Assembly (NCBI RefSeq): GCF_030652235.1
Contig: NZ_JAUSBA010000010.1
Coordinates: 62,001-126,000, forward strand
DNA length: 64,000 nt
Reading direction: 5' to 3'
Source: Cypionkella sp.
GTDB taxonomy: Bacteria; Pseudomonadota; Alphaproteobacteria; Rhodobacterales; Rhodobacteraceae
The position numbers were made by a program, and so were the translations under genes. The notes under the pieces were generated by a model. The model saw only the letters and a program-made list of their open reading frames with translations. It was not told the origin of the DNA and made no database searches. Positions 1 to 64,000 of this stretch are shown piece by piece; positions within the stretch are counted from its first letter, which is position 1, and every line of letters begins with the position of its first letter.

Positions 1-3000
1 ATTGTCGAGGCCGAAGTTTTGCGGATGGGCCACTACATTTACGGCTGGCGTCACGTTCCGGTCGATACTTCGGTGCTGGGCGACAAAGCCAACGCCACCC
101 GCCCCGAGATTGAACAAATCCTGATCCGCAATGACAAAGCCATCGACGAAGAACAGTTCGAGCGCGAGCTGTACATCATCCGCCGCCGCATCGAAAAAGC
201 CGCCCTCGCAAGCCAAATCCAAGGCATGTATCTGTGCAGCTTGTCGTGCCGCAGCATCATCTACAAAGGCATGATGCTGGCCGAACAGGTTGCCACCTTC
301 TACCCCGACCTGATGGACGACCGCTTTGAATCCGCCTTCGCGATCTACCACCAGCGCTATTCGACCAACACCTTCCCGCAGTGGTGGCTGGCGCAACCGT
401 TCCGCATGTTGGCCCATAACGGCGAAATCAACACGCTGAAAGGAAACATCAACTGGATGAAATCCCATGAGATTCGGATGGCATCGAACAACTTTGGCGA
501 TGCCGCCGAAGACATCAAACCGATCATCCCCGCAGGCACCTCTGACTCGGGCGCGCTGGATGCGGTGTTCGAAGCGCTGGTGCGGTCGGGCCGCAATGCC
601 CCGCTTGCCAAGACAATGCTGGTGCCGGAAGCATGGAGCAAAGCCACCACCGATATGAAGCCCGCTTGGGCCGATATGTATGCCTATTGCAACTCGGTGA
701 TTGAACCTTGGGATGGCCCCGCCGCCTTGGCGATGACAGATGGCCGCTGGGTCTGCGGCGGGCTTGATCGCAATGGCCTGCGCCCGATGCGCTATGTGGT
801 CACCGGCGATGGCCTGCTGATCGCGGGCTCTGAGGCCGGCATGGTTCCGGTGGACGAAGCCACCATCCGCGAAAAGGGTGCGCTTGGGCCGGGGCAGATG
901 ATCGCCGTCGATATGGCCGAGGGCAAACTTTACCACGACGTGGCGCTGAAGGATAAGCTCGCCGCCGCCCAGCCTTACGGTACATGGATTGAGAAGATCG
1001 TCGATCTCAACGTGTTGCTGCGCGACGTGCCGGAAGTGGCGATGTTTGAAGGCGCCGATCTGCGCAAACGCCAGATCGCGGCGGGCTTTACGGTGGAAGA
1101 ACTGGAACAAGTGCTGGCCCCGATGGCCGAAGACGGTAAGGAAATGATCGCTTCGATGGGCGATGACACCCCCGCCGCCGTGCTTTCGTCGGTCTACCGC
1201 CCGCTGTCGCATTTCTTCCGGCAGAATTTCAGCCAAGTCACCAATCCACCGATCGACTCGCTGCGCGAAGGCCGGGTGATGTCGCTGAAAACCCGCTTTG
1301 GCAACCTGCGCAACGTGCTGGACGAAAACAACGCCCAGAACGAAATCCTTGTGCTGGAAAGCCCGTTCCTTGCCAACGCCGAGTTTGACGTGTTGGTCAA
1401 ACGCTTTGGCGATCAGGTTGCCTTCATCGACTGCACCTTCCCGGCCAACGCTGGCCCCGATGCCCTGCGCCAAGGGCTGGAACGTATCCGCGCCGAAGCC
1501 GAAGACGCCGTGCGCTCGGGTGCAGGCCAGTTGGTGATGACCGATCAGCATCAAAGCCCTGAAAAGGTGGCGATGCCGATGATCCTTGCGACCTCGGCGG
1601 TCCACTCTTGGCTAACCCGCAAGGGCCTGCGCACCTTCTGTTCGATCAATGTCCGCGCTGCAGAATGTATCGACCCGCATTATTTCGCCGTTCTGATTGG
1701 CTCGGGGGCCACCACCGTCAACGCCTATCTTGCGCAAGACAGCATCGCTGACCGTATCCGCCGCAATCTGATCGACGGCAGTCTGGTCGATGCGATGCGC
1801 CGTTATGGCAATGCGGTCGATGCGGGCCTGCTGAAAATCATGTCCAAAATGGGCATTTCGGTGATCTCGTCCTACCGCGGCGGTCTGAATTTTGAGGCCG
1901 TCGGCCTGTCCCGCGCCATGGTCGCCGAATACTTCCCCGGTATGCAAAGCCGCATCTCGGGCATCGGTCTGCACGGCATCCAGATGAAGGTCGAAGAAGT
2001 CCACGCCAAAGGCTGGCTCGGTGGCGCAGACGTTCTGCCCATCGGCGGCTTCTACAAAGCCCGCCGATCCGGCGAAAAGCACGCGTGGGAAGCGCAGACC
2101 ATGCACATGCTGCAATCGGCCTGCGACCGCGCCAGCTTTGATCTGTGGAAGCAGTATTCTGCCGCCATGCGCTCGAACCCGCCGATCCACATCCGCGATC
2201 TGCTGGACATCAAGACTTTGGGCAAACCGGTGCCGATTGAGGAAGTGGAATCCATAACCTCGATCCGCAAACGCTTTGTCACACCTGGCATGTCGCTGGG
2301 GGCCTTGGGGCCAGAGGCGCATAAGACCCTTAACGTCGCGATGAACCGCATCGGCGCGAAATCAGACTCAGGCGAGGGCGGCGAAGACCCCGCCCACTTC
2401 CTGCCCGAACCGAATGGTGACAACCCTTCGGCGAAGATCAAACAGGTGGCGTCTGGCCGTTTCGGTGTCACCGCCGAATACCTCAACGCCTGTGAAGAGT
2501 TGGAAATCAAAGTCGCCCAAGGTGCCAAACCCGGTGAGGGCGGCCAATTGCCCGGCATGAAAGTGACCGAGCTGATCGCCCGCCTGCGCCATTCCACCAA
2601 AGGCGTGACGCTGATCAGCCCGCCGCCGCACCACGATATCTATTCCATCGAAGACCTCGCGCAGCTGATCTACGACCTGAAACAGATCAACCCGCGCGCC
2701 AAAGTGACGGTGAAACTGGTCAGTGCGTCGGGCGTCGGTACCATCGCCGCAGGTGTCGCCAAAGCGAAAGCCGACATCATCCTGATTTCCGGCCATAATG
2801 GCGGCACCGGGGCTTCTCCGGGCACCTCAATCAAGTACGCGGGCCTGCCGTGGGAAATGGGCCTGACCGAAGCACATCAGGTGCTGTCGATGAACAACCT
2901 GCGCGAACGCGTGACGCTGCGCACTGATGGCGGCCTGCGCACCGGCCGCGATGTGGTGATGGCGGCCATGCTTGGGGCCGAGGAATATGGCATCGGCACC

Positions 3001-4164
3001 GCCGCCCTGATCGCGATGGGCTGCATCATGGTGCGTCAGTGCCAGTCGAACACCTGCCCGGTTGGTGTCTGCACCCAAGACACCGCTTTGCGCGCCAAAT
3101 TCACCGGCACGGCGGATAAGGTCGTCAACCTGATCACCTTCTATGCACAGGAAGTCCGCGAAATCCTCGCCCAGATCGGCGCGCGGTCGATGGATGAAAT
3201 CATCGGTCGCGCCGACCTTCTGTCACAGGTCAGCCGTGGCTCCGCCCATCTTGATGATCTCGACCTCAACCCACTGCTGATCACCGTCGATGGCGCGCAG
3301 AAGATCACCTACGACCGCTCTAAACCCCGCAACCATGTCCCCGATACGTTGGACGCCGAAATCGTCAAGGACGGCGCGCGGTTCTTTGAAGACGGCGAGA
3401 AGATGCAGTTGTCCTACGCGGTTCGCAACACCCTGCGCACCATCGGCACGCGGGCCAGCAGCCATATCGTCAAGAAATTCGGCATGCGCAACAACCTGCA
3501 ACCCGACCATCTGACTGTGAAACTGCACGGCTCTTGTGGGCAGTCGCTTGGGGCTTTCGCGGTCAACGGCCTGAAACTAGAGGTCCAAGGCGACGCCAAC
3601 GATTATGTCGGCAAGGGCTTGTCGGGTGGCACAATCGTGGTGCGCCCGCAAATGTCGTCGCCACTGAAAGCCGAGGATAACACCATCATCGGCAACACCG
3701 TGCTTTATGGTGCAACCGCAGGCTACCTGTTCGCCAGCGGTCGCGCGGGCGAGCGTTTCGCGGTGCGCAACTCCGGCGCGTCGGTGGTGGTCGAAGGTTG
3801 TGGATCAAACGGTTGCGAATACATGACCGGCGGCACGGCCGTCATCCTCGGTAAAATCGGTGCCAACTTCGGCGCGGGCATGACCGGCGGCATGGCCTAT
3901 GTCTATGATCCCACCGCAATCGCGGAAGATTTCATCAACGATGAAACGGTTCTGACCTGCGCCGTCGCCCATCCGCATTGGGAGGCGCAACTGCGCCACC
4001 TGATTGAACGTCACGCCAAAGAAACCGGATCGCGCCTCGCCATCCGCATCCTTGCTGATTGGGCGACCGAGCGCGCCAACTTCCTGCAAATCTGCCCGAA
4101 AGAAATGCTGCCGCACCTCGCACATCCGTTGTCTGATGAAGTGCAGAAAGTCCCGGCCGAATAA
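1..4164 (+). CDS. gltB: Glutamate synthase (NADPH) large subunit, 5'-truncated
   Basis: Large subunit of glutamate synthase, which makes two glutamates from glutamine and 2-oxoglutarate in cytoplasmic ammonium assimilation. The reading frame is open from the first base of the window, so the true start lies upstream. About 1,387 residues are present against roughly 1,500 in the family. The missing N-terminus includes the catalytic Cys of the class II glutaminase domain. The rest of that domain is visible (AHNGEINTLKGN). The synthase/FMN region follows, with GGEDPAH and GHNGGTGASP. The 3Fe-4S motif CIMVRQCQSNTC (CX5CX4C) comes next. The C-terminal glycine-rich beta-helix domain ends the protein. 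A strong hairpin terminator follows the stop immediately. gltD is not downstream, so it must lie elsewhere or upstream. The identification is certain. Confidence 0.97.
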   Translation: MVEAEVLRMGHYIYGWRHVPVDTSVLGDKANATRPEIEQILIRNDKAIDEEQFERELYIIRRRIEKAALASQIQGMYLCSLSCRSIIYKGMMLAEQVATFYPDLMDDRFESAFAIYHQRYSTNTFPQWWLAQPFRMLAHNGEINTLKGNINWMKSHEIRMASNNFGDAAEDIKPIIPAGTSDSGALDAVFEALVRSGRNAPLAKTMLVPEAWSKATTDMKPAWADMYAYCNSVIEPWDGPAALAMTDGRWVCGGLDRNGLRPMRYVVTGDGLLIAGSEAGMVPVDEATIREKGALGPGQMIAVDMAEGKLYHDVALKDKLAAAQPYGTWIEKIVDLNVLLRDVPEVAMFEGADLRKRQIAAGFTVEELEQVLAPMAEDGKEMIASMGDDTPAAVLSSVYRPLSHFFRQNFSQVTNPPIDSLREGRVMSLKTRFGNLRNVLDENNAQNEILVLESPFLANAEFDVLVKRFGDQVAFIDCTFPANAGPDALRQGLERIRAEAEDAVRSGAGQLVMTDQHQSPEKVAMPMILATSAVHSWLTRKGLRTFCSINVRAAECIDPHYFAVLIGSGATTVNAYLAQDSIADRIRRNLIDGSLVDAMRRYGNAVDAGLLKIMSKMGISVISSYRGGLNFEAVGLSRAMVAEYFPGMQSRISGIGLHGIQMKVEEVHAKGWLGGADVLPIGGFYKARRSGEKHAWEAQTMHMLQSACDRASFDLWKQYSAAMRSNPPIHIRDLLDIKTLGKPVPIEEVESITSIRKRFVTPGMSLGALGPEAHKTLNVAMNRIGAKSDSGEGGEDPAHFLPEPNGDNPSAKIKQVASGRFGVTAEYLNACEELEIKVAQGAKPGEGGQLPGMKVTELIARLRHSTKGVTLISPPPHHDIYSIEDLAQLIYDLKQINPRAKVTVKLVSASGVGTIAAGVAKAKADIILISGHNGGTGASPGTSIKYAGLPWEMGLTEAHQVLSMNNLRERVTLRTDGGLRTGRDVVMAAMLGAEEYGIGTAALIAMGCIMVRQCQSNTCPVGVCTQDTALRAKFTGTADKVVNLITFYAQEVREILAQIGARSMDEIIGRADLLSQVSRGSAHLDDLDLNPLLITVDGAQKITYDRSKPRNHVPDTLDAEIVKDGARFFEDGEKMQLSYAVRNTLRTIGTRASSHIVKKFGMRNNLQPDHLTVKLHGSCGQSLGAFAVNGLKLEVQGDANDYVGKGLSGGTIVVRPQMSSPLKAEDNTIIGNTVLYGATAGYLFASGRAGERFAVRNSGASVVVEGCGSNGCEYMTGGTAVILGKIGANFGAGMTGGMAYVYDPTAIAEDFINDETVLTCAVAHPHWEAQLRHLIERHAKETGSRLAIRILADWATERANFLQICPKEMLPHLAHPLSDEVQKVPAE

Positions 4165-4170
4165 GCCATA

Positions 4171-4199
4171 AAAAAAGGCCCCCAACCTGGGGGCCTTTT
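4171..4199. terminator. Bidirectional rho-independent terminator
   Basis: A run of A, then GGCCCCCA, the loop ACC, TGGGGGCC and TTTT. The 8-bp stem (4177-4184 with 4188-4195) has an A-run on one side and a T-run on the other, so it can end gltB on the plus strand and the convergent small gene on the minus strand. Confidence 0.9.
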
Positions 4200-4218
4200 C
4201 CACACAAAACCGCCAAAC

Positions 4219-4707
4219 TTACTTCAGGCGGGTCACTACGCCGTCAGCGAAGGCATTGACCATCGCATTGTAATACACCTTGGTATCCGCATCCGCCGCC
4301 GTGAAGTCATAGCCCGCCGGCAGCAACGGCTTGGCGGCATTCACATCTACGGTCAGGTCATAGGCATCGTCCTTGGTGTGGTTCATGTCGTCCTGCACCA
4401 GCACGTTGCCGGTCAAAGTCGTCTCACCCAAACCGAGTTTCTCCTGAAATCCATTCGCCAACGACACATCGTCGATGCGGATCTTGACCACGACGGCGGC
4501 CTCGTCATCGCTCGGCGCCACTTTGGTCAGGATCGAGGCCTTCAGATCGTCTTGCAGCGTGCCCCAATAAGCCGCTGCCTGCGGGTTGGCGATGCCAGCG
4601 GTATCAACGGTGACTTCAACCTCGCGCACGGGTTTCAGGTCTTGTGCGAAGGACGGAAAGGCCACGGCGGTTGCCATAAGAAAAGCTGCGATAGAAGTGC
4701 GAAACAT
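4219..4707 (-). CDS. Small exported protein of unknown function
   Basis: 162 residues with a clear Sec signal peptide (MFRTSIAAFLMATAVAFPSFAQ), so probably periplasmic. I chose the ATG at 4707 because GGAG lies six bases upstream and the signal peptide starts there; an in-frame ATG at 4719 overlaps that ribosome site. The mature part is acidic, cysteine-free and beta-rich in appearance (EVTVDTAGI, VVVKIRIDDVSL, TTLTGNVLVQDD). I do not recognise the family. It stands alone between gltB (convergent) and the GcvT-like gene (same strand, about 110 bases upstream of its start) and shares the bidirectional terminator with gltB. Confidence 0.75.
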   Translation of the reverse strand: MFRTSIAAFLMATAVAFPSFAQDLKPVREVEVTVDTAGIANPQAAAYWGTLQDDLKASILTKVAPSDDEAAVVVKIRIDDVSLANGFQEKLGLGETTLTGNVLVQDDMNHTKDDAYDLTVDVNAAKPLLPAGYDFTAADADTKVYYNAMVNAFADGVVTRLK

Positions 4708-4818
4708 GATGATCTCCATTGTTACACAGCGGCTCGGTTGCTCAAGCCCTATGCAGCAACAACCCCGCACATCGGTTTTCGTTCCCCCACCCGCCACGAT
4801 TTCCACCGTGACGCCACG

Positions 4819-5922
4819 TTAGGCCCGCAGCCGCAGCCCTTCGGGATCAATGAACGCCCGCCGAGTGACCCGCGCTTTAACGCCGCCCACCGTCACCTCC
4901 GCGCCCTCCACCGCATGGCCCTTTTCGATATGGGCCGAGGCCAAAACCGCCCCCACCGAATAGCCGAAATCGCTGTAGGTCACATGGCCAATCTGCCGCG
5001 CTTCGGCCATCACCGCAGCGCCCTCAGCCGCCGGAACGTCGCCTTCCATCCGCAACCCGACCCAAGCCGTCGCCACCCCGGCATCGCGCAGCCGCAACAG
5101 CGCCTCGCGGCCAATAAAGTCGCCCTTGTCAAATTTGATGAACGCATCGGTGCCGACATGAAACGGCGTCAGCGTTTCATCCATATCAATGCCATGCGCC
5201 GGATACAGTTTCTCTAACCCCAAAGTGAACATCGCCTGCACGCCGTAGGGGCGCAGCCCAAAAGCCCCGCCCACCGTCAAAAGCCCGTTCCAAACCCCCG
5301 CCGCCTCATCCGCAGGCACGAACAACTCAAACCCCAATTCCCCCGTCACCCCGGTGCGCGAAATCATCACTTGCGTCTCGCCAAAATGCCCCCAAGTGAA
5401 CTGCCAGCGCTTCAACGCGCTCAAATCCGCATCCGGGATCAATCCCGCCAACACCTCCCGGGCGCGCGGCCCCTGCACCGTCGGAAACGCAATCGCCGCC
5501 GTAATATCGGTCACATAAGCCCGCCTGCCTTGGGCGTGCTGCATCGCCCAGTCGCGAATTTTCAACCGATTGCGCGAACCCGACACCATCAGAAAATGCT
5601 CATCCCCCAACCGGAACACCGTCAGGTCGTCCATAATTCCGCCATCCGGCGTACAGACGCTGGCATAGCGCGCCGCACCCACCTTCATCGCAGCGGCGTC
5701 ATTGACGATCAGATGATTGACCAAAGCCTCTGCTTCCGGCCCCTTCACGTCAATCTTGCCCATGGTGGAGAGGTCCTGCACCCCGACATTGGCGCGGGTG
5801 TTCAGATGCTCGGCCTTCACATCGCCATAATGATGCGCCGAGACAAAGCCGCCCCCCACAGGCCCCATCTGCGCGCCATAGGCCGAGGCCAGAGCATAAA
5901 ACGGTGTGCGGCGTAGCGGCAT
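4819..5922 (-). CDS. GcvT-family folate-dependent aminomethyltransferase-like protein
   Basis: 367 residues with the glycine-cleavage T-protein fold. The N-terminal folate-binding region shows LRRTPFYALASAYGAQM and DLSTMGKIDVKGPEAE. The GGIMDDLTVFR stretch carries the conserved Asp of T-proteins, and a C-terminal beta-barrel domain follows (IGHVTYSDFGYSVGAVLAS). The family transfers one-carbon units from methylamine-type donors to tetrahydrofolate. No gcvH or gcvP is adjacent, so this is more likely a stand-alone demethylase (for example for a methylated amine) than the glycine-cleavage T-protein. I chose the ATG at 5922, preceded by GGAG at a good distance; the longer start at 5973 has no ribosome site. 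The substrate is unknown. Confidence 0.85.
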   Translation of the reverse strand: MPLRRTPFYALASAYGAQMGPVGGGFVSAHHYGDVKAEHLNTRANVGVQDLSTMGKIDVKGPEAEALVNHLIVNDAAAMKVGAARYASVCTPDGGIMDDLTVFRLGDEHFLMVSGSRNRLKIRDWAMQHAQGRRAYVTDITAAIAFPTVQGPRAREVLAGLIPDADLSALKRWQFTWGHFGETQVMISRTGVTGELGFELFVPADEAAGVWNGLLTVGGAFGLRPYGVQAMFTLGLEKLYPAHGIDMDETLTPFHVGTDAFIKFDKGDFIGREALLRLRDAGVATAWVGLRMEGDVPAAEGAAVMAEARQIGHVTYSDFGYSVGAVLASAHIEKGHAVEGAEVTVGGVKARVTRRAFIDPEGLRLRA

Positions 5923-6015
5923 AAGGGGCTCCGGGGTGAGAGTTTCACGAAACCTAGCAAGCTGACTTGCCATCGCAGCATCGCCAGCGACATTTTTTGT
6001 CGCGATCAGAGGGGC

Positions 6016-6327
6016 TCAGTCTCGTAAAGCAAACGGCAGATCACGCGCGGCATGTAGGACGCGCTGGATGATCACGCACCGTTCGGTTTCACTGTAAAGT
6101 GCCAGTTGTGGAAAACCCTTCACGGGCCAAAGGCGCAGCCCAGAAATCTCCAGCTTTTCTGCCAGTCGTGGCGCGCCGCGGGCCGGAAAACCTGCAAGGT
6201 GGTCCATACAGCGATCCGATGCGGTCAGAAAACCCGCCGCAACTTCGACACCTGCCGCGATCAGATAGTGATCAATAATTGCGCTCAGATCAGCCTCAGC
6301 CGCTGGGCTGATGATCACGGCCGTCAT
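6016..6327 (-). CDS. parE: ParE-type toxin of a type II toxin-antitoxin system
   Basis: 103-residue RelE/ParE-superfamily protein. The ISPAAEADLSAIIDHYL start, the RLWPVKGFPQLALYSETER core and the VIIQRVLHAARDLPFALRD end fit the ParE pattern. ParE toxins typically poison DNA gyrase. The start ATG overlaps the antitoxin stop by four bases, so the two are translationally coupled with antitoxin first. The length is normal for the family. The pair lies between housekeeping genes with no other mobile signs. Confidence 0.85.
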   Translation of the reverse strand: MTAVIISPAAEADLSAIIDHYLIAAGVEVAAGFLTASDRCMDHLAGFPARGAPRLAEKLEISGLRLWPVKGFPQLALYSETERCVIIQRVLHAARDLPFALRD

Positions 6328-6578
6328 TCAGCCGCCTTCATCCCAGACCTTGCCGCCTCAATCCGCGCCCGCAATCGCGCCGACACATCCTCCGCAGGCT
6401 GCGGGGCGCCCGATTCCATGCCCTCCATCACCAAAGCCCGCAGCCGCTCAATCGCGTCTTTGCGCTCACGGATCAGCGCGCGCATGTATTCACTGGTGGT
6501 GGCAAAGCCGTTGATGCGGACCTGCTCGTCGACAAAGGCCTTCATGTCGTCGGGCAAAGAGATGTTCATGGTGCTCAT
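6324..6578 (-). CDS. parD: ParD-type antitoxin
   Basis: 84 residues. The ribbon-helix-helix start (MNISLPDDMKAFVDEQVRINGFATTSEYMRALI) is typical of ParD/CopG antitoxins that bind their own promoter as dimers. A charged C-terminal arm follows and should wrap the toxin. I chose the ATG at 6578; an ATG three codons later (6569) is equally possible, and neither has a clear Shine-Dalgarno. It is first in a two-gene operon with the ParE toxin. The promoter must lie in the divergent gap shared with mtgA and is probably autorepressed. Confidence 0.82.
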   Translation of the reverse strand: MSTMNISLPDDMKAFVDEQVRINGFATTSEYMRALIRERKDAIERLRALVMEGMESGAPQPAEDVSARLRARIEAARSGMKAAE

Positions 6579-6782
6579 GCCGGGCAGCTTAGCCGGATTG
6601 GCAAGATTTGACAAAATTTGCCATCGGCCAGCAGACACCTGCGGCAATGCTTAACAAATCCTGAACAGATCCCAGCTAACCCATTGAAATCATATAAACG
6701 CCCAACCTGTCCACGCGTGGGCACGGTCAAAAAACCCGTCAAACCCTTGACCAAACCGCAAGCTTCGGGCCTAAGCTGCGAC

Positions 6783-7520
6783 ATGGTCGACATCCCAAAG
6801 AAACCGCGCAAAAAGGCCGTGCCCCAGCCCCAGCTGATCGCCCCCTTGTCCAAGGGTGGTCAGATCAAACGCTGGCTTTTGCGGGGGTTGGCGGGCATCG
6901 CCGGGTTCTACGGAGTCCTGATCCTGCTGTTCAGCTTCCTGCCGCCCCCGATCAACCTCTACCAACTCGCCGAAAGCTGGCGGCTGGGGGGCATCCGCAA
7001 AGACTGGGTCAGTTGGGATGAGATTGCCCCGGTGATGGGTCGCTCGGTCGTCGCGGCTGAGGATGCCAATTTCTGCCTGCACTGGGGTTTCGATATGGCC
7101 GCCATCCGCGCAGCAGCAGAACAAGGCGGCAATCGCGGCGCGTCCACCCTGACCCAACAAGTCGCCAAGAACGTCTTTCTTTGGCAAGGCCGAAGCTGGC
7201 TGCGCAAGGCCATCGAGGCGACGCTGACCCCGGTGGTTGAGCTGGTCTGGTCCAAGCAACGCATCTTAGAGGTCTACCTCAACGTCGCCGAATTCGACGA
7301 AGGCGTATTCGGCGTCCAAGCCGCCGCCCAGCACTATTTTGGCGTCGATGCCCGCGATCTGTCTGCCCTGCAAGCCGCCCGCCTCGCCGCCATTCTGCCC
7401 GACCCGAAGGGCCGCTCGGCCAGCAAACCCAGCAGCTTCGTGCGCAAACGCACCGGGGCGATCATGTCAGGCGCCGAGACCATTCTGGCGGATGGCCGCG
7501 CGAAGTGCTTTCAGGACTGA
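6783..7520 (+). CDS. mtgA: Monofunctional biosynthetic peptidoglycan glycosyltransferase
   Basis: 245-residue GT51 enzyme that polymerises lipid II into glycan strands at the outer face of the inner membrane. A lysine-rich cytoplasmic tail is followed by one membrane segment (about residues 34-54, LLRGLAGIAGFYGVLILLFSFL). The catalytic signatures come next: SVVAAEDANFCLHWGFD with the essential Glu, GASTLTQQVAKNVFLW, KQRILEVYLNVAEF and the QAARLAAILPDP end. No transpeptidase domain is present, as expected for MtgA. I used the ATG at 6783; an upstream in-frame ATG at 6618 would add a non-conserved leader overlapping the parD promoter region. Confidence 0.93.
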   Translation: MVDIPKKPRKKAVPQPQLIAPLSKGGQIKRWLLRGLAGIAGFYGVLILLFSFLPPPINLYQLAESWRLGGIRKDWVSWDEIAPVMGRSVVAAEDANFCLHWGFDMAAIRAAAEQGGNRGASTLTQQVAKNVFLWQGRSWLRKAIEATLTPVVELVWSKQRILEVYLNVAEFDEGVFGVQAAAQHYFGVDARDLSALQAARLAAILPDPKGRSASKPSSFVRKRTGAIMSGAETILADGRAKCFQD

Positions 7521-7600
7521 AAACAGCCGGGATTGTGGTTGAATTCCGCGCCCCTTCGCGGCATTGAAGATCAAAACCCGCATACAAAGATCCATCCCGC

Positions 7601-8266
7601 ATGATCCGCCTCTATCACTTCCCGCTCTCGCCATTCTGCCGCAAGGTGCGCCTGACTCTGGCCGAAAAACGGCTGGAGGTAGAGCTGATCGAGGAGCGTT
7701 ATTGGGAACCCTCGCCAGATTTCCTGCGCCGCAATCCGGCGGGCAAAGTCCCGGTGCTGCGGATCGAAAACAAGGTGCTGTCGGAAAGCCAAGCGATCTG
7801 CGAATATCTGGAAGAAGCCTTCCCCAACCCAGCCTTGATGCCGCGCGACATCGACATGCGCTTTGAGGTCCGCCGCCTCTGCGCGTGGTTCGATGACAAA
7901 TTCCACGCCGAAGTCACCTCAAAATTGCTGTATGAGCGGGTCAACAAAAAGATCATGGCGCATGGCTACCCGGATTCCAAAGCGGTGAAATCCGGCGCTG
8001 GGCGGATCAAATACCACATCGACTATCTGGGTTGGCTGCTGGATCAGCGCCGGTGGCTGGCGGGCGATGTGATGACTTTGGCCGATCTGACGGCGGCCGC
8101 GCATTTGTCTTGTCTGGATTATATCTCGGATGTCGATTGGAACCGCTCGGCCACGGTGAAAGACTGGTATGCCAAGATAAAATCGCGCCCCTCGTTTCGA
8201 AGCTTGCTGGCCGATCAGGTGTCGGGCTTCCCGCCGCCTGCGCATTACGCCAATCTCGATTTCTAG
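7601..8266 (+). CDS. Glutathione S-transferase family protein
   Basis: 221 residues with the two GST domains. The N-terminal thioredoxin-like domain has LSPFCRKVRLTLAEK and the cis-Pro region NPAGKVPVLRI, then SESQAICEYLEE, which contacts glutathione. The C-terminal helical domain (about residues 85-215) contains the conserved capping box around LTLADLTAAAHLSCLDYI. The catalytic position lies in SPFC, so it resembles Ser/Cys-type GSTs such as the beta and stringent-starvation-like classes. It is cytoplasmic. The substrate cannot be inferred. It is followed by the 8292-8332 hairpin region and then queG. Confidence 0.9.
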   Translation: MIRLYHFPLSPFCRKVRLTLAEKRLEVELIEERYWEPSPDFLRRNPAGKVPVLRIENKVLSESQAICEYLEEAFPNPALMPRDIDMRFEVRRLCAWFDDKFHAEVTSKLLYERVNKKIMAHGYPDSKAVKSGAGRIKYHIDYLGWLLDQRRWLAGDVMTLADLTAAAHLSCLDYISDVDWNRSATVKDWYAKIKSRPSFRSLLADQVSGFPPPAHYANLDF

Positions 8267-8291
8267 CTGAAACCACCGGGGCGCTGCCCCC

Positions 8292-8332
8292 AGTCCATTG
8301 GTTTCTCGAACCAATGGCGATACCAATGGACT
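8292..8332. repeat. Two competing inverted repeats between GST and queG
   Basis: AGTCCATTGGT (8292-8302) pairs perfectly with ACCAATGGACT (8322-8332). An inner pair, CCATTGGTT (8295-8303) and AACCAATGG (8309-8317), forms a second, mutually exclusive hairpin with loop TCTCG. The block is flanked by GGGGCGCTGCCCCC and CCCCGGGATATTT, wording I associate with dispersed intergenic elements of Rhodobacteraceae (from memory, unchecked). There is no T-run, so a simple rho-independent terminator is doubtful. Confidence 0.5.
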
Positions 8333-8363
8333 ACCCCGGGATATTTGAGCACAGAGGATGACC

Positions 8364-9398
8364 ATGCAGTCTCTGAAGGATGCTCTGATCGCCAAGGCTT
8401 TAGAGGAAGGTTTCTCCAAAGTCGGCATTTGCGCCCCCGATGCGGTGCCGGAAACCGCAGGGCGCTTGCGGGGATTTCTGCAAGCCGACCGCCACGGCCA
8501 AATGACGTGGATGGCCGAGCGGGAACATTGGCGCGGCAATGCCGCAGCGCTGTGGCCCGAGGCGCGCTCGGTGATCATGCTGGCCGAGGTTTATACGCCC
8601 GAGGTCGACCCAATGGCAGTGCTGTCTCAGCGCGACCGCGCGGCGGTGTCGGTCTATGCGCAGGGCAAGGATTACCACGATCTGGTGAAGCGGCGATTGA
8701 AACGTCTTGGCGGTTGGTTTGCAACTGCCGCAAAAGCCGAGATCAAGGTGTTCGTTGACACCGCGCCGGTGATGGAAAAACCCCTTGCCGAGGCAGCGGG
8801 TTTGGGCTGGCAGGGCAAGCACACCAACCTGCTGTCGCGCGACTTAGGCAACTGGTTTTTCCTTGGCGCGATCTTCACCACTGCCGATCTGCCCAAGGAT
8901 GCGCCCGAGGTCAGCCATTGCGGCACCTGCACCGCTTGCCTTGAGGCCTGCCCGACCAACGCCTTCCCTGCACCCTATCAGTTAGACGCGCGGCGCTGCA
9001 TTTCCTATCTGACCATCGAGCATAAGGGGCCGGTCGATCCTGACTTGCGCGCGCTGATGGGCAACCGGATTTATGGTTGCGACGATTGTCTTGCCGCCTG
9101 CCCATGGAACAAATTCGCCCAAGCCGCCCGCGACATTGGCTATCAATCCAAGGTCGGCGCACCCGAATTGGCCGATCTGGTCAGCCTTGATGACACCGCC
9201 TTTCGGGCGCGCTTTGCGGGCAGCCCGATCAAGCGCATCGGCCGGGATCGCTTTGTGCGCAATGTGCTTTATGCCATCGGCAATTCTGGCCTGCCGCGGC
9301 TCGCGGCCCACGCAAGCCGCCTTTGCGACGATCCAGACCCGACCGTGGCCGAGGCAGCGGCTTGGGCGATCTTGCGGTTAAAGGGCAGCGCTCAGTAA
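8364..9398 (+). CDS. queG: Epoxyqueuosine reductase
   Basis: 344-residue cobalamin- and iron-sulfur-dependent enzyme that reduces epoxyqueuosine to queuosine at tRNA position 34. The N-terminal domain ([24 protein letters not shown]) is typical of QueG. Two 4Fe-4S motifs follow, [12 protein letters not shown] and [13 protein letters not shown], and then the HEAT-like C-terminus with [21 protein letters not shown] chose the ATG at 8364, with AGAGG six bases upstream; the ATG at 8358 sits directly on that ribosome site. The stop overlaps the end of the convergent SCPU remnant. Confidence 0.95.
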
Positions 9399-9795
9399 GC
9401 GACGGTCACGGCGACATTGTCGCTATTGTTGACCGTGACGCTTGCGGTCTGGTCAACGGCTTGCGCCAACTGGGCCGGAACACTGCCGAAATCCAGCGCC
9501 GTTGTCGAGACATTGCAGCTAGAGGCCGCCATCCGGCGCACCGCAAAGCTGCCCGCCGCCACCTCCTGCCCAAGAAGATTGCAGGCCAACACGCCGACGC
9601 GCAGCTTCACACCGTTTGCCCACCACTGCGATAGGTGGCGTTGCAAGATGTGGTCGGCAGTTGCACCGCGGCTGACAGGATATCGGCAAAGATCGGCACG
9701 ATGGCGCTGCCATTGCCAAGCACCATCACAACCGAGGCAAATATCTGCCTAATCATTGCTTTCCAGCCCATAGCGTTGCGCGCATCCCGCCTCAA
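9392..9795 (-). pseudogene. Remnant of a spore coat U (SCPU) domain protein
   Basis: Two reading frames on the minus strand together resemble a decayed SCPU-domain (pilin-like, secreted) protein. The upstream frame (9795-9607) starts with a hydrophobic leader (MIRQIFASVVMVLGNG) and stops after SGGQTV. The downstream frame (about 9640-9392) carries CNVSTTALDFGSVP, the typical start of an SCPU domain, then QTASVTV. It jumps almost at once to [10 protein letters not shown] and a stop, which looks like the normal last strand of the domain. About 90 residues of the middle therefore seem deleted, and a frameshift separates the leader. It ends inside the queG stop codon. The family assignment rests on motif memory only. 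Confidence 0.5.
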
Positions 9796-10061
9796 TCAAG
9801 AAATCCAGCAAGCCTTTCTTCAGCAGGTTGCGCGCAACATAGAACGACACCGAGTGGGTCAGCCGCCGCTACGCGTTCGACCGCTGATAGGTCGTCTTCA
9901 ACCGCAACGTATCACTGCCGCCGCATCATATGGGAACCGACTGAAGCGCAAGCGACTTGATACCACTGCGGACGGCCCGTGTTGGCAGGTCAGAAAACTG
10001 CGCGGATTTGGGTGCAAACGTTAAGAAAGTGTAAAAACGGCCACCTTATGATATTGAATCA
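9796..10061. other. Non-coding, probably decayed DNA
   Basis: No convincing open gene on either strand. On the minus strand between about 9750 and 9960 one frame gives a protein-like but stop-interrupted trace (TLRLKTTYQRSNA, stop, RRLTHSVSFYVARNLLKKGLLDFLIEAG), suggesting an old coding remnant I cannot name. The plus-strand frame here has no family features. Confidence 0.35.
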
Positions 10062-10092
10062 AAAAGAAAATTTTTGGTCCCGAGTTGGGACC
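10062..10092 (-). terminator. Rho-independent terminator of the kinase operon
   Basis: Read on the minus strand: GGTCCCAACTCGGGACC (10092-10076), a 6-bp stem with a 5-base loop, followed by AAAAATTTTC and further A/T. It lies 17 bases after the kinase stop. The same 17-base hairpin follows aroC at 60347-60363. Confidence 0.65.
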
Positions 10093-10108
10093 ACATCCCA
10101 GCCCATGC

Positions 10109-11995
10109 TCAAGGCGCCGTCAAATTCAGTAACCGCTGATCCATCGAGATCAGCTTCGTCCGCTTCACCCGCGCCACAAAGGCGTCCGCAGGCTCAATCA
10201 TCGGCCCCGCCTCCAGCGCCGCCTCTGAACGCAGCACCAAAATCATCACCAGCCCCAACCCCGCCGGATTGACCACCAGCGCGGGCCTGCCGATGCCAGA
10301 CTCTGCCACCGAAAACGCCACCCGCAGCTTGCCCGGATCGGGCTGCGAAACCCCCGGCAAAAGCTGCAGCACCTGCCCCGATCCATCTAGGACCGCGACC
10401 GAAACATACCCCGCGCCCTGCGGCACCGTCAGATCAATCACCGGGTTCTGCCCGGTCACATAGCGCCCCTCCGGATTAGGATCGGCGCTGTCACCATAGC
10501 CCAGCGCCACCGTAACGTTCCCCGAGCCCAGCGGCGGCAGCGCGTTCAGCACGGCGCAGATCGCGGGGTTCAGCGGCTTAATCTCCAGCTGCAGCGGGCG
10601 CTTTCCGGTCAGGGCGACGAGGCTGGTTTTCAGCGCGGTTAGGGCGGCAACAGAGGCAACATGGCCACTGATTTGCACCAGATCGGCCTCGGCATAGCCC
10701 GCAGCGGCTGGGTTGGTCAGACTCAGCGGGCCACAATCTTGCGATTGGGCCAGTAGGTCTGTCAGGTCTGTGACAGGCAGTGGCGCGGGGGCAGCCTGGG
10801 TGGGTTCGACCAGCGCGGGTTGCTCGGCGGGCGCCGCTTTTGCAGTGGCTGCCACACTGGGCGCAGGCGCAGCAGTGATCTGCACGGGTTTCGGGGCGAA
10901 GGCCCCGGAGAAATAGGCCATGGCGCCGGCGGCCAGAATAAGCGCCATCGCGATGGGCAGGATCAGCGATGTCTTCGCGGGCGCAGCGGCCTCGGTCCTG
11001 GACGGCGCGGGCGAGGCGGCAGCGCCGAACGGGCTGGCGTCTTGCGTCGCAGACGCGGCGGCATGCGGCAGCGAGCCGCCGATCTGGGTTTTGTTCGGAT
11101 CTGGTAGCATCGGGATCAGCGCGGGGTTGTCCAGCGCCGCGATCACCTGCGCCATCGTCTCGGGCCGCGCGGCAGGGTCTGGCGACAGCATCCAGCCGAG
11201 CAGCGGCACCAGCCTGGCATCCACCCCCGTCAAGTCCGGCACAACTGCGCGCTTGCCGACGGCATCGACGATGGAATCGCCCATCGGCAGCACCGCCCCC
11301 TTGCTGGCCGCCGCCGCCACCAAGGCCAGCGAATAGATATCTGACCGCCCATCGACATGGCCGCCAAAGGCACCCAATTGCTCGGGCGCGACCCAGTTGA
11401 ATTTGCCCGCGAACTGGCCTTGCAACAGCGTACCCGCCCCAAGCGCCGAAGATTTTGCGATGCCAAAGTCGATCAGCTTGGCATGTTCGACCAAGCCTTC
11501 CTCTAGGATGATGTTGTCGGGCGACATATCGCGGTGCACGACACCCGCACGATGGGCCTTTTCCAGCCCCGAAGCGACGCGGCGCAGCATCACCTTGACC
11601 TCGTCCAGCGGCATTGGCCCGGTTTCAATGCGTTCGGACACCGGGGTGCCAGCGACGAACTCCATCACCAGACAGGGTCGCCCGATCACCGGGTCATTGG
11701 TAAAGACATGATAGCGCACGATGGCTTCGTGGCTGAGCCGCGACAGCGTGGTGCTTTCTTTTTGGAACAGCGCCACGATTTTCGGGTCATGCGCGAGGCT
11801 GGGCAGCACGATCTTGATCGCAACCGGCTCGCCATTGTGGATGTTGTGACCGCGATAGACCTCGCCCATGCCGCCCGCGCTGATCAGCTTGTCGATCTCA
11901 TAGGTGCCGATGATGCGGGTGCCACCCGAGACGGTGGTGGCGCGCTTTAGCGCGCGCGGGGTAGCGGTGCCGGGATCGGTGGGGGTCTGTGCCAT
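10109..11995 (-). CDS. Membrane-anchored PknB-like Ser/Thr protein kinase
   Basis: 628 residues. The N-terminal Hanks-type kinase domain (about 30-290) is complete: glycine loop ISAGGMGEVYRG (39-49), Lys61 in AIKI, HRDMSPDN with Asp156 and Asn161, DFG at 176-178 and APE at 203-205. An Ala/Pro-rich linker leads to one membrane helix (about 344-362, LILPIAMALILAAGAMAYF). A periplasmic part follows, with a second Ala/Pro-rich stretch. The C-terminal region (VIDLTVPQGAGYVSVAVLDGSGQVLQLLPG) resembles DUF4384-type sensor modules. It is the last gene of a three-gene operon; its ATG directly abuts the upstream TAG. The activation loop carries no obvious standard autophosphorylation string. Substrates are unknown. 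Confidence 0.92.
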   Translation of the reverse strand: MAQTPTDPGTATPRALKRATTVSGGTRIIGTYEIDKLISAGGMGEVYRGHNIHNGEPVAIKIVLPSLAHDPKIVALFQKESTTLSRLSHEAIVRYHVFTNDPVIGRPCLVMEFVAGTPVSERIETGPMPLDEVKVMLRRVASGLEKAHRAGVVHRDMSPDNIILEEGLVEHAKLIDFGIAKSSALGAGTLLQGQFAGKFNWVAPEQLGAFGGHVDGRSDIYSLALVAAAASKGAVLPMGDSIVDAVGKRAVVPDLTGVDARLVPLLGWMLSPDPAARPETMAQVIAALDNPALIPMLPDPNKTQIGGSLPHAAASATQDASPFGAAASPAPSRTEAAAPAKTSLILPIAMALILAAGAMAYFSGAFAPKPVQITAAPAPSVAATAKAAPAEQPALVEPTQAAPAPLPVTDLTDLLAQSQDCGPLSLTNPAAAGYAEADLVQISGHVASVAALTALKTSLVALTGKRPLQLEIKPLNPAICAVLNALPPLGSGNVTVALGYGDSADPNPEGRYVTGQNPVIDLTVPQGAGYVSVAVLDGSGQVLQLLPGVSQPDPGKLRVAFSVAESGIGRPALVVNPAGLGLVMILVLRSEAALEAGPMIEPADAFVARVKRTKLISMDQRLLNLTAP

Positions 11996-12733
11996 CTACT
12001 TACACCCGCCCAAAGCCCATTCTTTCAGGCCGATTCTGAAAGGCACACCCAAGGGATGCTGCTTGGTCAATGCCTCTGCCGCTTCGGGTTTGGTGTAGGT
12101 TGTGGCCTGGTCGCACAGGCTGGCTTCGGTCCAAGCGTGGCAGTTGGCACAGGATTTGTCGCGCCAGACTTCTTCTGGCAGGCCCTCAATCGGGGCGAAT
12201 TGTGGGCTGGCGGTGGCAATCAGACTGGCAATCGACCGACCCTGAATGTACTCACCCACCGGAAACGGCGTGGTAAAGGTCAACCCGGTAAGGTCTGCCA
12301 TCGGAGCGGCGGCAGGATCAGGGGCGGACATAGGTTCAGCCGGAGGGTTCAGAGCCAACAATGCCAATTCGCTTTGCGCGAGGGTGGCGAACAGGCCCTG
12401 CGGATAGGCAGCAAGATAAGCCTGATAATCGGCGGCAGATTTCGAGGTTTGGGCGGTGGTGATCAGGTCGTGTTGCGCAACATAGCCTTCAACCGCCTCA
12501 ATCGGCATCAGACCCAGCCCGCGCGCAGCCGCGATGTTTTTCGCCAGCAGGGCGTTCGCCTCGGCCAGATGCGGGCTTTGCGGGTGATCTTTCACGAAAG
12601 CTTGCAGCAGGCCGATGTCTTGCGACACGAGGGCCGTTTGCCACGCCGCAGTCTCATCGGTTTGCGACTGCATCGGCACCCCAAGAAAAGCCAGCACCAA
12701 AGCCAGCGCGTACATTACCCCACTCTGGCGCAT
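11996..12733 (-). CDS. Exported protein with a single CXXCH motif, unknown function
   Basis: 245 residues. It has a signal peptide (MYALALVLAFLGVPMQSQ), then an alpha-helical region that reads like TPR/Sel1-type repeats (HPQSPHLAEANALLAKNIAAARGLG, SAADYQAYLAAYPQGLFATLAQSELALL). A linker follows, then a C-terminal segment with EEVWRDKSCANCHAWTEASLCDQA. CANCH fits the CXXCH haem c attachment motif, but I see no distal Met typical of class I cytochromes, and two further Cys are present (SLC, GGCK). It is either a small haem protein or a disulfide or metal site. The gene abuts its neighbours exactly (TAGATG at both ends), so it is strictly co-translated with the YceI-OmpA fusion and the kinase. 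Confidence 0.75.
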   Translation of the reverse strand: MRQSGVMYALALVLAFLGVPMQSQTDETAAWQTALVSQDIGLLQAFVKDHPQSPHLAEANALLAKNIAAARGLGLMPIEAVEGYVAQHDLITTAQTSKSAADYQAYLAAYPQGLFATLAQSELALLALNPPAEPMSAPDPAAAPMADLTGLTFTTPFPVGEYIQGRSIASLIATASPQFAPIEGLPEEVWRDKSCANCHAWTEASLCDQATTYTKPEAAEALTKQHPLGVPFRIGLKEWALGGCK

Positions 12734-13882
12734 CTATTGCTGCACCAAGGCAAATTCGATCCGGCGATTGCGGGATTTATGCTCGGGCGTTTCGTTGTCG
12801 AAGATCGGCTTGTCCTCGCCATAGCCTGTCGCGGTGAAGCGATCAGCGGTAAGGCCCTTGTTCACCAAGTAGCGCACCACGGCTTTGGCGCGTTGCTGCG
12901 ACAGGTATTGATTTGCTGCGGGGGTGCCATCGGCGTCGGTGTGGCCGGACACTTCGATCTTGAGGCCGGGGCAGCGTGAGACAATGTCGGCCACGCTATC
13001 CAGCAACGGCGCGCTATCGGCTTGCAGCCGGGCCGAGCCGGAGTGGAAGTTGATATTGCCGCTGCGTGACAGGATTTCAAAGCGGCCCTTGCAGGCCTCA
13101 AGATCGAGATCGCCAGTGGGTTCTTGCGCAACAACCGCAGGGATAACGGGATCTGGCGCGGCGACTTCTGCGGCAGGCGCTTGCGGTGTGGCCGCCACGA
13201 CAGGCACATCGGCGACGGGGGCAGTTTCTGCCGGGGCAGGGGCCGCAGGCGTCACCCCGCCACCGTTACGCTTTAAGGTCAGATCAAAGCTGATAGTGCC
13301 CGAGGGAATGATCACCACATTTGCCGCCTCTTGCAGCTTTTGCACGCCATCGGCCAGCCCAAAATCATCGGTGGCGATCACCACGGGCGTGGTGGAAGAC
13401 ACCACGACAGTATCATCTTGCACCATGGTCACGGCCACATCCGTCTCAAGCTCTTTCTTCACGCCGTGCAGATCAAGCGTATAGGTGAGGTGAATGGTTT
13501 TGCGCCGCAGCGTGGGCAGATCGGCCAGATCAGCGGCATTGATCTTGGCGGTGATCACAGCCTCGGGGAAGCGGAAGGTTTCAAACAGCAAAAACCGCAT
13601 CCGCACATTGCGCAGGTCGATCTTGGTGTCGACAGAATCCAGAAACACATGCAGAGACAACGTGCCATCCGCCGAAAGCCCACCAGAGAATGCGGCAAAG
13701 GTGCTGGATTCAACCTTGGTGACGTTCTTGACCGACTGAAACCGCAGCTGCGAGCTTTGCGCGTCAATCTGCCAACCGGGCGCAAAGCTGGCATCTTGTG
13801 CGAATAGCGGCAGCGGGACCAAAAGCGCGATCAGCGCCAGAGTAAGCCGCATACGGATCAAAGCGTCAAACAAGCCGATCAT
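12734..13882 (-). CDS. YceI-like / OmpA C-terminal fusion protein
   Basis: 382 residues exported by a signal peptide (MRLTLALIALLVPLPLFAQ after a short leader). Residues about 35-200 look like a YceI-type lipocalin domain (WQIDAQSSQLRFQSVKN, TIHLTYTLDLHGVKKELETDV, VVIIPSGTISFDLTLK). A Pro/Ala-rich linker follows. The C-terminal OmpA domain (about 265-382) binds peptidoglycan, shown by INFHSGSARLQ, IEVSGHTDADGTPAANQYLSQQRAKAV and HKSRNRRIEFALV. I used the ATG at 13882, with GGAG eight bases upstream. The combination would place a lipophilic-ligand domain on the cell wall. It is first in the operon ending with the kinase, so it could feed an envelope signal to it (inference). Confidence 0.85.
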   Translation of the reverse strand: MIGLFDALIRMRLTLALIALLVPLPLFAQDASFAPGWQIDAQSSQLRFQSVKNVTKVESSTFAAFSGGLSADGTLSLHVFLDSVDTKIDLRNVRMRFLLFETFRFPEAVITAKINAADLADLPTLRRKTIHLTYTLDLHGVKKELETDVAVTMVQDDTVVVSSTTPVVIATDDFGLADGVQKLQEAANVVIIPSGTISFDLTLKRNGGGVTPAAPAPAETAPVADVPVVAATPQAPAAEVAAPDPVIPAVVAQEPTGDLDLEACKGRFEILSRSGNINFHSGSARLQADSAPLLDSVADIVSRCPGLKIEVSGHTDADGTPAANQYLSQQRAKAVVRYLVNKGLTADRFTATGYGEDKPIFDNETPEHKSRNRRIEFALVQQ

Positions 13883-14277
13883 CGAAAATGCTCCTGAATC
13901 ACAATGGGTACGGGGCAGTCTGGCGGCGATTAAGACGGCAACAGGTTAAAAAAGGCCTATGCTGTAAGCGTATCGAAAGCCCACCCACCACGCAAGGCCG
14001 GCGGCATCATCTCGGTGGCAGCGAATCAGCCACTGGCCTGAAGCAAAAACTGGGGCTGCTGTGCGGTAAGCTTGCTGAATATATGGATTATTAGAAACAG
14101 CACGCTGATACTGTTTCCAACCTGGCGATAGTCCGAAGGGTGCAAATTGACGGTTTTGTCAGGCAAATCCCCCATGACCTGGTGCGGCTCAGATCTGCCA
14201 CACCCCAAACACATTAATGCCGGGTTTCAATCTCAGGCAGTTAAGGGTAACTTGCAAAAACAACCTAAGGATGAGTC
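13883..14277. promoter_or_regulatory. Divergent intergenic region between OmpA operon and RTX gene
   Basis: 395 bases without a convincing gene. It must hold promoters for the minus-strand kinase operon and the plus-strand RTX gene. Visible elements are an inverted repeat GAAACAG-N10-CTGTTTC (14094-14117), a half-site TGTCAGGCAAAT (14157-14168) that recurs in the palindrome at 16403-16434, TTAATGC (14214-14220), and a ribosome site AAGG seven bases before the RTX start. Confidence 0.45.
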
Positions 14278-16341
14278 ATGTCAGTTGTCATCTCCAGCGC
14301 TTCTGCTGCACCGGCTTCGGTGATCACTATAGCTGCCGGAAGCTCGGCTGCCACGATTCAAGCCGCAATCAACTCTGCCGCTATAGGTACGCATATTGTG
14401 CTGCAGCAGGGCACCTATACTTTCAACAAAACCGTGGTGTTGAACAAGGATGGCATCACGCTGGAAGGTCAGGGCAACGTCACCATCATCGCAGATAAAT
14501 CGCTGGCCGGGGCGCCTGCGCTGCAAATCGGCTCGGCTTTGTTTCGCGAGGCCGAAACCAACGCCACCCACCTGACAGAGGGTGTCAATCTTGGCGCAAC
14601 CTACCTGCACCTGACCAGCAGCACTGGCCTGAAAGTCGGCGACGTGCTTTGGATTGAACGCCCGAATGATGCCGCCCTGTTCACCGAGATCGGCGATACC
14701 CTGTGGCAGCAGGACAAGCCTTTGCGCACTGCGATGGTCACCGTCACAGCGGTGAACGGCAACACGGTCTTGCTGGACCGCCCGCTGCCCTTCGCCTTTG
14801 ACGCCGCAACCACAACGGTGGCTGTGGCGCAGGTGGTCGAAGATGTGACCGTACGCAACCTCACGTTCAAAGGAGCCTATGGCACCGCAGACCCCGGTAA
14901 CTTTAACAACATCAACAAAGCCGAAGATGGCGGCATGATGGTGCTGGTCAACAGCTCGGTGCACACCGTGATCGAGCATGTCGACATCGTCAATCCGGGC
15001 TCGAACGGCTTGGTTCTTGGCCGTTCGATTGATGCTGTTGTGGATGATGTGACCGTGACGGGTGCGCAGAACAAAGGCGACGGCGGTAACGGCTATGGGA
15101 TTTGGATCCGCGATGTCTACGACAGTACCTTCACCCATCTGCAAGCGGTGGATACCCGCCATGCCGTGCTGTTCGCCAGCTATACTTCGGCGGCGAACAA
15201 CACCATCGAAGTGGATTTCACCAACCGCGACATCAATTTTCACGGCGGGTTGGACCATGGCAATACGGTGATCGTACACAATTCGATCCGCACGACCGCC
15301 GAGCAAAGCTACATGGCGTCGGTCAGCTTTTTCAATTCCGGCACCAGCTATGGCGCGCCGACCGATGCCAATGCCAATGTGATCAAGTTTGAAAATGTCG
15401 TCGCAACCGTGCGGGCTGATATGGTGGCGGCGGTCGATACCGGGGCGCATATCAGCACATTGTCGGGCAATGACAGTGTGCAGGGCGGTGCAGGCAACGA
15501 CTGGGTTGATATGGGCACTGGCTCGGATCTGGTGTTGGCCTCGGCCGGAGAAGACACGATCAACGGCGGACAGGGCGTTGATCGGCTGGTGTTCGGGCTG
15601 CACAGCTCGCAGGTGCTGGTGACCACAATCGGCGGCCAAAGCGTTGTGCTCAGTGCGCTGGGACATACCTTTATCTCTGGGATCGAGGAGTTTCAGTTCA
15701 TCGACGGGGTCAAATCGGCCGCCAGCCAGCAGTTGACGGTGGTTTCGGCACCTGCAGCAGCGGCGCGTTCAACCCCGACCAGTGTAGATGTGTCTAGCGA
15801 TAGCATGGCGGATGCTTCGGTGCATGACGTGCGGATGACCGGGCGGGCTGATCTCGATTTTATCGGCAATGCCAACGGCAACCGGATCATCGGCAATGCT
15901 GGCGGCAACATCATCTTTGGTGAAGCTGGCAACGACCGCTTGCATGGTTATGGCGGCAACGACATTTTGAACGGTGGCGCGGGTTCTGATGTGCTGGGCG
16001 GTGGATTGGGCAGCGACACGCTGAACGGCGGCACGGGCAACAACACATTGGTGGGCGGCAAGGGCTCGGACGTTTTCATCGCCAGCGATGGTATCAACAC
16101 GGTGCGCGATTTTAGCATCGCTCAGGATGACACGCTGGTGTTCTTCGGCTTTGCCGAGGCCGATCTTGCAGACTCGCTAACACATTGGCTGGATGGCTCG
16201 GCGTCGAGCGCCGACGATTTCACGATTTCCACCCAGACGCGCAGTGGCGTGAGTTATTTGACCCTGACATCCGACCTTGGCGATTCGCTGATCATGGCCC
16301 ATGTCGATGCGACCGATCTGCGCGACTACCTTCTGGCATAA
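14278..16341 (+). CDS. Secreted right-handed beta-helix protein with RTX calcium-binding repeats
   Basis: 687 residues. The N-terminal half (about 15-390) is a pectate-lyase-like parallel beta-helix, opening with ATIQAAINSAAIGTHIVLQQGTYTF. It contains a conserved-looking RHAVLFASY ... DINFHGGLDHGNTV segment that may form the active groove. Two blocks of RTX nonapeptides follow, near 395-425 (GGAGNDWVD) and 550-605 (GGNDILNGGAGSDVLGGG, GGTGNNTLVGGKGSD). The C-terminus is hydrophobic, as expected for type I secretion. There is no Sec signal. The layout recalls the extracellular mannuronan epimerases of Azotobacter, but the DPHE motif is absent, so lyase, epimerase or a binding role all remain possible. 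It lies beside the alginate-type cluster and probably acts on its polymer (inference). Confidence 0.85.
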   Translation: MSVVISSASAAPASVITIAAGSSAATIQAAINSAAIGTHIVLQQGTYTFNKTVVLNKDGITLEGQGNVTIIADKSLAGAPALQIGSALFREAETNATHLTEGVNLGATYLHLTSSTGLKVGDVLWIERPNDAALFTEIGDTLWQQDKPLRTAMVTVTAVNGNTVLLDRPLPFAFDAATTTVAVAQVVEDVTVRNLTFKGAYGTADPGNFNNINKAEDGGMMVLVNSSVHTVIEHVDIVNPGSNGLVLGRSIDAVVDDVTVTGAQNKGDGGNGYGIWIRDVYDSTFTHLQAVDTRHAVLFASYTSAANNTIEVDFTNRDINFHGGLDHGNTVIVHNSIRTTAEQSYMASVSFFNSGTSYGAPTDANANVIKFENVVATVRADMVAAVDTGAHISTLSGNDSVQGGAGNDWVDMGTGSDLVLASAGEDTINGGQGVDRLVFGLHSSQVLVTTIGGQSVVLSALGHTFISGIEEFQFIDGVKSAASQQLTVVSAPAAAARSTPTSVDVSSDSMADASVHDVRMTGRADLDFIGNANGNRIIGNAGGNIIFGEAGNDRLHGYGGNDILNGGAGSDVLGGGLGSDTLNGGTGNNTLVGGKGSDVFIASDGINTVRDFSIAQDDTLVFFGFAEADLADSLTHWLDGSASSADDFTISTQTRSGVSYLTLTSDLGDSLIMAHVDATDLRDYLLA

Positions 16342-16402
16342 TCAACGGCATTTACCTGCAAGCGCTGTCGAAAATCTTTTGATATTCACGTGAGAATCTT
16401 AA

Positions 16403-16434
16403 GCATTTGCCTGACAATCATGTCAGGCAAATGC
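16403..16434. repeat. Perfect 14-bp inverted repeat
   Basis: GCATTTGCCTGACA, loop ATCA, TGTCAGGCAAATGC. No T-run follows, so it is not a standard terminator. Its right arm repeats the TGTCAGGCAAAT found upstream of the RTX gene at 14157, so it may be an operator, or an RNA stem at the end of the RTX transcript. Confidence 0.7.
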
Positions 16435-16520
16435 GCAGTTGCGAAACCCAACACGGCTGGCGAACGAAGCAACCGCCTGTTTTTTCGCCGATTCTACCGT
16501 TACGGCACGCGGGATTACGC

Positions 16521-16541
16521 TTAATGCTGCACTGCGTCATT
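16521..16541. promoter_or_regulatory. Repeat box upstream of the LuxR-type regulator
   Basis: TTAATGCTGCACTGC (16521-16535), then two variable bases and CATT. The identical 15 bases followed by the same spacing to CATT occur at 17593-17613 upstream of algD. Two copies in front of the regulator and of the operon it probably controls suggest a shared binding site. Confidence 0.5.
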
Positions 16542-16697
16542 GCGCTGTCGCAATCCAACGACATATATCGAAAGATGTAGATAACTGAGTGAAGCTGGTT
16601 CTGAGGCGGGGGGAGAGAGTTTACAATTCAACCTGTTCTCAGCGTCGTGAAGCCCGTTCTGGTGGCACGACGCATGAAAGCCTATCCCGAAGGAACG

Positions 16698-17387
16698 ATG
16701 AAATTGGCCATTGAAGATCAGACGATCCGCATAGTGGTCATCGACAAAGATCCCATGTTTGCGCTGGGCCTATGCTCTTTGCTGGAAAAGCGACCGCAGA
16801 TTCGTGCTTTGCCGCATGCCCCCTTCGATGTGCTTGGGTCACTTCAGGATCATCACACCAAAGATCAGATTGGGTCGCAGACAGATATTGTCTTGTTGGA
16901 CCCGCCGCAGTTTGACCTTGTCCCGTCAAGGTTGGTGCAGCGCTTGCGAGAACGGTTCGGAATGGCCAGCTTGATCAGCTACACAAATGATCTGTCGATG
17001 ACTCAGGCAAGATCTTGCCTTGCCGCAGGATTTCGTGGCGTGCTGCCACGTTCAATCGGGTTGGAGCAACTTGAGCAAGCCATCTCTGTGGTCCATGGCG
17101 GGGCGACCTGTATCGACCCGACCTTCGCAAACCTGTTCGAGTCAGCGCAATCCACCACATTAGTGTCCCGCCCGCGTGAACTGACCGAACGCGAGATCTA
17201 TGTCCTGAAATCGGTGGCCTTCGGCAAAAGCCTGAAAGAGATCGGGTTGGAGCTAGAACTGTCATCGAAAACCATCGAGACTTACAAAGCGCGCGGCAGC
17301 AGCAAATTGAACCTGCAAGGACGTCGCGCCATCGTTGAATATGCGATTCGCAATGGTTGGGTTCAGTCCGAAGAACGATTCGGCTGA
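16698..17387 (+). CDS. NarL/FixJ-type response regulator next to the alginate-type operon
   Basis: 229 residues. The N-terminal receiver-like domain (about 10-125) has acidic residues in VVIDKDP, a candidate phospho-acceptor Asp in IVLLDPPQFD and a Thr in ISYTN, but Arg replaces the usual conserved Lys (GVLPRSI), so phosphorylation control may be weak or absent. The C-terminal LuxR helix-turn-helix (about 158-222) is intact: LTEREIYVLKSVAFGKSLKEIGLELELSSKTIETYKARGSSKLN. I prefer the ATG at 16698 with AAGGA close upstream; a GTG at 16647 is possible. No sensor kinase is adjacent. Its position just before algD and the shared repeat box suggest it regulates the polysaccharide operon. Confidence 0.85.
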   Translation: MKLAIEDQTIRIVVIDKDPMFALGLCSLLEKRPQIRALPHAPFDVLGSLQDHHTKDQIGSQTDIVLLDPPQFDLVPSRLVQRLRERFGMASLISYTNDLSMTQARSCLAAGFRGVLPRSIGLEQLEQAISVVHGGATCIDPTFANLFESAQSTTLVSRPRELTEREIYVLKSVAFGKSLKEIGLELELSSKTIETYKARGSSKLNLQGRRAIVEYAIRNGWVQSEERFG

Positions 17388-17581
17388 CATTTAGAAAACA
17401 GCGAAAAATCTGCAGCACAGCGCATCCGAAAGGGTGCGCTATTCTCATGCCTACTTTTTCTGCAATGCAGCATAAACTTTTCGGCTTTTCCCTACGCTAG
17501 ACCTAAAGACGTAAGGCATTTGGTAAAAATTACCCACAAAATAAGGGTTTAGCCTGACTTTCCAAATCTCTTTGACCGTCC

Positions 17582-17613
17582 TTAATGTGCCGTTAATGCT
17601 GCACTGCCGCATT
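17582..17613. promoter_or_regulatory. Tandem TTAATG boxes upstream of algD
   Basis: TTAATGTGC at 17582-17590 is followed eleven bases later by TTAATGCTGCACTGC at 17593-17607. The second box is identical to the one at 16521. They lie about 45-70 bases before the algD ATG, inside the 260-base gap that must hold the operon promoter. The 17388-17650 gap has no other gene. Confidence 0.5.
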
Positions 17614-17650
17614 TTCGCCGCAGGAATGCCACTTCAGAAGGACGATTGAG

Positions 17651-18964
17651 ATGGCCAAAATTGTCGTATTCGGGATCGGATATGTGGGTGTGGTTTCGGC
17701 AGCTTGTCTGGCGAAAGACGGCCATGAGGTGATCGCGGTGGATGTTGATCCGGGCAAGGTCGCCTCGATCAATGCGGGGCTTTCCCCCATCGTGGAACAC
17801 GGTCTGCCAGAGCTGATCGCCGAGGTTTTCGCAGCTGGTAAGCTGACCGCCACGCTGGATGCCGCCGCCGCCGTGCGCGCCGCTGATGCGTCGTTTGTCT
17901 GCGTTGGCACGCCATCGGCCGAGGATGGTTCCATCGGGCTGAAATATGTCGAAAGCTGCTGCTGGGCGATTGCGTCGGCACTTCCGGGCAAAGACGGTTT
18001 CCATTCGGTCATCGTGCGTTCGACCATTGTGCCCGGCACCATGGAGAAGGTCTGCATCCCGATCCTTGAGGAATACTCGGGCATGGAAGCTGGCGTCGGT
18101 TTCGGCGTCGGCTACTACCCCGAGTTCCTGCGCGAAAGCACTGCCATTCAGGATTACTACGATCCCGGCCTGATCGTATTTGGTGCGCTGGAACAGAAAA
18201 CCGCCGACTTCCTGTCCATGCTGAACAAAGACCTGCCCTGCGATGTGAATGTCGTCGACGTGCGCTCGGCCGAGATGATCAAATACACTTCGAACGCTTG
18301 GCGTGCGGTGAAGGTCACCTTCGCCAATGAGATTGGTAACATCGCCAAAGCCTGTGGCCTCGATGGCCAAGCCGTGATGAAGATCCTCTGCTCGGATCAC
18401 AAAGTCTCGATGAGCCCGTATTTCATGCGTCCCGGCTTTGCGTTTGGCGGCTCGTGCCTGCCGAAAGACGTGCGCGCCCTCCGCTCCATCGCTGCCGATA
18501 TTCAGGTCGCCTCGCCGTTGCTGGATGCGGTGCTTGTCGCCAATGCCGAACAGATTAACCGCGCCGAAGCGATGGTGATGGCGTCCGGCTCCACCTCGGT
18601 CGGTCTTGTTGGCATCAGCTTCAAACCCGGCACTGATGACATGCGCGAAAGCCCCCTCGCCGAACTCGCCGCCCGTCTGATCGACCAAGGCATGACGCTG
18701 AACGTCTATGACCCCTTCGTGCATGAAGCCTACGCCAATGACATGAGCGCGGCAGGCCGTGGCAATGATTACAACATTGATCTGAAGGATCGTCTGGTGC
18801 CGACGATCAAGGAACTGCTGGCGAAATCTGACATCGTGCTTGTCGGCAACAAATACGACGACACTCTGGAAGAACTGAACGCCTCGACTCATCCGGTGAT
18901 CGACCTGACGCGGATCAAGGCGGGCAAACGCTCGGGCGGCACCTATCAGGGCATTTGTTGGTAA
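17651..18964 (+). CDS. algD: GDP-mannose 6-dehydrogenase
   Basis: 437-residue cytoplasmic enzyme that oxidises GDP-mannose twice with NAD to GDP-mannuronate, the committed step of alginate synthesis. The Rossmann start FGIGYVGVVSAACL has the GXGXXG motif at 8-13. The SPIVEHGLPELI and YYPEFLRESTAIQDY stretches and the catalytic Cys270 in FGGSCLPKDVRAL are in place. The protein ends in GICW, as I recall for Pseudomonas AlgD, which favours AlgD over UDP-glucose dehydrogenase. AGAAGGA precedes the ATG. It is the first gene of the long alginate-type operon, and its stop overlaps the alg8 ATG (TAATG). Confidence 0.93.
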   Translation: MAKIVVFGIGYVGVVSAACLAKDGHEVIAVDVDPGKVASINAGLSPIVEHGLPELIAEVFAAGKLTATLDAAAAVRAADASFVCVGTPSAEDGSIGLKYVESCCWAIASALPGKDGFHSVIVRSTIVPGTMEKVCIPILEEYSGMEAGVGFGVGYYPEFLRESTAIQDYYDPGLIVFGALEQKTADFLSMLNKDLPCDVNVVDVRSAEMIKYTSNAWRAVKVTFANEIGNIAKACGLDGQAVMKILCSDHKVSMSPYFMRPGFAFGGSCLPKDVRALRSIAADIQVASPLLDAVLVANAEQINRAEAMVMASGSTSVGLVGISFKPGTDDMRESPLAELAARLIDQGMTLNVYDPFVHEAYANDMSAAGRGNDYNIDLKDRLVPTIKELLAKSDIVLVGNKYDDTLEELNASTHPVIDLTRIKAGKRSGGTYQGICW

Positions 18965-20442
18965 TGATGATGTTGGGCCATATCGCCTTTATCGCTGCGA
19001 TGGTTGGGCTTGGCCTAAGCCTGCCGTTCCACGCGATGGGCGATGTGGGCAGCGCCTTGGTGGTGGTCGGGGTGATTGGGCTTTGGCGCTACACTTGGGC
19101 CGCGATCAACTTTTCGCGGGCGGCGCTGTTCCTGAAATGGGTGTATCCGCAGCGTAAGGCGCGGGCGATGGCAGCCTATGCGGCCTTGCCCACGCCAGCC
19201 CATGCGTATTTTCTGGTGACCAGCTACAAGATCGAACCCGAAGTTACCACGCGGGTCTATCAAGCCCTGTTCCGCGCGGCGGCTGCCTCGGCTGGCGGGG
19301 CCACCGTGGTGTGCTCGGTGGTCGATACCGCCGATGCCCGCCTGATCCGCAATATCTTTGACCGGATGGCGGTCGATACGTCGAATACCCGCCTGATGGT
19401 CGACCAAATCGCAGGCACCGGCAAACGCGATGCTTTAGCGCGTTCACTTCGTCTGATCGCAGGTGAGGCCCCGACCCGCCGCGACATCGTGCTGTTTGTC
19501 GATGGCGACAGTTGCGTGCCGGAAGATATTGTGGCCGCCACAGCGCCTTTCTTCACCAACCCCGATATGGGTGCTGTGACGACGGATGAAGAAGTCGAAA
19601 TCCGCGCCACCGATATGCCGCTGTTCCGCGATTGGTTCATGCTGCGCTTCAACCAACGGCAAGTGATGATGTCGTCGATGGGGCTGTCGGACCGCGTGCT
19701 GACCCTTACCGGGCGGATGAGCGTGGTGCGGGCCGATCTTGCCACCAACGCGGGCTTCATCAATCAGGTGCAAAGCGATTTCATCGACCATTGGCGCTTG
19801 GGCCGGGTGAATTTCCTGACCGGCGACGACAAATCGACTTGGTTCTGGCTGCTGAAGAACGGCTACAAGATGGGCTACCTGCCCGACGTGGCCTCGCTGT
19901 CGATGGAAAGCCAACCGCGCCCCGGTTTTGTGGATTCCGCCCTGACTCTGATGATGCGTTGGTTCGGCAACATGCTGCGCACCAATGGCCGGGCTTTGTC
20001 TTTGTCGCCCAACAGCATCGGCTGGTTTACCTGGTGGTCGATCCTTGATCAGCGTGTCGGCATCTGGACGACGCTGGCAGGCCCGATCTCCGTCCTGTTC
20101 GGAGCGGTGTTTATTGAGCCGTTAGCGCTACCCATCTACATCGCCTGGATCATGTTCACCCGCTACACCTATTGCTGGATTCTGGCGACGGTGCGGATGC
20201 AGCCCTTTCCGATCACCTATCCGTTCTTGCTGTACTTCAGCCAGATCACCGGGGCGGCCGTCAAAAGCTTCGTGCTGTTCCGCTTGGATCGTCAACGCTG
20301 GACGCGGCAATCCGCTCGCAAAGCCCGCGCCATTACCCTGCCGTTCGGCCAACGCCTGCAAGGCTGGTCGTCGACGTTCTCCCACTCCCTCGCCCTCGGA
20401 TGGCTGACTTTGGGTGTGATTCTTCTGTCTGGCATTGTCTGA
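18964..20442 (+). CDS. alg8: Alginate-type polymerase, family 2 glycosyltransferase
   Basis: 492-residue inner-membrane processive glycosyltransferase that would polymerise mannuronate from GDP-mannuronate. Two N-terminal membrane segments (about 5-45) are followed by the cytoplasmic GT domain. That domain has VLFVDGDSCVPEDI (DXD), TTDEEVEIR, TGDDKSTWFWLLKNGYKMGYLPDV and the MMRWFGNMLRTNGRAL segment, equivalent to the QXXRW region. Four or more C-terminal membrane helices follow. The match to Alg8 is better than to BcsA or hyaluronan synthase. I chose the ATG at 18964, inside the algD stop (TAATG); a TTG at 18955 would add three residues. It works with Alg44, the next gene. Confidence 0.92.
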   Translation: MMMLGHIAFIAAMVGLGLSLPFHAMGDVGSALVVVGVIGLWRYTWAAINFSRAALFLKWVYPQRKARAMAAYAALPTPAHAYFLVTSYKIEPEVTTRVYQALFRAAAASAGGATVVCSVVDTADARLIRNIFDRMAVDTSNTRLMVDQIAGTGKRDALARSLRLIAGEAPTRRDIVLFVDGDSCVPEDIVAATAPFFTNPDMGAVTTDEEVEIRATDMPLFRDWFMLRFNQRQVMMSSMGLSDRVLTLTGRMSVVRADLATNAGFINQVQSDFIDHWRLGRVNFLTGDDKSTWFWLLKNGYKMGYLPDVASLSMESQPRPGFVDSALTLMMRWFGNMLRTNGRALSLSPNSIGWFTWWSILDQRVGIWTTLAGPISVLFGAVFIEPLALPIYIAWIMFTRYTYCWILATVRMQPFPITYPFLLYFSQITGAAVKSFVLFRLDRQRWTRQSARKARAITLPFGQRLQGWSSTFSHSLALGWLTLGVILLSGIV

Positions 20443-20462
20443 ATTCGCGAAGGAATACGAAA

Positions 20463-21497
20463 ATGGACATCAACACCGCTGAGAGCCAAACCATCGGCCA
20501 CCTGCCCAATCTGCCCGTGCAAGGCGAGCATCCCTTGCTGGATATTCCCTTTGTCGTGGGTATCGACGGGCGGCAGTTCAAAGGCGAACGGCTGTCTCTG
20601 GTCGCTGCCGAAATCACTGGCCTGATGGACCCGGCCTTGGACGGGGCCACGCGCCTGATGCGCTTCATGTTCCCGTTCAAAGGCTTCAGCGTCACGCTGG
20701 AAGTCTTGGGGCAAGTGCAATCGCTGGATCGCGGCAACGGTCACGCCACGGTCAATTTTGTTGACCCCGCAGGCGAGCATCTGCCGCAACTGCGCCATCT
20801 GATCAATTCCTACATCGCGGGCGATCTGGTGGCTTTGGGTGAGGTGATCGGCGTCGCTCCCTCGATCCCATCGCCTGCCAACCGCGCCACCGCGCCGAAG
20901 GCTAAGGGCCTGACCTTTAGCCGGGTCTTTGGCAGCGCTGGGCTGGCACTCGCCACTCTGGCTTTGGTCGCAGCGGTCGGCACCTTGGCCTATAACCGGA
21001 TCTTCACTCTGCCGCTCGCCGCCCCCGGTCTGGTTGCGCAAGACGGCATGACGCTAACGGCGACCGCGGGCGGCCAAGTCGATTACGTCAACCTCGCCGC
21101 CGCCAAGGGCGAAGTCGCTTTCACGATCCGTGCCACCTCTGGCGAGATGCTGTCGATTGCGATGCCTTGCGACTGCATAGCAACAGCCCTTGCCGCAACT
21201 GTCGGGGCTACCGTCAACGCGGGCGAGCCGATGCTGAACGTGCACACCGCCGATGCGCCGATGGTGCTGACTGCAACCGTACCTGCCACCGATGTGCTGA
21301 CGCTGGCCTTTGCCGATCACGTCAAGGTGCAGTTCGGCGACGGCAGCACGATCAACGCCGCTGTCGATCCCGCCAGCCTGCGCGCCGAGGCCACCAATAT
21401 GGGCCTGCCCGTGCGGCTGATCCCGGCCACCCCTTTGCAAGCCGAGCAGCTGGGCCATTTGGCCAAGCTGACCATCATCAAGAAGCCTTGGTTTTAA
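20463..21497 (+). CDS. alg44: Alg44-like co-polymerase with PilZ-like domain
   Basis: 344 residues. The N-terminal PilZ-like domain (about 20-125) is cytoplasmic. One membrane helix (156-177, VFGSAGLALATLALVAAVGTLA) leads to a periplasmic HlyD/MFP-like domain (about 185-344) with the PCDCIATALAATVGATVNAGEPML hairpin typical of Alg44. In Pseudomonas, Alg44 binds c-di-GMP through RXXXR and DXSXXG motifs. Here the first region reads GEHPLLD with no Arg pair, and the second reads AAEITG (48-53). The ligand residues are therefore not conserved, and polymer synthesis may not need c-di-GMP at this site. GAAGGA precedes the ATG at 20463. It sits 20 bases after alg8. Confidence 0.88.
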   Translation: MDINTAESQTIGHLPNLPVQGEHPLLDIPFVVGIDGRQFKGERLSLVAAEITGLMDPALDGATRLMRFMFPFKGFSVTLEVLGQVQSLDRGNGHATVNFVDPAGEHLPQLRHLINSYIAGDLVALGEVIGVAPSIPSPANRATAPKAKGLTFSRVFGSAGLALATLALVAAVGTLAYNRIFTLPLAAPGLVAQDGMTLTATAGGQVDYVNLAAAKGEVAFTIRATSGEMLSIAMPCDCIATALAATVGATVNAGEPMLNVHTADAPMVLTATVPATDVLTLAFADHVKVQFGDGSTINAAVDPASLRAEATNMGLPVRLIPATPLQAEQLGHLAKLTIIKKPWF

Positions 21498-21565
21498 GCC
21501 AACACGCTACCCCCGTCACTACCTTTCAGATTTCCCCTTCGGGCAATGACCCAGCGGAGCGCGCC

Positions 21566-23038
21566 ATGAAAACGTCGATTTACCCCTTGGTTCTGTGTGG
21601 TGGCATGGGATCGCGACTCTGGCCGATGTCCCGAGTCGAGCAGCCGAAGCAATTTCAGCCGGTGCAAGGCAAAGGCAGTCTGAGCTATTTTCAGACCACC
21701 CTGCAGCGCCATCGCGGCGGTGTGTACAAGCCGCCGATCATCGTGACCAGCGCGGGGCAAACCCAACTGGTCGCGCGTCAGATGCGCGATCTGCAACTGA
21801 CCGGATCGGTGATTGCTGAACCGATGGGCCGCAACACGGGTCCGGCTGTTTTGGCAGCCGCGCTTAGCATCATCGTCGAAGATCCCGAAGCGCAGCTTCT
21901 GGTGCTGCCGTCCGATCACATCATCACCGGCGATCTGAACGCCACCGTGGTCGCCATGCAGCAAGCGGCAGACAACGGCCGCATCGTGCTGTTCGGCGTG
22001 CCACCCGCTTACCCGGAAATCGGCTACGGCTATATCGTCGATGGTGGCGGTTACACAAATTATCCCGGCTTGCATCGCGTTGAAACCTTTATCGAGAAAC
22101 CACCATATGAGCGCGCCCAAGCCCTGATCTCCGGCGGCTATTCCTATTGGGCCTCAGGCATCAGCCTGTTTCGCGCCGATGTGCTGATCGAAGAATTCCA
22201 TCGGTTCGAGCCTGAAACCTTCTACGCCGTCTCAGCCGCCGTCAGCGCAGGCAAAATGATCAACGGCGCGTTGCATCTGGAAGAAACCTCTTTCGTCAAA
22301 GCCAAGTCAGAGCCGACTGAGCGGCTGGTGTTTGAACGCTCCACCGCTGTCGCTTTGGCCCCTGCGCGGGACATTCAATGGGATGACGTTGGTGCGTGGA
22401 ATGCGGTGCAGAAAATCTCGACCCGCAATGAGCATGGCAACGTGATCAACGGCGACGTGTTCGCCTTGGATACGCAAAACTCGTTGATCCAAAGCGACTC
22501 GCGCTTGGTCGCGGTGATCGGGCTGCGCGATATGATCGTGGTCGATACGCCGGATGCGCTGTTGGTGATGAACCGTGATCATGCCCAAAGCGTCAAGCAG
22601 GTGGTCGAGCACCTCAAGGGCATGAACCGCCCCGAAGTTTCCACCCATCTTTTGCGCGACACCAACTGGGGCCAGGTCGAACTGCTGGCCAAGGACGACG
22701 GCTATGACATGCGGATGCTGGTCATAGCCCCCGGCGCATCTTTGCGCGTCAACGGCACGGGGCACGGTCCCAGCCTGCTGACCTTCCTGAACGGCGGCGG
22801 TGTTTACGAGCGTGAAGGCAAGATGGTCGCGGTCGCGCGCGGTGATTCAGTCACCATTCCCGCCGATGTGACGCTGCCCCTGACCAACACCGGTACCAAA
22901 GAACTGCGCGCGATGCAGCTTTTGATGACCTATGACGCCGAGAACATCGCTGAAGTGGCGGCCTCGACCGTCAAAGCGGTGGCGTCTTTGTTCACCAAAC
23001 CCGCGCCTTTGGAGCCCGCAGTCGGGGCGGTGCAATAG
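21566..23038 (+). CDS. algA: Mannose-1-phosphate guanylyltransferase (AlgA/ManC family) with degenerate isomerase domain
   Basis: 490 residues. The N-terminal nucleotidyltransferase (about 1-350) makes GDP-mannose and is intact: LVLCGGMGSRLWPMSRVEQPKQF, MGRNTGPAVLAAAL, LVLPSDHII, VETFIEKP, WDDVGAWNAV. The C-terminal cupin, which isomerises fructose-6-phosphate to mannose-6-phosphate in type II enzymes, is present, but the usual QMHHHRAEHW ligand string reads VNGTGHGPSL (395-404). Most metal-binding His/Glu are lost and only His400 remains. The isomerase activity is thus probably missing and must come from another gene. GGAG lies before the ATG. A 68-base gap separates it from alg44. Confidence 0.9.
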   Translation: MKTSIYPLVLCGGMGSRLWPMSRVEQPKQFQPVQGKGSLSYFQTTLQRHRGGVYKPPIIVTSAGQTQLVARQMRDLQLTGSVIAEPMGRNTGPAVLAAALSIIVEDPEAQLLVLPSDHIITGDLNATVVAMQQAADNGRIVLFGVPPAYPEIGYGYIVDGGGYTNYPGLHRVETFIEKPPYERAQALISGGYSYWASGISLFRADVLIEEFHRFEPETFYAVSAAVSAGKMINGALHLEETSFVKAKSEPTERLVFERSTAVALAPARDIQWDDVGAWNAVQKISTRNEHGNVINGDVFALDTQNSLIQSDSRLVAVIGLRDMIVVDTPDALLVMNRDHAQSVKQVVEHLKGMNRPEVSTHLLRDTNWGQVELLAKDDGYDMRMLVIAPGASLRVNGTGHGPSLLTFLNGGGVYEREGKMVAVARGDSVTIPADVTLPLTNTGTKELRAMQLLMTYDAENIAEVAASTVKAVASLFTKPAPLEPAVGAVQ

Positions 23039-23039
23039 G

Positions 23040-24545
23040 ATGACCCGCGTCTTGGCATATTTGGCGAGTGTTGTGTTGATCAGCGCAAGCATGGGGCAAG
23101 CCGCCCCTAAACTTGCCGAAAGCGCGGCGCTGCACGCAGGCATCGCCGGATTGCAGCAAGACGCCAGCGTGATGAGCGCGCAGGGCTTCGCCTATGATGC
23201 GGTGGCGCAGATTGCAGAGCTTTACGGTGTGAAACCTGCGCCCCGCCCGAAAGCGCTGGCCGAGGTGACGCTGCCTTCGGGCGATGCCGCCAAGGTTGCG
23301 GCAGGGGATACCCAGATCGCGCTCACACAGCTGTCGATCTCGGAAGGCACCAACAACCAGCTGCGCGTGCAGCAGGCCCAGCACAGCAGCAAGGCCGGGA
23401 TTTTCATCAGCGCGGGCGTAATCAACCTGCAAGATCTCGCGACCACCGCACAAGAGCAGGGCATCGCGGGCATTGCGATGGCGGATGGCGTTGTCACTTT
23501 GTCGCGTCCCTTGGTGATCTGGCAGGGCGCGACCTTGCTGATCCACCCCGGCGATGTGTTGCAGATGCAAGCGGCCGAGGGCGCCTTCCTTCTGAACTTC
23601 GGCAAGCTTGATCTGCGCGGCGCAACCCTGCGCAGCGATGTCGCCGCCGACGCACCCGAAACCCGGTATCGCCCCTTCGTGCTGACCTCGGGCTCCGGCC
23701 AAGTCTATGCCGAGGCCAACCAGTTTCAAGCTTTGGGCATGGCCGAGCTTGGCCCCTTCGCGGGCTTTGTGATCTCGACCCAAGGTCTGTTTGCCTCGAC
23801 CACCCCATCTGTGCTGCGCGGCAATCGCTTTGAAGATATCGGCGGCGTCGCTCTGATCGGCACCAAAGCCGCACAAGTGACGCAGAACGCGTTTCTGGCT
23901 TCGCGCGGCGGTGCTTTGATCTTGGCACAAGTCGGCGCAGGCGCGGCGCTGGGCAATACGATTTACAACACCAAAGCCGGGGCTGGCCTGCGCGTCACCG
24001 CGCGCTCAAAAGACACGCTGATCGCGGGCAATCTGGTGCTGGGCGGGCAGGGCAATGGCGTGCAAGTCGATGGTGGCAGCTTTGGCATAACCCTGCGCGG
24101 CAACGCAGTGCTGGATAATGCGCAAAGCGGGCTTGCCGCCAAGACCGCCTCGTGCCTTTCGGTGAAAGACAACGTCATCGCCGCCAATGGCGCGGTTGGC
24201 CTGCGGTTGACCAAAACCGGATACGTTCAAGTCGCGGGCAATGCGCTGGTCGGCAATGCAGGCTCTGCCATTGCCGTTGGCGCGCAACTGACTAAAGCCC
24301 GGATGGAGTTGAACAGCAATCTGATGGCTCAGAATCAGATCGGGCTGACCGGCGCGGCTTTGCACCTTGTCACCCTGCGCGACAACGATCTAAGCGCGCA
24401 GTTGCCCCGCATTTTCGACGGTGAATTCGCTCAATATCAGGCGGCATTCCTCACCTCTGGCCGCACCGACCACGCGGCTGTTTTCCAGATTTCGAGCGTT
24501 GCGGCAGAGGATGCCGATTTCGCCTCGATCTGCAGTCAGGAGTAA
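23040..24545 (+). CDS. algG: AlgG-like periplasmic beta-helix protein
   Basis: 501 residues with a signal peptide (MTRVLAYLASVVLISASMGQAA). A variable region comes first, then a long right-handed parallel beta-helix. The AlgG-type segment YRPFVLTSGSGQVYAEANQFQALG followed by GFVISTQGLF and LRGNRFEDIG identifies the family, which epimerises mannuronate to guluronate in the growing polymer and protects it in the periplasm. The catalytic DPHD motif of AlgG is absent. Where it would be expected the sequence reads NTIYNTKAGAGLRVTARSKD, with no His at all. The protein may therefore be a scaffold rather than an active epimerase. The ATG overlaps the end of the ribosome site just after the algA stop. 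Confidence 0.85.
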   Translation: MTRVLAYLASVVLISASMGQAAPKLAESAALHAGIAGLQQDASVMSAQGFAYDAVAQIAELYGVKPAPRPKALAEVTLPSGDAAKVAAGDTQIALTQLSISEGTNNQLRVQQAQHSSKAGIFISAGVINLQDLATTAQEQGIAGIAMADGVVTLSRPLVIWQGATLLIHPGDVLQMQAAEGAFLLNFGKLDLRGATLRSDVAADAPETRYRPFVLTSGSGQVYAEANQFQALGMAELGPFAGFVISTQGLFASTTPSVLRGNRFEDIGGVALIGTKAAQVTQNAFLASRGGALILAQVGAGAALGNTIYNTKAGAGLRVTARSKDTLIAGNLVLGGQGNGVQVDGGSFGITLRGNAVLDNAQSGLAAKTASCLSVKDNVIAANGAVGLRLTKTGYVQVAGNALVGNAGSAIAVGAQLTKARMELNSNLMAQNQIGLTGAALHLVTLRDNDLSAQLPRIFDGEFAQYQAAFLTSGRTDHAAVFQISSVAAEDADFASICSQE

Positions 24546-24549
24546 CTTT

Positions 24550-25992
24550 ATGGTCTTTTCATCGGAAACCTTCCTGTTTCTATTCCTGCCCTTGTTCCTG
24601 TGCATCTACTATCTGACGCCCGCCAAGGGTCGCTCGATGGTGATCCTGCTCGCGTCCTATTTGTTCTACGGCTGGTGGCGGTTCGACTTTCTGCTGCTGC
24701 TGTTCGGCACAACTGTCTGGACCTTCTGCATCGGCCTGATGATCGCGAAAAACCTTGACACGCCGCGCGCGAAGATGTGGTGCGGTATTGGGGTTGCGGG
24801 CTGTCTGGCGGTGCTGGGCGTGTTTAAATACCTCAACTTCTTCATCGACAGTCTGGCGCAACTGTTCGGCACCGATGCCGCAGGGCTTGGCGTGCACTGG
24901 CGCTTGATCCTGCCGATTGGTGTGTCGTTCTATGTCTTTCACTCGATCAGCTATCTGGTCGATGTCACCCGCAAAGACGCCGATGCCACACTGAAATTCT
25001 TCGACTTCGCGGCCTTCATCGCGTTGTTCCCGCAGCTGGTGGCAGGCCCGATCCTGCGCTTCAAGGATCTGGCCGATCAGTTCAAACACCGCACCCATTC
25101 GCTGGTGTTGTTCGCGGATGGCTTGGCCCTGTTCATCGTGGGCTTGGGTAAAAAGGTGCTGCTGGCCGATACCGTCGCGCCGCTGGCCGACATCGCCTTC
25201 AACACCCCGGATCCTTCGGCGGCGCTGTCATGGCTGGGTTCCATCGCCTATATGATGCAGCTTTACTTCGACTTTTCGGGCTACTCCGACATGGCCGTCG
25301 GCCTTGGGTTGATGATGGGCTTCCGGTTCCGCAAGAACTTCGACATGCCCTATATCAGCCGCTCGATCACCGAGTTTTGGCGGCGCTGGCACATCTCGCT
25401 GTCGGTCTGGCTGCGCGACTATCTCTACATTCCGCTGGGCGGTAACCGCGTCGGTCCCGGCCGCACCTATGTCAACCTGATGATCGTGATGGTGCTGGGC
25501 GGGCTGTGGCACGGGGCGAACGGTACATTCCTGGCTTGGGGCATCTGGCATGGCGCATGGCTGGCGATAGAGCGCGCCACCGGCTGGGCCAACCGCTCGT
25601 CTTTCATCGGCCTTGTGCAAACTCTGCTGCTGGTGTTGATCGGCTGGGTCGCGTTCCGTGCCGTAGATATGCACCAAGCGATGGATGTCTATGCGGGCAT
25701 GCTCGGGTTGCACGGCTTCGCCATTCCGATGGACATCGCCTTCCAGATCAGCGGGGAAAGCATGGCGATGCTGGTGATCGCGATGATCTATTGCGCCGCT
25801 GAACCACACATTAATCGCATCGGCAAAGACATGTATTTCGCGCCGCAAGGGGGCATCGGTGTCAGTGGCAATGGCACGCTGACCGCTGCCACCTCTCTGC
25901 TACCCGTCGCCGTTGTATCACTGATCGCCATGCTTGCGATCATGAAACTGGCCGAGGCAAGCTTCTCGCCCTTCCTGTATTTCCAGTTCTGA
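24550..25992 (+). CDS. algI: MBOAT-family polysaccharide O-acetyltransferase
   Basis: 480-residue polytopic inner-membrane protein of the membrane-bound O-acyltransferase family. It would pass acetyl groups across the membrane for alginate acetylation. Features are VFSSETFLFLFLPLFL at the start, FKYLNFFIDS, PIGVSFYVFHSISYLVDVTR, LYFDFSGYSDMAVGLG and FWRRWHISLSVWLRDYLYIPLGGNR with His281. The essential His321 lies in LGGLWHGANGTF. AGGAG precedes the ATG at 24550, four bases after the algG stop. It is followed by AlgJ, its usual partner. Confidence 0.93.
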   Translation: MVFSSETFLFLFLPLFLCIYYLTPAKGRSMVILLASYLFYGWWRFDFLLLLFGTTVWTFCIGLMIAKNLDTPRAKMWCGIGVAGCLAVLGVFKYLNFFIDSLAQLFGTDAAGLGVHWRLILPIGVSFYVFHSISYLVDVTRKDADATLKFFDFAAFIALFPQLVAGPILRFKDLADQFKHRTHSLVLFADGLALFIVGLGKKVLLADTVAPLADIAFNTPDPSAALSWLGSIAYMMQLYFDFSGYSDMAVGLGLMMGFRFRKNFDMPYISRSITEFWRRWHISLSVWLRDYLYIPLGGNRVGPGRTYVNLMIVMVLGGLWHGANGTFLAWGIWHGAWLAIERATGWANRSSFIGLVQTLLLVLIGWVAFRAVDMHQAMDVYAGMLGLHGFAIPMDIAFQISGESMAMLVIAMIYCAAEPHINRIGKDMYFAPQGGIGVSGNGTLTAATSLLPVAVVSLIAMLAIMKLAEASFSPFLYFQF

Positions 25993-26004
25993 AGGAGGAT
26001 CGCC

Positions 26005-27087
26005 ATGCAGCGCTTCTATCGGATATCTCGCTACTTCTTGCCGGTGATGTTTTTCGGCTACGTCCCCTTCGCCAATCTGGCGGTCTATGAACAACCCGGC
26101 GGCAAGCTGGCGGCGTTTGACGTGGCCGCCCTGCGCGGCACCGTCACCCACAGCTTTGACACGCTGTACAAAACCGCGATGCCGCACCGCGAGCCTTCGA
26201 TCGGCGTCATGGGTGCGGCCCGCTATCTGCTGATCGGCGAAGGCCGCAAGGGCGTCGTCGTGGGTCGCGACGGTTGGCTGTTCACCTCGGAAGAAACCCG
26301 ACCTTTGCCTGCAAGCCTGTCGCCTTCCGTCGCCAAAATCGCCGAGATTCGTGATACGCTCGCCGCCCATGGCACCAAGCTGATCGTAGTGCCGCTGCCT
26401 GCCAAGGTCGATGTGCAATCGGCTGAAGCCTCAGCGCCTGAACTCTCAACGGAGATGGCGGGCTTTTATGCTGAACTTCTGGCCAAGCTGAACGCCGCCC
26501 AGATTAAGGCCGTCGACGCCCGTACGCCGCTGGTCGAACTCGTGAAAACCAAACCCGCGTTCTTCGCCACCGATACCCACTGGACGCTGGACGGTGCCGC
26601 CACCGTGGCCGCTGCCGTGGCAAAATCCGGCCTGATCCCGCTGGGCACGGCCCAGATGACCCGTACCGAAGCACCCAAAACCGAATTCGCGGGCGATCTG
26701 GTGTCCTACGTCACCACCGAAGGCATCGCCCCAATGCTGGGTTTGGATCGTGAAGACGCCAATCCCTATGTCGTCGCAGCCCCCGCTGACACCTCTGACA
26801 TCTTCGCCGCTGCCCAAGTCGATGTCGTGCTGATCGGCACCTCTTACAGCGCCAACCCGCATTGGAGCTTTGCTGAAGCCCTCAAGCTTGACCTGTACCA
26901 AGACGTGCTGAACGCGGCTGAACAGGGCCTTGGCCCGATCAAGCCGATGGACAAATACCTCGCCTCCGACAGCTTCCGCGATGCGCCGCCGAAAGTGGTG
27001 ATTTGGGAAGTTCCGCTGCGCTATCTGACCGATCCGAAACTTTGGGACGGTCATAAAATCGGACAAGAGGTCGCAAGTGCAGATTAA
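26005..27087 (+). CDS. algJ: AlgJ-like SGNH-type O-acetyltransferase
   Basis: 360 residues with an uncleaved-looking N-terminal signal anchor (MQRFYRISRYFLPVMFFGYVPFANLAVYE), so the domain faces the periplasm. The AlgX/AlgJ hydrolase-like domain has the catalytic Asp190 and His192 in TDTHWTLDGA and the nucleophile Ser280 in IGTSYSANPHWSF. As I recall, Pseudomonas AlgJ has the same Asp/His positions. GDGW-type wording (VVGRDGWLFTSEE) is also typical. It probably receives acetyl from AlgI. GGAGGA precedes the ATG. The stop overlaps the next gene by eleven bases. Confidence 0.9.
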   Translation: MQRFYRISRYFLPVMFFGYVPFANLAVYEQPGGKLAAFDVAALRGTVTHSFDTLYKTAMPHREPSIGVMGAARYLLIGEGRKGVVVGRDGWLFTSEETRPLPASLSPSVAKIAEIRDTLAAHGTKLIVVPLPAKVDVQSAEASAPELSTEMAGFYAELLAKLNAAQIKAVDARTPLVELVKTKPAFFATDTHWTLDGAATVAAAVAKSGLIPLGTAQMTRTEAPKTEFAGDLVSYVTTEGIAPMLGLDREDANPYVVAAPADTSDIFAAAQVDVVLIGTSYSANPHWSFAEALKLDLYQDVLNAAEQGLGPIKPMDKYLASDSFRDAPPKVVIWEVPLRYLTDPKLWDGHKIGQEVASAD

Positions 27088-27889
27088 ATCTCTGATCATC
27101 GCCAGCGTGATTCTGACCAGCTTTATGGCGGCTCCGGTGCGGGTGCAGGCAGAAGGCCGAGTGGTGCCGCCAACCGTGGTGTCAAAGGTCTATCTCAGCA
27201 AAGAAGAAAAAGCCGCGAAACTGGCCGAAAGGTTAGCGCTGCAAAAGGCCGCGCGTTTGGCCGCCAAACCTCCGGTTGACCCAGTGGTGTCACGCCTGAA
27301 AACGCTGCACAAACGCATGGTCGCGAAGGAAGAACTGACCGCCAGCGAAATGCAGGAACTGGCGGATTCCGGGGATGGCCTCGCGGCGTTCTATTACGCC
27401 CGCAAGCTGGAGGAATCCGGCAGACCTAGCGTGCTGCCCACGGCGGTGCATTACTATGCGATGGCGTCCTATCTGGGCCGCGAATTCGCCATGAACCGCA
27501 TGATCGCGCTGATGAAATCGCCCGAAGTCACCCTGTCCGACAGCCAAATCAAGAACGGCAAGGATGCGCTGGTCAAGCTGGCGCGGTCTGGCACACCCGC
27601 CGCCGCCCTTGGCCTTGCCGATATGTACGCCATCGGTCAACCATTTCCCCAAGACACCGCCGAGTCGCGCAAATGGCTGATGCAGGCCGCCAAGGCTGGC
27701 GATGCCAATGCGGCGCAAAAACTGGCGCAAGCTGCGATCATGCCGCAAGACGGCAGCGCCCCCGATGTGCTCGCTGCCCGCGCAGCACTTGCGCTGATGC
27801 TCGCCTCGAATGAACCCGGAAAAGTCGCGATGGCGCAGACCCTGCTCGCCCGCCTTGACGCCACAAACCCCTTGGAGGTTTCCCAATGA
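27077..27889 (+). CDS. Exported Sel1-repeat protein within the alginate-type operon
   Basis: 270 residues with a signal peptide (MQIKSLIIASVILTSFMAAPVRVQA). A charged, probably coiled helix follows (LSKEEKAAKLAERLALQKAARLAAK). Helical Sel1/TPR-like repeats come next (DSGDGLAAFYYARKLEESG, GTPAAALGLADMYAIGQPFPQDTAESRKWLMQAAKAGDANAAQKLAQAA). Sel1 repeats also build AlgK, the periplasmic scaffold of alginate export, so this could be a second, smaller AlgK-type scaffold. It has no lipobox. It overlaps algJ by 11 bases and algX by 4, so it is part of the same translational chain. I know no exact counterpart in the Pseudomonas operon. Confidence 0.8.
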   Translation: MQIKSLIIASVILTSFMAAPVRVQAEGRVVPPTVVSKVYLSKEEKAAKLAERLALQKAARLAAKPPVDPVVSRLKTLHKRMVAKEELTASEMQELADSGDGLAAFYYARKLEESGRPSVLPTAVHYYAMASYLGREFAMNRMIALMKSPEVTLSDSQIKNGKDALVKLARSGTPAAALGLADMYAIGQPFPQDTAESRKWLMQAAKAGDANAAQKLAQAAIMPQDGSAPDVLAARAALALMLASNEPGKVAMAQTLLARLDATNPLEVSQ

Positions 27890-29217
27890 ACGCAGCATTC
27901 CAGCTTGCGGCGGCGCTGGGCCTAGCCCTGAATGCCGCGCCCGTCCTGGCGCAAAGCGCATCAAACTTCGATTGCTCGGCCTATGAGTTCAACACCGTTC
28001 TGCCCGCGATTGAAGGCAAAGATGGCGTGTTCTTTCGCACTTTTGCCGATCTGCGGATGCAGCACCCGCTGGACGCGCGCACCGTGCATATGATGGGACA
28101 GCTGGCGAAGGTGCTGAAAGAAAACGGCACCACGCTGGTCTATGTGACCATTCCGACCAAGTCGCAGGTGATGCCGCAATACCTGCCCGACCACGCCGCA
28201 GACTATGGCTTTCAGCCCGAAGTGGCGAATGCGATCTATACCGATTTCATCACCCGCTTGAACAAAGCGGGCATCGTGGCGCCCGATATGATGACCGCCC
28301 TGCGCAACAACAAAGGCGGCGAGCGCGCCTTGTTCGGCGACGACTTCCACTGGACCTCGCAAGGCGCGCGGCTGGGCGCTCAGGCGATTGCCGAACAGAT
28401 CAAGGCCGACCCCGCCTATGCCGATCTGCCGAAGCAAACCTTCGTGACCACCGCGATTGCGCCCGAAGTCGCCTTCTCGGGGATGCGCCGCACCCTGCAA
28501 GGCTATTGCGCGAAATCGCTGCCGCCGACCGAGACGATGGCCTATAAAACCGAAGCCGTTGCCAGCACCGATGCAGCAGCCAGCGGCCTGGATATCTTCG
28601 CCACCCCCAGCGAGGTTCAGCCTGCAGTTCTGATCGGCACCTCTTATTCTGACAGCCCGATCAACAACTTCGCGGGCTTTCTGGCGGAATATTCGCAACT
28701 GGAGATCGTTAACTACGCGATCACCGGCGGCAACCAGTTCGGCTCGATGACTTCTTACATGACCTCGGATGAATTCAAAGCGCAGCGCCCGCGTTTTCTG
28801 ATCTGGGAAAACCCGATCTACAACAATCTGGCACAATATGGCGCAGCGCCGATGGAAGAGTTGATCGCCGCTGCGGGCAATACCTGCACCACCGCTTTGC
28901 CCGTCACCAAGCTGGATGCCAACACGGTCGAGGCCACTCTGGACGGTTTCAAAGTCGGTGCTGATGATGCGATCTTTGCCGATTTCGGCGGAGAAGGTCC
29001 GCGCATCGCCAATTTTAGCATCGAAGGTGCCGACGGATTAATCCGTCACTCAAAAGTTGAGCGCAGCCAAAGATTGCGCTCAACTGGAAATTTCTACCTT
29101 GGGTTGTCGGCTTTCACGATGCCGAATATCAAGAAGGTGACGGTGCATTTCGATCGCCCCGTCAGTGAATCGACCACCTTGAATTTCTGCGCGAATACCA
29201 AAGGAGACGCATCATGA
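27886..29217 (+). CDS. algX: AlgX-like alginate O-acetyltransferase with C-terminal carbohydrate-binding module
   Basis: 443 residues, exported (MNAAFQLAAALGLALNAAPVLAQ). The SGNH-type domain (about 30-335) has Asp153 and His155 in GDDFHWTSQGARLG, Ser253 in IGTSYSDSPINNF and FLIWENPIYNNL near its end. The C-terminal 105 residues (VEATLDGFKVGADDAIFADF ... VTVHFDRPVSESTTLNFC) look like the AlgX carbohydrate-binding module, which separates it from AlgJ. AlgX performs the terminal acetyl transfer to mannuronate in the periplasm and links to AlgK. The catalytic residues appear intact, so acetylation is the best-preserved modification in this cluster. Four-base overlaps occur on both sides. Confidence 0.9.
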   Translation: MNAAFQLAAALGLALNAAPVLAQSASNFDCSAYEFNTVLPAIEGKDGVFFRTFADLRMQHPLDARTVHMMGQLAKVLKENGTTLVYVTIPTKSQVMPQYLPDHAADYGFQPEVANAIYTDFITRLNKAGIVAPDMMTALRNNKGGERALFGDDFHWTSQGARLGAQAIAEQIKADPAYADLPKQTFVTTAIAPEVAFSGMRRTLQGYCAKSLPPTETMAYKTEAVASTDAAASGLDIFATPSEVQPAVLIGTSYSDSPINNFAGFLAEYSQLEIVNYAITGGNQFGSMTSYMTSDEFKAQRPRFLIWENPIYNNLAQYGAAPMEELIAAAGNTCTTALPVTKLDANTVEATLDGFKVGADDAIFADFGGEGPRIANFSIEGADGLIRHSKVERSQRLRSTGNFYLGLSAFTMPNIKKVTVHFDRPVSESTTLNFCANTKGDAS

Positions 29218-29852
29218 CGAAGAACAGCAGCTGGTTGATTGCCCTATGTACAGGGCTTTGCGGCATCTATGCCACGGCGGGGTTGGCTCAGGATGGTGGG
29301 CTCTATGAAGACGTGCCCGACCCCAGTGCCAGCTTTGTGCGAGTCGTTGCGGCGGCCCCGACCAATGCGGTGATCGACACCAAAACCTTCGATCAACTGG
29401 ATGGCGGGATTTCCGGCTACGTTGTTGTCGCCAAACCCGGCGAGATCAAATTGGTGACCGGGGTGGATGACGCCACGGTGAACGTCGAGGCGGGCAAGTA
29501 TTACTCCTATGTCGTCGGCGCTGATGGCACCAAAACCTTGGTGCCGGAAGATATCACCTCAAATCCCGCCCAAGCCGTGATCAGTTTCTTCAACCTCAGT
29601 GATCTGCCGAAGGTTGATTTGTATGTGCCCGCCGCCAAAGCGGTGGCCCTGCCGGGTGTGCCGATGAATGGCGCAGCCAATGTGGCGCTGAAAGCCCCGC
29701 TGACCTTGGACTTTGAGGTTCGCGATGGCGACAAGGTCCTCGCCACCCTGCCTGCTGTTGATCTGCAACGGCGCGGCGGTGTGGCGATCGTGCTGCGCGG
29801 CTCTGCAGGCAACTACACTGTGGCGGGCTCAAACTCGACGCTTGCCAACTAA
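29214..29852 (+). CDS. algF: AlgF-like alginate acetylation adaptor
   Basis: 212 residues with a signal peptide ending at GLAQDGG. GLYEDVPDPSASFVRVVAA matches the characteristic start of AlgF, and two beta-domains follow (IKLVTGVDDATVNVEAGKYYSYVV and LKAPLTLDFEVRDGDKVLATLPAVDLQRRGGVAIVLRG). AlgF is periplasmic and needed for acetylation together with AlgI, AlgJ and AlgX, probably as an adaptor without its own catalytic triad. The start overlaps the algX stop by four bases. A 57-base gap follows before the large scaffold gene. Confidence 0.88.
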   Translation: MTKNSSWLIALCTGLCGIYATAGLAQDGGLYEDVPDPSASFVRVVAAAPTNAVIDTKTFDQLDGGISGYVVVAKPGEIKLVTGVDDATVNVEAGKYYSYVVGADGTKTLVPEDITSNPAQAVISFFNLSDLPKVDLYVPAAKAVALPGVPMNGAANVALKAPLTLDFEVRDGDKVLATLPAVDLQRRGGVAIVLRGSAGNYTVAGSNSTLAN

Positions 29853-29909
29853 GCACAATCGCCGCGCAGACACCCTCTGCGCGGCGGTACATCGGCAAAA
29901 GGATACACC

Positions 29910-32678
29910 ATGACACGCGCCGCAGCCTTGCTTTCCCGCCCGTTCTTGCCGCTTTGCGTGGCCGCTCTGGCTGGCCTTCCAGCCTTTGCACAAACCGCGA
30001 GCCCGCAAACCGTCGCGGTAAACTTCGAGCCGCCCCGGATCGAGGTGGAAAAGATCTGCGCGCCGAGCACGCCCGACGAACAACTCGCCGCGCAATGGAC
30101 AGCTTGGGATGGCAAAGTGCTGCCCGAGATGGCCCCCGATCTGATTCAGCGTGATCTGCGCCGTCTGATGGATGCCGATGCGATCCGTTGGTTTCACACC
30201 ATCGAAAAAGCCCACGCCCTGATGCCCTCGGTTGATCCGCAATTCGACGCGAACAAAGCCCTGTTGGCACGGGTGGAACTGCTGATCGCGGCGGGCCGTC
30301 TGAAAGAATTGACCAACCAACGCCTTGTCGATCAGCTGATGGCGACGGAAAACGGTGGTTCACCCCGCTTGCAAAACATTCTGGCCGATTACCTGATGAA
30401 CGGCACCGGCATCGCGGTGGATAAAGAAAAAGGCCTGCAAATGCTGGTTGCCGCCGGCTATGGCGGCAACGCCGATGCATTGCTGAAGATCGTCGAGTTG
30501 CAGGAAAAAGGCACCAAAATTCCCGGCTGGGATGTGCCCTCGGATATCGCCGTCACCATGGCCTTCGGGGCTTTGGTCGGCAAGATGGACCCGATGATCT
30601 GCGACCGCGTCGCCCGCATCGCCCGCGAATATATGAACGGCACCATCGTCACCCGTGATGTCGGTCTGGCTGAAAAATGGTTCCGCTTTGCTGCTGATAT
30701 GGGCGATGGCGTCTCGGCTTGGAAAGTTGCCGAGATGCATATGCGCTCGGAAGATCTGGTGAAATCGAACGACACTCTGATCGCCTATATGACCAAAGCC
30801 GCCGATGCTGGCCTGCCCTATGCCCAAGTGGCGCTGGGCCGTCTGTATGAACAAGGTGCTTTGGTCGGCAAGAAAGACATCGAACACGCCCGCGCGCTGT
30901 ACGAGCAAGCCGCCAGCTTCGGTGACCGTGCGGGCCTGTTGCGCAACGCGCTGTTCCTGCAATCCGAAGCGAAAGTCGATGGCGCTTATCAGCCCGCCTA
31001 TCGCGCCGCTTTGGAACAATTCGCCAAACGCGCCGATGCTCCGGCTTGGATTTTCATCGCTCTGGGTGATTTTGAAATCGCCGACAAAGGCCGCTGGGGC
31101 GGTGAATCTGCCGCTGTCGCTTACTACGAAAAGGCCGAGGCGATGGGCGATGCAGGTGCCACCAAACGCCTGACACCGATCCGGTTCCGTTATGCTGACA
31201 CGCCGAAACAGTTCTACAAAGTCATCGACGCGGTGATCGACACCGTCCACACTGGCGGTGAGATTGACCCGATGAACGGCCTGAAAGACGCCTTCAGTTG
31301 CCGTGCGCCACAAGCACCACAGCGCACAGAGGCGCAGTATTGGGAAGGCATTAGCGCGGCCACTGGCACCAAAACCGTCGAATTCACGCCGACCGAGCTG
31401 TTGGCCCTGATCGCTAATCCCAACCCCCAAGACATTGCCCGCTTGCAAACCCAGGCGCTTTACGGTCGGCCGACGGCCATCGCACAATATATGGAGGTGC
31501 TGACGCGCAGCAACGCAGCACCCGAGGAGATCGCCTTCTGGGAGTCTTATGCCAAACGTTTTGAAGGCGTCACCGCCGCACGCGGACGCTTGGAGAACAA
31601 ATTTGCCGAAATCGGCCAGAACCGAAGCGATCCCACAACCATGCTGCGCGCCGCGATTGCCGAAGGTGACACTTCCGCCGAAGTTGATTTGGCCGAGATC
31701 CTGCTCAAGCAAGACCCGCAGAAAAACGCAGCCGCTGCGCTTACGGCAGTGGAACCTATGGCCGAGATGGGCAATGGTGCCGCATTGCGGTTGCTGCCGC
31801 AGCTTGACCCCAAACGCTTTCCCGATCTGAAAACCGTGTACGCCAGCTACGCGGATGTCATCGAAGCCCGCGGCGACTTTGACGCCCTTGTGCTCGCATT
31901 GCCGTTCCAGCCCGATCTCGGGCGTCGGGTCGATTACATGCGCCGCGCCACCACCGCCACCGATTGCAGCTTTGACGAAATCAAAACCCTTGTCGATGCG
32001 ATGGGTCAGGTGGGCGATCAGGCGGCCTTTATGAAATGGGTGGATGTGGCCGAGTTCCTCAGCGAAAATGACAGCTGGCGGCTGGTGCAACTGGGCGATC
32101 TGCTGCGCCATTACGGTGACGAGTCGATGGCAACCGCCCAACTCGCCTATTATCAGCGCGGCTATGAAGGCGGCAACACCACCGCCATTCACCGCCTGCT
32201 CGATGTCTACGGTGACGATGGTGCCCCGCAGTTCAATGCATCGACGGCGGCCGATCTTTACGTCGCTTTGGTTGAACGCAGCGCGCCAAAAGACATTCCC
32301 CGCGCGCTTTCCCGACTGGCGGTTGCCTCGCAGCCGATCCAAGACAATGCCTATGCTCGGCTTGACGTGCCAAAACTCTACCGCACCGCTGCCGAAGCCG
32401 GCAATCCGGCAGGGATGCGCGAATATGGCAAGCTGTTGCAAGTCAGCGCGAAATCTACCGCTGAACTGGAGGCCTCGACTCAATGGATCTCCAAAGCCGC
32501 CGAGGCAGGCGATGTCCCCGCCATGCTGACGTATGCCGATGCGCTGGCCTTTGGTCTGGGCGTGCCGGCCTCGCGGGAAGATGCGCTGGTCTGGCTGCAA
32601 AAAGCCGCAGACGCAGGCAATACCGATGCCACCGCCAAAGTGCGCAGCCTGACGTTGCAACCGGAGGTTAGCCAATGA
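29910..32678 (+). CDS. algK: Large AlgK-like Sel1/TPR scaffold protein
   Basis: 922 residues, exported by a Sec signal (PFLPLCVAALAGLPAFAQ). The mature protein is almost entirely helical Sel1/TPR-like repeats, for example GTGIAVDKEKGLQMLVAAGYGGNADALLKI, ALGRLYEQGALVGKKDIEHARALYEQAASFGD and YADALAFGLGVPASREDALVWLQKAADAGNTDATAK. Pseudomonas AlgK is a lipoprotein of about 475 residues that binds the AlgE porin and AlgX. This one is nearly twice as long and has no lipobox Cys at the cleavage site, so its outer-membrane attachment must differ. Assignment to AlgK rests on repeat type and context; call it AlgK-like. It overlaps the next gene by four bases. Confidence 0.78.
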   Translation: MTRAAALLSRPFLPLCVAALAGLPAFAQTASPQTVAVNFEPPRIEVEKICAPSTPDEQLAAQWTAWDGKVLPEMAPDLIQRDLRRLMDADAIRWFHTIEKAHALMPSVDPQFDANKALLARVELLIAAGRLKELTNQRLVDQLMATENGGSPRLQNILADYLMNGTGIAVDKEKGLQMLVAAGYGGNADALLKIVELQEKGTKIPGWDVPSDIAVTMAFGALVGKMDPMICDRVARIAREYMNGTIVTRDVGLAEKWFRFAADMGDGVSAWKVAEMHMRSEDLVKSNDTLIAYMTKAADAGLPYAQVALGRLYEQGALVGKKDIEHARALYEQAASFGDRAGLLRNALFLQSEAKVDGAYQPAYRAALEQFAKRADAPAWIFIALGDFEIADKGRWGGESAAVAYYEKAEAMGDAGATKRLTPIRFRYADTPKQFYKVIDAVIDTVHTGGEIDPMNGLKDAFSCRAPQAPQRTEAQYWEGISAATGTKTVEFTPTELLALIANPNPQDIARLQTQALYGRPTAIAQYMEVLTRSNAAPEEIAFWESYAKRFEGVTAARGRLENKFAEIGQNRSDPTTMLRAAIAEGDTSAEVDLAEILLKQDPQKNAAAALTAVEPMAEMGNGAALRLLPQLDPKRFPDLKTVYASYADVIEARGDFDALVLALPFQPDLGRRVDYMRRATTATDCSFDEIKTLVDAMGQVGDQAAFMKWVDVAEFLSENDSWRLVQLGDLLRHYGDESMATAQLAYYQRGYEGGNTTAIHRLLDVYGDDGAPQFNASTAADLYVALVERSAPKDIPRALSRLAVASQPIQDNAYARLDVPKLYRTAAEAGNPAGMREYGKLLQVSAKSTAELEASTQWISKAAEAGDVPAMLTYADALAFGLGVPASREDALVWLQKAADAGNTDATAKVRSLTLQPEVSQ

Positions 32679-33847
32679 GCGCCCACATCACTCGCCTAAT
32701 TTTAGCCATCAGCCTCGGCCTTGGCACGCAATCCGCCATCGCCGAGACCACGCCCAAGGCCGAACCAGAGCCTTTCGCCTGCTTCGATCCGGTCCCCCCG
32801 GTGACGGAACTTGCCATCCCCAGCCGCTACAAGGATGACAGCAAGAACCGTTCTGATTTCGACGCTGAAGCCAACGCCGCGGTTGAGGCTGCGCTGAATC
32901 CGGTCGATGATTTCATCAACGCTTTGGTCAAAAATGCCAACGCAGCCCTGCAGATCACCACAGCACCCGAGGTTGACCCAAAGGCTCCGGTTGATCCCGC
33001 AGCCGCAGCCGCGCCCGAAACCTCGCCCGATCAGGCCCAAAAAACCCTGATCGCCGATTGCGTGGTCGATCGCATCCATGACTGGGCCGCCGTCGATGCT
33101 TTGGCCGATATGAAAACCCAAGGTGCACAACTCTCGGTGCCCAGCCGCATTGGTGGCATCGCCATGGCCTATGCCCAAGTGCGCGGCCTTGCCACCCAAG
33201 ACGACCGCCAGCCTGCGATTGAAGCTTGGCTGACGGCCCGGATGCAAGCCAGCATGCTGTTCTTCGACACCGAAGCCCCGCCGAAGTCGCGCGAAAACAA
33301 CCTGCGCGCTTGGGCTGCTTTGGCTGCGGCGCAGGTCGGTTTGCTGCAAAACGACGCGGTAATGACCACTTGGGCCGCAGACTCTGTCAAACTGGTGCTC
33401 TGCACCGCCACCCCCGAAGGCGCTTTGCCGAATGAAATGTGGCGCGGCAAACTGGCGCTGCACTACCAAATCCACGCCGTGGGTCCCTTGGTCGTCGCCA
33501 ACGCCTTGCTGCAACCGACGCATCCAGATCTGCTGGCCACCTGCGACAACGCCCTGCTGCGCGTCGTCCGCTTCACCTTGAACGCCGTCGAAGACCCCAA
33601 ACTGGTCGAGGCGATCACCGACAAACCGCAAAAGTTCGACTCCGCCACCGAGATGAAACGTGCCTTTCAATTCGCGTGGCTCGCCCCGCTGGAAACCTTG
33701 GTGCAAGAACCCGACTTCACCACCTTTGCGGCGAAGTTTGAGCTACTGAGCAACTCTAAAATCGGCGGCAAGCAAAGCCTGCTTTGGCCCGCGCTGGACG
33801 TAAAAGACCCCGCTGTGACCGAAGAAGCGCCCGCCGCGACGCCATAA
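32675..33847 (+). CDS. algL: AlgL-like protein (PL5 fold) lacking the catalytic histidine
   Basis: 390 residues with a signal peptide (MSAHITRLILAISLGLGTQSAIA). The region RENNLRAWAALAAAQVGL ... GALPNEMWRGKLALHYQIHAVGPLVVANAL aligns with the PL5 alginate lyase core (NNHSYW ... LPNELKRRQRALAYHNY). Asn209, Arg257 and Tyr264 match the lyase residues at one constant offset, but the catalytic His of NNH is Leu210 here. An Ala/Pro insertion (about 97-120) is unusual. It is therefore probably not an active lyase, and could act as a structural or polymer-binding member of the periplasmic complex. It is last in the operon and is followed by a hairpin terminator. Confidence 0.78.
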   Translation: MSAHITRLILAISLGLGTQSAIAETTPKAEPEPFACFDPVPPVTELAIPSRYKDDSKNRSDFDAEANAAVEAALNPVDDFINALVKNANAALQITTAPEVDPKAPVDPAAAAAPETSPDQAQKTLIADCVVDRIHDWAAVDALADMKTQGAQLSVPSRIGGIAMAYAQVRGLATQDDRQPAIEAWLTARMQASMLFFDTEAPPKSRENNLRAWAALAAAQVGLLQNDAVMTTWAADSVKLVLCTATPEGALPNEMWRGKLALHYQIHAVGPLVVANALLQPTHPDLLATCDNALLRVVRFTLNAVEDPKLVEAITDKPQKFDSATEMKRAFQFAWLAPLETLVQEPDFTTFAAKFELLSNSKIGGKQSLLWPALDVKDPAVTEEAPAATP

Positions 33848-33877
33848 CGGAACGCGCGATTTTCGAAAGGCACAAAC

Positions 33878-33902
33878 GGGGCAGGGGGCAATCCTCTGCC
33901 CC
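33878..33902 (+). terminator. Probable terminator of the alginate-type operon
   Basis: GGGGCAG (33878-33884) pairs with CTGCCCC (33896-33902) around an 11-base loop, followed by TTCGCTATGTT. The T-run is weak. It lies 31 bases after the algL-like stop and before pcaF. Confidence 0.6.
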
Positions 33903-33972
33903 TTCGCTATGTTACCCTCGACATTCACGCCGGATATTTTATATTTAAAGCAATTTCCCATCGGAGCCCGCC

Positions 33973-35169
33973 ATGACCGAGGTCTACATTTGCGACTATA
34001 TCCGCACCCCGATTGGGCGCTTTGGCGGCAGTCTGTCGTCCATTCGCACCGATGATCTCGCCGCCATCCCGCTGCGTGCGCTGATCGTCCGCAATCCGGG
34101 CGTCGATTGGGCGGCGGTCGATGATGTGGTGATGGGCTGCGCCAACCAAGCAGGCGAGGACAACCGCAACGTCGCCCGCATGGCTGCTTTGCTTGCGGGC
34201 CTGCCGCAAACCGTCAGCGGCACCACCATCAACCGCCTCTGTGGCTCGGGCATGGATGCGATCCTGCTCGCTGCCCGCCAGATCAAAGCAGGCGAGGCCG
34301 ACCTGATCATCGCAGGCGGCGTCGAATCGATGTCCCGCGCGCCTTTCGTGATGCCCAAAGCCGAAACTGCCTTCTCGCGCGCCGCCGAAATCCACGATTC
34401 CACCATCGGCTGGCGTTTTATCAACCCGGCGATGCAGGCGCAGTACGGCACCGATTCCATGCCCGAAACTGCCGAGAACGTCGCGGAAGACTGCGCCATC
34501 ACCCGCGCTGACCAAGACGCCTTCGCTTTGCGTTCTCAGGTCAAAGCCAGCGCCGCGCAGGCCAATGGCCGCCTTGCGCAGGAAATCATCCCGGTCAGCA
34601 TCCCGCAACGCAAGGGCGATCCCCTGCTGATCACCCAAGATGAACATCCCCGCGCCACCACCCTTGAAGCCCTTGGCAAACTCGGCACGCCGTTCCGCAA
34701 AGGCGGCAGCGTCACCGCAGGCAACGCCAGCGGCGTCAATGACGGCGCCGCCACGCTGATCATCGCCTCGGCCAAAGCTGCGCAGAAATACGGCCTGACC
34801 CCTATCGCCCGTATCCTCGGCGGGGCGACGGCTGGCGTGGCCCCGCGCGTGATGGGTCTTGGCCCCATCCCGGCCAGCCAGAAACTGATGGCCCGCCTTG
34901 GCCTCACCCCATCCGACTTCGCGGTGATTGAGTTGAACGAGGCCTTCGCCAGCCAAGGCCTCGCCACGCTGCGGGCTTTGGGGATTGCCGATGATGACCC
35001 GCGCGTCAATCCCAATAGCGGAGCCATCGCGCTGGGGCATCCTTTGGGGATGACCGGGGCGCGGATTACCGGGACGGCGGCGTTGCAACTGCAACCGGGT
35101 CAGCGGGCCTTGGCGACCATGTGCATTGGGGTCGGGCAGGGTATCGCTATTGCGCTGGAGCGGGTCTAA
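33973..35169 (+). CDS. pcaF: 3-oxoadipyl-CoA thiolase
   Basis: 398-residue thiolase, cytoplasmic. It cleaves beta-ketoadipyl-CoA to acetyl-CoA and succinyl-CoA at the end of aromatic-ring degradation. The catalytic Cys lies in TINRLCGSGMDA, the His in ALGHPLGMTGAR and the second Cys in TMCIGVGQG. The start MTEVYICDYIRTPIGRFGG, the GCANQAGEDNRNVARMA stretch and the length of about 400 favour PcaF/PaaJ over biosynthetic acetoacetyl-CoA thiolase. No other pca or paa genes are adjacent. A ribosome site GGAG precedes the ATG. Confidence 0.87.
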   Translation: MTEVYICDYIRTPIGRFGGSLSSIRTDDLAAIPLRALIVRNPGVDWAAVDDVVMGCANQAGEDNRNVARMAALLAGLPQTVSGTTINRLCGSGMDAILLAARQIKAGEADLIIAGGVESMSRAPFVMPKAETAFSRAAEIHDSTIGWRFINPAMQAQYGTDSMPETAENVAEDCAITRADQDAFALRSQVKASAAQANGRLAQEIIPVSIPQRKGDPLLITQDEHPRATTLEALGKLGTPFRKGGSVTAGNASGVNDGAATLIIASAKAAQKYGLTPIARILGGATAGVAPRVMGLGPIPASQKLMARLGLTPSDFAVIELNEAFASQGLATLRALGIADDDPRVNPNSGAIALGHPLGMTGARITGTAALQLQPGQRALATMCIGVGQGIAIALERV

Positions 35170-35207
35170 CGCCTGCTGGCCCAAGGCACTTTTACCGCTG
35201 AATAGTC

Positions 35208-35264
35208 TTCCCCGCGGGGAATGACTTGTGGAAAGGGTGCATTATTTATGCCACTTTCCACAAG
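35208..35264. terminator. Two stacked inverted repeats between convergent genes
   Basis: TTCCCCGCGGGGAA (35208-35221) is a perfect palindrome. Directly after it CTTGTGGAAAG (35225-35235) pairs with CTTTCCACAAG (35254-35264), and inside this GCAT (35239-35242) pairs with ATGC (35248-35251). It lies between convergent pcaF and the RND permease, so a bidirectional terminator or barrier is likely. There is no T-run. Confidence 0.55.
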
Positions 35265-35288
35265 ATGTTGTGTGTATAAGCCGAAACT

Positions 35289-38200
35289 TTACGAAAACCG
35301 CTTCTGCCAGAACCAGCGCCGCCCTTCGCGCAAAGACCGATTAGACCGGCTGACCAGCATCAGCAGTGACGGCGTCACGATCAGTGTCAGGATCGTCGCA
35401 AACGCCAAACCGTAGACGATGGCCGAGGATAGCGAGATCCACCATTGGGTGGACGGCGCGCCAATCGTCGTCTCGTGGCTGAGCAGTTCAAGGTTCAGCC
35501 CGAAGGCAATCGGGAACACTCCGAAAATCGCCGTCAGCGCGGTCAGCACCACCGGACGCGCGCGCTCGCGGCAGGTCTCCAGCACCGCGTCGATCTTATC
35601 CATGCCCTCATCGCGCAACTGGTCATAGGTGGCGATCAACACGATGTTGTTGTTCACCACCACCCCGGCCAGCGCAATCACCCCGATCCCGGTCATCACC
35701 ACGCCAAAGGGTTGGCCCATGATCATCAGCCCCAAGAACACCCCGATGGTGGACATCAATACCGCCGACAATACCAAGCCAACCGAGATGAACTTGTTGA
35801 ACTGCGCCAGCAGCACCACGAAAATCAAGAAGATCGCAGCCCCAAACGCCTTGGCCAAGAACGCCCCGGCCTCGGCCTGTTCCTGATCTTCCCCGGCCAT
35901 GTTCCAGCGCAGCCCGGCCTTGGTATAGCCCTCCTCGGCGAAGGTTTTCTCGACCATCGCTTGCACCTTGCCGCGCACCAGATCGGGCTGCACGCCATCG
36001 GCCGCCGCAATGCCGGCTTGCACCGTGATCGTGCGTGCGCCACCCAACCGGGTCAGCGTGCCTGTGGTCGCCGCCGCAGAGCGGGTGACAAAGTTCGAGA
36101 TCGGCACCGGACCATCGGGCGTCTCAATCCGCAACTGGTCCAGCGCGGAAATCGTCCGCTGTTCGGGCGGCAAGCGCAGCACGATATCCACCGGATCATC
36201 CGACCCCGCCGGGCGATATTCCGACAGCTTCAGCCCGGATGTCACCATCTGCACCACGGCCCCCACGGCAGCGGGCGATGCGCCATACCGCGCGGCTTCA
36301 CCGCGATCGACTTGCAATTCCCAATCCACGCCCGGCAAAGGCAAACCGTTCGACACATCAATCACATTCGGGATCGTCTTCAGCTTTTCGGCAATCGCCC
36401 GGGCTGCATCATTCAGCCCTGCCGGATCATCGGCAGACAGTTGCAACTGAATGGCCTTGCCTGTGGGCGGGCCAGCGGCGGGCACCGAGACTTCGATATC
36501 CACCCCCGGAATGCCCTGCATCGCCACGCGCAGATCGGCCAGAATATCATTGGCGGGCTTGCGTTCGCGCCAATCGACAAATTCGTACTGAATGGTGCCA
36601 ATCGTATCGGCGGGGGCTTCACCGCCGCCCTGCGCAGTGCCGCCCACCCGGGTGTAAACCGTCTTCAACCCCGGCCAACCCAGCATCCGAGACTCGGCCT
36701 GCCGCACCAAAACGTCCTTCTCGTCAATCGACAGGTTGCCACGCGCCTTCACATACAAAAGGCCATAATCCGGCTCGACATTCGGGAAGAACTCGACCCC
36801 GTTGCCGAATTTGGTATAGCTGTAAGGCACCGCCACCAAGGTCGCCACCGCCAAAAACAGCACGGTGAACGGATGCCGAATGGCCTTGCCGACCACCCAC
36901 ATATAAGCGCCGTCCTTGTGCTGGGGCGGATGCGCGAACGGCTTGGCGATGATGGCGCCCAAGGTTGGCACAAAAATCAGCGCATAGAGCATGCTGGCCG
37001 AAAGCGTGGCGATCAGCGTGATCGGCATGTATTTCATGAACTCGCCGACCACCCCCGGCCAGAACAGCAAGGGCGAGAACGCCGCAATCCGCGTCAGGGT
37101 CGAGGCGATCACCGGCCCCGCCATCCGATGACTGGCCTCGGCAAAGGCATCGCGCTTGTCCATGCCCTCGCCCATCCGGCGCTCGGCATATTCCACCACG
37201 ATGATGGCATCATCCACCAGCATCCCCACGGCAAGGATCAGGCTGAACAGCACCACCAAATTTACCGTCAGCCCGGCCATTTGCAGCCCCAAAATCCCCA
37301 TCAGGAACGACGACGGAATGGCCAGCCCGATCAGAATGGAAGACCGCACCGACAGCGCATAGAGGATCACGATGAACACCAAGACCACCGCCGTCAGCAC
37401 CGAGTTCTGCAAATCAGACAGCATCTGCCGGATGGTCGTCGATTTATCCTGACTGAAGGAAACCACCACCCCCGGCGGCATCTGCTTTTGCAATTCGGCG
37501 GTCACGGCTTTCACCTTATCCACCGTGTCGATCAGGTTCGAGCCGATGCGCTTTGAGACCTCGATCGCCACCGCCGATTTGCCATCCAGCCGGGTGATGG
37601 TTTCGGGGTCTTTCAGCGCGGGCCGGATTTCCGCCAAATCGCTAATCCGCACAATCGCGTTGCCCTCGGCCACCACCGGCAGCCCGGCTAAATCCTGCAC
37701 CGTCTCAATCAGTGACGGCACTTTGATGGCATAACGGCCCTCTGCCCCCTCCAACGACCCCGCCGCGATCAACCGGTTGTTGGCATTGAACCCGGCGATC
37801 ATCGTGTCAGGCCGCAGCCCGTAAGATGACAATTTCGCCGGATCAATCACGATCTCAACCACATCATCGCGCACGCCCTGCAAGGCGGCGTCCAGCACGC
37901 CCGGAACATCCTCGATCCGGTCGCGCAACGCCCGCGCCGTGGCGTTCAAGGTGCGCTCTGGTACATCGCCCGACAGGGTCACCACCAACACCGGGAACTC
38001 CGACAGGTTGACCTCGTTCACCGTCGGCTCGTCAACCTCGGCAGGCAGATCGGGGCGGGCATCATCGACGCCGTCCTTCACATCCGACTTCGCCTTGGCC
38101 AGATTTGCCCCGGCCTGAAATTCCAGCAGCACGTTGCCGCCGCCCTGAAAGGCGGTGGCGGTCATCTTCTTGATGCCTTGAATGGACTTCAGCGCGGTTT

Positions 38201-38402
38201 CCATCGGACGCAGCAACAGCCGCTCGGCATCCTCGGGCGAAATCCCGTCCAAGGACATCGAGACATAGATGATCGGAATTTGAATGTCCGGCTCGGCTTC
38301 TTTCGGGATGGTGTAATAGGCCAGCCCACCTGAAAAAATCAGGAACACCAGCACCGAAAGCGTCAGCCGCGCATTGCGGATTGCAAGTTCTACCAGCTTC
38401 AT
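35289..38402 (-). CDS. RND efflux transporter permease
   Basis: 1,037-residue inner-membrane pump of the AcrB/HAE-1 type, driven by protons. It has the usual twelve membrane segments and two large periplasmic loops. Typical stretches are YYTIPKEAEPDIQIPIIYVS near the start and GMLVDDAIIVVEYAERRM in TM4 with the paired Asp of the proton relay. A second half repeats the fold (GVFLGLMIMGQPFGVVMTGIGVIALAGVVVNNNIVLI). The start ATG overlaps the adaptor stop by four bases. No outer-membrane TolC partner is encoded here. The substrate is unknown. Likely controlled by the MarR gene upstream. Confidence 0.93.
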   Translation of the reverse strand: MKLVELAIRNARLTLSVLVFLIFSGGLAYYTIPKEAEPDIQIPIIYVSMSLDGISPEDAERLLLRPMETALKSIQGIKKMTATAFQGGGNVLLEFQAGANLAKAKSDVKDGVDDARPDLPAEVDEPTVNEVNLSEFPVLVVTLSGDVPERTLNATARALRDRIEDVPGVLDAALQGVRDDVVEIVIDPAKLSSYGLRPDTMIAGFNANNRLIAAGSLEGAEGRYAIKVPSLIETVQDLAGLPVVAEGNAIVRISDLAEIRPALKDPETITRLDGKSAVAIEVSKRIGSNLIDTVDKVKAVTAELQKQMPPGVVVSFSQDKSTTIRQMLSDLQNSVLTAVVLVFIVILYALSVRSSILIGLAIPSSFLMGILGLQMAGLTVNLVVLFSLILAVGMLVDDAIIVVEYAERRMGEGMDKRDAFAEASHRMAGPVIASTLTRIAAFSPLLFWPGVVGEFMKYMPITLIATLSASMLYALIFVPTLGAIIAKPFAHPPQHKDGAYMWVVGKAIRHPFTVLFLAVATLVAVPYSYTKFGNGVEFFPNVEPDYGLLYVKARGNLSIDEKDVLVRQAESRMLGWPGLKTVYTRVGGTAQGGGEAPADTIGTIQYEFVDWRERKPANDILADLRVAMQGIPGVDIEVSVPAAGPPTGKAIQLQLSADDPAGLNDAARAIAEKLKTIPNVIDVSNGLPLPGVDWELQVDRGEAARYGASPAAVGAVVQMVTSGLKLSEYRPAGSDDPVDIVLRLPPEQRTISALDQLRIETPDGPVPISNFVTRSAAATTGTLTRLGGARTITVQAGIAAADGVQPDLVRGKVQAMVEKTFAEEGYTKAGLRWNMAGEDQEQAEAGAFLAKAFGAAIFLIFVVLLAQFNKFISVGLVLSAVLMSTIGVFLGLMIMGQPFGVVMTGIGVIALAGVVVNNNIVLIATYDQLRDEGMDKIDAVLETCRERARPVVLTALTAIFGVFPIAFGLNLELLSHETTIGAPSTQWWISLSSAIVYGLAFATILTLIVTPSLLMLVSRSNRSLREGRRWFWQKRFS

Positions 38403-39538
38403 TTCAGCGCCTCAGCCGCTTGCGCCGGGGTCAGTTCCGACACCGTCACCACATCGCCGTCCGACACCAAATCCTGCCCCGCCACGATCACGCGCAGGTC
38501 TGTCGGAACCCCGGTCACCACCATGCCCGCTTCGCCATCATCAATCACCGTCACAGGTGCGAATGCCGCCTTGTTGTCCGGCCCCACCACCCGCAACCCG
38601 ATCACGCCATCTTCGTTGATCGTGATGATCGAGCGCGGCACCACCACCGCAGGCACCGCCGCCGTATACAGCCGCACCTCTGCCGTCATGCCCGCAGGGA
38701 TCGCATGATTGGCGTTCGGCAAAGCCACCTCAACCCCAAACGTCCGCGTTTTTACTGAGGCCTGCGCCGACACATGCCGCACCACGCCCTCCATCTCGAC
38801 GCCGTCGACCAGCCGCACCTTGGCCTTCGATCCGATGGTCACAAACGCCACATCGCGCTCGCTGACTTCGGCTTTCACCACAATCGGGTCCAGCGCCAGA
38901 ATCGTGGCAATCGCAGCGCCAGTCTGCACCCATTCGCCCAGTTCAACATCCACCGTATCCACGGTGCCCGCGAAGGGTGCTTTCAGCAGCAGCCGATCCT
39001 GCGCCGCATTGGCCTGCGAAAGCCCCGCCTCTGCCGCAGCTTTCGCCGCCTTCCGGGTGATCAACTCCAACTCGGGCAGGCTGCCCTTGTCATACAAAGC
39101 CTGTCCCACCCGCAACGTTTCCGTCGCCTGCTCCAAGGCCGCCTGCGCAGTATCCACCCCGGCGATCACCTCTGAGCCTTCCAACTCCACCACCAGGGCA
39201 TCTGCCGCAATTTCACCGCCCTGCGCGACACCCAGCTTATGCACTATGCCCGAGGCCCGCGCCGCCAGCACCGCCTGCTTGTCGGCCTCGGTCGCCCCCG
39301 AAATCCGGATTTCGCGGGCATAGTCGATGAACATCGGCGCCACCGCCGCCACCGTGCGCTGCGTCGCTACAGCCTCGGTTGTCGCAGTTTCCGCCGCCGC
39401 AGCCTCAGGTGTCCCCGCCGCCGCGCCCGGCTTCAACTCTTCGCTGCCCACAGCCGAGAATTCCCCTGTGGCCACCCAAGCGGCGGCGGCGACAAAGACG
39501 ACAATGGCAGTAATCCGATGGGCGGTAAAAAATGACAT
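38399..39538 (-). CDS. RND efflux periplasmic adaptor subunit
   Basis: 379-residue membrane-fusion protein of the HlyD/AcrA family. An N-terminal membrane anchor (ITAIVVFVAAAAWVATG) is followed by an Ala/Glu-rich linker. The biotinyl-lipoyl and hairpin region comes next (ARASGIVHKLGVAQGGEIAADALVVELEG, then a coiled hairpin to SQANAAQDRLLLKAPFAGTVDTVDVELGEWV). The beta-barrel with VSERDVAFVTIGSKAKVRLVDG follows, then a membrane-proximal domain. It bridges the permease to an outer-membrane channel. The operon order is adaptor then permease, with a four-base overlap. Confidence 0.92.
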   Translation of the reverse strand: MSFFTAHRITAIVVFVAAAAWVATGEFSAVGSEELKPGAAAGTPEAAAAETATTEAVATQRTVAAVAPMFIDYAREIRISGATEADKQAVLAARASGIVHKLGVAQGGEIAADALVVELEGSEVIAGVDTAQAALEQATETLRVGQALYDKGSLPELELITRKAAKAAAEAGLSQANAAQDRLLLKAPFAGTVDTVDVELGEWVQTGAAIATILALDPIVVKAEVSERDVAFVTIGSKAKVRLVDGVEMEGVVRHVSAQASVKTRTFGVEVALPNANHAIPAGMTAEVRLYTAAVPAVVVPRSIITINEDGVIGLRVVGPDNKAAFAPVTVIDDGEAGMVVTGVPTDLRVIVAGQDLVSDGDVVTVSELTPAQAAEALK

Positions 39539-39692
39539 GAATGCAACCCTGACTGATTCCGAAAATCCGCAGCAATGCGCAGGCTTCCGCTGTATCTGTT
39601 TCGATCACCAAGAATTTATGTCTTTGCCGCAAAGGTCAATGCAGCGCATCGCTTTGACTGCGGTATTTGAACGGCGCAGTTCGATTTAGGCC

Positions 39693-40148
39693 TCAATCGG
39701 TCTTGGGTTGATCCAAATCTGCCAAAGCAATCAGCATCTCCACCAGTTGCGCGGTGCGCTCGGCGCCATAATCGGTCTCCAACTGCCGATAGATCGCCGT
39801 CGAATCCGGGGCCACCAGCCCCAAAAGTGCGCGCCCCTGCGGTGCAATCGACAGCATCACCCGCCGCCCATCGCTGGCATCGCGCGCCCGGCTAATCAGC
39901 CCACGCTCGGTCATCGCCTTGATCATCCGCGTCAGCGACGGCGCAAGGATGTTCGCCCGCACCGCCACTTCCGTTGCATCCAGACTGTCAACCTCGCCCA
40001 AAACCCGGATCACCCGCCATTGCTGTTCGTTGATATCATGCGCCGCCAGCATCGGGCGAAACCGCGTCATCACCGCCTCGCGCGCCCGCAACAGCGCCAT
40101 CGGCAAAGCATGGCGCGTGTCGCGCGGAGGGGGGCTATCTTGGCTCAT
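39693..40148 (-). CDS. MarR-family transcriptional regulator
   Basis: 151 residues with the winged-helix fold of MarR. The core is EQQWRVIRVLGEVDSLDATEVAVRANILAPSLTRMIKAMTERGLISRARDASDGRRVMLSIAPQGRALL, resembling HpaR/HpcR-type repressors of aromatic degradation. It lies on the same strand as, and 154 bases upstream of, the RND adaptor, and diverges from the HpaI-type aldolase gene at 40300. It may control either side. The resemblance to HpaR together with the HpaI neighbour makes the aldolase side worth considering. Confidence 0.88.
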   Translation of the reverse strand: MSQDSPPPRDTRHALPMALLRAREAVMTRFRPMLAAHDINEQQWRVIRVLGEVDSLDATEVAVRANILAPSLTRMIKAMTERGLISRARDASDGRRVMLSIAPQGRALLGLVAPDSTAIYRQLETDYGAERTAQLVEMLIALADLDQPKTD

Positions 40149-40299
40149 CCCCCCAACTATCGCCTTTGGGCCGATTGGTGCAAGCTGCCAAAGCTACGGT
40201 TCAGCCGCCCCTGTTCCCCGCCGTCATCCGTGCTATGAAATGTTGCAAACGCCGCCGCACCCCCGTCAATCCCCCCGTCAATCCGTAAGAGGATCGCCC

Positions 40300-41064
40300 A
40301 TGCCCGCGCCGAAAAACCACCTGAAAGCCGCGCTGGCTGCAAAGCTTCCGCAATTTGGCATCTGGCTGAACCTCGCCAGCCCCTATTCCGCCGAACTGCT
40401 GTCGGGCTGTGGCTTTGACTGGCTGCTGATCGACGGCGAGCATGGCCCGAATTCGATCCCGACCATGCTGAGCCAAGCCCAAACCGTCGGCACCCGCACC
40501 AGCACCGTCGTGCGGATCCCCGTGGGCGAGACGCATCTGGTCAAACAAGTCCTCGACCTTGGTATCCAGACCGTGATGGTGCCGATGATCGAAACCGCTG
40601 CCCATGCCGAACAGATGGCAAAAGCGATGAAATACCCACCCGAAGGCGTGCGCGGCTTAGGCGCTGCCGTGGCACGGGCTGCCGATTTTGGCCGAGTTGG
40701 TGACTATTTGTCCACCGCCAATGCCGAAACCTGCCTGATCCTGCAAATCGAAAGCCGCGCAGGTCTGGCTGCCCTGCCCGAGATTCTGACCCTCTCCGGT
40801 ATCGACTGCATCTTCATCGGCCCCTCCGATCTTGCCGCCGATATGGGCTTCCCCGGCAACACCGCCGCGCCCGAAGTGCAAGCGGCCATCGACGCGGCAA
40901 TGCGCCAGATCATCGCCAGCGGCAAAGCGGCGGGAATTTTGACCTTTGATCTGAAACTCGCCAAGCATTACCGCGAGATGGGTGTGACTTTCCTTGGCGT
41001 CGGTGGCGACATTCCCCTGCTGCTGAACGCCGCCAACACCTTGGCCACCGCTGCACGCGAATAG
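40300..41064 (+). CDS. hpaI: HpcH/HpaI-family aldolase
   Basis: 254 residues, a class II metal-dependent aldolase that splits 4-hydroxy-2-oxo-heptanedioate or similar 2-oxo acids into pyruvate and an aldehyde. Characteristic stretches are FGIWLNLASPYSAELLSGCGFDWLLIDGEHGPN, VRIPVGETHLVKQVLDLGIQTVMVPMIETA and LILQIESRAGLAALPEILTLSGIDCIFIGPSDLAADMG, with the metal-binding Glu and Asp. I chose the ATG at 40300, with AGAGGA upstream; the frame extends further but without family features. It diverges from the MarR gene. The true substrate is uncertain. Confidence 0.88.
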   Translation: MPAPKNHLKAALAAKLPQFGIWLNLASPYSAELLSGCGFDWLLIDGEHGPNSIPTMLSQAQTVGTRTSTVVRIPVGETHLVKQVLDLGIQTVMVPMIETAAHAEQMAKAMKYPPEGVRGLGAAVARAADFGRVGDYLSTANAETCLILQIESRAGLAALPEILTLSGIDCIFIGPSDLAADMGFPGNTAAPEVQAAIDAAMRQIIASGKAAGILTFDLKLAKHYREMGVTFLGVGGDIPLLLNAANTLATAARE

Positions 41065-41067
41065 GCT

Positions 41068-41694
41068 CTAACCCGCCTGATTGCGCGCCCGAAACGCTGC
41101 CAGCTCCGCCGCTGTCGGCGCTTTCCCGGTGAAGATCAGCACATAATCCGGGATATTGTGCAGCCGGAACTCCAGCGACTCTTCAGTCCGCATCGAGATA
41201 TAGCCCACCTGCGTCAGATACACCGTCTGCGCCCGCACCCGTGCCTCATGAGGCGGATAGGAAAACGTCTCGAACATCCCAGTTAGAGCCTGAACGCGCG
41301 CCAAATCCGCCGCCTTCAACACCTCGGCCAAAGAACTGTCCGTCAGCGCCCAAGTGCGAATGGCAAATTCCATCCGGCTGTCAAACAGCGCGGGCGTGAT
41401 CCAGCAATCGTTGACGTTCAGCATGGCTTGCGCAATCGTCGCCGCCGGGGCCTGCGTGCGGGCGATCAGATTGGCGGTGTTTTGGCTTTGCCAGCGCGCG
41501 ATCAACCCGGCCAACAGCGCCTCGCGATCGGCGAAATGCCAATAGAAACTGGTGCGCGACAGCCCCAGACGCGCGGCCAAAGGCATCACCTTCACCGCTT
41601 CAACCCCGCCTTCAACCAGCAGGGCATAGGCCGCGTCCAGCCAGATTTCTGGCGTGCCGCGCCAGCCGCGTTCTGATGTTTGCCCCGTATCCAT
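41068..41694 (-). CDS. TetR-family transcriptional regulator
   Basis: 208 residues. The N-terminal helix-turn-helix reads WLDAAYALLVEGGVEAVKVMPLAARLGLSRTSFYWHFADREALLAGLI, typical of TetR. The C-terminal ligand domain is unassigned (MEFAIRTWALTDSSLAEVLKAADLARVQALTGMFET). It is divergent from the flavin oxidoreductase gene at 41805 across a 110-base gap, so it probably represses that gene and itself. Its stop is three bases from the convergent hpaI stop. Confidence 0.9.
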   Translation of the reverse strand: MDTGQTSERGWRGTPEIWLDAAYALLVEGGVEAVKVMPLAARLGLSRTSFYWHFADREALLAGLIARWQSQNTANLIARTQAPAATIAQAMLNVNDCWITPALFDSRMEFAIRTWALTDSSLAEVLKAADLARVQALTGMFETFSYPPHEARVRAQTVYLTQVGYISMRTEESLEFRLHNIPDYVLIFTGKAPTAAELAAFRARNQAG

Positions 41695-41745
41695 AGCACC
41701 AACCTAAAGCCGCCGCCGCCGTATATCAACCACACGACAGAAAAC

Positions 41746-41758
41746 TTGACACATATGT
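41746..41758 (+). promoter_or_regulatory. Possible -35 box and TetR operator
   Basis: TTGACA (41746-41751) resembles a -35 hexamer for the oxidoreductase gene. It overlaps the palindrome ACATATGT (41751-41758), a short candidate operator for the divergent TetR regulator. I see no clear -10. Confidence 0.35.
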
Positions 41759-41804
41759 CGATTCCTGTTTTCCTGCGCGAAACCCCAGCCCCTGCGAGGC
41801 CAAA

Positions 41805-43838
41805 ATGTCTACCGATCCGCTGCTGCAACCCTACCAGCTGAAACACCTGACCCTGCGCAACCGCATTATGACCACCAGTCACGAACCGGCCTACCCAGAA
41901 GATGGCATGCCGAAGGATCGCTACCGCCTCTACCACCTCGAACGCGCCAAGGCAGGCGTCGCGCTGACCATGACCGCAGGTTCGGCGGCGGTGTCGAAAG
42001 ACAGCCCCCCGGTGTTCAACAACATCCTCGCCTACAAGGACGAGGTGGTGAAATGGATGAAGCAACTGACCGATGATTGCCACGAGGCTGGGGCCGCCGT
42101 GATGATCCAGCTGACCCATCTGGGCCGTCGCACCCGCTGGGACAAGGGCGATTGGCTGCCGGTTGTGGGGGCCAGTTCCGCCCGCGAACCCAGCCACCGC
42201 GCCTTCCCGAAGGTGATCGAAGATTGGGATATCGAACGCATCATCCAAGACTACGCCGACGCCGCTGAACGGATGAAAGAAGCCGGCCTCGATGGCGTGG
42301 AATTCGAATGCTACGGCCATCTGATGGACCAGTTCATGTCGCCGTTCACCAACACCCTTGCCGCGCCCTATGGCGGTTCCTTGGAAAACCGCGCCCGTTT
42401 TGCGATGGATGTGCTGGCCGCCTGTCGCAAGCGTGTCGGGGAAAACTTTCTGCTGGGCGTCCGCTACACCGCCGATGAGGTCGAGCAGGGTGGTATTTCC
42501 GCCGATGAAGGCGTGGAAATCGGTAAGATGTTCCGCGACTCTGGCCTCGTCGATTTCCTGAACATCATCAAGGGCCGCATCTTCACCGATGCCGCGATGA
42601 CCGATGTGATCCCGATTCACGGCATGAAATCTGCGCCGCACCTTGATTTTGCAGGTCGTATCCGCGCCGAGGTTGGTCTGCCCACCTTCCACGCCGCCCG
42701 CATCCCCGATGTGGCGACCGCCCGCCATGCCATCGCCTCTGGCCAGCTCGATATGGTCGGCATGACCCGGGCCCATATGGCCGATCCGCATGTGGTGCAA
42801 AAGATCATCGAGGGCCGCGAGGATGACATTCGCCCCTGCGTCGGTGCCACCTATTGCCTTGACCGGATTTACCAAGGCGGCATGGCTTTGTGCATCCACA
42901 ACCCCTCGACGGGCCGCGAAGAAACCCAACCGCACGCCATCAAACCCGCGGCCACGAAACGCCAAGTTGTTGTGGTCGGCGCAGGCCCGGCAGGGCTTGA
43001 GGCTGCTCGCGTGGCCGCCGAACGCGGCCATAAGGTGACGGTGTTTGAAGCAGCCCCCCAGCCCGGCGGCCAAGTCCGTCTGACCGCGCAAACCAAACGC
43101 CGCGCCGAGATGATCGGCATCATCGACTGGCGCATGGCACAATGCGCCGCCCTCGGTGTCGAGTTTCGCTTTAACGCCTGGGCCGAAGCTGATGAGATTC
43201 TGGCCGAGAACCCCGATGTGGTGATCATCGCGACCGGGGGCCTGCCGGAGAAGGACGTGCTGAAGTTCGGCAATGACCTAACCGTCTCGGCTTGGGACAT
43301 TCTGTCAGGTGATGTGAAACCCGGCAGCAACGTCTTGCTTTACGACGACGCGGGCGACCACACCGCCCTGCAAGCTGCGCAAACCCTGACCGAAGCCGGC
43401 GCGAAGGTGGAAATCATGACCCCGGATCGCAGTTTTGCCCCCGAGGTTATGGCAATGAATCTTGTGCCCTATATGCGGGCTTTGCAGGATAAAAACACCA
43501 CCTTCACCGTGACGTATCGCCTGACCGGGGTGGAAAAAGACGGCAACCAGATTAAGGCCACGGTGGATTCAGACTATATGACCTTGGGCAAGACCAGCCA
43601 CTACGATCAGATCGTGGTCAACCATGGCACCCAGCCCCTCGCCGACATCTACTTCGATTTGAAGCCGCGCTCGGTCAACCTTGGCGCTGTCGATTACGAC
43701 GCCTTGATCGCAGGCCAGCCGCAAACCTATGGCGGTGGCCCTGCAGGGTTCCAACTGTTCCGCATCGGTGACGCGGTCGAGGCCCGCAACATTCACGCCG
43801 CGATTTATGACGCGCTGCGGTTGGTGCGGGAAATCTGA
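41805..43838 (+). CDS. Two-domain NADH:flavin oxidoreductase (trimethylamine-dehydrogenase / dienoyl-CoA-reductase type)
   Basis: 677 residues. The N-terminal Old-Yellow-Enzyme TIM barrel (about 1-345) binds FMN: LRNRIMTTSHEPAYPEDGMP, IQLTHLGRR, GVEFECYGHLMDQFMSPFTN. A short Fe-S region follows (RPCVGATYCLDRIYQGGMALCIHNP), then an FAD/NAD domain (QVVVVGAGPAGLEAARVAAERGHKVTVFEA). In the family the Fe-S cluster is usually held by CXXCXXXC plus a distal Cys; here the second Cys is Ala. The family includes demethylases of N-methylated amines and of proline betaine. A role in methylamine or betaine breakdown is plausible but unproven. It is divergent from the TetR gene. Confidence 0.88.
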   Translation: MSTDPLLQPYQLKHLTLRNRIMTTSHEPAYPEDGMPKDRYRLYHLERAKAGVALTMTAGSAAVSKDSPPVFNNILAYKDEVVKWMKQLTDDCHEAGAAVMIQLTHLGRRTRWDKGDWLPVVGASSAREPSHRAFPKVIEDWDIERIIQDYADAAERMKEAGLDGVEFECYGHLMDQFMSPFTNTLAAPYGGSLENRARFAMDVLAACRKRVGENFLLGVRYTADEVEQGGISADEGVEIGKMFRDSGLVDFLNIIKGRIFTDAAMTDVIPIHGMKSAPHLDFAGRIRAEVGLPTFHAARIPDVATARHAIASGQLDMVGMTRAHMADPHVVQKIIEGREDDIRPCVGATYCLDRIYQGGMALCIHNPSTGREETQPHAIKPAATKRQVVVVGAGPAGLEAARVAAERGHKVTVFEAAPQPGGQVRLTAQTKRRAEMIGIIDWRMAQCAALGVEFRFNAWAEADEILAENPDVVIIATGGLPEKDVLKFGNDLTVSAWDILSGDVKPGSNVLLYDDAGDHTALQAAQTLTEAGAKVEIMTPDRSFAPEVMAMNLVPYMRALQDKNTTFTVTYRLTGVEKDGNQIKATVDSDYMTLGKTSHYDQIVVNHGTQPLADIYFDLKPRSVNLGAVDYDALIAGQPQTYGGGPAGFQLFRIGDAVEARNIHAAIYDALRLVREI

Positions 43839-43876
43839 ATAAACATTGCGGCGCGCCCCAACCCGGCGCGTCGGCC

Positions 43877-44584
43877 TCAGGCCAGACGGTAGCAGCGGCT
43901 TTGCTTGTCGTAGCCGACAATCCGCTGCCCCTGCGCCATCCGCTTTTGCAACGCCTGCCGCAACTGCATCCGCAGCGCCGAGGCCGCCGCCATATCCTGC
44001 GCCAACAGCGCGTCGAGATCTTGCGGCAAGGCCAGCGGCAGCAGCTCGCCGCCAGCCGTCAAATCCGTCTCACCCAAAGCCAGCGCCGCGACCCGCGGCG
44101 CCTCAAGCGCCCAGTCGACCAACAGCCGATCCGAGGCGATGCCGCGATTGATCCCCGCCATCGCACCATAATAATCGACCAAATAGCGGCCCGATTGCGC
44201 CCCCAGACGGTGAATGTTCAGCGCCGCGTTGATAGGACGCAGCGGATCATAGGTCCATTGCACGGTGCTTATCCCCCGCGCCAAACACCACTGGCGCTGA
44301 TAGAACTTCAGCCGCACGCCCAGCCCCAGCCCGCGTGCCTCGGACAACACCGCCAAGCGATGCGAATGCTGCACCGCAGGGTCGCGTGACGGCAGGCCAA
44401 AGATGTAGCCCGGCAACACCTCGCCGGCAAAAGCCCCGCCGACCAACCCGCCCAAACCCTGCACCACCATCATCAGATCGGCCGGATCGGGCTGATCCCC
44501 CGCGCCCCAGACGCTGCGCTGCAAGTCTTCAGCGGCGCGAAACTCGTCCATGCCCGACAGGTCGCGAAAGACAAACGCGCTCAT
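43877..44584 (-). CDS. GNAT-family acyltransferase linked to the racemase-like enolase
   Basis: 235 residues of the COG3375-like GNAT type. The start FVFRDLSGMDEFRAAEDLQRSVWG is typical, as are HSHRLAVLSEARGLGLGVRLKFYQRQWCLARGISTVQWTYDPLRPINAALNIHRLGAQSGRYLVDYYG. The acyl-CoA binding loop lies in EARGLGLGVRLK. It is co-translated with the enolase gene (four-base ATGA overlap). In Gram-positive and Deinococcus species such GNATs sit next to N-succinylamino-acid racemase and are thought to N-succinylate D-amino acids. The same role is inferred here. Confidence 0.82.
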   Translation of the reverse strand: MSAFVFRDLSGMDEFRAAEDLQRSVWGAGDQPDPADLMMVVQGLGGLVGGAFAGEVLPGYIFGLPSRDPAVQHSHRLAVLSEARGLGLGVRLKFYQRQWCLARGISTVQWTYDPLRPINAALNIHRLGAQSGRYLVDYYGAMAGINRGIASDRLLVDWALEAPRVAALALGETDLTAGGELLPLALPQDLDALLAQDMAAASALRMQLRQALQKRMAQGQRIVGYDKQSRCYRLA

Positions 44585-45705
44585 GCCGTGATACTTTCAA
44601 AGCTGAGCGTTGCGGTTTTCAGATAATCCAGATCTAGGCTGACCCCGATGCCTGCCCCCTGCGGCACCGGCATCCGCCCCGCTGTGGTTTCCAGCTTTTG
44701 CTCGATAATATCCCGCGTGAAATAGCGGCTCGCTGAAGACGTATCGCCGGGCTTGGTGAAGTTTGGCAGGGTGGACAGATGGATATTGTGCGCGCGCCCA
44801 ATCCCCGATTCCAGCATCCCGCCGCACCAGACGGGCACCGCAAACGCCTCGCACAGATCATGAATGCGCAAGGCATTGGCATAGCCGCCAACGCGTCCAA
44901 CCTTGATATTGATCACCTGCGCCGCACCCGTTTGCAGCGCCTTGCGGGTGTGTTCAACGGTGCGGATGCATTCATCCAGACAGATCGGCGTGCGCAACCG
45001 GGTTTGCAGCGTGGCGTGGTCGTGAATGTCATCCCAAGCCAGCGGTTGCTCGATGTAATCCAGATCAAAATCATCCATGCGCTGCAACAGCGCCGTATCA
45101 GCCAGCGTATAGCAGGAATTGGCGTCTACTGTCAGATGCGCCCCCGGAAATTCCGCCCGCGCCGCCCGCAACAATTCAAGATCATGCCCCGGTTTCACCT
45201 TCAACTTGATCCGTTGATAGCCCTGCTCTAGATGGCTGGAGATCCGCTGCATCGTTGCAGCAATCGGCCCGATCCCTAATGAGACCCCCACATCAATCGC
45301 ATCGCCCGACCCACCCAGCACGCTTTGCAGTGGCAAGTTCAGCGACTTCGCCCACAGATCCCAGAACGCCATCTCAAGGGTCGCCTTAGCCATGTGGTTC
45401 GCGCGCCATGGCACCAGCTTACGCGCCAATTCCTGTGGATGTGCAAAGCTTTGGCCGACCAGTTGCGGCAGCAAAACATCGCGCAGCAGGCCCATCGCCC
45501 CCGCCACGGTTTCCTCCAGATAATCTGGCAGCGGGTCCATCACGCCCTCGCCATAGCCCTCAATCCCATCGGCTTTCAGCACCAGCAGCGGGAAGATTTT
45601 CTCGGTCATCGTGCCCGTGGCAATGGTGAACGGCGTCACCAGTGGCAGGCGCACAAGCCGCAGATCGGCGGCATCAATGCGCAAGGGCGCGCGGGTCTGG
45701 GTCAT
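44581..45705 (-). CDS. N-succinylamino acid racemase / o-succinylbenzoate synthase-type enolase
   Basis: 374 residues, enolase superfamily, MenC/NSAR branch. The catalytic Lys pair lies in RIKLKVKPG and INIKVGRVGG. Metal ligands are in LTVDANSCY, DYIEQPLAW and ICLDECI. The family hallmark GGMLESGIGRAHNIHLSTLPNFTKPGDTSS is present. No men genes are nearby, and rhodobacterial species normally use ubiquinone, so the racemase role is more likely than menaquinone synthesis. AGGAGG precedes the ATG. It is transcribed divergently from the RpiR regulator across a 115-base shared promoter gap, and overlaps the GNAT by four bases. Confidence 0.87.
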   Translation of the reverse strand: MTQTRAPLRIDAADLRLVRLPLVTPFTIATGTMTEKIFPLLVLKADGIEGYGEGVMDPLPDYLEETVAGAMGLLRDVLLPQLVGQSFAHPQELARKLVPWRANHMAKATLEMAFWDLWAKSLNLPLQSVLGGSGDAIDVGVSLGIGPIAATMQRISSHLEQGYQRIKLKVKPGHDLELLRAARAEFPGAHLTVDANSCYTLADTALLQRMDDFDLDYIEQPLAWDDIHDHATLQTRLRTPICLDECIRTVEHTRKALQTGAAQVINIKVGRVGGYANALRIHDLCEAFAVPVWCGGMLESGIGRAHNIHLSTLPNFTKPGDTSSASRYFTRDIIEQKLETTAGRMPVPQGAGIGVSLDLDYLKTATLSFESITA

Positions 45706-45820
45706 GGCTGGCCTCCTGTCAGCGGTGGCGTCACGCTAGATTTATTTCAGTTTACTTGCAAGCTTGACCGAATGACAGAATCCTGACAGTCTTTCTGGAT
45801 ACCCGAAAGGAACCCCGGAT

Positions 45821-46750
45821 TTGCCGCAAGACGACCCGCCCGTTTCGCAAGACCCAACCGCCGCTTCGGGCGATCTGCGGCAACGTCTGGCCACGGCCAA
45901 TACAGAAGGCACCCCATCGGATCGCGCCATTGCGGGCTTTCTGCTGGCCAATCTACAATCTCTGCCATTCGAAACCGCCGCTTCGGTGGCAGCAAAAGTC
46001 GGTGTGTCCGAGGCCACTGTGGGCCGATTCTGCCGCACCTTAGGCTACCGCCATCTGAAAGACCTTAAAGGCAGCCTTCAGCTTGATCTGGGCGATACGG
46101 CGTGGTTGATCGGCGATCGCCTGCAAGATTTCCACCGCCGCAGCGAAAGCGGCAACGCCGAACTGTCCCGCGCGCTGGACCGCGAGATGGCGGCGCTTGT
46201 CGCCGTCTACGAAATGGCCGCCAGCCCCGCCTTTGATGCCACCGTCAAACGCCTGTCGCACCGCCGATCCGTCTGGGTGGCGGGCTTTCAGACCGAACGC
46301 GGTCGCGCTGCCGAACTGGCGCACAACCTGCAATACCTACGCGCGGGGGTGCATCTGTGCGATGTCGCCGCAGGCCACTTTGCCGAGGTTTTGCTGGACG
46401 ATCCCACCCAAACCACCCTCGTTCTGATCGACGCGCGGCGCTATTCCCGGCTGACCCGCGATCTGGCCTTGGCCGCGCGTGACGCGGGCATCCCGGTGAC
46501 GCTGATCACCGATCCCTATTGCTCGTGGGCGCATGACACCGTGACAGAGGTGTTCGCCGTGCCCACCGATCTCAATCATTTCTGGGATGCCACCTCGGCG
46601 ATGTCCTCGCTGGTGGGCCTAATGATCAACGGCGTGTTCCGCGAACTCGGCGCGGCGGTTGAGGCGCGTATGGCCCGCGTCTCGGCGCTACACGGCAGCT
46701 TTATCGGCCATATCGGCTCGGCCCGTGGCCCCACCAAGCCCACCACATAA
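45821..46750 (+). CDS. RpiR-family transcriptional regulator
   Basis: 309 residues. The N-terminal HTH domain reads DRAIAGFLLANLQSLPFETAASVAAKVGVSEATVGRFCRTLGYRHLKDLKGSLQ. The C-terminal SIS sugar-isomerase-like domain (about 125-270) contains SVWVAGFQTERGRAAELAHNLQYLRAGVHLCD and TLVLIDARRYSRLTRDLALAARDAGIPVTLITDPYCSWA. The start appears to be TTG at 45821, with AAAGGA ten bases upstream; no ATG gives a complete HTH. It lies between the divergent racemase-GNAT operon and the ABC transporter operon, so it probably controls both. The inducer may be an amino acid or peptide breakdown product (inference). Confidence 0.88.
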   Translation: MPQDDPPVSQDPTAASGDLRQRLATANTEGTPSDRAIAGFLLANLQSLPFETAASVAAKVGVSEATVGRFCRTLGYRHLKDLKGSLQLDLGDTAWLIGDRLQDFHRRSESGNAELSRALDREMAALVAVYEMAASPAFDATVKRLSHRRSVWVAGFQTERGRAAELAHNLQYLRAGVHLCDVAAGHFAEVLLDDPTQTTLVLIDARRYSRLTRDLALAARDAGIPVTLITDPYCSWAHDTVTEVFAVPTDLNHFWDATSAMSSLVGLMINGVFRELGAAVEARMARVSALHGSFIGHIGSARGPTKPTT

Positions 46751-46783
46751 CAAACAAAAAACCAACAAAGGAGGATCTGTCCA

Positions 46784-48361
46784 ATGACCATAAGTATCCG
46801 CAAAACGCTTCTCACCGCCAGCGTCAGCCTGTTCGCGCTGTTCGCCGCCCAAGCCGTCAGCGCGCAAGAAGCCGTGTTCGTGCTGAACACCAGCGAGGTC
46901 GGCGCGCCCACCTATAACCCGATCAAAGCCAACAACCTGAACAAAGCCACCACACTGATCTTCGACCGCATGGTCAGCCAAGCTGCCGATCTGTCGTTTC
47001 ACCCGTGGCTGGCCTCCTCGTGGGAAGAAGCGCCGGATGGCATGTCCTGGACCTTCCATCTGAAGCCCGGCGTCACCTTTCACAACGGCGAGCCGTTCAA
47101 CGCCGCCACCATCGGCCCGTGGCTAGAGGCCTTCAAGGGCAGCGAAAACGCCTATATGACCGAAGCCGTCGCATCGGTCGAAGTGGTCGATGATCTGACC
47201 GTGAAATTCGTCATGGCGCGGCCCGAGCCGAACATGCTGTATAACCTGTCCTCCAGCTTCATGTCGGTGATCGAGCCGAAATCCTACGCCGCTTTGGGTG
47301 ACAATTATGGCGTGACCGAGGTTTACGGCACAGGCCCGTTCAAGATGGAAAGCTTCACCATCGGCCAGGAAACCGTGCTGGTGCGCAATGACGATTACAC
47401 CTGGGGCTCGCCTCTGGCGAAAAACACCGGCCCGGCCCATATCGCCAAAATAACCTTCCGTGAAATCGCCGAAGATTCCACCGCGTTTCTGGAGTTGAAA
47501 ACCGGCGGCGTCGATATGCTGTTGGGCGTGCCCGCAGACTTGCTGTCAGAGGTCAAAAAAGAGCCTAACCTCGCGGTTGTGACCCTTCCGGGCCAAGATG
47601 TGTACTACATGCCGATCAACGTCACCAAAGCCCCCTTCGATGACATCAAAGTGCGCGAAGCCGTTGCCAAAGCGATCAACCAAGAAGAAATTCTTGCCTC
47701 GGTTTTTGGCGGGGTGGGCGCGGTTGCCGATACCTTCCTGATCTCTGCGCTGCCAGAAGGCCATGTCGCGGACAGTGCCAAAATCCACTTCGACCCCGCC
47801 CGCTCCAATGCCCTGCTGGATGAAGCTGGCTGGGTGATGGGTGCCGATGGCGTCCGCGCCAAAGACGGCGTGGCGCTGAAAGTCAGCCTGTGGACCCAAA
47901 GCGACAGCATTTTCCGCCGCCTGACTGAAGTCGTCCAAGCCCAGTTGAAAGCTGTGGGGGTCGAGGCCGAAATCACCACTTTCGACAGTTCGATGATCCG
48001 CGATCAATACAAAACCGGCACCCAGCAACTCGCCGTCCGTTCCTATGATTGGGACAACGCCGATATCGTCGATTGGTTCTTTGGTGCCGACCGTCTGGGC
48101 TATCCGAACATCTCGATGTTCAATGACCCCAAAGCCGAAGAATTGCGCAAAGCTGCGATGACGGGCTCGAAAAACATGGCCGAGCGGGTCGCCAATTTCA
48201 CCGCTTACCATGAATATGTGCTGACCCAGTTCCCGATGGCGCCGATCTATCAACCGGTCGAAAGCGTCGCCTACAACGCCGATCGTCTGGTGATGCCAGC
48301 CGAATTGAACGCGCCCGTCGTCGGCTCTACCGCCGTGATGGACATGGAAGTGAAGGAATAG
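46784..48361 (+). CDS. Oligopeptide ABC transporter, periplasmic binding protein
   Basis: 525 residues of the SBP_bac_5 (DppA/OppA/NikA) family. Signal peptide MTISIRKTLLTASVSLFALFAAQAVSA. Conserved stretches are LASSWEEAPDGMSWTFHLKPGVTFHNGEPFNAATI, YGTGPFKMESFTIGQETVLVRNDDYTW and APFDDIKVREAVAKAINQEEIL. It captures peptides or similar ligands for the permeases that follow. GGAGGA precedes the ATG. It is the first gene of the five-gene transporter, 33 bases after rpiR. Confidence 0.93.
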   Translation: MTISIRKTLLTASVSLFALFAAQAVSAQEAVFVLNTSEVGAPTYNPIKANNLNKATTLIFDRMVSQAADLSFHPWLASSWEEAPDGMSWTFHLKPGVTFHNGEPFNAATIGPWLEAFKGSENAYMTEAVASVEVVDDLTVKFVMARPEPNMLYNLSSSFMSVIEPKSYAALGDNYGVTEVYGTGPFKMESFTIGQETVLVRNDDYTWGSPLAKNTGPAHIAKITFREIAEDSTAFLELKTGGVDMLLGVPADLLSEVKKEPNLAVVTLPGQDVYYMPINVTKAPFDDIKVREAVAKAINQEEILASVFGGVGAVADTFLISALPEGHVADSAKIHFDPARSNALLDEAGWVMGADGVRAKDGVALKVSLWTQSDSIFRRLTEVVQAQLKAVGVEAEITTFDSSMIRDQYKTGTQQLAVRSYDWDNADIVDWFFGADRLGYPNISMFNDPKAEELRKAAMTGSKNMAERVANFTAYHEYVLTQFPMAPIYQPVESVAYNADRLVMPAELNAPVVGSTAVMDMEVKE

Positions 48362-48385
48362 CAGCGTAGGGCAGGGGACACGGGC

Positions 48386-49312
48386 ATGTATTCTTATCTG
48401 ATCCGTCGGGTCGTGATGCTTGTGCCGGTGTTCCTTGCCGTCTCGCTGGTGATATTCCTGATCCTGCATTTCATCCCCGGCGATCCGATCGACAATCTTC
48501 TCAAGGTCGGATCGTCCCCCGAAGCCCGCGCCCAGATGGAGGCCCGCTATGGCCTCGATCAACCGCTGCCGGTGCAATACGGCATCTGGTTGTCGAAAGT
48601 GATGCAGGGCGATCTTGGCACCGCCATCGTCGCCCGCCGCCCGGTGTCGGATCTGATCCTGCAAGCCCTGCCGCATTCGCTGCGGTTGGGCGGCTTTGCG
48701 CTGCTGTTCTCCTCCGTCGTCGGCGTTGGTCTTGGCGTACTGGCAGCCCTAAACCGTGACAAATGGCCGGACAAAGCCATAATGGGCGGTGTTCTGCTCG
48801 GCTCCACCATGCCCAGCTTTTGGCTTGGGTTGATCCTGATGCTGATCTTTTCGGTGTGGCTCGGCTGGTTCCCGGTCTCGGGTGCGCGCAGCGCCAGCGC
48901 CTTGGTGTTACCCGTTCTCACCATCGGCTTGGGCGGCACCGCCCTCGTCGCCCGCATCACCCGCATAGCGATGATCGAAGCCTCTGGCCGCGATTTCGTC
49001 ACGCTTCTACACGCCAAAGGTCTGTCGCCCCTGCGCATCCAACTCCGCCACGTCCTGCGCCACGCGCTGATCCCAGTTGTCACGATCCTTGCCCTGCGCA
49101 TCGGCTGGATCTTGGGCGGTGCGGTGACGGTCGAGGTGGTCTTCGCCCGCCCCGGCCTCGGCACCCTGCTGATCAAATCGCTCAGCCAACACGATTACCC
49201 CGTGGTGCAAGCTTGCCTCTTGATGCTGGCAATGGCCGTCATGCTTGGCACCCTGTTGGGCGACATCCTGCAAGCCGCGATGGACCCCCGCGTGCGGGCG
49301 GCCCTCGCATGA
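48386..49312 (+). CDS. Oligopeptide ABC transporter, permease 1
   Basis: 308-residue DppB-type inner-membrane permease. It starts MYSYLIRRVVMLVPVFLAVSLVIFLILHFIPGDP, the usual first helix and periplasmic start. Six membrane helices and the EAA-type loop (EASGRDFVTLLHAKGLSPLRIQLRHVLRHALIPVV) are present; the loop contacts the ATPases. It overlaps the second permease by four bases. Confidence 0.93.
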   Translation: MYSYLIRRVVMLVPVFLAVSLVIFLILHFIPGDPIDNLLKVGSSPEARAQMEARYGLDQPLPVQYGIWLSKVMQGDLGTAIVARRPVSDLILQALPHSLRLGGFALLFSSVVGVGLGVLAALNRDKWPDKAIMGGVLLGSTMPSFWLGLILMLIFSVWLGWFPVSGARSASALVLPVLTIGLGGTALVARITRIAMIEASGRDFVTLLHAKGLSPLRIQLRHVLRHALIPVVTILALRIGWILGGAVTVEVVFARPGLGTLLIKSLSQHDYPVVQACLLMLAMAVMLGTLLGDILQAAMDPRVRAALA

Positions 49313-50154
49313 CCCTGCCCGCCCCGATCCGCGCTTTGCGCCGCCCCGCAGGTGCCCTAGCTGGCCTTTGGCTGATCCTTGTCATCCTCGCCGCCATAGC
49401 AGCCCCGCTGCTGACCCCCTATGCCTATGATATCCAAGAGCTTAAATCCGCATGGCAACCGCCCTCCGCCAGCCATTGGCTGGGCACCGATGAATTTGGC
49501 CGCGATCTGCTCACCCGTTTGATGTATGGCGCGCGCACCTCGCTGTCGGTCAGCAGCATCGCCATCACAATTTCCGTCTTGTGTGGCATGACCCTAGGGG
49601 CCGCCGCCGCATGGTTCGGCGGCTGGTTTGACCGCGCCGTCACCACGATCGTCGATCTGACATGGAGCTTCCCCGAAATCCTGATCGCCCTCATCTTGGT
49701 GGCCATCATCGGCCCCGGCACCACTGGCACCATGGTCGCCATTTCAGTCGCCTATCTCGCGCAATTCACCCGCCTAACCCGCGCCCAGATCATGACCCTA
49801 AAAGGCGAAACCTTCATCGAAGCCGCCGCCAGCCTTGGCGCGGGCAACGGCCATATCCTATTCCGCCACCTGCTGCCCAACGCCCTCGCCCCCGTCTTGG
49901 TCAGCGCCATGCTGGCCACCGGAGACGCCATCATCTTGGAGGCCACCCTCGGCTTTTTCGGTCTGGGCGCACAGCCCCCGGTGCCATCCTGGGGCGGCAT
50001 GATGTCGGCAGGCTCGGCCCTCGTGTTCAAAGCCCCGTGGATCATCATCTTCCCCGGCCTTGCTGTCGCCATCACCGTCGTCGCCATCAACCTCTACGGC
50101 GACGCGCTGATCGCCGAGTTAGACATCCGCGCCCGGATGCGGAGGGCGGTATGA
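49309..50154 (+). CDS. Oligopeptide ABC transporter, permease 2
   Basis: 281-residue DppC-type permease. N-terminal helix GALAGLWLILVILAAIAAPLLTPY, then the periplasmic SHWLGTDEFGRDLLTRLMYGARTSL typical of DppC. Further helices follow, with the EAA loop ETFIEAAASLGAGNGHILFRHLLPNALAPVLV. I chose the ATG at 49309, which overlaps the first permease by four bases. It overlaps the first ATPase gene by four bases. Confidence 0.93.
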   Translation: MTLPAPIRALRRPAGALAGLWLILVILAAIAAPLLTPYAYDIQELKSAWQPPSASHWLGTDEFGRDLLTRLMYGARTSLSVSSIAITISVLCGMTLGAAAAWFGGWFDRAVTTIVDLTWSFPEILIALILVAIIGPGTTGTMVAISVAYLAQFTRLTRAQIMTLKGETFIEAAASLGAGNGHILFRHLLPNALAPVLVSAMLATGDAIILEATLGFFGLGAQPPVPSWGGMMSAGSALVFKAPWIIIFPGLAVAITVVAINLYGDALIAELDIRARMRRAV

Positions 50155-51113
50155 GCGCGCTGCTAGACCTGCAAAACGTCAGCGTTGCCATCGGTTCGGC
50201 GCACCTGCTGGATGGCGTCAGCCTGCGGTTGGAACGCGGCCAAACCCTTGGCCTTGTCGGCGAATCCGGCTCGGGCAAATCCCTTACCGCGATGGCGGCG
50301 ATGGGCCTGCTGCCCTTGATCGGCGGTCGCGTCAGTGCCGGAACAGTGCGGTTTGACGGCCAAGACCTTGCCAGCCTGACCGATGCCCAACGCCGCGCCC
50401 TCCGTGGCCGCCGCATCGGTTTTGTCACCCAAAACCCGATGACGGCGCTGGACCCCGTGCAACGCATCGGCGCGCAGATCGACGTGGTTTCCCGTCTGCA
50501 TCTTGGCCTGACCAAACACGCCGCCCGCGCCCGAACCCTCGATCTGCTGACCCAACTCCGCATCCCTGAGGCGGCAGCGGTGGCTGAGGCTTGGCCGCAT
50601 CAGTTGTCCGGCGGCATGAAGCAGCGCATCGTCATCGCCATGGCCCTTGCGGGCGACCCCGAACTGATCGTCGCGGATGAGCCGACCACAGCGCTGGATG
50701 TCACTGTGCAGGCCCAAATCATCCAAATCCTTGCGGGTCTTGTGCGCGAAAAGGGCGTGGCCCTGCTGCTGATCACCCATGACATGGGCGTCGTCGCGCA
50801 AATCTGCGATCGAGTTGCGGTACTTTACGCGGGCCGTCTGGCCGAGGAAGGCCCGGTCGCCCCGATCTTTGCCGCCCCGCAGCACCCCTATACCGCCGCC
50901 CTGATCAACTGCATCCCGCAAGAAGGCATGGCGCGCGGAACCCTGCGCGGCATCCCCGGTGCTGTGCCATCGGCCCGCCAATACCCCAGCGGCTGCCGCT
51001 TTCATCCTCGTTGTGTCAAGGCCACCGCCGAATGTGCGACCCATATCCCGCCCCTGACCCAACGCGGCGATGGCCAAGCCGCCTGCCTGCACCTGCCAGA
51101 GATCGCACCATGA
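50151..51113 (+). CDS. Oligopeptide ABC transporter, ATP-binding protein 1
   Basis: 320-residue DppD-type ATPase. Walker A is in GLVGESGSGKSLT, the Q-loop in FVTQNPMTALDP, the signature in PHQLSGGMKQRIVIAMAL, Walker B in LIVADEPTTALDVTVQ and the switch His in LLITHDMG. The C-terminal oligopeptide-type extension with Cys-rich YPSGCRFHPRCVKATAEC is present, as in DppD/OppD. Four-base overlaps occur on both sides. Confidence 0.95.
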   Translation: MSALLDLQNVSVAIGSAHLLDGVSLRLERGQTLGLVGESGSGKSLTAMAAMGLLPLIGGRVSAGTVRFDGQDLASLTDAQRRALRGRRIGFVTQNPMTALDPVQRIGAQIDVVSRLHLGLTKHAARARTLDLLTQLRIPEAAAVAEAWPHQLSGGMKQRIVIAMALAGDPELIVADEPTTALDVTVQAQIIQILAGLVREKGVALLLITHDMGVVAQICDRVAVLYAGRLAEEGPVAPIFAAPQHPYTAALINCIPQEGMARGTLRGIPGAVPSARQYPSGCRFHPRCVKATAECATHIPPLTQRGDGQAACLHLPEIAP

Positions 51114-52054
51114 CCGCCCCGATGCTACAGATCGAAGCCCTCACCAAACGCTTTCAAACCGGTGGCGGCTTTCTCAAACGCCCCCGCGCCATGCTCGCCG
51201 TCCGGGATGTGTCACTCGCCATCGCCAAGGGCGAAGTCGTCGGCGTCGTCGGTGAAAGCGGCTGCGGCAAATCTACCCTTGCCCGGCTGGTTTTGCGCTT
51301 GTTAGAGCCTTCTTCGGGCCGTGTCATCCTGGATGGCACCGATCTGACCAGCCTTGGCCCAAGCGCGCTGCGCGCCGCGCGCAAGCGGATGGCGATGGTG
51401 TTTCAAGACCCCTATTCCTCGCTCGATCCGCGCTTTTCCGTGGCCGATGTGCTGACCGAACCCTTCACCGTGCAACGCCGCCCGCTGCCCCCCGGCCAAA
51501 TCGCCGAGATGCTTACCGCGGTCGGTCTGCCGCCCGAGATGGCCAGCAGCCACCCGCATCAGTTGTCCGGCGGCCAGCGCCAGCGCGTCGGCATCGCCCG
51601 CGCCCTCGCGCTGCGCCCCGAATTCGTCGTGCTTGATGAACCCACGGCCTCGTTAGACGTCTCTATTCAGGCCCAAATTATTGATCTGCTGGCGGGCCTG
51701 CGTGATCAGATGGGCCTGACCTACCTGTTCATCAGCCATGACCTTGGCCTTGTGCGCTATTTCTGCGACCGCATCGTGGTGATGTATCTCGGCGCCGTGG
51801 TGGAAATTCTGCCCACCGCCGATGCACAACCGCGCCACCCTTACACCCGCGCCCTGATCGACAGTGGTTTTACCCCGGACCCCACCCGCCGCCGCGCCAT
51901 CGCGCCGCTCAGCGGTGAAATCCCCAGCCCGTTCGATCTGCCCCCCGGCTGCGCCTTTGCCGGACGCTGTCCGCACGCGACAGACCGCTGCCGCACTGAA
52001 CGCCCGGTGCTGGACGCCACCATGCATCCCACCGCCTGTTTCCACCCGCTTTGA
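51110..52054 (+). CDS. Oligopeptide ABC transporter, ATP-binding protein 2
   Basis: 314-residue DppF-type ATPase. Walker A is in GVVGESGCGKSTLARLVLRLLEPSSG, the Q-loop in MVFQDPYSSLDPR, the signature in PHQLSGGQRQRVGIARAL, Walker B in VVLDEPTASLDVSIQ and the switch His in FISHDLGLVRYFCD. The C-terminal Cys motif (PPGCAFAGRCPHATDRC) is of the DppF type. It pairs with the preceding ATPase to form the heterodimeric motor. The M81 peptidase starts ten bases downstream. Confidence 0.95.
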   Translation: MTAPMLQIEALTKRFQTGGGFLKRPRAMLAVRDVSLAIAKGEVVGVVGESGCGKSTLARLVLRLLEPSSGRVILDGTDLTSLGPSALRAARKRMAMVFQDPYSSLDPRFSVADVLTEPFTVQRRPLPPGQIAEMLTAVGLPPEMASSHPHQLSGGQRQRVGIARALALRPEFVVLDEPTASLDVSIQAQIIDLLAGLRDQMGLTYLFISHDLGLVRYFCDRIVVMYLGAVVEILPTADAQPRHPYTRALIDSGFTPDPTRRRAIAPLSGEIPSPFDLPPGCAFAGRCPHATDRCRTERPVLDATMHPTACFHPL

Positions 52055-52064
52055 AAGCCCAAAT

Positions 52065-53576
52065 ATGCCCTTCCACATCCTGACCGCCGCCTTCGTCCAC
52101 GAAAGCAACACCTTCAAGCGCGGCGAAACCACCCTGCAAGACTTCCGCAACGATGTGCTGGATCTGGGCCAAACCGCCATCGACCGCTTCGGCGACGTCA
52201 ACGAAGAACTCGCCGGGTTTCTCGACATAGGCCGCAAGGCAGGCTGGCTGATCACCCATACCGTCTCGGCCCACGCCACCCCCGGCGCGCGTGTGGCGCG
52301 TGAGGCGTTCGATCATATCGCGGGCCTGATCTGCGACGGCGCGCGCCAACATCGCGACAGCCTCGATGGCATCCTGCTTAGCCTGCACGGCTCGATGGTC
52401 CCCACCTTCTGCGAAGATGGCGAGGGCGAACTCTTGCACCGCCTGCGCGCCATTGTCGGCCCCGATATGCCCATCGCCGTCACCCTTGATCTGCATGCGA
52501 TGGTGACGCCCGCGATGGTCGCGGCAGCGCAGATCATGGTCAGCTACAAAACCTACCCACATATCGACATGCGCGAAACCGGCCGCCACGCCGCCCGCCT
52601 GTTGGATGCGACGCTGCGCGGCGAAACAAACCCCACCACCCTGCGCGTCCACCTTCCGATGCTGGATGAAGCCAACGCGGGCCGCTCTGATGTCCCGCAA
52701 ACCGCCGCGCTTTATACCCGCGCGACGCAGCACGAATCCGAACCCGGCATCCTTGCGGTCTCGATCAACGCAGGCTTTGCCGAGGCCGATATTCTAGAGG
52801 CTGGCCCCACCGTTCTGGTCAGCTACGATCAAACCATCCCCACCGCTGGCCCGCGCGCGCAGGCGATTGCCAAAGCCTTGGCCGATACAATCTGGGCACA
52901 ACGCGACTCTGTCTCGAATGATTTTCTCAGCCCCGCCGCAGCCGCCCTGCAAGCCCGCGATTTCGACGCCAGCCAAGGCCCGCTTGTCATCGCCGACTAT
53001 GCCGACAACCCCGGCGCAGGCGCTTACGGCGATGCCACCGCGCTGTTGCAAGCCCTGCTTGACGCGGGTGCAACTGGCGGCGCCTTCGCCCCAATGATCG
53101 ACGCCGAAGCGGCAGCGCTTCTGCACCGTCACAAAGTCGGCGATCAAGTCAGCCTCGCACTTGGCGGCAAACAAGACCCCAGCTTTGGCGGAAGCCCGCT
53201 GAACCTGACAGGCGAAATCATCCACCTGTCGGATGGCAGCTATACCGGCAACGGCCCCATCCTTGGCGGCATCACCCACAGCTTCGGCCTCACCGCCGTT
53301 CTGCGCGTGCAAGGCATTGATGTTCTGGTCGTCACCCAACCCGGCCAGATGCTTGATCTGATGCAGGTCCGCACATTTGGCGTTGAGCCGACCGCCCTGC
53401 GCTTTCTGGTGGTCAAATCCATGCAACACTTCCGCGCCGCGTTTCAGCCGATTGCGGGCAAAGTCATCGTCTGCGACACCGGAGCCCTCGCCACCCCGCA
53501 AGCCCATCTGCGCCCCTATGTCCGCGTTCGCCGCCCGGTCTGGCCACTGGATCGCACTGGATTTGGTGCCTTGTAA
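52065..53576 (+). CDS. M81-family metallopeptidase (MlrC-like)
   Basis: 503 residues. The start ILTAAFVHESNTFKRGETTLQDF is the hallmark of the DUF1485/MlrC family, and ISLHGSMVP-type wording (ILLSLHGSMVPTFCEDGEGELLHRLRAIVG) and the metal region LDLHAMVTPAMVAAAQIMVSYKTYPHIDMRETG follow. MlrC hydrolyses linearised microcystin, a peptide rich in D-amino acids. No signal peptide, so cytoplasmic. It sits right behind the transporter, so it probably processes the imported compound. The neighbouring racemase module would fit D-residue-containing peptides (inference). The ATG at 52065 lacks a strong ribosome site, suggesting coupling to the transporter genes. Confidence 0.87.
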   Translation: MPFHILTAAFVHESNTFKRGETTLQDFRNDVLDLGQTAIDRFGDVNEELAGFLDIGRKAGWLITHTVSAHATPGARVAREAFDHIAGLICDGARQHRDSLDGILLSLHGSMVPTFCEDGEGELLHRLRAIVGPDMPIAVTLDLHAMVTPAMVAAAQIMVSYKTYPHIDMRETGRHAARLLDATLRGETNPTTLRVHLPMLDEANAGRSDVPQTAALYTRATQHESEPGILAVSINAGFAEADILEAGPTVLVSYDQTIPTAGPRAQAIAKALADTIWAQRDSVSNDFLSPAAAALQARDFDASQGPLVIADYADNPGAGAYGDATALLQALLDAGATGGAFAPMIDAEAAALLHRHKVGDQVSLALGGKQDPSFGGSPLNLTGEIIHLSDGSYTGNGPILGGITHSFGLTAVLRVQGIDVLVVTQPGQMLDLMQVRTFGVEPTALRFLVVKSMQHFRAAFQPIAGKVIVCDTGALATPQAHLRPYVRVRRPVWPLDRTGFGAL

Positions 53577-53582
53577 CGGGCT

Positions 53583-53609
53583 CTAAACGCAGTTTAGTGG
53601 CATTTTTTT
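53583..53609 (+). terminator. Weak terminator after the peptide-uptake operon
   Basis: CTAAAC (53583-53588), loop GCA, GTTTAG (53592-53597), then TGGCA and seven T. The stem is only six pairs and AT-rich, and the T-run is offset by five bases. Confidence 0.45.
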
Positions 53610-53781
53610 GGGCGATGGCCTCCCCTTTGGCAGCAATATCCGAACCGCGTGACCGGTTAAATTTGCGACCTGACAATGATATCTGACCTATTCGAAAGAA
53701 ACCGACACTCACCTTTTGCACCCAAGCGCGATATCGCGGTTGAGCCTATGTTTGGTAAACTTTACAAAAAACCGGACAATC

Positions 53782-53919
53782 ATGGCACAGATCGACGTCG
53801 CACCGCCTCATCCGTACACGGCCGCCACCTGGCAGGCGCGTAAAAGCTGGTGGCTGCTGCCCGCTGTCGGCTTCGGTACGGCATGTTGGGGCACACTGAT
53901 CTATGGGCTGCTGACCTGA
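53782..53919 (+). CDS. Small single-helix membrane protein
   Basis: 45 residues (MAQIDVAPPHPYTAATWQAR, then a hydrophobic helix SWWLLPAVGFGTACWGTLIYGLL). It would have one membrane span near its C-terminus and a soluble N-terminal tail. I do not recognise a family. The frame could extend up to 53716, but MAQ is the natural start. Its end overlaps the 3' end of the convergent amidotransferase gene by 19 bases. The 200 bases upstream are A/T-richer and could hold its promoter. It may be real or a chance frame. Confidence 0.5.
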   Translation: MAQIDVAPPHPYTAATWQARKSWWLLPAVGFGTACWGTLIYGLLT

Positions 53920-54596
53920 GCAGTTTCAAAGAACTGCACGATCCGTCGTGCGATCTTGTCCTGATCCGCCACCGCACCGCAGAGTGAGGCGCGGGCAGCG
54001 TTCAACACCTGATCCGGCAGCTTGCCCTGCATTTCTTCGGTCAATGCCACCATAAACCCATGCGTCATCTCGGGATGATACTGCGTTGTCAGCACGTTTG
54101 ATCCAATCGCAAAACTCCCCACCGCACAATCCGCATTGCCCCCCAACGCTATAGCCCCCTCTGGCATGGTCAAAACTTGCTCTCTATGCGCCGCATAAAG
54201 CCGGATTTGTGCGCCCTCTATCTCCGTCTGCACCGCCCCAAACACCCAACCGCCGGGATTGTCCCCGACCACCCCGCCCAAAGCCACCGCAATCGCCTGA
54301 TGGCCAAAGCACGCGCCAAACAACGGCGCGCCGCGCGCCACGATCTCTCGGATCAGCCCAAACAGCCGCCCGACCCAAGCCGCAGAATCATGCACCGAGG
54401 CCGGGCTTCCGGTGATGATCCAGCCATCAAACCGCGCCCCCTCGGCCGGAAACGCCCCATCCTTCACCGAAAACGCACTCACCCGCCACTCCGGGCGCTC
54501 TGCTTGCAACAGCGCGGCAAACTTCGCGCCATCCTTTGGATGTGCCTGCGCAAATTCACTCTCGTCGGTGTTCGCCACCAGCACTGCAATATGCAT
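53901..54596 (-). CDS. Class I glutamine amidotransferase-like hydrolase
   Basis: 231 residues of the GATase1 (GuaA-N-like) fold. The nucleophile Cys is in PLFGACFGHQAIAVALGG, and the His-Glu pair in LTTQYHPEMTHGF. DGWIITGSPASVHD is typical of stand-alone enzymes. In amine-catabolic clusters such proteins hydrolyse gamma-glutamyl amides or act with the GS-like ligase. I chose the ATG at 54596, where the family homology starts; the frame extends 79 residues further without support. It is divergent from the P450 gene across about 70 bases of A/T-rich DNA. Confidence 0.85.
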   Translation of the reverse strand: MHIAVLVANTDESEFAQAHPKDGAKFAALLQAERPEWRVSAFSVKDGAFPAEGARFDGWIITGSPASVHDSAAWVGRLFGLIREIVARGAPLFGACFGHQAIAVALGGVVGDNPGGWVFGAVQTEIEGAQIRLYAAHREQVLTMPEGAIALGGNADCAVGSFAIGSNVLTTQYHPEMTHGFMVALTEEMQGKLPDQVLNAARASLCGAVADQDKIARRIVQFFETAQVSSP

Positions 54597-54668
54597 AATC
54601 TTTCTCTTTACATATTTATGAACATGTATAGCATATTTATAAATCAGCCCCACGGCAAGCGAGGAATT

Positions 54669-55925
54669 ATGACGCTTTGGACCCCCACCGACGATGGCCA
54701 TGCCGATTTGTCCAGCCATGATGCCTTCACCAATGGTGCGCCGCTGAACACCTTCGCCCGTCTGCGCCGTGAGGATCCAATGCATTGGACCGATTACGCG
54801 CAGGGCGAGAACTATTGGAGCGTCACCCGCCATGCCGATATTCTAGAGCTGAACCGCCAGACTGACCTGTTGTCTTCGGCCCGTGGTATCCGCATCGAGG
54901 ATCAGTCCTACGAAGAATACCTCGCCCGTCGCACCTTCCAAGAAACCGACGGGCCTCAGCATATGGCCACCCGCATCCGCGTTGCCAAAGCCTTCTCCCG
55001 CCCGGTGATTGCGCAGTTTGAACAGGTTATCCGCGATATTTGTGTCGATATTCTCGACACCACCCTGCCGAAAGGCAGCTTTGACGCCACCGCCGAAATC
55101 GCCCGCCAACTGCCAATGCGGATGCTGGGCCGCATCATGGGCACACCCGACGCCGATCTGCCGTGGCTGGTCGCCAAAGGCGATGCGCTGATCGCCAACA
55201 CCGACCCCGATTTCACCAGCCATGTCCTTGACAAGATGACCACCGATGAATTCCGCATGATGCCGTTCAACTCTCCGGCAGGCGCAGAGCTGTTCGTCTA
55301 TGCCAAAGATCTGATGGCCCGCAAAGCTGCTTCAGGCGACCGCTCGGGCATCCTGCCGCTGATCATGGAGCCTGCCGCCGATGGCACCACCATGCCCGAA
55401 CACGAATTCCGCAATTTCTTCTGCCTGCTGGTTGCCGCGGGCAACGACACCACCCGCTATTCGATCGCGGCAGGGCTGCAAGCCCTCGCCCACCAACCCG
55501 AACTTCTGCCGCTGCTGCAAACCCATACGGTGTGGGACACCGCCCCCGATGAAATCATCCGTTGGGCCACCCCTGCGATCTATTTCCGCCGCACCGCCAC
55601 CCGCGATTTTGACTATCACGGCAAGCAGGTCAAGGCGGGTCAAAAGGTGGTCTATTGGTTCCTTTCCGGCAACCGTGACGACGCGGCCTTTGATGACCCG
55701 ATGCGCGTCAATCTTGCGCGCCAAAACAATCGCCACGTGGCCTTTGGCCAAGGCGGCCCACATGTTTGTCTTGGCATGTGGCTGGCCCGTCTAGAGGTGC
55801 GTGTGTTGTTCGAAGAACTTGCCAAACGCCTCCGCAAGATCGAACCTGCGGGTGATCACAAATACCTGCGCTCTAACTTCGTTGGCGGTTTGAAATCTTT
55901 GCCCGTCACCGTGACACTCAACTAA
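54669..55925 (+). CDS. Bacterial class I cytochrome P450
   Basis: 418 residues, soluble. The I-helix motif is LLVAAGNDTTRYSIAAGL (Asn in place of the more common acidic residue before DTT-type wording). The ExxR motif is in APDEIIRWATP. The haem-binding loop FGQGGPHVCLGMWLARLEV supplies the Cys ligand. The start TDGPQHMATRIRVAKAFSRPVI is typical of the C-helix region. GAGG precedes the ATG. It is followed at once by a GS-like ligase and a [2Fe-2S] ferredoxin, its likely electron donor; no ferredoxin reductase is nearby. The likely substrate is an amine or its gamma-glutamyl amide. Confidence 0.92.
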   Translation: MTLWTPTDDGHADLSSHDAFTNGAPLNTFARLRREDPMHWTDYAQGENYWSVTRHADILELNRQTDLLSSARGIRIEDQSYEEYLARRTFQETDGPQHMATRIRVAKAFSRPVIAQFEQVIRDICVDILDTTLPKGSFDATAEIARQLPMRMLGRIMGTPDADLPWLVAKGDALIANTDPDFTSHVLDKMTTDEFRMMPFNSPAGAELFVYAKDLMARKAASGDRSGILPLIMEPAADGTTMPEHEFRNFFCLLVAAGNDTTRYSIAAGLQALAHQPELLPLLQTHTVWDTAPDEIIRWATPAIYFRRTATRDFDYHGKQVKAGQKVVYWFLSGNRDDAAFDDPMRVNLARQNNRHVAFGQGGPHVCLGMWLARLEVRVLFEELAKRLRKIEPAGDHKYLRSNFVGGLKSLPVTVTLN

Positions 55926-55965
55926 GCGGCCAAAAGCGGTCAAAGAACCGCCTCAGGGAGTTACC

Positions 55966-57267
55966 ATGACCGATCACCCGCAGCGCCTGCGCGCGATGTT
56001 TTGCGATCACCTTTCCATCATGCGCGGCAAATACTTGCCTGCCAGCAAGTTAAAAGACGACGAAAGCCGCTTCGCCCGCCCGACCTTTTCGGTGCATTAC
56101 GACAAAGACTTGCTGATAGAGGCGCCCGGCACGATGTGCCTTGAAGGCATTCCCGACATGGCCTTGCGCTGGAAGGGCGACGAGATTCGCCAAGGCTGGG
56201 AGCCGAACACCAAAGTCGTCACTGGAGACCTGTTCGCCGCCGATGGCACCCCGATCCCGATGTGCCCGCGCTCTGCCCTGAAACGCGCTGTCGCGGCGTG
56301 GAAGCAACACGGCCTGATCCCGAAAGTCGGCATTGAGCTGGAAGCCTACGCCTTCGTCCGCCGCGATGATGGCCAGATCGTGCCCTACGACACCCCCGGC
56401 GGCGTGGTCTATGGCACTGGCAATTTCACCGACCCGAGGCGCTTTACCGACGCAATCTGGAACAAGGCCCAAGACATTGGCCTGCCGTTGGATCTGATCA
56501 CCGCCGAATATGACACCCCGCAATATGAATTTACCCTCACATTCAACAGTGCTGTCCAACACGTCGATACCGTCGTGCTGTTCCGGCAAATGGCCCGTGA
56601 AATTGCATGGGATCACGGCATCATTCTGACCTTCCTGCCCAAGCCGATCCCCGGCAAGGGTGGCAACGGCATGCACATTAACCTCTCGTTCAACGACTCC
56701 AAAGACCACAATGCCCTTGCCAATGGCGATTATGGCGACCCTGCCAACCTCAACCCCCTCGCCAAAGGCTGCATCGCCGGCTGGATGCAGCATCACAAAG
56801 CCATGGCGGGCCTGATCGCGCCCAATGCGCAAAGCTACAACCGCCTGCAACCCGCCAGCCTGTCGGGCTATTGGGGCAACTGGGGCGGCGACAACCGCAA
56901 CGTCACCGTCCGCCTCAGCGCGGAAGGCGGCAAGAAAGCCCGGCTGGAACACCGCATGGCCGACGCCGCCGCAAACCCCTACACCGCCGTCGCCACAGTC
57001 CTGCAAGCCGCGCTGCTCGGGTTCGAGGGCAAATACAAACTGCAACCGATGGAGACTGGCAACGGCTTCACCACCAACGATGCCAAACACGGCACCGCCG
57101 CCTGCCTCCTCGAAGCCCTGAACGATCTGCAATCCGACACCACCCTCACCACCGCCGTGGGCAGCGGCCTTGTCGAAAACCACCTTTATATGAAACGCGC
57201 CGAGGTTGAAAAAACCGCCCTTCTTGAACCCGACGCCCTGCGCGATTGGTACATCTGGTATCTGTAA
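55966..57267 (+). CDS. Glutamine-synthetase-like gamma-glutamyl-amine ligase
   Basis: 433 residues of the GS superfamily (type III-like/PuuA-like). Metal and ATP residues are seen in VGIELEAYAFV, DLITAEYDTPQYEFTL (GS core), GNGMHINLSFND and NYNRLQP-type NAQSYNRLQPASL. YWGNWGGDNRNVTVRL and RLEHRMADAAANPYTAVATVLQAALLG follow as in gamma-glutamylpolyamine and gamma-glutamylanilide synthetases. It is not the nitrogen-assimilating GlnA, which lacks such partners. It would couple glutamate to an amine with ATP. The gene is 40 bases after the P450. Confidence 0.88.
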   Translation: MTDHPQRLRAMFCDHLSIMRGKYLPASKLKDDESRFARPTFSVHYDKDLLIEAPGTMCLEGIPDMALRWKGDEIRQGWEPNTKVVTGDLFAADGTPIPMCPRSALKRAVAAWKQHGLIPKVGIELEAYAFVRRDDGQIVPYDTPGGVVYGTGNFTDPRRFTDAIWNKAQDIGLPLDLITAEYDTPQYEFTLTFNSAVQHVDTVVLFRQMAREIAWDHGIILTFLPKPIPGKGGNGMHINLSFNDSKDHNALANGDYGDPANLNPLAKGCIAGWMQHHKAMAGLIAPNAQSYNRLQPASLSGYWGNWGGDNRNVTVRLSAEGGKKARLEHRMADAAANPYTAVATVLQAALLGFEGKYKLQPMETGNGFTTNDAKHGTAACLLEALNDLQSDTTLTTAVGSGLVENHLYMKRAEVEKTALLEPDALRDWYIWYL

Positions 57268-57407
57268 CCCGCCAATGCTTTCCCATCGGTAAAGCCGCAC
57301 GCGGATGACGCAAAAATTGCCCCGCTGCCGCGTTCACATTGGCACAAATATCCCACAGGGGCCCAAGGGTGTGAACCCCGGCGCGTCCCGCCAAACCGGA
57401 GCCTGAA

Positions 57408-57719
57408 ATGCAAGCCACCTGGCGCCTCCCCAACGGTCAATCCATCACCGCCACCGTCCACCCCGGCCAAACCCTGATGGAAGCCGCCGTCGCCCACAAT
57501 GTCCCCAACGTCATCGGCGAATGTGGCGGCTCGCTGTCCTGCGCCACCTGCCACGTCGTCGTTGATCCCGCCTGGGCCACCCGCGCAGGCCCGCCCTCCG
57601 CTTTTGAAGACGACATGCTCGACGTCACCGACGCCGACCGCCAACCCACCTCGCGCCTGTCCTGCCAGATCAAGATGACCGCGGCGCTCGACGGCATCCT
57701 CCTGCACATCCCCGGCTAA
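57408..57719 (+). CDS. [2Fe-2S] ferredoxin, putidaredoxin/adrenodoxin type
   Basis: 103 residues. The cluster ligands are CGGSLSCATC (CX5CX2C) and a distal Cys in RLSCQIKM. The acidic segment FEDDMLDVTDADRQPTSRL is the typical docking helix for P450s. It is 140 bases after the GS-like gene and very probably feeds electrons to the P450 at 54669. A partner reductase is not in the window. Confidence 0.9.
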   Translation: MQATWRLPNGQSITATVHPGQTLMEAAVAHNVPNVIGECGGSLSCATCHVVVDPAWATRAGPPSAFEDDMLDVTDADRQPTSRLSCQIKMTAALDGILLHIPG

Positions 57720-57784
57720 GACCGCCCCGCTCACCCAATCTTAACCACACCCCCGGCACCCTGCACCGCAAACAGGAGCGCCCG

Positions 57785-58651
57785 ATGACCCCCACCCATC
57801 CCACCGAAATCACCCAGATCCCCGCCGCCGAAATCTTCGAGCACGCCCTGCTCCGCGACCGCTCCCACCTCGACACCACAGCCCTCGAAGACCTCGCCGC
57901 CTCCATCGCCCGCGATGGCCTGCGCCAACCCATCGAGGTCTGGGCGCTCTCCCAACCGACCGAGACCCACCGCTACGGCCTGATCTCCGGCCTGCGCCGC
58001 CTCACCGCCACCCGCCTGCTGCACAGCCGCAACCCCAGCGCCCACACCACCATCCCCGCCTTCCTGCGCACCCCCGCCTCGATCCCCGACGCGATGGCGC
58101 AAATGATCGCCGAAAACGAAATCCGCGAGAACCTCACCCCGTGGGAGCGCGGCCTCACCCTCGCCACCTGCGTCGCCCAAGACCTGTTCCCCACCATCGA
58201 CGCCGCCATCGCCGCTCTGCACCCCACCGCCACCAAACAAAAACGCACCCGCCTGCGCACCCTCGCCCTTGTGGCAGAGGAGTTGGAGGATGCCTTCACC
58301 ACCCCCGAACTGCTCTCACAAAACCAGATCGAGCGCCTCGCAGCCGCCCTCCGAGGCGGCCTCACCCCCCTCATCCACCAGATTCTCAAGGAAAACCGCC
58401 GCGCCAGCCTGCCCAGCCAATGGGCCGCCCTGATCCCGACGCTCACCGAGGCGCTCGCCCCCGAGACCGACCCCACCCCCACCAAACCCGGCCGCCCGCG
58501 TCGGCTGCTGACCCTGAAACAGGGGCTGACGATACGGCGAGAGAAATGCATCGGCGGCTGGTCGCTGAAATTCACCGGCCCCCACGCCCGCAGCGGCGGG
58601 TTGATGGATGATGTGATGGACGAGATCGAGCGGTTGTTTCAGCCGGAGTAG
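57785..58651 (+). CDS. Orphan ParB/RepB/Spo0J-like protein
   Basis: 288 residues. The ParB N-terminal domain includes ITQIPAAEIFEHALLRDRSHLD, LAASIARDGLRQPIEVWAL, the GLRRLTATRLL box and AENEIRENLTPWERGLTLA. An HTH-like middle and a C-terminal RREKCIGGWSLKFTGPHARSGGLMDDV follow. No parA is adjacent, so it is not a standard partition pair. Similar proteins occur on plasmids and integrative elements. The codon usage is extremely C-rich at the third position compared with neighbours. A regulator or nucleoid role is possible. Confidence 0.8.
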   Translation: MTPTHPTEITQIPAAEIFEHALLRDRSHLDTTALEDLAASIARDGLRQPIEVWALSQPTETHRYGLISGLRRLTATRLLHSRNPSAHTTIPAFLRTPASIPDAMAQMIAENEIRENLTPWERGLTLATCVAQDLFPTIDAAIAALHPTATKQKRTRLRTLALVAEELEDAFTTPELLSQNQIERLAAALRGGLTPLIHQILKENRRASLPSQWAALIPTLTEALAPETDPTPTKPGRPRRLLTLKQGLTIRREKCIGGWSLKFTGPHARSGGLMDDVMDEIERLFQPE

Positions 58652-58694
58652 GGGGAGGAACTCCATTGAAAAGGCGGACAATCTAATAACCGCA

Positions 58695-60188
58695 CTATAC
58701 TATATTTAGAGCTTTCCAAAGTCCTCGATGCAGCATGATTGATTTTGCGTCATTGAAGGCCGAACTTCTATTGCGATACTTAAATGAGTAGGACGTTTTT
58801 CCTTGAGGCATACTATCAATGTTTCCAATAGCACTGCAATTAAACAGCGCGACACACAACGTATACACTTGCTGATCAGATAGGGGGAACAAAGTTGCCT
58901 TAGATGCGGCGAAGAGTTCCGATATTTTAAAATCTCTTTTTCCCACCAGACTTAGCGCTGAAATTATTGCTTCGATCTCATTCGGTAAAGCGTATCCTGC
59001 GAGTTCATCTCGAATTTCGGGTAGAAAATACTTGATAGAGTAGTCACGCGATGCTGACCTAACGTTGCTTTCAGATAGTCGATTACCACTACAAAACTCT
59101 TGCATGTGTGACAAAAGCTGCAAAAAATCCCTTGGTGTGTGGCGTGTCAGGTCTAGTAAGTACTGCTTTGAGGGGGTGGAGTTGATATAAGGCGGAAAAA
59201 ATTCTTCAACTATTTTGACGGATCGTGCCAAACTTCTTTCCGCTCGAATTGTGGCAGCTCTAAAAAGCAGTGAATTATCGGGGTCCTTGACATCATGATA
59301 CCAATCAAGCTCCAACGCATATGATTGACGAATTTTATTTTTATTTGGCCCCGGAATTCTATCGAATAAGTCTGTTCGACAGAGCACAATTATTTTAAAC
59401 GGCACAGAGTTCCTACTAAAAAGTTCATTCAACTTTCCTATTTCGTAAATAAGTGCAGCCAGCGATTTGTACTGAACCTCTCGAGTCGTGAGGATATCAT
59501 CTAGTCCGTCAATTATAAGATAGTGGTTGCTTCCACTTCTTATCCTTGATGCAATGGATTTTAAAGATTCAACAAAATTAAATATCTCAGTAGTATTTTT
59601 TACTTCTCCGCCTGAAGATACATACTCAGCAAGCTTACCTGGAAGGGTGACAGAAAAATTGGTTTTAGACGATTTTCGTACTATGGCACTTGGTGACGCA
59701 GAGGGAGAAAGCCCCATAGCTCGAAATGCACCTATGGCCTCGTTGAATACTTCGGCATCAGAAATCTGAGCGCCTTTGTCTTTTTCAAAGGATTCAAGAA
59801 CATAAATTAGGAGAATCCATGACCAAGCAGCGGGAAATTTTGACTCCGGTTCTTCATCTCCTTTAATAATTTTTGAAAATGGCGTAAATGGGAAATCTCC
59901 CAACGACACAACTTTAACAAATTTATCGAACCGCCCAGACAAAGTTAGGTCCATGCGTTCTGCCAGCGTTGATTTTCCAGAGCCCTTGTATCCTAAAAAA
60001 AGATACTTCTTACCTTCAGTGGCTTCTGATTCCATAGAGCGAAAATCAATATGTCCGTCTGTGAGCAAGCCCGGATCATTTGCTCTCTCTGCCTCCGCGC
60101 TAACCCATCCGAATTTAATTTTCTTGAAATCGGTCAACTTAAATTCCCATTTCTTCTTGGTGAACGCTACGAATTGAACCAAACACAT
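58695..60188 (-). CDS. P-loop ATPase, FunZ/Sll1717-like, horizontally acquired
   Basis: 497 residues. FGWVSAEAERANDPGLLTDG near the start, then Walker A GYKGSGKST, and Walker B in HYLIIDGLDDIL. The C-terminal half is helical (YINSTPSKQYLLDLTRHTPRDFLQLL ... FFLPEIRDEL-type). These features recall the P-loop ATPase family named after cyanobacterial Sll1717, which often sits in defence islands; the recall is from memory. The gene is conspicuously AT-rich, with many AAA, ATT and TTA codons, unlike everything around it. That points to recent transfer. No partner effector gene is beside it. The start is uncertain because no strong ribosome site is seen. Confidence 0.75.
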   Translation of the reverse strand: MCLVQFVAFTKKKWEFKLTDFKKIKFGWVSAEAERANDPGLLTDGHIDFRSMESEATEGKKYLFLGYKGSGKSTLAERMDLTLSGRFDKFVKVVSLGDFPFTPFSKIIKGDEEPESKFPAAWSWILLIYVLESFEKDKGAQISDAEVFNEAIGAFRAMGLSPSASPSAIVRKSSKTNFSVTLPGKLAEYVSSGGEVKNTTEIFNFVESLKSIASRIRSGSNHYLIIDGLDDILTTREVQYKSLAALIYEIGKLNELFSRNSVPFKIIVLCRTDLFDRIPGPNKNKIRQSYALELDWYHDVKDPDNSLLFRAATIRAERSLARSVKIVEEFFPPYINSTPSKQYLLDLTRHTPRDFLQLLSHMQEFCSGNRLSESNVRSASRDYSIKYFLPEIRDELAGYALPNEIEAIISALSLVGKRDFKISELFAASKATLFPLSDQQVYTLCVALFNCSAIGNIDSMPQGKTSYSFKYRNRSSAFNDAKSIMLHRGLWKALNIV

Positions 60189-60291
60189 ACATCTTTAAGA
60201 TTGTGTCAATAGGAAACTTGGCATTTGTTTGCTTCAGACACATCGAAGAAGAATCACATAGGCCTCTGGAACGCGTTTAGGCGTCCAAACC

Positions 60292-60306
60292 TTAACAAAT
60301 CCTTAA
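60292..60306. promoter_or_regulatory. Candidate CtrA box
   Basis: TTAA-N7-TTAA (60292-60306, with CAAATCC in between) matches the alphaproteobacterial CtrA consensus. A near match TTAACAAATCCTGAA occurs at 6651 upstream of mtgA. It lies between the ATPase start and the aroC terminator, so its target is unclear. Confidence 0.3.
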
Positions 60307-60340
60307 ATCCACCACCCCAACCCACTGATATGAAACAACA

Positions 60341-60363
60341 AAAAAAGGTCCCGAGTTGGGACC
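60341..60363 (-). terminator. Rho-independent terminator of aroC
   Basis: On the minus strand GGTCCCAACTCGGGACC (60363-60347) is followed by a run of T (the plus strand has seven A). It starts immediately after the aroC stop codon. The hairpin is identical to that after the kinase gene at 10076-10092. Confidence 0.88.
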
Positions 60364-61464
60364 CTACCCGATCCGGCCCCGAACCCCTCCGGTCTGGCCC
60401 CGGTCCAGCAAAAGATGGTCGGCCAGAACGCAGGCCATCATCGCCTCCCCCACCGGAACCGCCCGGATCCCCACGCAAGGGTCGTGCCGCCCCTTGGTGA
60501 CCAGATCAATCTCCGCCCCCGTCGCATCAATCGTCGCGCGTGGCGTCAGAATAGACGAGGTCGGCTTCACCGCGAACCGCACCACAACCGGCTGCCCGCT
60601 GGAAATCCCGCCCAAGATCCCCCCCGCATGGTTCGACAAGAACTCCGGCCCGTTGGCCCCCATCCTGATCTGATCCGCATTCTCAACCCCGGTCAAAGTC
60701 GCGGCATCGAACCCGTCCCCGATCTCCACCCCCTTCACCGCATTGATCGACATCATCGCGCTTGCCAGATCGGAATCCAGCTTGCCATACAACGGCGCCC
60801 CCAACCCCGCAGGCACCCCCGACGCCATCACCTCAATCACCGCCCCCACCGAATTGTGGTCCAGCCGCAACCCATCCAGATAGTCAGCCCACTCTGGCAC
60901 CGCGACCGGATCAGGACAGAAGAACGGATTACCCGAGATCACCGCCGCATCAAACCGCCCCCGATCAATCCCCATCACCCCCATCCGCACCATATACCCG
61001 CTGATGGTCAGCCCCGGCGACAACGACGCCAGCACCGCCCGCGCCACCCCGCCGGCTGCCACCCGAGACGCCGTCTCCCGCGCGCTCGACCGCCCACCGC
61101 CGCGATAATCCCGGACCCCGTATTTCTGATGGTAGGTGATATCGGCATGCCCCGGCCGAAACGCCTGCGCGATGGTGCTGTAATCCTTGCTGCGCTGATC
61201 CGTATTTTCAATCATCAGCTGGATCGGCGTCCCGGTGGTGACGCCCTCAAACACCCCGGACAGAATGCGAACCGCATCCGCCTCTTTCCGCTGGGTGGTG
61301 AACTTGCTGGTCCCCGGTTTCCGCTGATCCAGCCAAGGCTGCAAATCCGCCTCTGACAACCGCACCCCCGGAGGACAGCCATCCACCGTGCAGCCAATCG
61401 CAGGCCCGTGGCTTTCTCCCCAAGTGGTGACGCGAAACAGATGACCGAAGGTGTTCAGGCTCAT
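60364..61464 (-). CDS. aroC: Chorismate synthase
   Basis: 366 residues. It makes chorismate from EPSP with reduced FMN, the last shikimate step. All three family signatures are present: [18 protein letters not shown] at the start, the internal [21 protein letters not shown], and [10 protein letters not shown]-type [24 protein letters not shown] followed by [33 protein letters not shown]. Normal length. A single gene ending in a strong terminator. Confidence 0.97.
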
Positions 61465-61570
61465 GGAAAGGCTCCTCTTTGCATCCCCAATAAGCCAAGC
61501 CCCGCGCCCGATAAACCCTTAAAGCAGTTGGTGGATGATCTGAGCCAAGGTTCTCGACGGCCCTACAGGG

Positions 61571-61588
61571 CTTTCCCAGCTGGGAAAG
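61571..61588. repeat. 18-bp perfect palindrome upstream of aroC
   Basis: CTTTCCCAGCTGGGAAAG reads the same on both strands. It lies about 107 bases upstream of the aroC ATG, directly after CCCTACAGGG. Possible operator or hairpin. The rest of 61465-61637 shows no gene. Confidence 0.5.
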
Positions 61589-61637
61589 AATTGTGTGGTA
61601 TCGCTGATTATGACCAATTCTATACCATATGTTGTGG

Positions 61638-61919
61638 TTAATTACGTCCTAACCATGTTAAAACGCCAACGACCCTGTGCCGAGCCGTCAACGTCTTTCG
61701 CGGCTTTCTTGAAGCCGTCATCACGGCGCGGTCGCGCAGCGCCGTGGCTTTTTCGATCATGACAATCTGGATGCGGAGGATAGCCGCAAAATCGAGCCGT
61801 TCATACCGCCCCGCGCCCGCGGGTTCTGTCACCTTCGGCTTTGACGGCTGGGACAGGGTCAGAAACACCCCGATCCCGGCGCGTTCAAGCTTAATCACCC
61901 CGCGCAGATTGCGGATCAT
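61638..61919 (-). pseudogene. C-terminal remnant of a DNA-methylase-like protein
   Basis: The minus-strand frame (about 93 residues, open further upstream to about 61955) reads LRGVIKLERAGIGVFLTLSQPSKPKVTEPAGAGRYE ... IQIVMIEKATALRDRAV. This recalls the conserved tail (IGVFLTLEEPT, EAAEAGFY, RLQILTIEELL) of a family of site-specific DNA methyltransferases from mobile elements. Only this piece is present; no methylase catalytic motif is seen. It is a relic or chance frame; recall is from memory. Confidence 0.4.
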
Positions 61920-62071
61920 CGGGAAGGTCTGTCGTAAGGCTGTGGCAACGGTTCGGCATGGGTGAATAACCCACCGCTAACTTATTGAAATAAGTCACAG
62001 CACCCTCTGTCCGCGTGTGGCTACATATCCCCTCTTGCACCCGGCAACGGTTTGCCTATGCTTTGTCTTAC

Positions 62072-62171
62072 CTCGGGGAGCCGGCGGTCGTTTCCATGAA
62101 ACGCGCCAAAGGCTGAGATGCGAAAGCGAACCCGTCGAACCTGAACCGGATCATACCGGCGGAGGGAAGGT
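62072..62171 (+). ncRNA. TPP riboswitch (THI element)
   Basis: Core elements are in order: GGGGAGC (P2), GGCTGAGATG, AACCCG, GAACCTGAACCGGATC, ATACCGGCGGAGGGAAG. They match the thiamine pyrophosphate aptamer with GGCUGAGA and the CCUGAUCUGGAU-AAUGCCAGC-type arm. It lies 50 bases before thiB and would switch off the thiamine uptake operon when TPP is high. Confidence 0.92.
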
Positions 62172-62221
62172 GCTGGATTTCTCCATCCCCGACCATTTCC
62201 GTCGCAACGTTGGAGAGAAAG

Positions 62222-63205
62222 ATGACCACCAAACTCCTCGCTGCGGGCCTCGTATTCCTCGCCTCGCCCGCGCTGGCTGATACGCCCGTCTTAACCGTGC
62301 TGACCTATGACAGCTTCACGTCCGAGTGGGGCCCCGGCCCGGCGATTGAGAAGGGATTTGAAGCGACCTGCGGCTGCGACGTGAAATTTGTTACCGCAGG
62401 CGACGGCGCTGCCTTGCTGGCGCGGGTGAAGTTGGAGGGGACGGATAGCAAGGCCGATGTCGTGGTGGGCCTTGATACCAACCTGACCGCCGACGCGACC
62501 GCGACCGGATTGTTCGCACCCGTAGCGTCGCAGCCGAACACGTTGCCAGTGCCCTTCCAAGACCCCAACTTCATTCCGTTCGACTGGGGCTATTTCGCCT
62601 TCGTTTACGACAAGACCAAAGTCGCCACGCCGCCTGCTTCGTTTGCAGAACTTGCCGCTTCTGATTTGAAAGTTGTGATCGAGGACCCGCGCTCGTCTAC
62701 CCCCGGCCTTGGTCTGGTGCTGTGGGTGAAGGCGGCGTATGGCGACAAGGCGCCGCAAATCTGGGCCGATCTGGCCGATAACATCGTCACGGTGACGCCC
62801 GGCTGGTCGGAAGCCTACGGCATGTTTACCGAGGGGCAGGCCGATATGGTGCTGTCTTACACCACCTCGCCCGCCTATCACCTGATTGCCGAGAATGACG
62901 ATACCAAGGCGGCGGCTTCGTTTTCTGAGGGGCATTATATGCAGATCGAGGTGGCGGGAAAGCTGGCTTCATCGCAGCAATCTGTGCTGGCAGATCAGTT
63001 TCTGGCCTACCTGACGGCGGATGCGGCGCAGTCGGTGCTGATCACCACGAACTGGATGTATCCGGCTAAAACTCCGGCAGAGGGCTTGCCGAAGGGGTTT
63101 GAAACTTTGGTGCAGCCGGTGAAATCTTTGCTGATGTCGGCACGTGACGCCGAAGCTGCCCGTGCGCCCGCGATTGCGGAATGGCAAGCCGCGCTGTCGA
63201 AATAA
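62222..63205 (+). CDS. thiB: Thiamine ABC transporter, periplasmic binding protein
   Basis: 327 residues. Signal peptide MTTKLLAAGLVFLASPALA. TPVLTVLTYDSFTSEWGPGPAIEKGFEATCGCDVKFVTAGDGAALLARVKLEGTDSKADVVVGLDTNLT is the ThiB pattern, and FDWGYFAFVYDK and YTTSPAYHLI follow. It binds thiamine and its phosphates in the periplasm. I chose the ATG at 62222 with GGAGAG upstream; the TTG at 62210 is less likely. It is under the TPP riboswitch and overlaps thiP by 25 bases. Confidence 0.95.
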   Translation: MTTKLLAAGLVFLASPALADTPVLTVLTYDSFTSEWGPGPAIEKGFEATCGCDVKFVTAGDGAALLARVKLEGTDSKADVVVGLDTNLTADATATGLFAPVASQPNTLPVPFQDPNFIPFDWGYFAFVYDKTKVATPPASFAELAASDLKVVIEDPRSSTPGLGLVLWVKAAYGDKAPQIWADLADNIVTVTPGWSEAYGMFTEGQADMVLSYTTSPAYHLIAENDDTKAAASFSEGHYMQIEVAGKLASSQQSVLADQFLAYLTADAAQSVLITTNWMYPAKTPAEGLPKGFETLVQPVKSLLMSARDAEAARAPAIAEWQAALSK

Positions 63206-64000
63206 GCCCAGCCTTCGGGCTGAGCCTTGCCATCGCCGCGCTGATTTTGGGCAGTGCGGCGATGGTGGCCGCCCGGGCGGAGAGTTTTGCTTTGGCCGCG
63301 CAGGATTGGCAGGCCTTGCGGTTTACCGTGCTGCAAGCCAGCCTGTCGGCGGCAACGTCGAGCCTGCTTGCTATCCCTGTCGCGCGCGCCTTGTTCCGCC
63401 GTCGGTTTCCGTGGCGCGGGATGCTGATCCGGTTGCTGGCGGCCCCTTTCGTGCTGCCGGTGGTGGTGGCGGTGATGGGGCTTTTGACGGTGTTTGGCCG
63501 GGGCGGGCCTGTGAACGGCGCGCTGGCATGGCTGGGTTTGCCCGAGGTGTCGATCTTTGGGTTGCATGGGGTGGTGCTGGCGAATGTGTTCTTCAACATG
63601 CCGCTGGCAACGCGGATGTTGCTGCATGGCTGGCAGTCGATCCCGGTCGAGCGGTTTCGGCTGGCGCAGTCGCTGGGATTGCCGCCATCGGCACAGTTCC
63701 GGCATCTGGAAGCACCGATGTTGCGGGCGCAGTTGCCGGGGATATTCGCGGTGATCTTGCTGATTTGTCTGGCAAGTTTTGCGATTGCTTTGATGCTGGG
63801 CGGGGGGCCGAAGGCCAGCACGCTGGAACTGGCGATCTATCAATCGTTGCGGTTTGAGTTTGATCTGGGGCGGGCGGCTTTGCTGGCGGCGGTGCAGTTT
63901 GCGCTCTGTGCGGCGATCACGCTGGCTGCACTGGGGCTGACTTTGCCGCAGGGGTTTGGGGCGGGGTTGGGGCGGCGGATGGCGATTGCAGCTCCGACTG
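63181..64000 (+). CDS. thiP: Thiamine ABC transporter permease, 3'-truncated
   Basis: The frame from the ATG at 63181 is open to the last base (273 codons). It reads MASRAVEISPAFGLSLAIAALILG and LRFTVLQASLSAATSSLLAIPVARALFRRRFPWRGMLIRLLAAPFVLPVVVAVMGLLTVFGRGGPVN. The EAA-type loop is in MPLATRMLLHGWQSIPVERFRLAQSLGLPPSAQFRHLEAPML, and further helices follow. These are ThiP features; the full protein is usually about 500 residues with two permease halves, so only the first half is present. The ATG lies inside the thiB 3' end, so translation is coupled. thiQ is expected beyond the edge. Confidence 0.9.
   Translation, partial: MASRAVEISPAFGLSLAIAALILGSAAMVAARAESFALAAQDWQALRFTVLQASLSAATSSLLAIPVARALFRRRFPWRGMLIRLLAAPFVLPVVVAVMGLLTVFGRGGPVNGALAWLGLPEVSIFGLHGVVLANVFFNMPLATRMLLHGWQSIPVERFRLAQSLGLPPSAQFRHLEAPMLRAQLPGIFAVILLICLASFAIALMLGGGPKASTLELAIYQSLRFEFDLGRAALLAAVQFALCAAITLAALGLTLPQGFGAGLGRRMAIAAPT

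What the first reader, a model, noticed from the sequence alone, without database searches (positions are those of the whole stretch)
14278..33847. Alginate-type exopolysaccharide locus in an alphaproteobacterium
Seen: algD, alg8, alg44, algA, algG, algI, algJ, algX, algF and AlgK-/AlgL-like genes run on one strand with overlaps and short gaps. Known: experimentally studied bacterial alginate comes from Pseudomonas and Azotobacter (gammaproteobacteria). Inference: this is a divergent alginate-like system. The gene order differs (algA is fourth instead of last; algI/J precede algX/F/K/L). Whether alphaproteobacterial clusters are already described I cannot check.
Basis: partly seen in the sequence, partly recalled or inferred. 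Interest (0 to 1): 0.9.

Follow-up and report, generated by a model that had tools for sequence, protein, structure and literature searches.

The report
Alginate-derived operon, probably making glucuronan
A bacterium related to Cypionkella carries a rebuilt copy of the alginate-making machinery in which the parts that recognise mannose, make guluronate and sense the messenger c-di-GMP appear lost or changed, so it probably makes a different slimy polymer, glucuronan, whose genes were reported as unknown in 2023.

Summary
In detail: 17651-33847 is an alginate-type operon (D-8-44-A-G-I-J-Sel1-X-F-Sel1-L) in a Cypionkella-like alphaproteobacterium, with an order that recurs in Rhodobacterales and Rhizobiales. 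Only the porin AlgE has no counterpart. "Alginate" is doubtful as the product. In one clade of 77 Alg8 rows (SH-aLRT 100) that includes the window, the AlgD residue that reads the mannose 2-hydroxyl (His217) is Arg in 73 of 73, the AlgA sugar pocket is changed and its isomerase motif gone (0 of 70), the AlgG epimerase motif is gone (0 of 71) and the Alg44 c-di-GMP motifs are gone (0 of 75, 0 of 76). All are kept in 5 reference operons and, bar two cells, in a sister group of 9-11 rows. Where algI/J/F are absent, AlgX lacks its catalytic residues (0 of 24 kept, against 45 of 45). A clade species, Rhizobium rosettiformans, makes acetylated glucuronan; that paper says its genes are unknown. Its only MBOAT match lies in this operon. 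Best reading: a glucuronan operon derived from the alginate machinery, without direct c-di-GMP control. No chemistry exists for the window's species.

The parts
17651..18964 (+). AlgD-like NDP-sugar dehydrogenase; catalytic residues kept, His217 (mannose 2-hydroxyl reader) replaced by Arg, Tyr257 by Phe, Leu126 by Val
   Evidence: role of His217 and Leu126 from PMC4794789 (passages)
18964..20442 (+). Alg8-like GT2 polymerase
20463..21497 (+). Alg44-like co-polymerase; PilZ fold and membrane-fusion domain predicted, RxxxR and DxSxxG motifs lost
21566..23038 (+). AlgA-like nucleotidyltransferase; transferase catalytic residues kept, sugar pocket changed (WNSG to WASG, SIDYAVMEK to PTERLVFER), isomerase metal motif lost
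23040..24545 (+). AlgG-like right-handed beta-helix protein without the DPHDRS epimerase motif
24550..25992 (+). AlgI-like MBOAT O-acetyltransferase; the only MBOAT match in the genome at E <= 0.001
26005..27087 (+). AlgJ-like SGNH acetyltransferase, DTHW and GTSYS motifs intact
27077..27889 (+). short Sel1-like protein (by eye), possible AlgK counterpart
   Evidence: no Pfam hit at E <= 0.001
27886..29217 (+). AlgX-like acetyltransferase, DxHW intact
29214..29852 (+). AlgF
   Evidence: PF11182 over cut-off
29910..32678 (+). long Sel1-repeat protein (922 aa), AlgK-like by repeat type; only Sel1 in Pfam, no barrel profile hit
   Evidence: AlgK 7ula among hits, E 1.4e-4
32675..33847 (+). AlgL-like PL5 lyase; NNHxxW changed to NNLRAW, Arg and Tyr kept
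16647..17387 (+). NarL/LuxR-type regulator upstream; same family near the operon in 45 of 77 clade loci
14278..16341 (+). RTX protein with a beta-helix domain resembling phage depolymerases and lyases; homologue near the operon in 10 of 77 clade loci; not part of the core

Best explanation
The operon is a branch of the alginate synthase-dependent secretion machinery that has changed its sugar. AlgA (now a nucleotidyltransferase only) and AlgD make a nucleotide-linked uronate other than GDP-mannuronate, most likely glucuronate, perhaps as GDP-glucuronate because the guanosine-side residues are kept. Alg8-Alg44 polymerise it and push it into the periplasm, without c-di-GMP acting on Alg44. AlgI-J-X-F acetylate it; the two Sel1 proteins, an inactive AlgG and AlgX form the periplasmic path; AlgL clears stray polymer; an unidentified outer-membrane pore lets it out. 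The product is probably acetylated beta-1,4-glucuronan. Shown: gene content, order, clade-wide loss or change of motifs, predicted PilZ fold. Inferred: enzyme substrates, polymer identity, regulation, export route.
For: His217 of PaAlgD lies 2.9 A from the mannose 2''-hydroxyl and the position is called clearly responsible for substrate specificity (PMC4794789, passages); glucose and mannose are epimers there. It is Arg in 73 of 73 clade AlgDs and His in 15 of 15 of the comparison group, while C268, K271, K210, N214, E157, T124 and R122 are kept in 73 of 73. Two of the five GMD-diagnostic positions of that paper are among the 8 positions flagged as group-specific, 4 of them fixed in 73 of 73 (hypergeometric P 0.003 with 436 positions, a post hoc test). 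AlgA: WNSG Asn lost in 71 of 71, metal Asp to Glu in 71 of 71, isomerase motif 0 of 70. AlgG motif 0 of 71, Alg44 motifs 0 of 75 and 0 of 76. 77 rows form one clade, SH-aLRT 100. Rhizobium rosettiformans W3 (L082) carries the operon, one Alg8-type synthase at E <= 0.001, and its only MBOAT match at E <= 0.01 is in the operon; P. rosettiformans DSM26376 makes beta-1,4-glucuronan acetylated at C-2/C-3 (PMC10180729). Rhizobium etli 8C-3 and R. grahamii carry clusters with His217, DPHDRS and the Alg44 RxxxR intact, so both types exist within Rhizobium.
Against: No chemistry for the window's species. The glucuronan link rests on one species, and I assume from name and origin (recall) that W3 and DSM26376 are the same type strain. 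Arg at the His217 position is the hallmark of UDP-ManNAc dehydrogenases, not of UDP-glucose dehydrogenases (Leu). The sequence changes sit on one branch, so they count as one event. Isomerase loss is not specific: it also occurs with His217 kept in L140 and in the R. etli cluster. R. rosettiformans also has a cellulose synthase and an unnamed GT2 (L195); five weaker GT2 matches were not classified. The other glucuronan producer, Sinorhizobium meliloti M5N1CS, is not explained: no Sinorhizobium among the 14 plasmid records hit nor the 80 named loci kept of 572. Salipiger mucosus has the operon (L108), but a paper on its EPS has 0 occurrences of uronic, glucuronic or mannuronic.
Confidence: 0.57

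Rival explanations
1. It makes an acetylated polymannuronate: alginate without guluronate. AlgG survives only as a structural part, and mannose-6-phosphate comes from another isomerase.
For: All synthesis genes are alginate homologues; the AlgA transferase catalytic residues and the guanosine-side Ala263 of AlgD (72 of 73) are kept; AlgL is PL5. Loss of the epimerase and isomerase motifs alone would fit this.
Against: It does not explain the fixed His217 to Arg change in AlgD at the mannose 2-hydroxyl contact (73 of 73), nor the near-fixed changes in the AlgA sugar pocket and in AlgL, nor the glucuronan phenotype of R. rosettiformans (PMC10180729).
Confidence: 0.26
2. It makes another C-2-modified uronan, for example an N-acetylmannosaminuronate polymer, since Arg at the His217 position is invariant in UDP-ManNAc dehydrogenases.
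For: Arg at that position in 73 of 73 matches UDP-ManNAc dehydrogenases as described in PMC4794789.
Against: Ala263 and Arg122, which that paper lists as GMD-specific, are kept. No amino-sugar gene was identified in the twelve-gene core. The one clade species with known chemistry makes a glucuronate polymer.
Confidence: 0.1
3. The operon is decaying and makes nothing.
For: Several catalytic motifs are lost.
Against: Reading frames are intact in the window, gene order is kept in 65 of 76 loci, AlgD catalytic residues are invariant in 73 of 73, and several new residues are themselves fixed. AlgX keeps its residues wherever algI/J/F were found, 45 of 45.
Confidence: 0.03

Closest known systems
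Alginate biosynthesis operon of Pseudomonas/Azotobacter (order recalled and as in the references)
   Same: Homologues of D, 8, 44, G, X, L, I, J, F, A and Sel1 proteins in the place of K; Alg8 and Alg44 adjacent; acetylation motifs intact in the window.
   Different: No AlgE; AlgA fourth; His217, epimerase, isomerase, PilZ and AlgL active-site motifs lost or changed.
Alginate-type clusters of other alphaproteobacteria (Microvirga, Chthonobacter, Devosia psychrophila, Rhizobium etli and R. grahamii plasmids)
   Same: The first three are in the sister group of the clade; all share 8-44 and G, mostly with D and A.
   Different: Where read, they keep His217, a D.HD motif in AlgG (DPHDRS or a variant) and the PilZ motifs; no algI or algJ seen in the stretches mapped.
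Glucuronan (poly-beta-1,4-glucuronic acid) production in Peteryoungia rosettiformans and Sinorhizobium meliloti M5N1CS
   Same: R. rosettiformans carries this operon; the product is acetylated at C-2/C-3, as this acetylation machinery could do.
   Different: That paper states that the genes are unknown; I found no genetic test; S. meliloti was not seen to carry the operon.
Atypical alginate operons of the survey by Bundalovic-Torma et al. 2020 (PMC7112194)
   Same: That survey reports rearranged operons lacking algKE in environmental, deep-sea bacteria.
   Different: The passages I read name no alphaproteobacterial alginate operon and mention no substrate or motif change; its supplementary tables were not seen.

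Membership tests
alginate biosynthesis system | Alg8 polymerase with Alg44 co-polymerase | tested here: met
alginate biosynthesis system | AlgD reads GDP-mannose (His217 signature) | tested here: not met
   Arg in 73 of 73 clade sequences incl. window; activity itself not testable
alginate biosynthesis system | AlgA bifunctional isomerase and guanylyltransferase | tested here: not met
   isomerase metal motif 0 of 70 in the clade; transferase catalytic residues kept
alginate biosynthesis system | AlgG C5-epimerase motif DPHDRS | tested here: not met
   0 of 71 in alignment; D.HD anywhere in the frame in 1 of 71, L110
alginate biosynthesis system | c-di-GMP receptor PilZ domain in Alg44 | tested here: not met
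   fold predicted but RxxxR 0 of 75 and DxSxxG 0 of 76
alginate biosynthesis system | outer-membrane porin AlgE | tested here: not met
   none in own genome; none over cut-off in 7 window-type genomes, two of them under 90% complete; present in 5 of 5 references
alginate biosynthesis system | O-acetylation module AlgI, J, X, F | tested here: met
   present with catalytic motifs in the window
alginate biosynthesis system | polymer of mannuronate and guluronate | not testable with these tools
   needs chemistry
glucuronan producer system | polymer of beta-1,4-glucuronic acid | not testable with these tools
   reported for R. rosettiformans only within the clade, as far as seen (PMC10180729)
glucuronan producer system | operon present in a documented producer species, with a single synthase of this type | tested here: met
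   strain identity W3 = DSM26376 assumed
glucuronan producer system | operon present in every documented producer | tested here: inconclusive
   S. meliloti M5N1CS not held; no Sinorhizobium among the hits

The most novel reading that the evidence does not exclude
This is the first genetic locus for bacterial beta-1,4-glucuronan. The alginate machinery was converted once, in an ancestor of this Rhodobacterales/Rhizobiales clade, from GDP-mannuronate to GDP-glucuronate by changes at the C-2 reader of AlgD and the sugar pocket of AlgA. AlgG then became a pseudo-enzyme, Alg44 lost c-di-GMP control, and in at least two sublineages AlgX became a non-catalytic scaffold once algI/J/F were gone.
Probability: 0.45. 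Interest if true: 0.9.

Novelty: new variant of a known kind. Interest (0 to 1): 0.74.

Why it matters
If true, it assigns genes to a polyuronide of applied interest whose biosynthetic locus was stated to be unknown in 2023 (PMC10180729). It shows how a synthase-dependent exopolysaccharide system can change its monomer. It offers natural experiments on alginate biology: AlgG kept without its epimerase motif, AlgX kept without its catalytic residues, Alg44 kept without its c-di-GMP motifs. It also warns that annotation by homology ('alginate lyase family protein', 'alginate O-acetyltransferase AlgF', as in the Loktanella salsilacus record) may name the wrong polymer in Rhodobacterales and Rhizobiales genomes.

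Tried and rejected
Tried: PF14099 lyase as a glucuronan-lyase marker. A homologue lies divergent from the operon in 9 of 77 clade loci, all without algI/J/F. But it has no PL20 match in the PDB by sequence, and PF14099 is found in only 4 of 8 genomes tested, neither in the window's genome nor in one of the group without algI/J/F (L103): not used as evidence. Search for a replacement porin by clustering open frames near the operon: besides the regulator, the short Sel1-like protein, the RTX protein and the lyase, the larger clusters I looked at were ABC-type ATPases, neighbours shared by close rhizobia, or antisense frames; I read closely only four clusters, so a porin elsewhere is not excluded. 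RTX protein as an AlgE-type epimerase: its model (mean pLDDT 82.1) resembles phage depolymerases and lyases, and epimerase AlgE4 ranks 47th: not favoured. AlgE absence as part of the sugar change: rejected, because an alphaproteobacterium with intact motifs (G523) lacks it too. Phmmer of Alg8 against the PDB found nothing at E <= 0.01.

Rows and limits: L043 and L063 are the same sequence, so clade counts hold one duplicate, and L046 and L047 are two pieces of one contig. Loci outside the clade that lack most operon genes (among L033-L042 and L049-L062) were left out of the motif counts though kept in the tree; L168 was left out of all groups. L050 is in the comparison group (15 rows for AlgD and for AlgA) but not; it differs at several AlgA positions. 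L140 is the reverse. L140 and L136 are the sister rows that break the isomerase and AlgL rules. L051, outside the clade, also has Arg and Phe at the two AlgD positions. Absence of algI/J/F, algD or algA means absence from the stretch fetched, not from the genome. Residue numbers follow PaAlgD as in PMC4794789 and recall.
Full report
What is there. The region 17651-33847 holds twelve genes on the + strand with overlaps or gaps of at most about 70 bases (starts chosen by me). Pfam and NCBIfam place them as a nucleotide-sugar dehydrogenase, a GT2 polymerase, a ManC/AlgA-type protein, a beta-helix AlgG-like protein, an MBOAT, two ALGX-family SGNH proteins, AlgF, a Sel1-repeat protein and a PL5 lyase. 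The Alg44-like protein has no Pfam hit at E <= 0.001 and was placed by weak PDB hits, profiles and fold; the short Sel1-like protein was placed by eye and by relatives. The nearest named genome is Cypionkella psychrotolerans, with 99% identity in Alg8.

It is the alginate machinery. Reference operons were found through the AlgG equivalog NF038177, which scores over its cut-off in 11 of 398 genomes of the phylum; five of these (family f194, unnamed) served as references. Profiles from the window family recover D, 8, 44, a Sel1 protein, G, X, L, I, J, F and A in all five. The only canonical gene without a counterpart is algE. PF13372 has no match in the window's genome at E <= 10. In seven window-type genomes nothing passed the cut-off (one hit at E 0.02 contained three stops), while all five references have it. 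Among the other alphaproteobacteria tested, three had it (G095, G136, G237) and four did not (G523, G015, G380, G233), so its absence is not specific to this clade.

It is widespread and ordered. A search with Alg8 at E <= 1e-30 finds relatives in 23 of 385 genomes drawn from the class and in 11 of 81 relatives, both counts including the window's own genome. In 76 clade loci, 65 keep D-8-44-A-G on one strand, 35 show the full order D-8-44-A-G-I-J-Sel1-X-F-Sel1, and 22 the shorter order D-8-44-A-G-X-Sel1-L. Public annotation names only parts of it, as in Loktanella salsilacus, where the complete operon lies on a plasmid.

What changed. Eight features were read from alignments against the references. 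Kept in the clade: AlgG D.HD motif 0 of 71; Alg44 RxxxR 0 of 75; Alg44 [DN]xSxxG 0 of 76; AlgA isomerase motif 0 of 70; AlgA WNSG Asn 0 of 71; AlgL His 0 of 28; AlgD His217 0 of 73; AlgD Tyr257 0 of 73. In the five references all are kept, 5 of 5 each. In the sister alphaproteobacterial group they are kept, in the same order, in 11 of 11, 11 of 11, 11 of 11, 9 of 10, 10 of 10, 8 of 9, 10 of 10 and 10 of 10. The clade counts hold one duplicate sequence, L043 and L063. A search that does not depend on alignment finds D.HD anywhere in the AlgG frame in 1 of 71 clade members (L110, a different stretch) and in 10 of 10 sister loci. The Alg44 model (mean pLDDT 75.5, pTM 0.42) matches the Alg44 PilZ domain of P. 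aeruginosa with a TM-score of about 0.8 by target length, so the fold is predicted to be kept while the ligand motifs are gone. In P. [quoted passage not shown]

A quick tree of 116 Alg8 sequences puts the 77 changed rows in one clade with SH-aLRT 100, next to the sister group with the motifs kept and apart from the references. The changes therefore happened once or in close succession; they are not independent observations.

Why the sugar. PMC4794789 (passages) reports that His217 of P. [quoted passage not shown] it is commonly Leu in UDP-glucose and Arg in UDP-ManNAc dehydrogenases. It is Arg in 73 of 73 clade enzymes, while nine other active-site or nucleotide-side residues (R122, T124, E157, K210, N214, F262, C268, K271 in 73 of 73, A263 in 72 of 73) are kept; Y256 and R259 vary in both groups. 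One search flagged 8 group-specific positions in AlgD, 4 of them fixed in 73 of 73; two of the 8, His217 and Leu126, belong to the paper's five GMD-diagnostic ones (hypergeometric P 0.003 over 436 positions, post hoc). A third, Cys213, is Ser in 73 of 73 but varies in the comparison group, and the other two, Ala263 and Arg122, are kept. In AlgA the general nucleotidyltransferase residues stay, but the WNSG Asn (Ala in 70, Ser in 1 of 71), the Phe after it (Ser in 70, Ala in 1) and the Asp of SIDYAVMEK (Glu in 71) are replaced. That the Asn and Asp contact the sugar and the metal is recalled from GlmU, not tested. Such uniform replacements point to a new substrate rather than decay. The AlgG and isomerase motifs, by contrast, vary freely, as expected for lost functions.

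Why glucuronate. Rhizobium rosettiformans W3 (L082) is in the clade and has the operon. P. rosettiformans DSM26376 secretes beta-1,4-glucuronan acetylated at C-2 and C-3, and the authors write that genes and loci of glucuronan biosynthesis remain unknown (PMC10180729: abstract, passages and two sections read). The W3 genome holds one Alg8-type synthase, one MBOAT match, in the operon, and nine PF13641 matches of which the operon's Alg8 is the best; the next three are a cellulose synthase, an unnamed GT2 and an HpnI-like protein, and five weaker ones were not classified. Rhizobium etli 8C-3 and R. grahamii carry clusters with His217, DPHDRS and RxxxR intact, so the two types are distinct within one genus; but the R. 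etli AlgA lacks the isomerase motif too, and no AlgA was found in the R. grahamii stretch. Paper searches for glucuronan genes (10 of 22,797, 14 of 14 and 15 of 16 papers listed) and for alphaproteobacterial alginate clusters (1 of 1, 0, 30 of 1,073, 20 of 39, 15 of 86 and 20 of 95 listed) showed no title that assigns such a locus. The library holds only openly licensed papers, and I judged by listings and the passages named.

A consistency check inside the clade. Where algI, J or F was found in the stretch, AlgX keeps its DxHW residues in 45 of 45; where none was found, in 0 of 24. The tree places the 24 in two groups, three Martelella rows and 21 Rhodobacterales rows. AlgX apparently outlives its activity, as expected if it is needed for secretion; in Pseudomonas, deletion of algI, J or F does not stop secretion (PMC9734138, passages). 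The upstream LuxR-type regulator is found in 45 of 77 loci; only two of these (L112, L114) belong to the 24.

Doubts. The chemistry is known to me for one clade species only. Arg rather than Leu at the His217 position is not what a UDP-glucose dehydrogenase has, hence my guess of GDP-glucose. S. meliloti M5N1CS, the other glucuronan producer, is not linked to this operon. Salipiger mucosus has the operon (L108), but a paper on its EPS has no occurrence of uronic, glucuronic or mannuronic (PMC2953402, passages). The export pore is unknown.

Verdict. The polymer name is probably wrong. This is a new variant of the alginate secretion system, with a testable case for being the missing glucuronan locus.

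Noticed in passing
window 14278-16341: RTX protein whose N-terminal beta-helix model resembles capsule depolymerases and polysaccharide lyases; homologues lie near the operon in 10 of 77 clade loci, in either orientation. A candidate enzyme acting on the exported polymer.
   Followed up: partly
window 29860-29886: An 11-pair hairpin (9 G-C pairs) in the gap between algF and the long Sel1 gene, listed on the - strand by the scan; a possible processing or attenuation site.
   Followed up: no
L114 7445-8374, L073 5901-6848 and others: A PF14099 polysaccharide lyase, divergent, about 2.8 kb upstream of alg8 in 9 of 77 clade loci, all without algI/J/F.
   Followed up: partly
L140 (Labrenzia alba); L202 (Rhizobium etli 8C-3): Isomerase motif of AlgA lost with His217, the AlgG motif and Alg44 RxxxR kept: losing the isomerase does not by itself mean a new sugar.
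   Followed up: no
L051 (G237, unnamed): AlgD with the same Arg and Phe changes in a lineage outside the clade whose genome has AlgE matches; possibly a second, independent change.
   Followed up: no
L117, L118, L121: Clade operons with no algD and algA in stretches of about 21 kb; their precursor must come from elsewhere in the genome.
   Followed up: no
window 10109-13882 (- strand): A Ser/Thr protein kinase, a gene without Pfam hit and an OmpA/YceI protein next to the operon, transcribed away from it.
   Followed up: no
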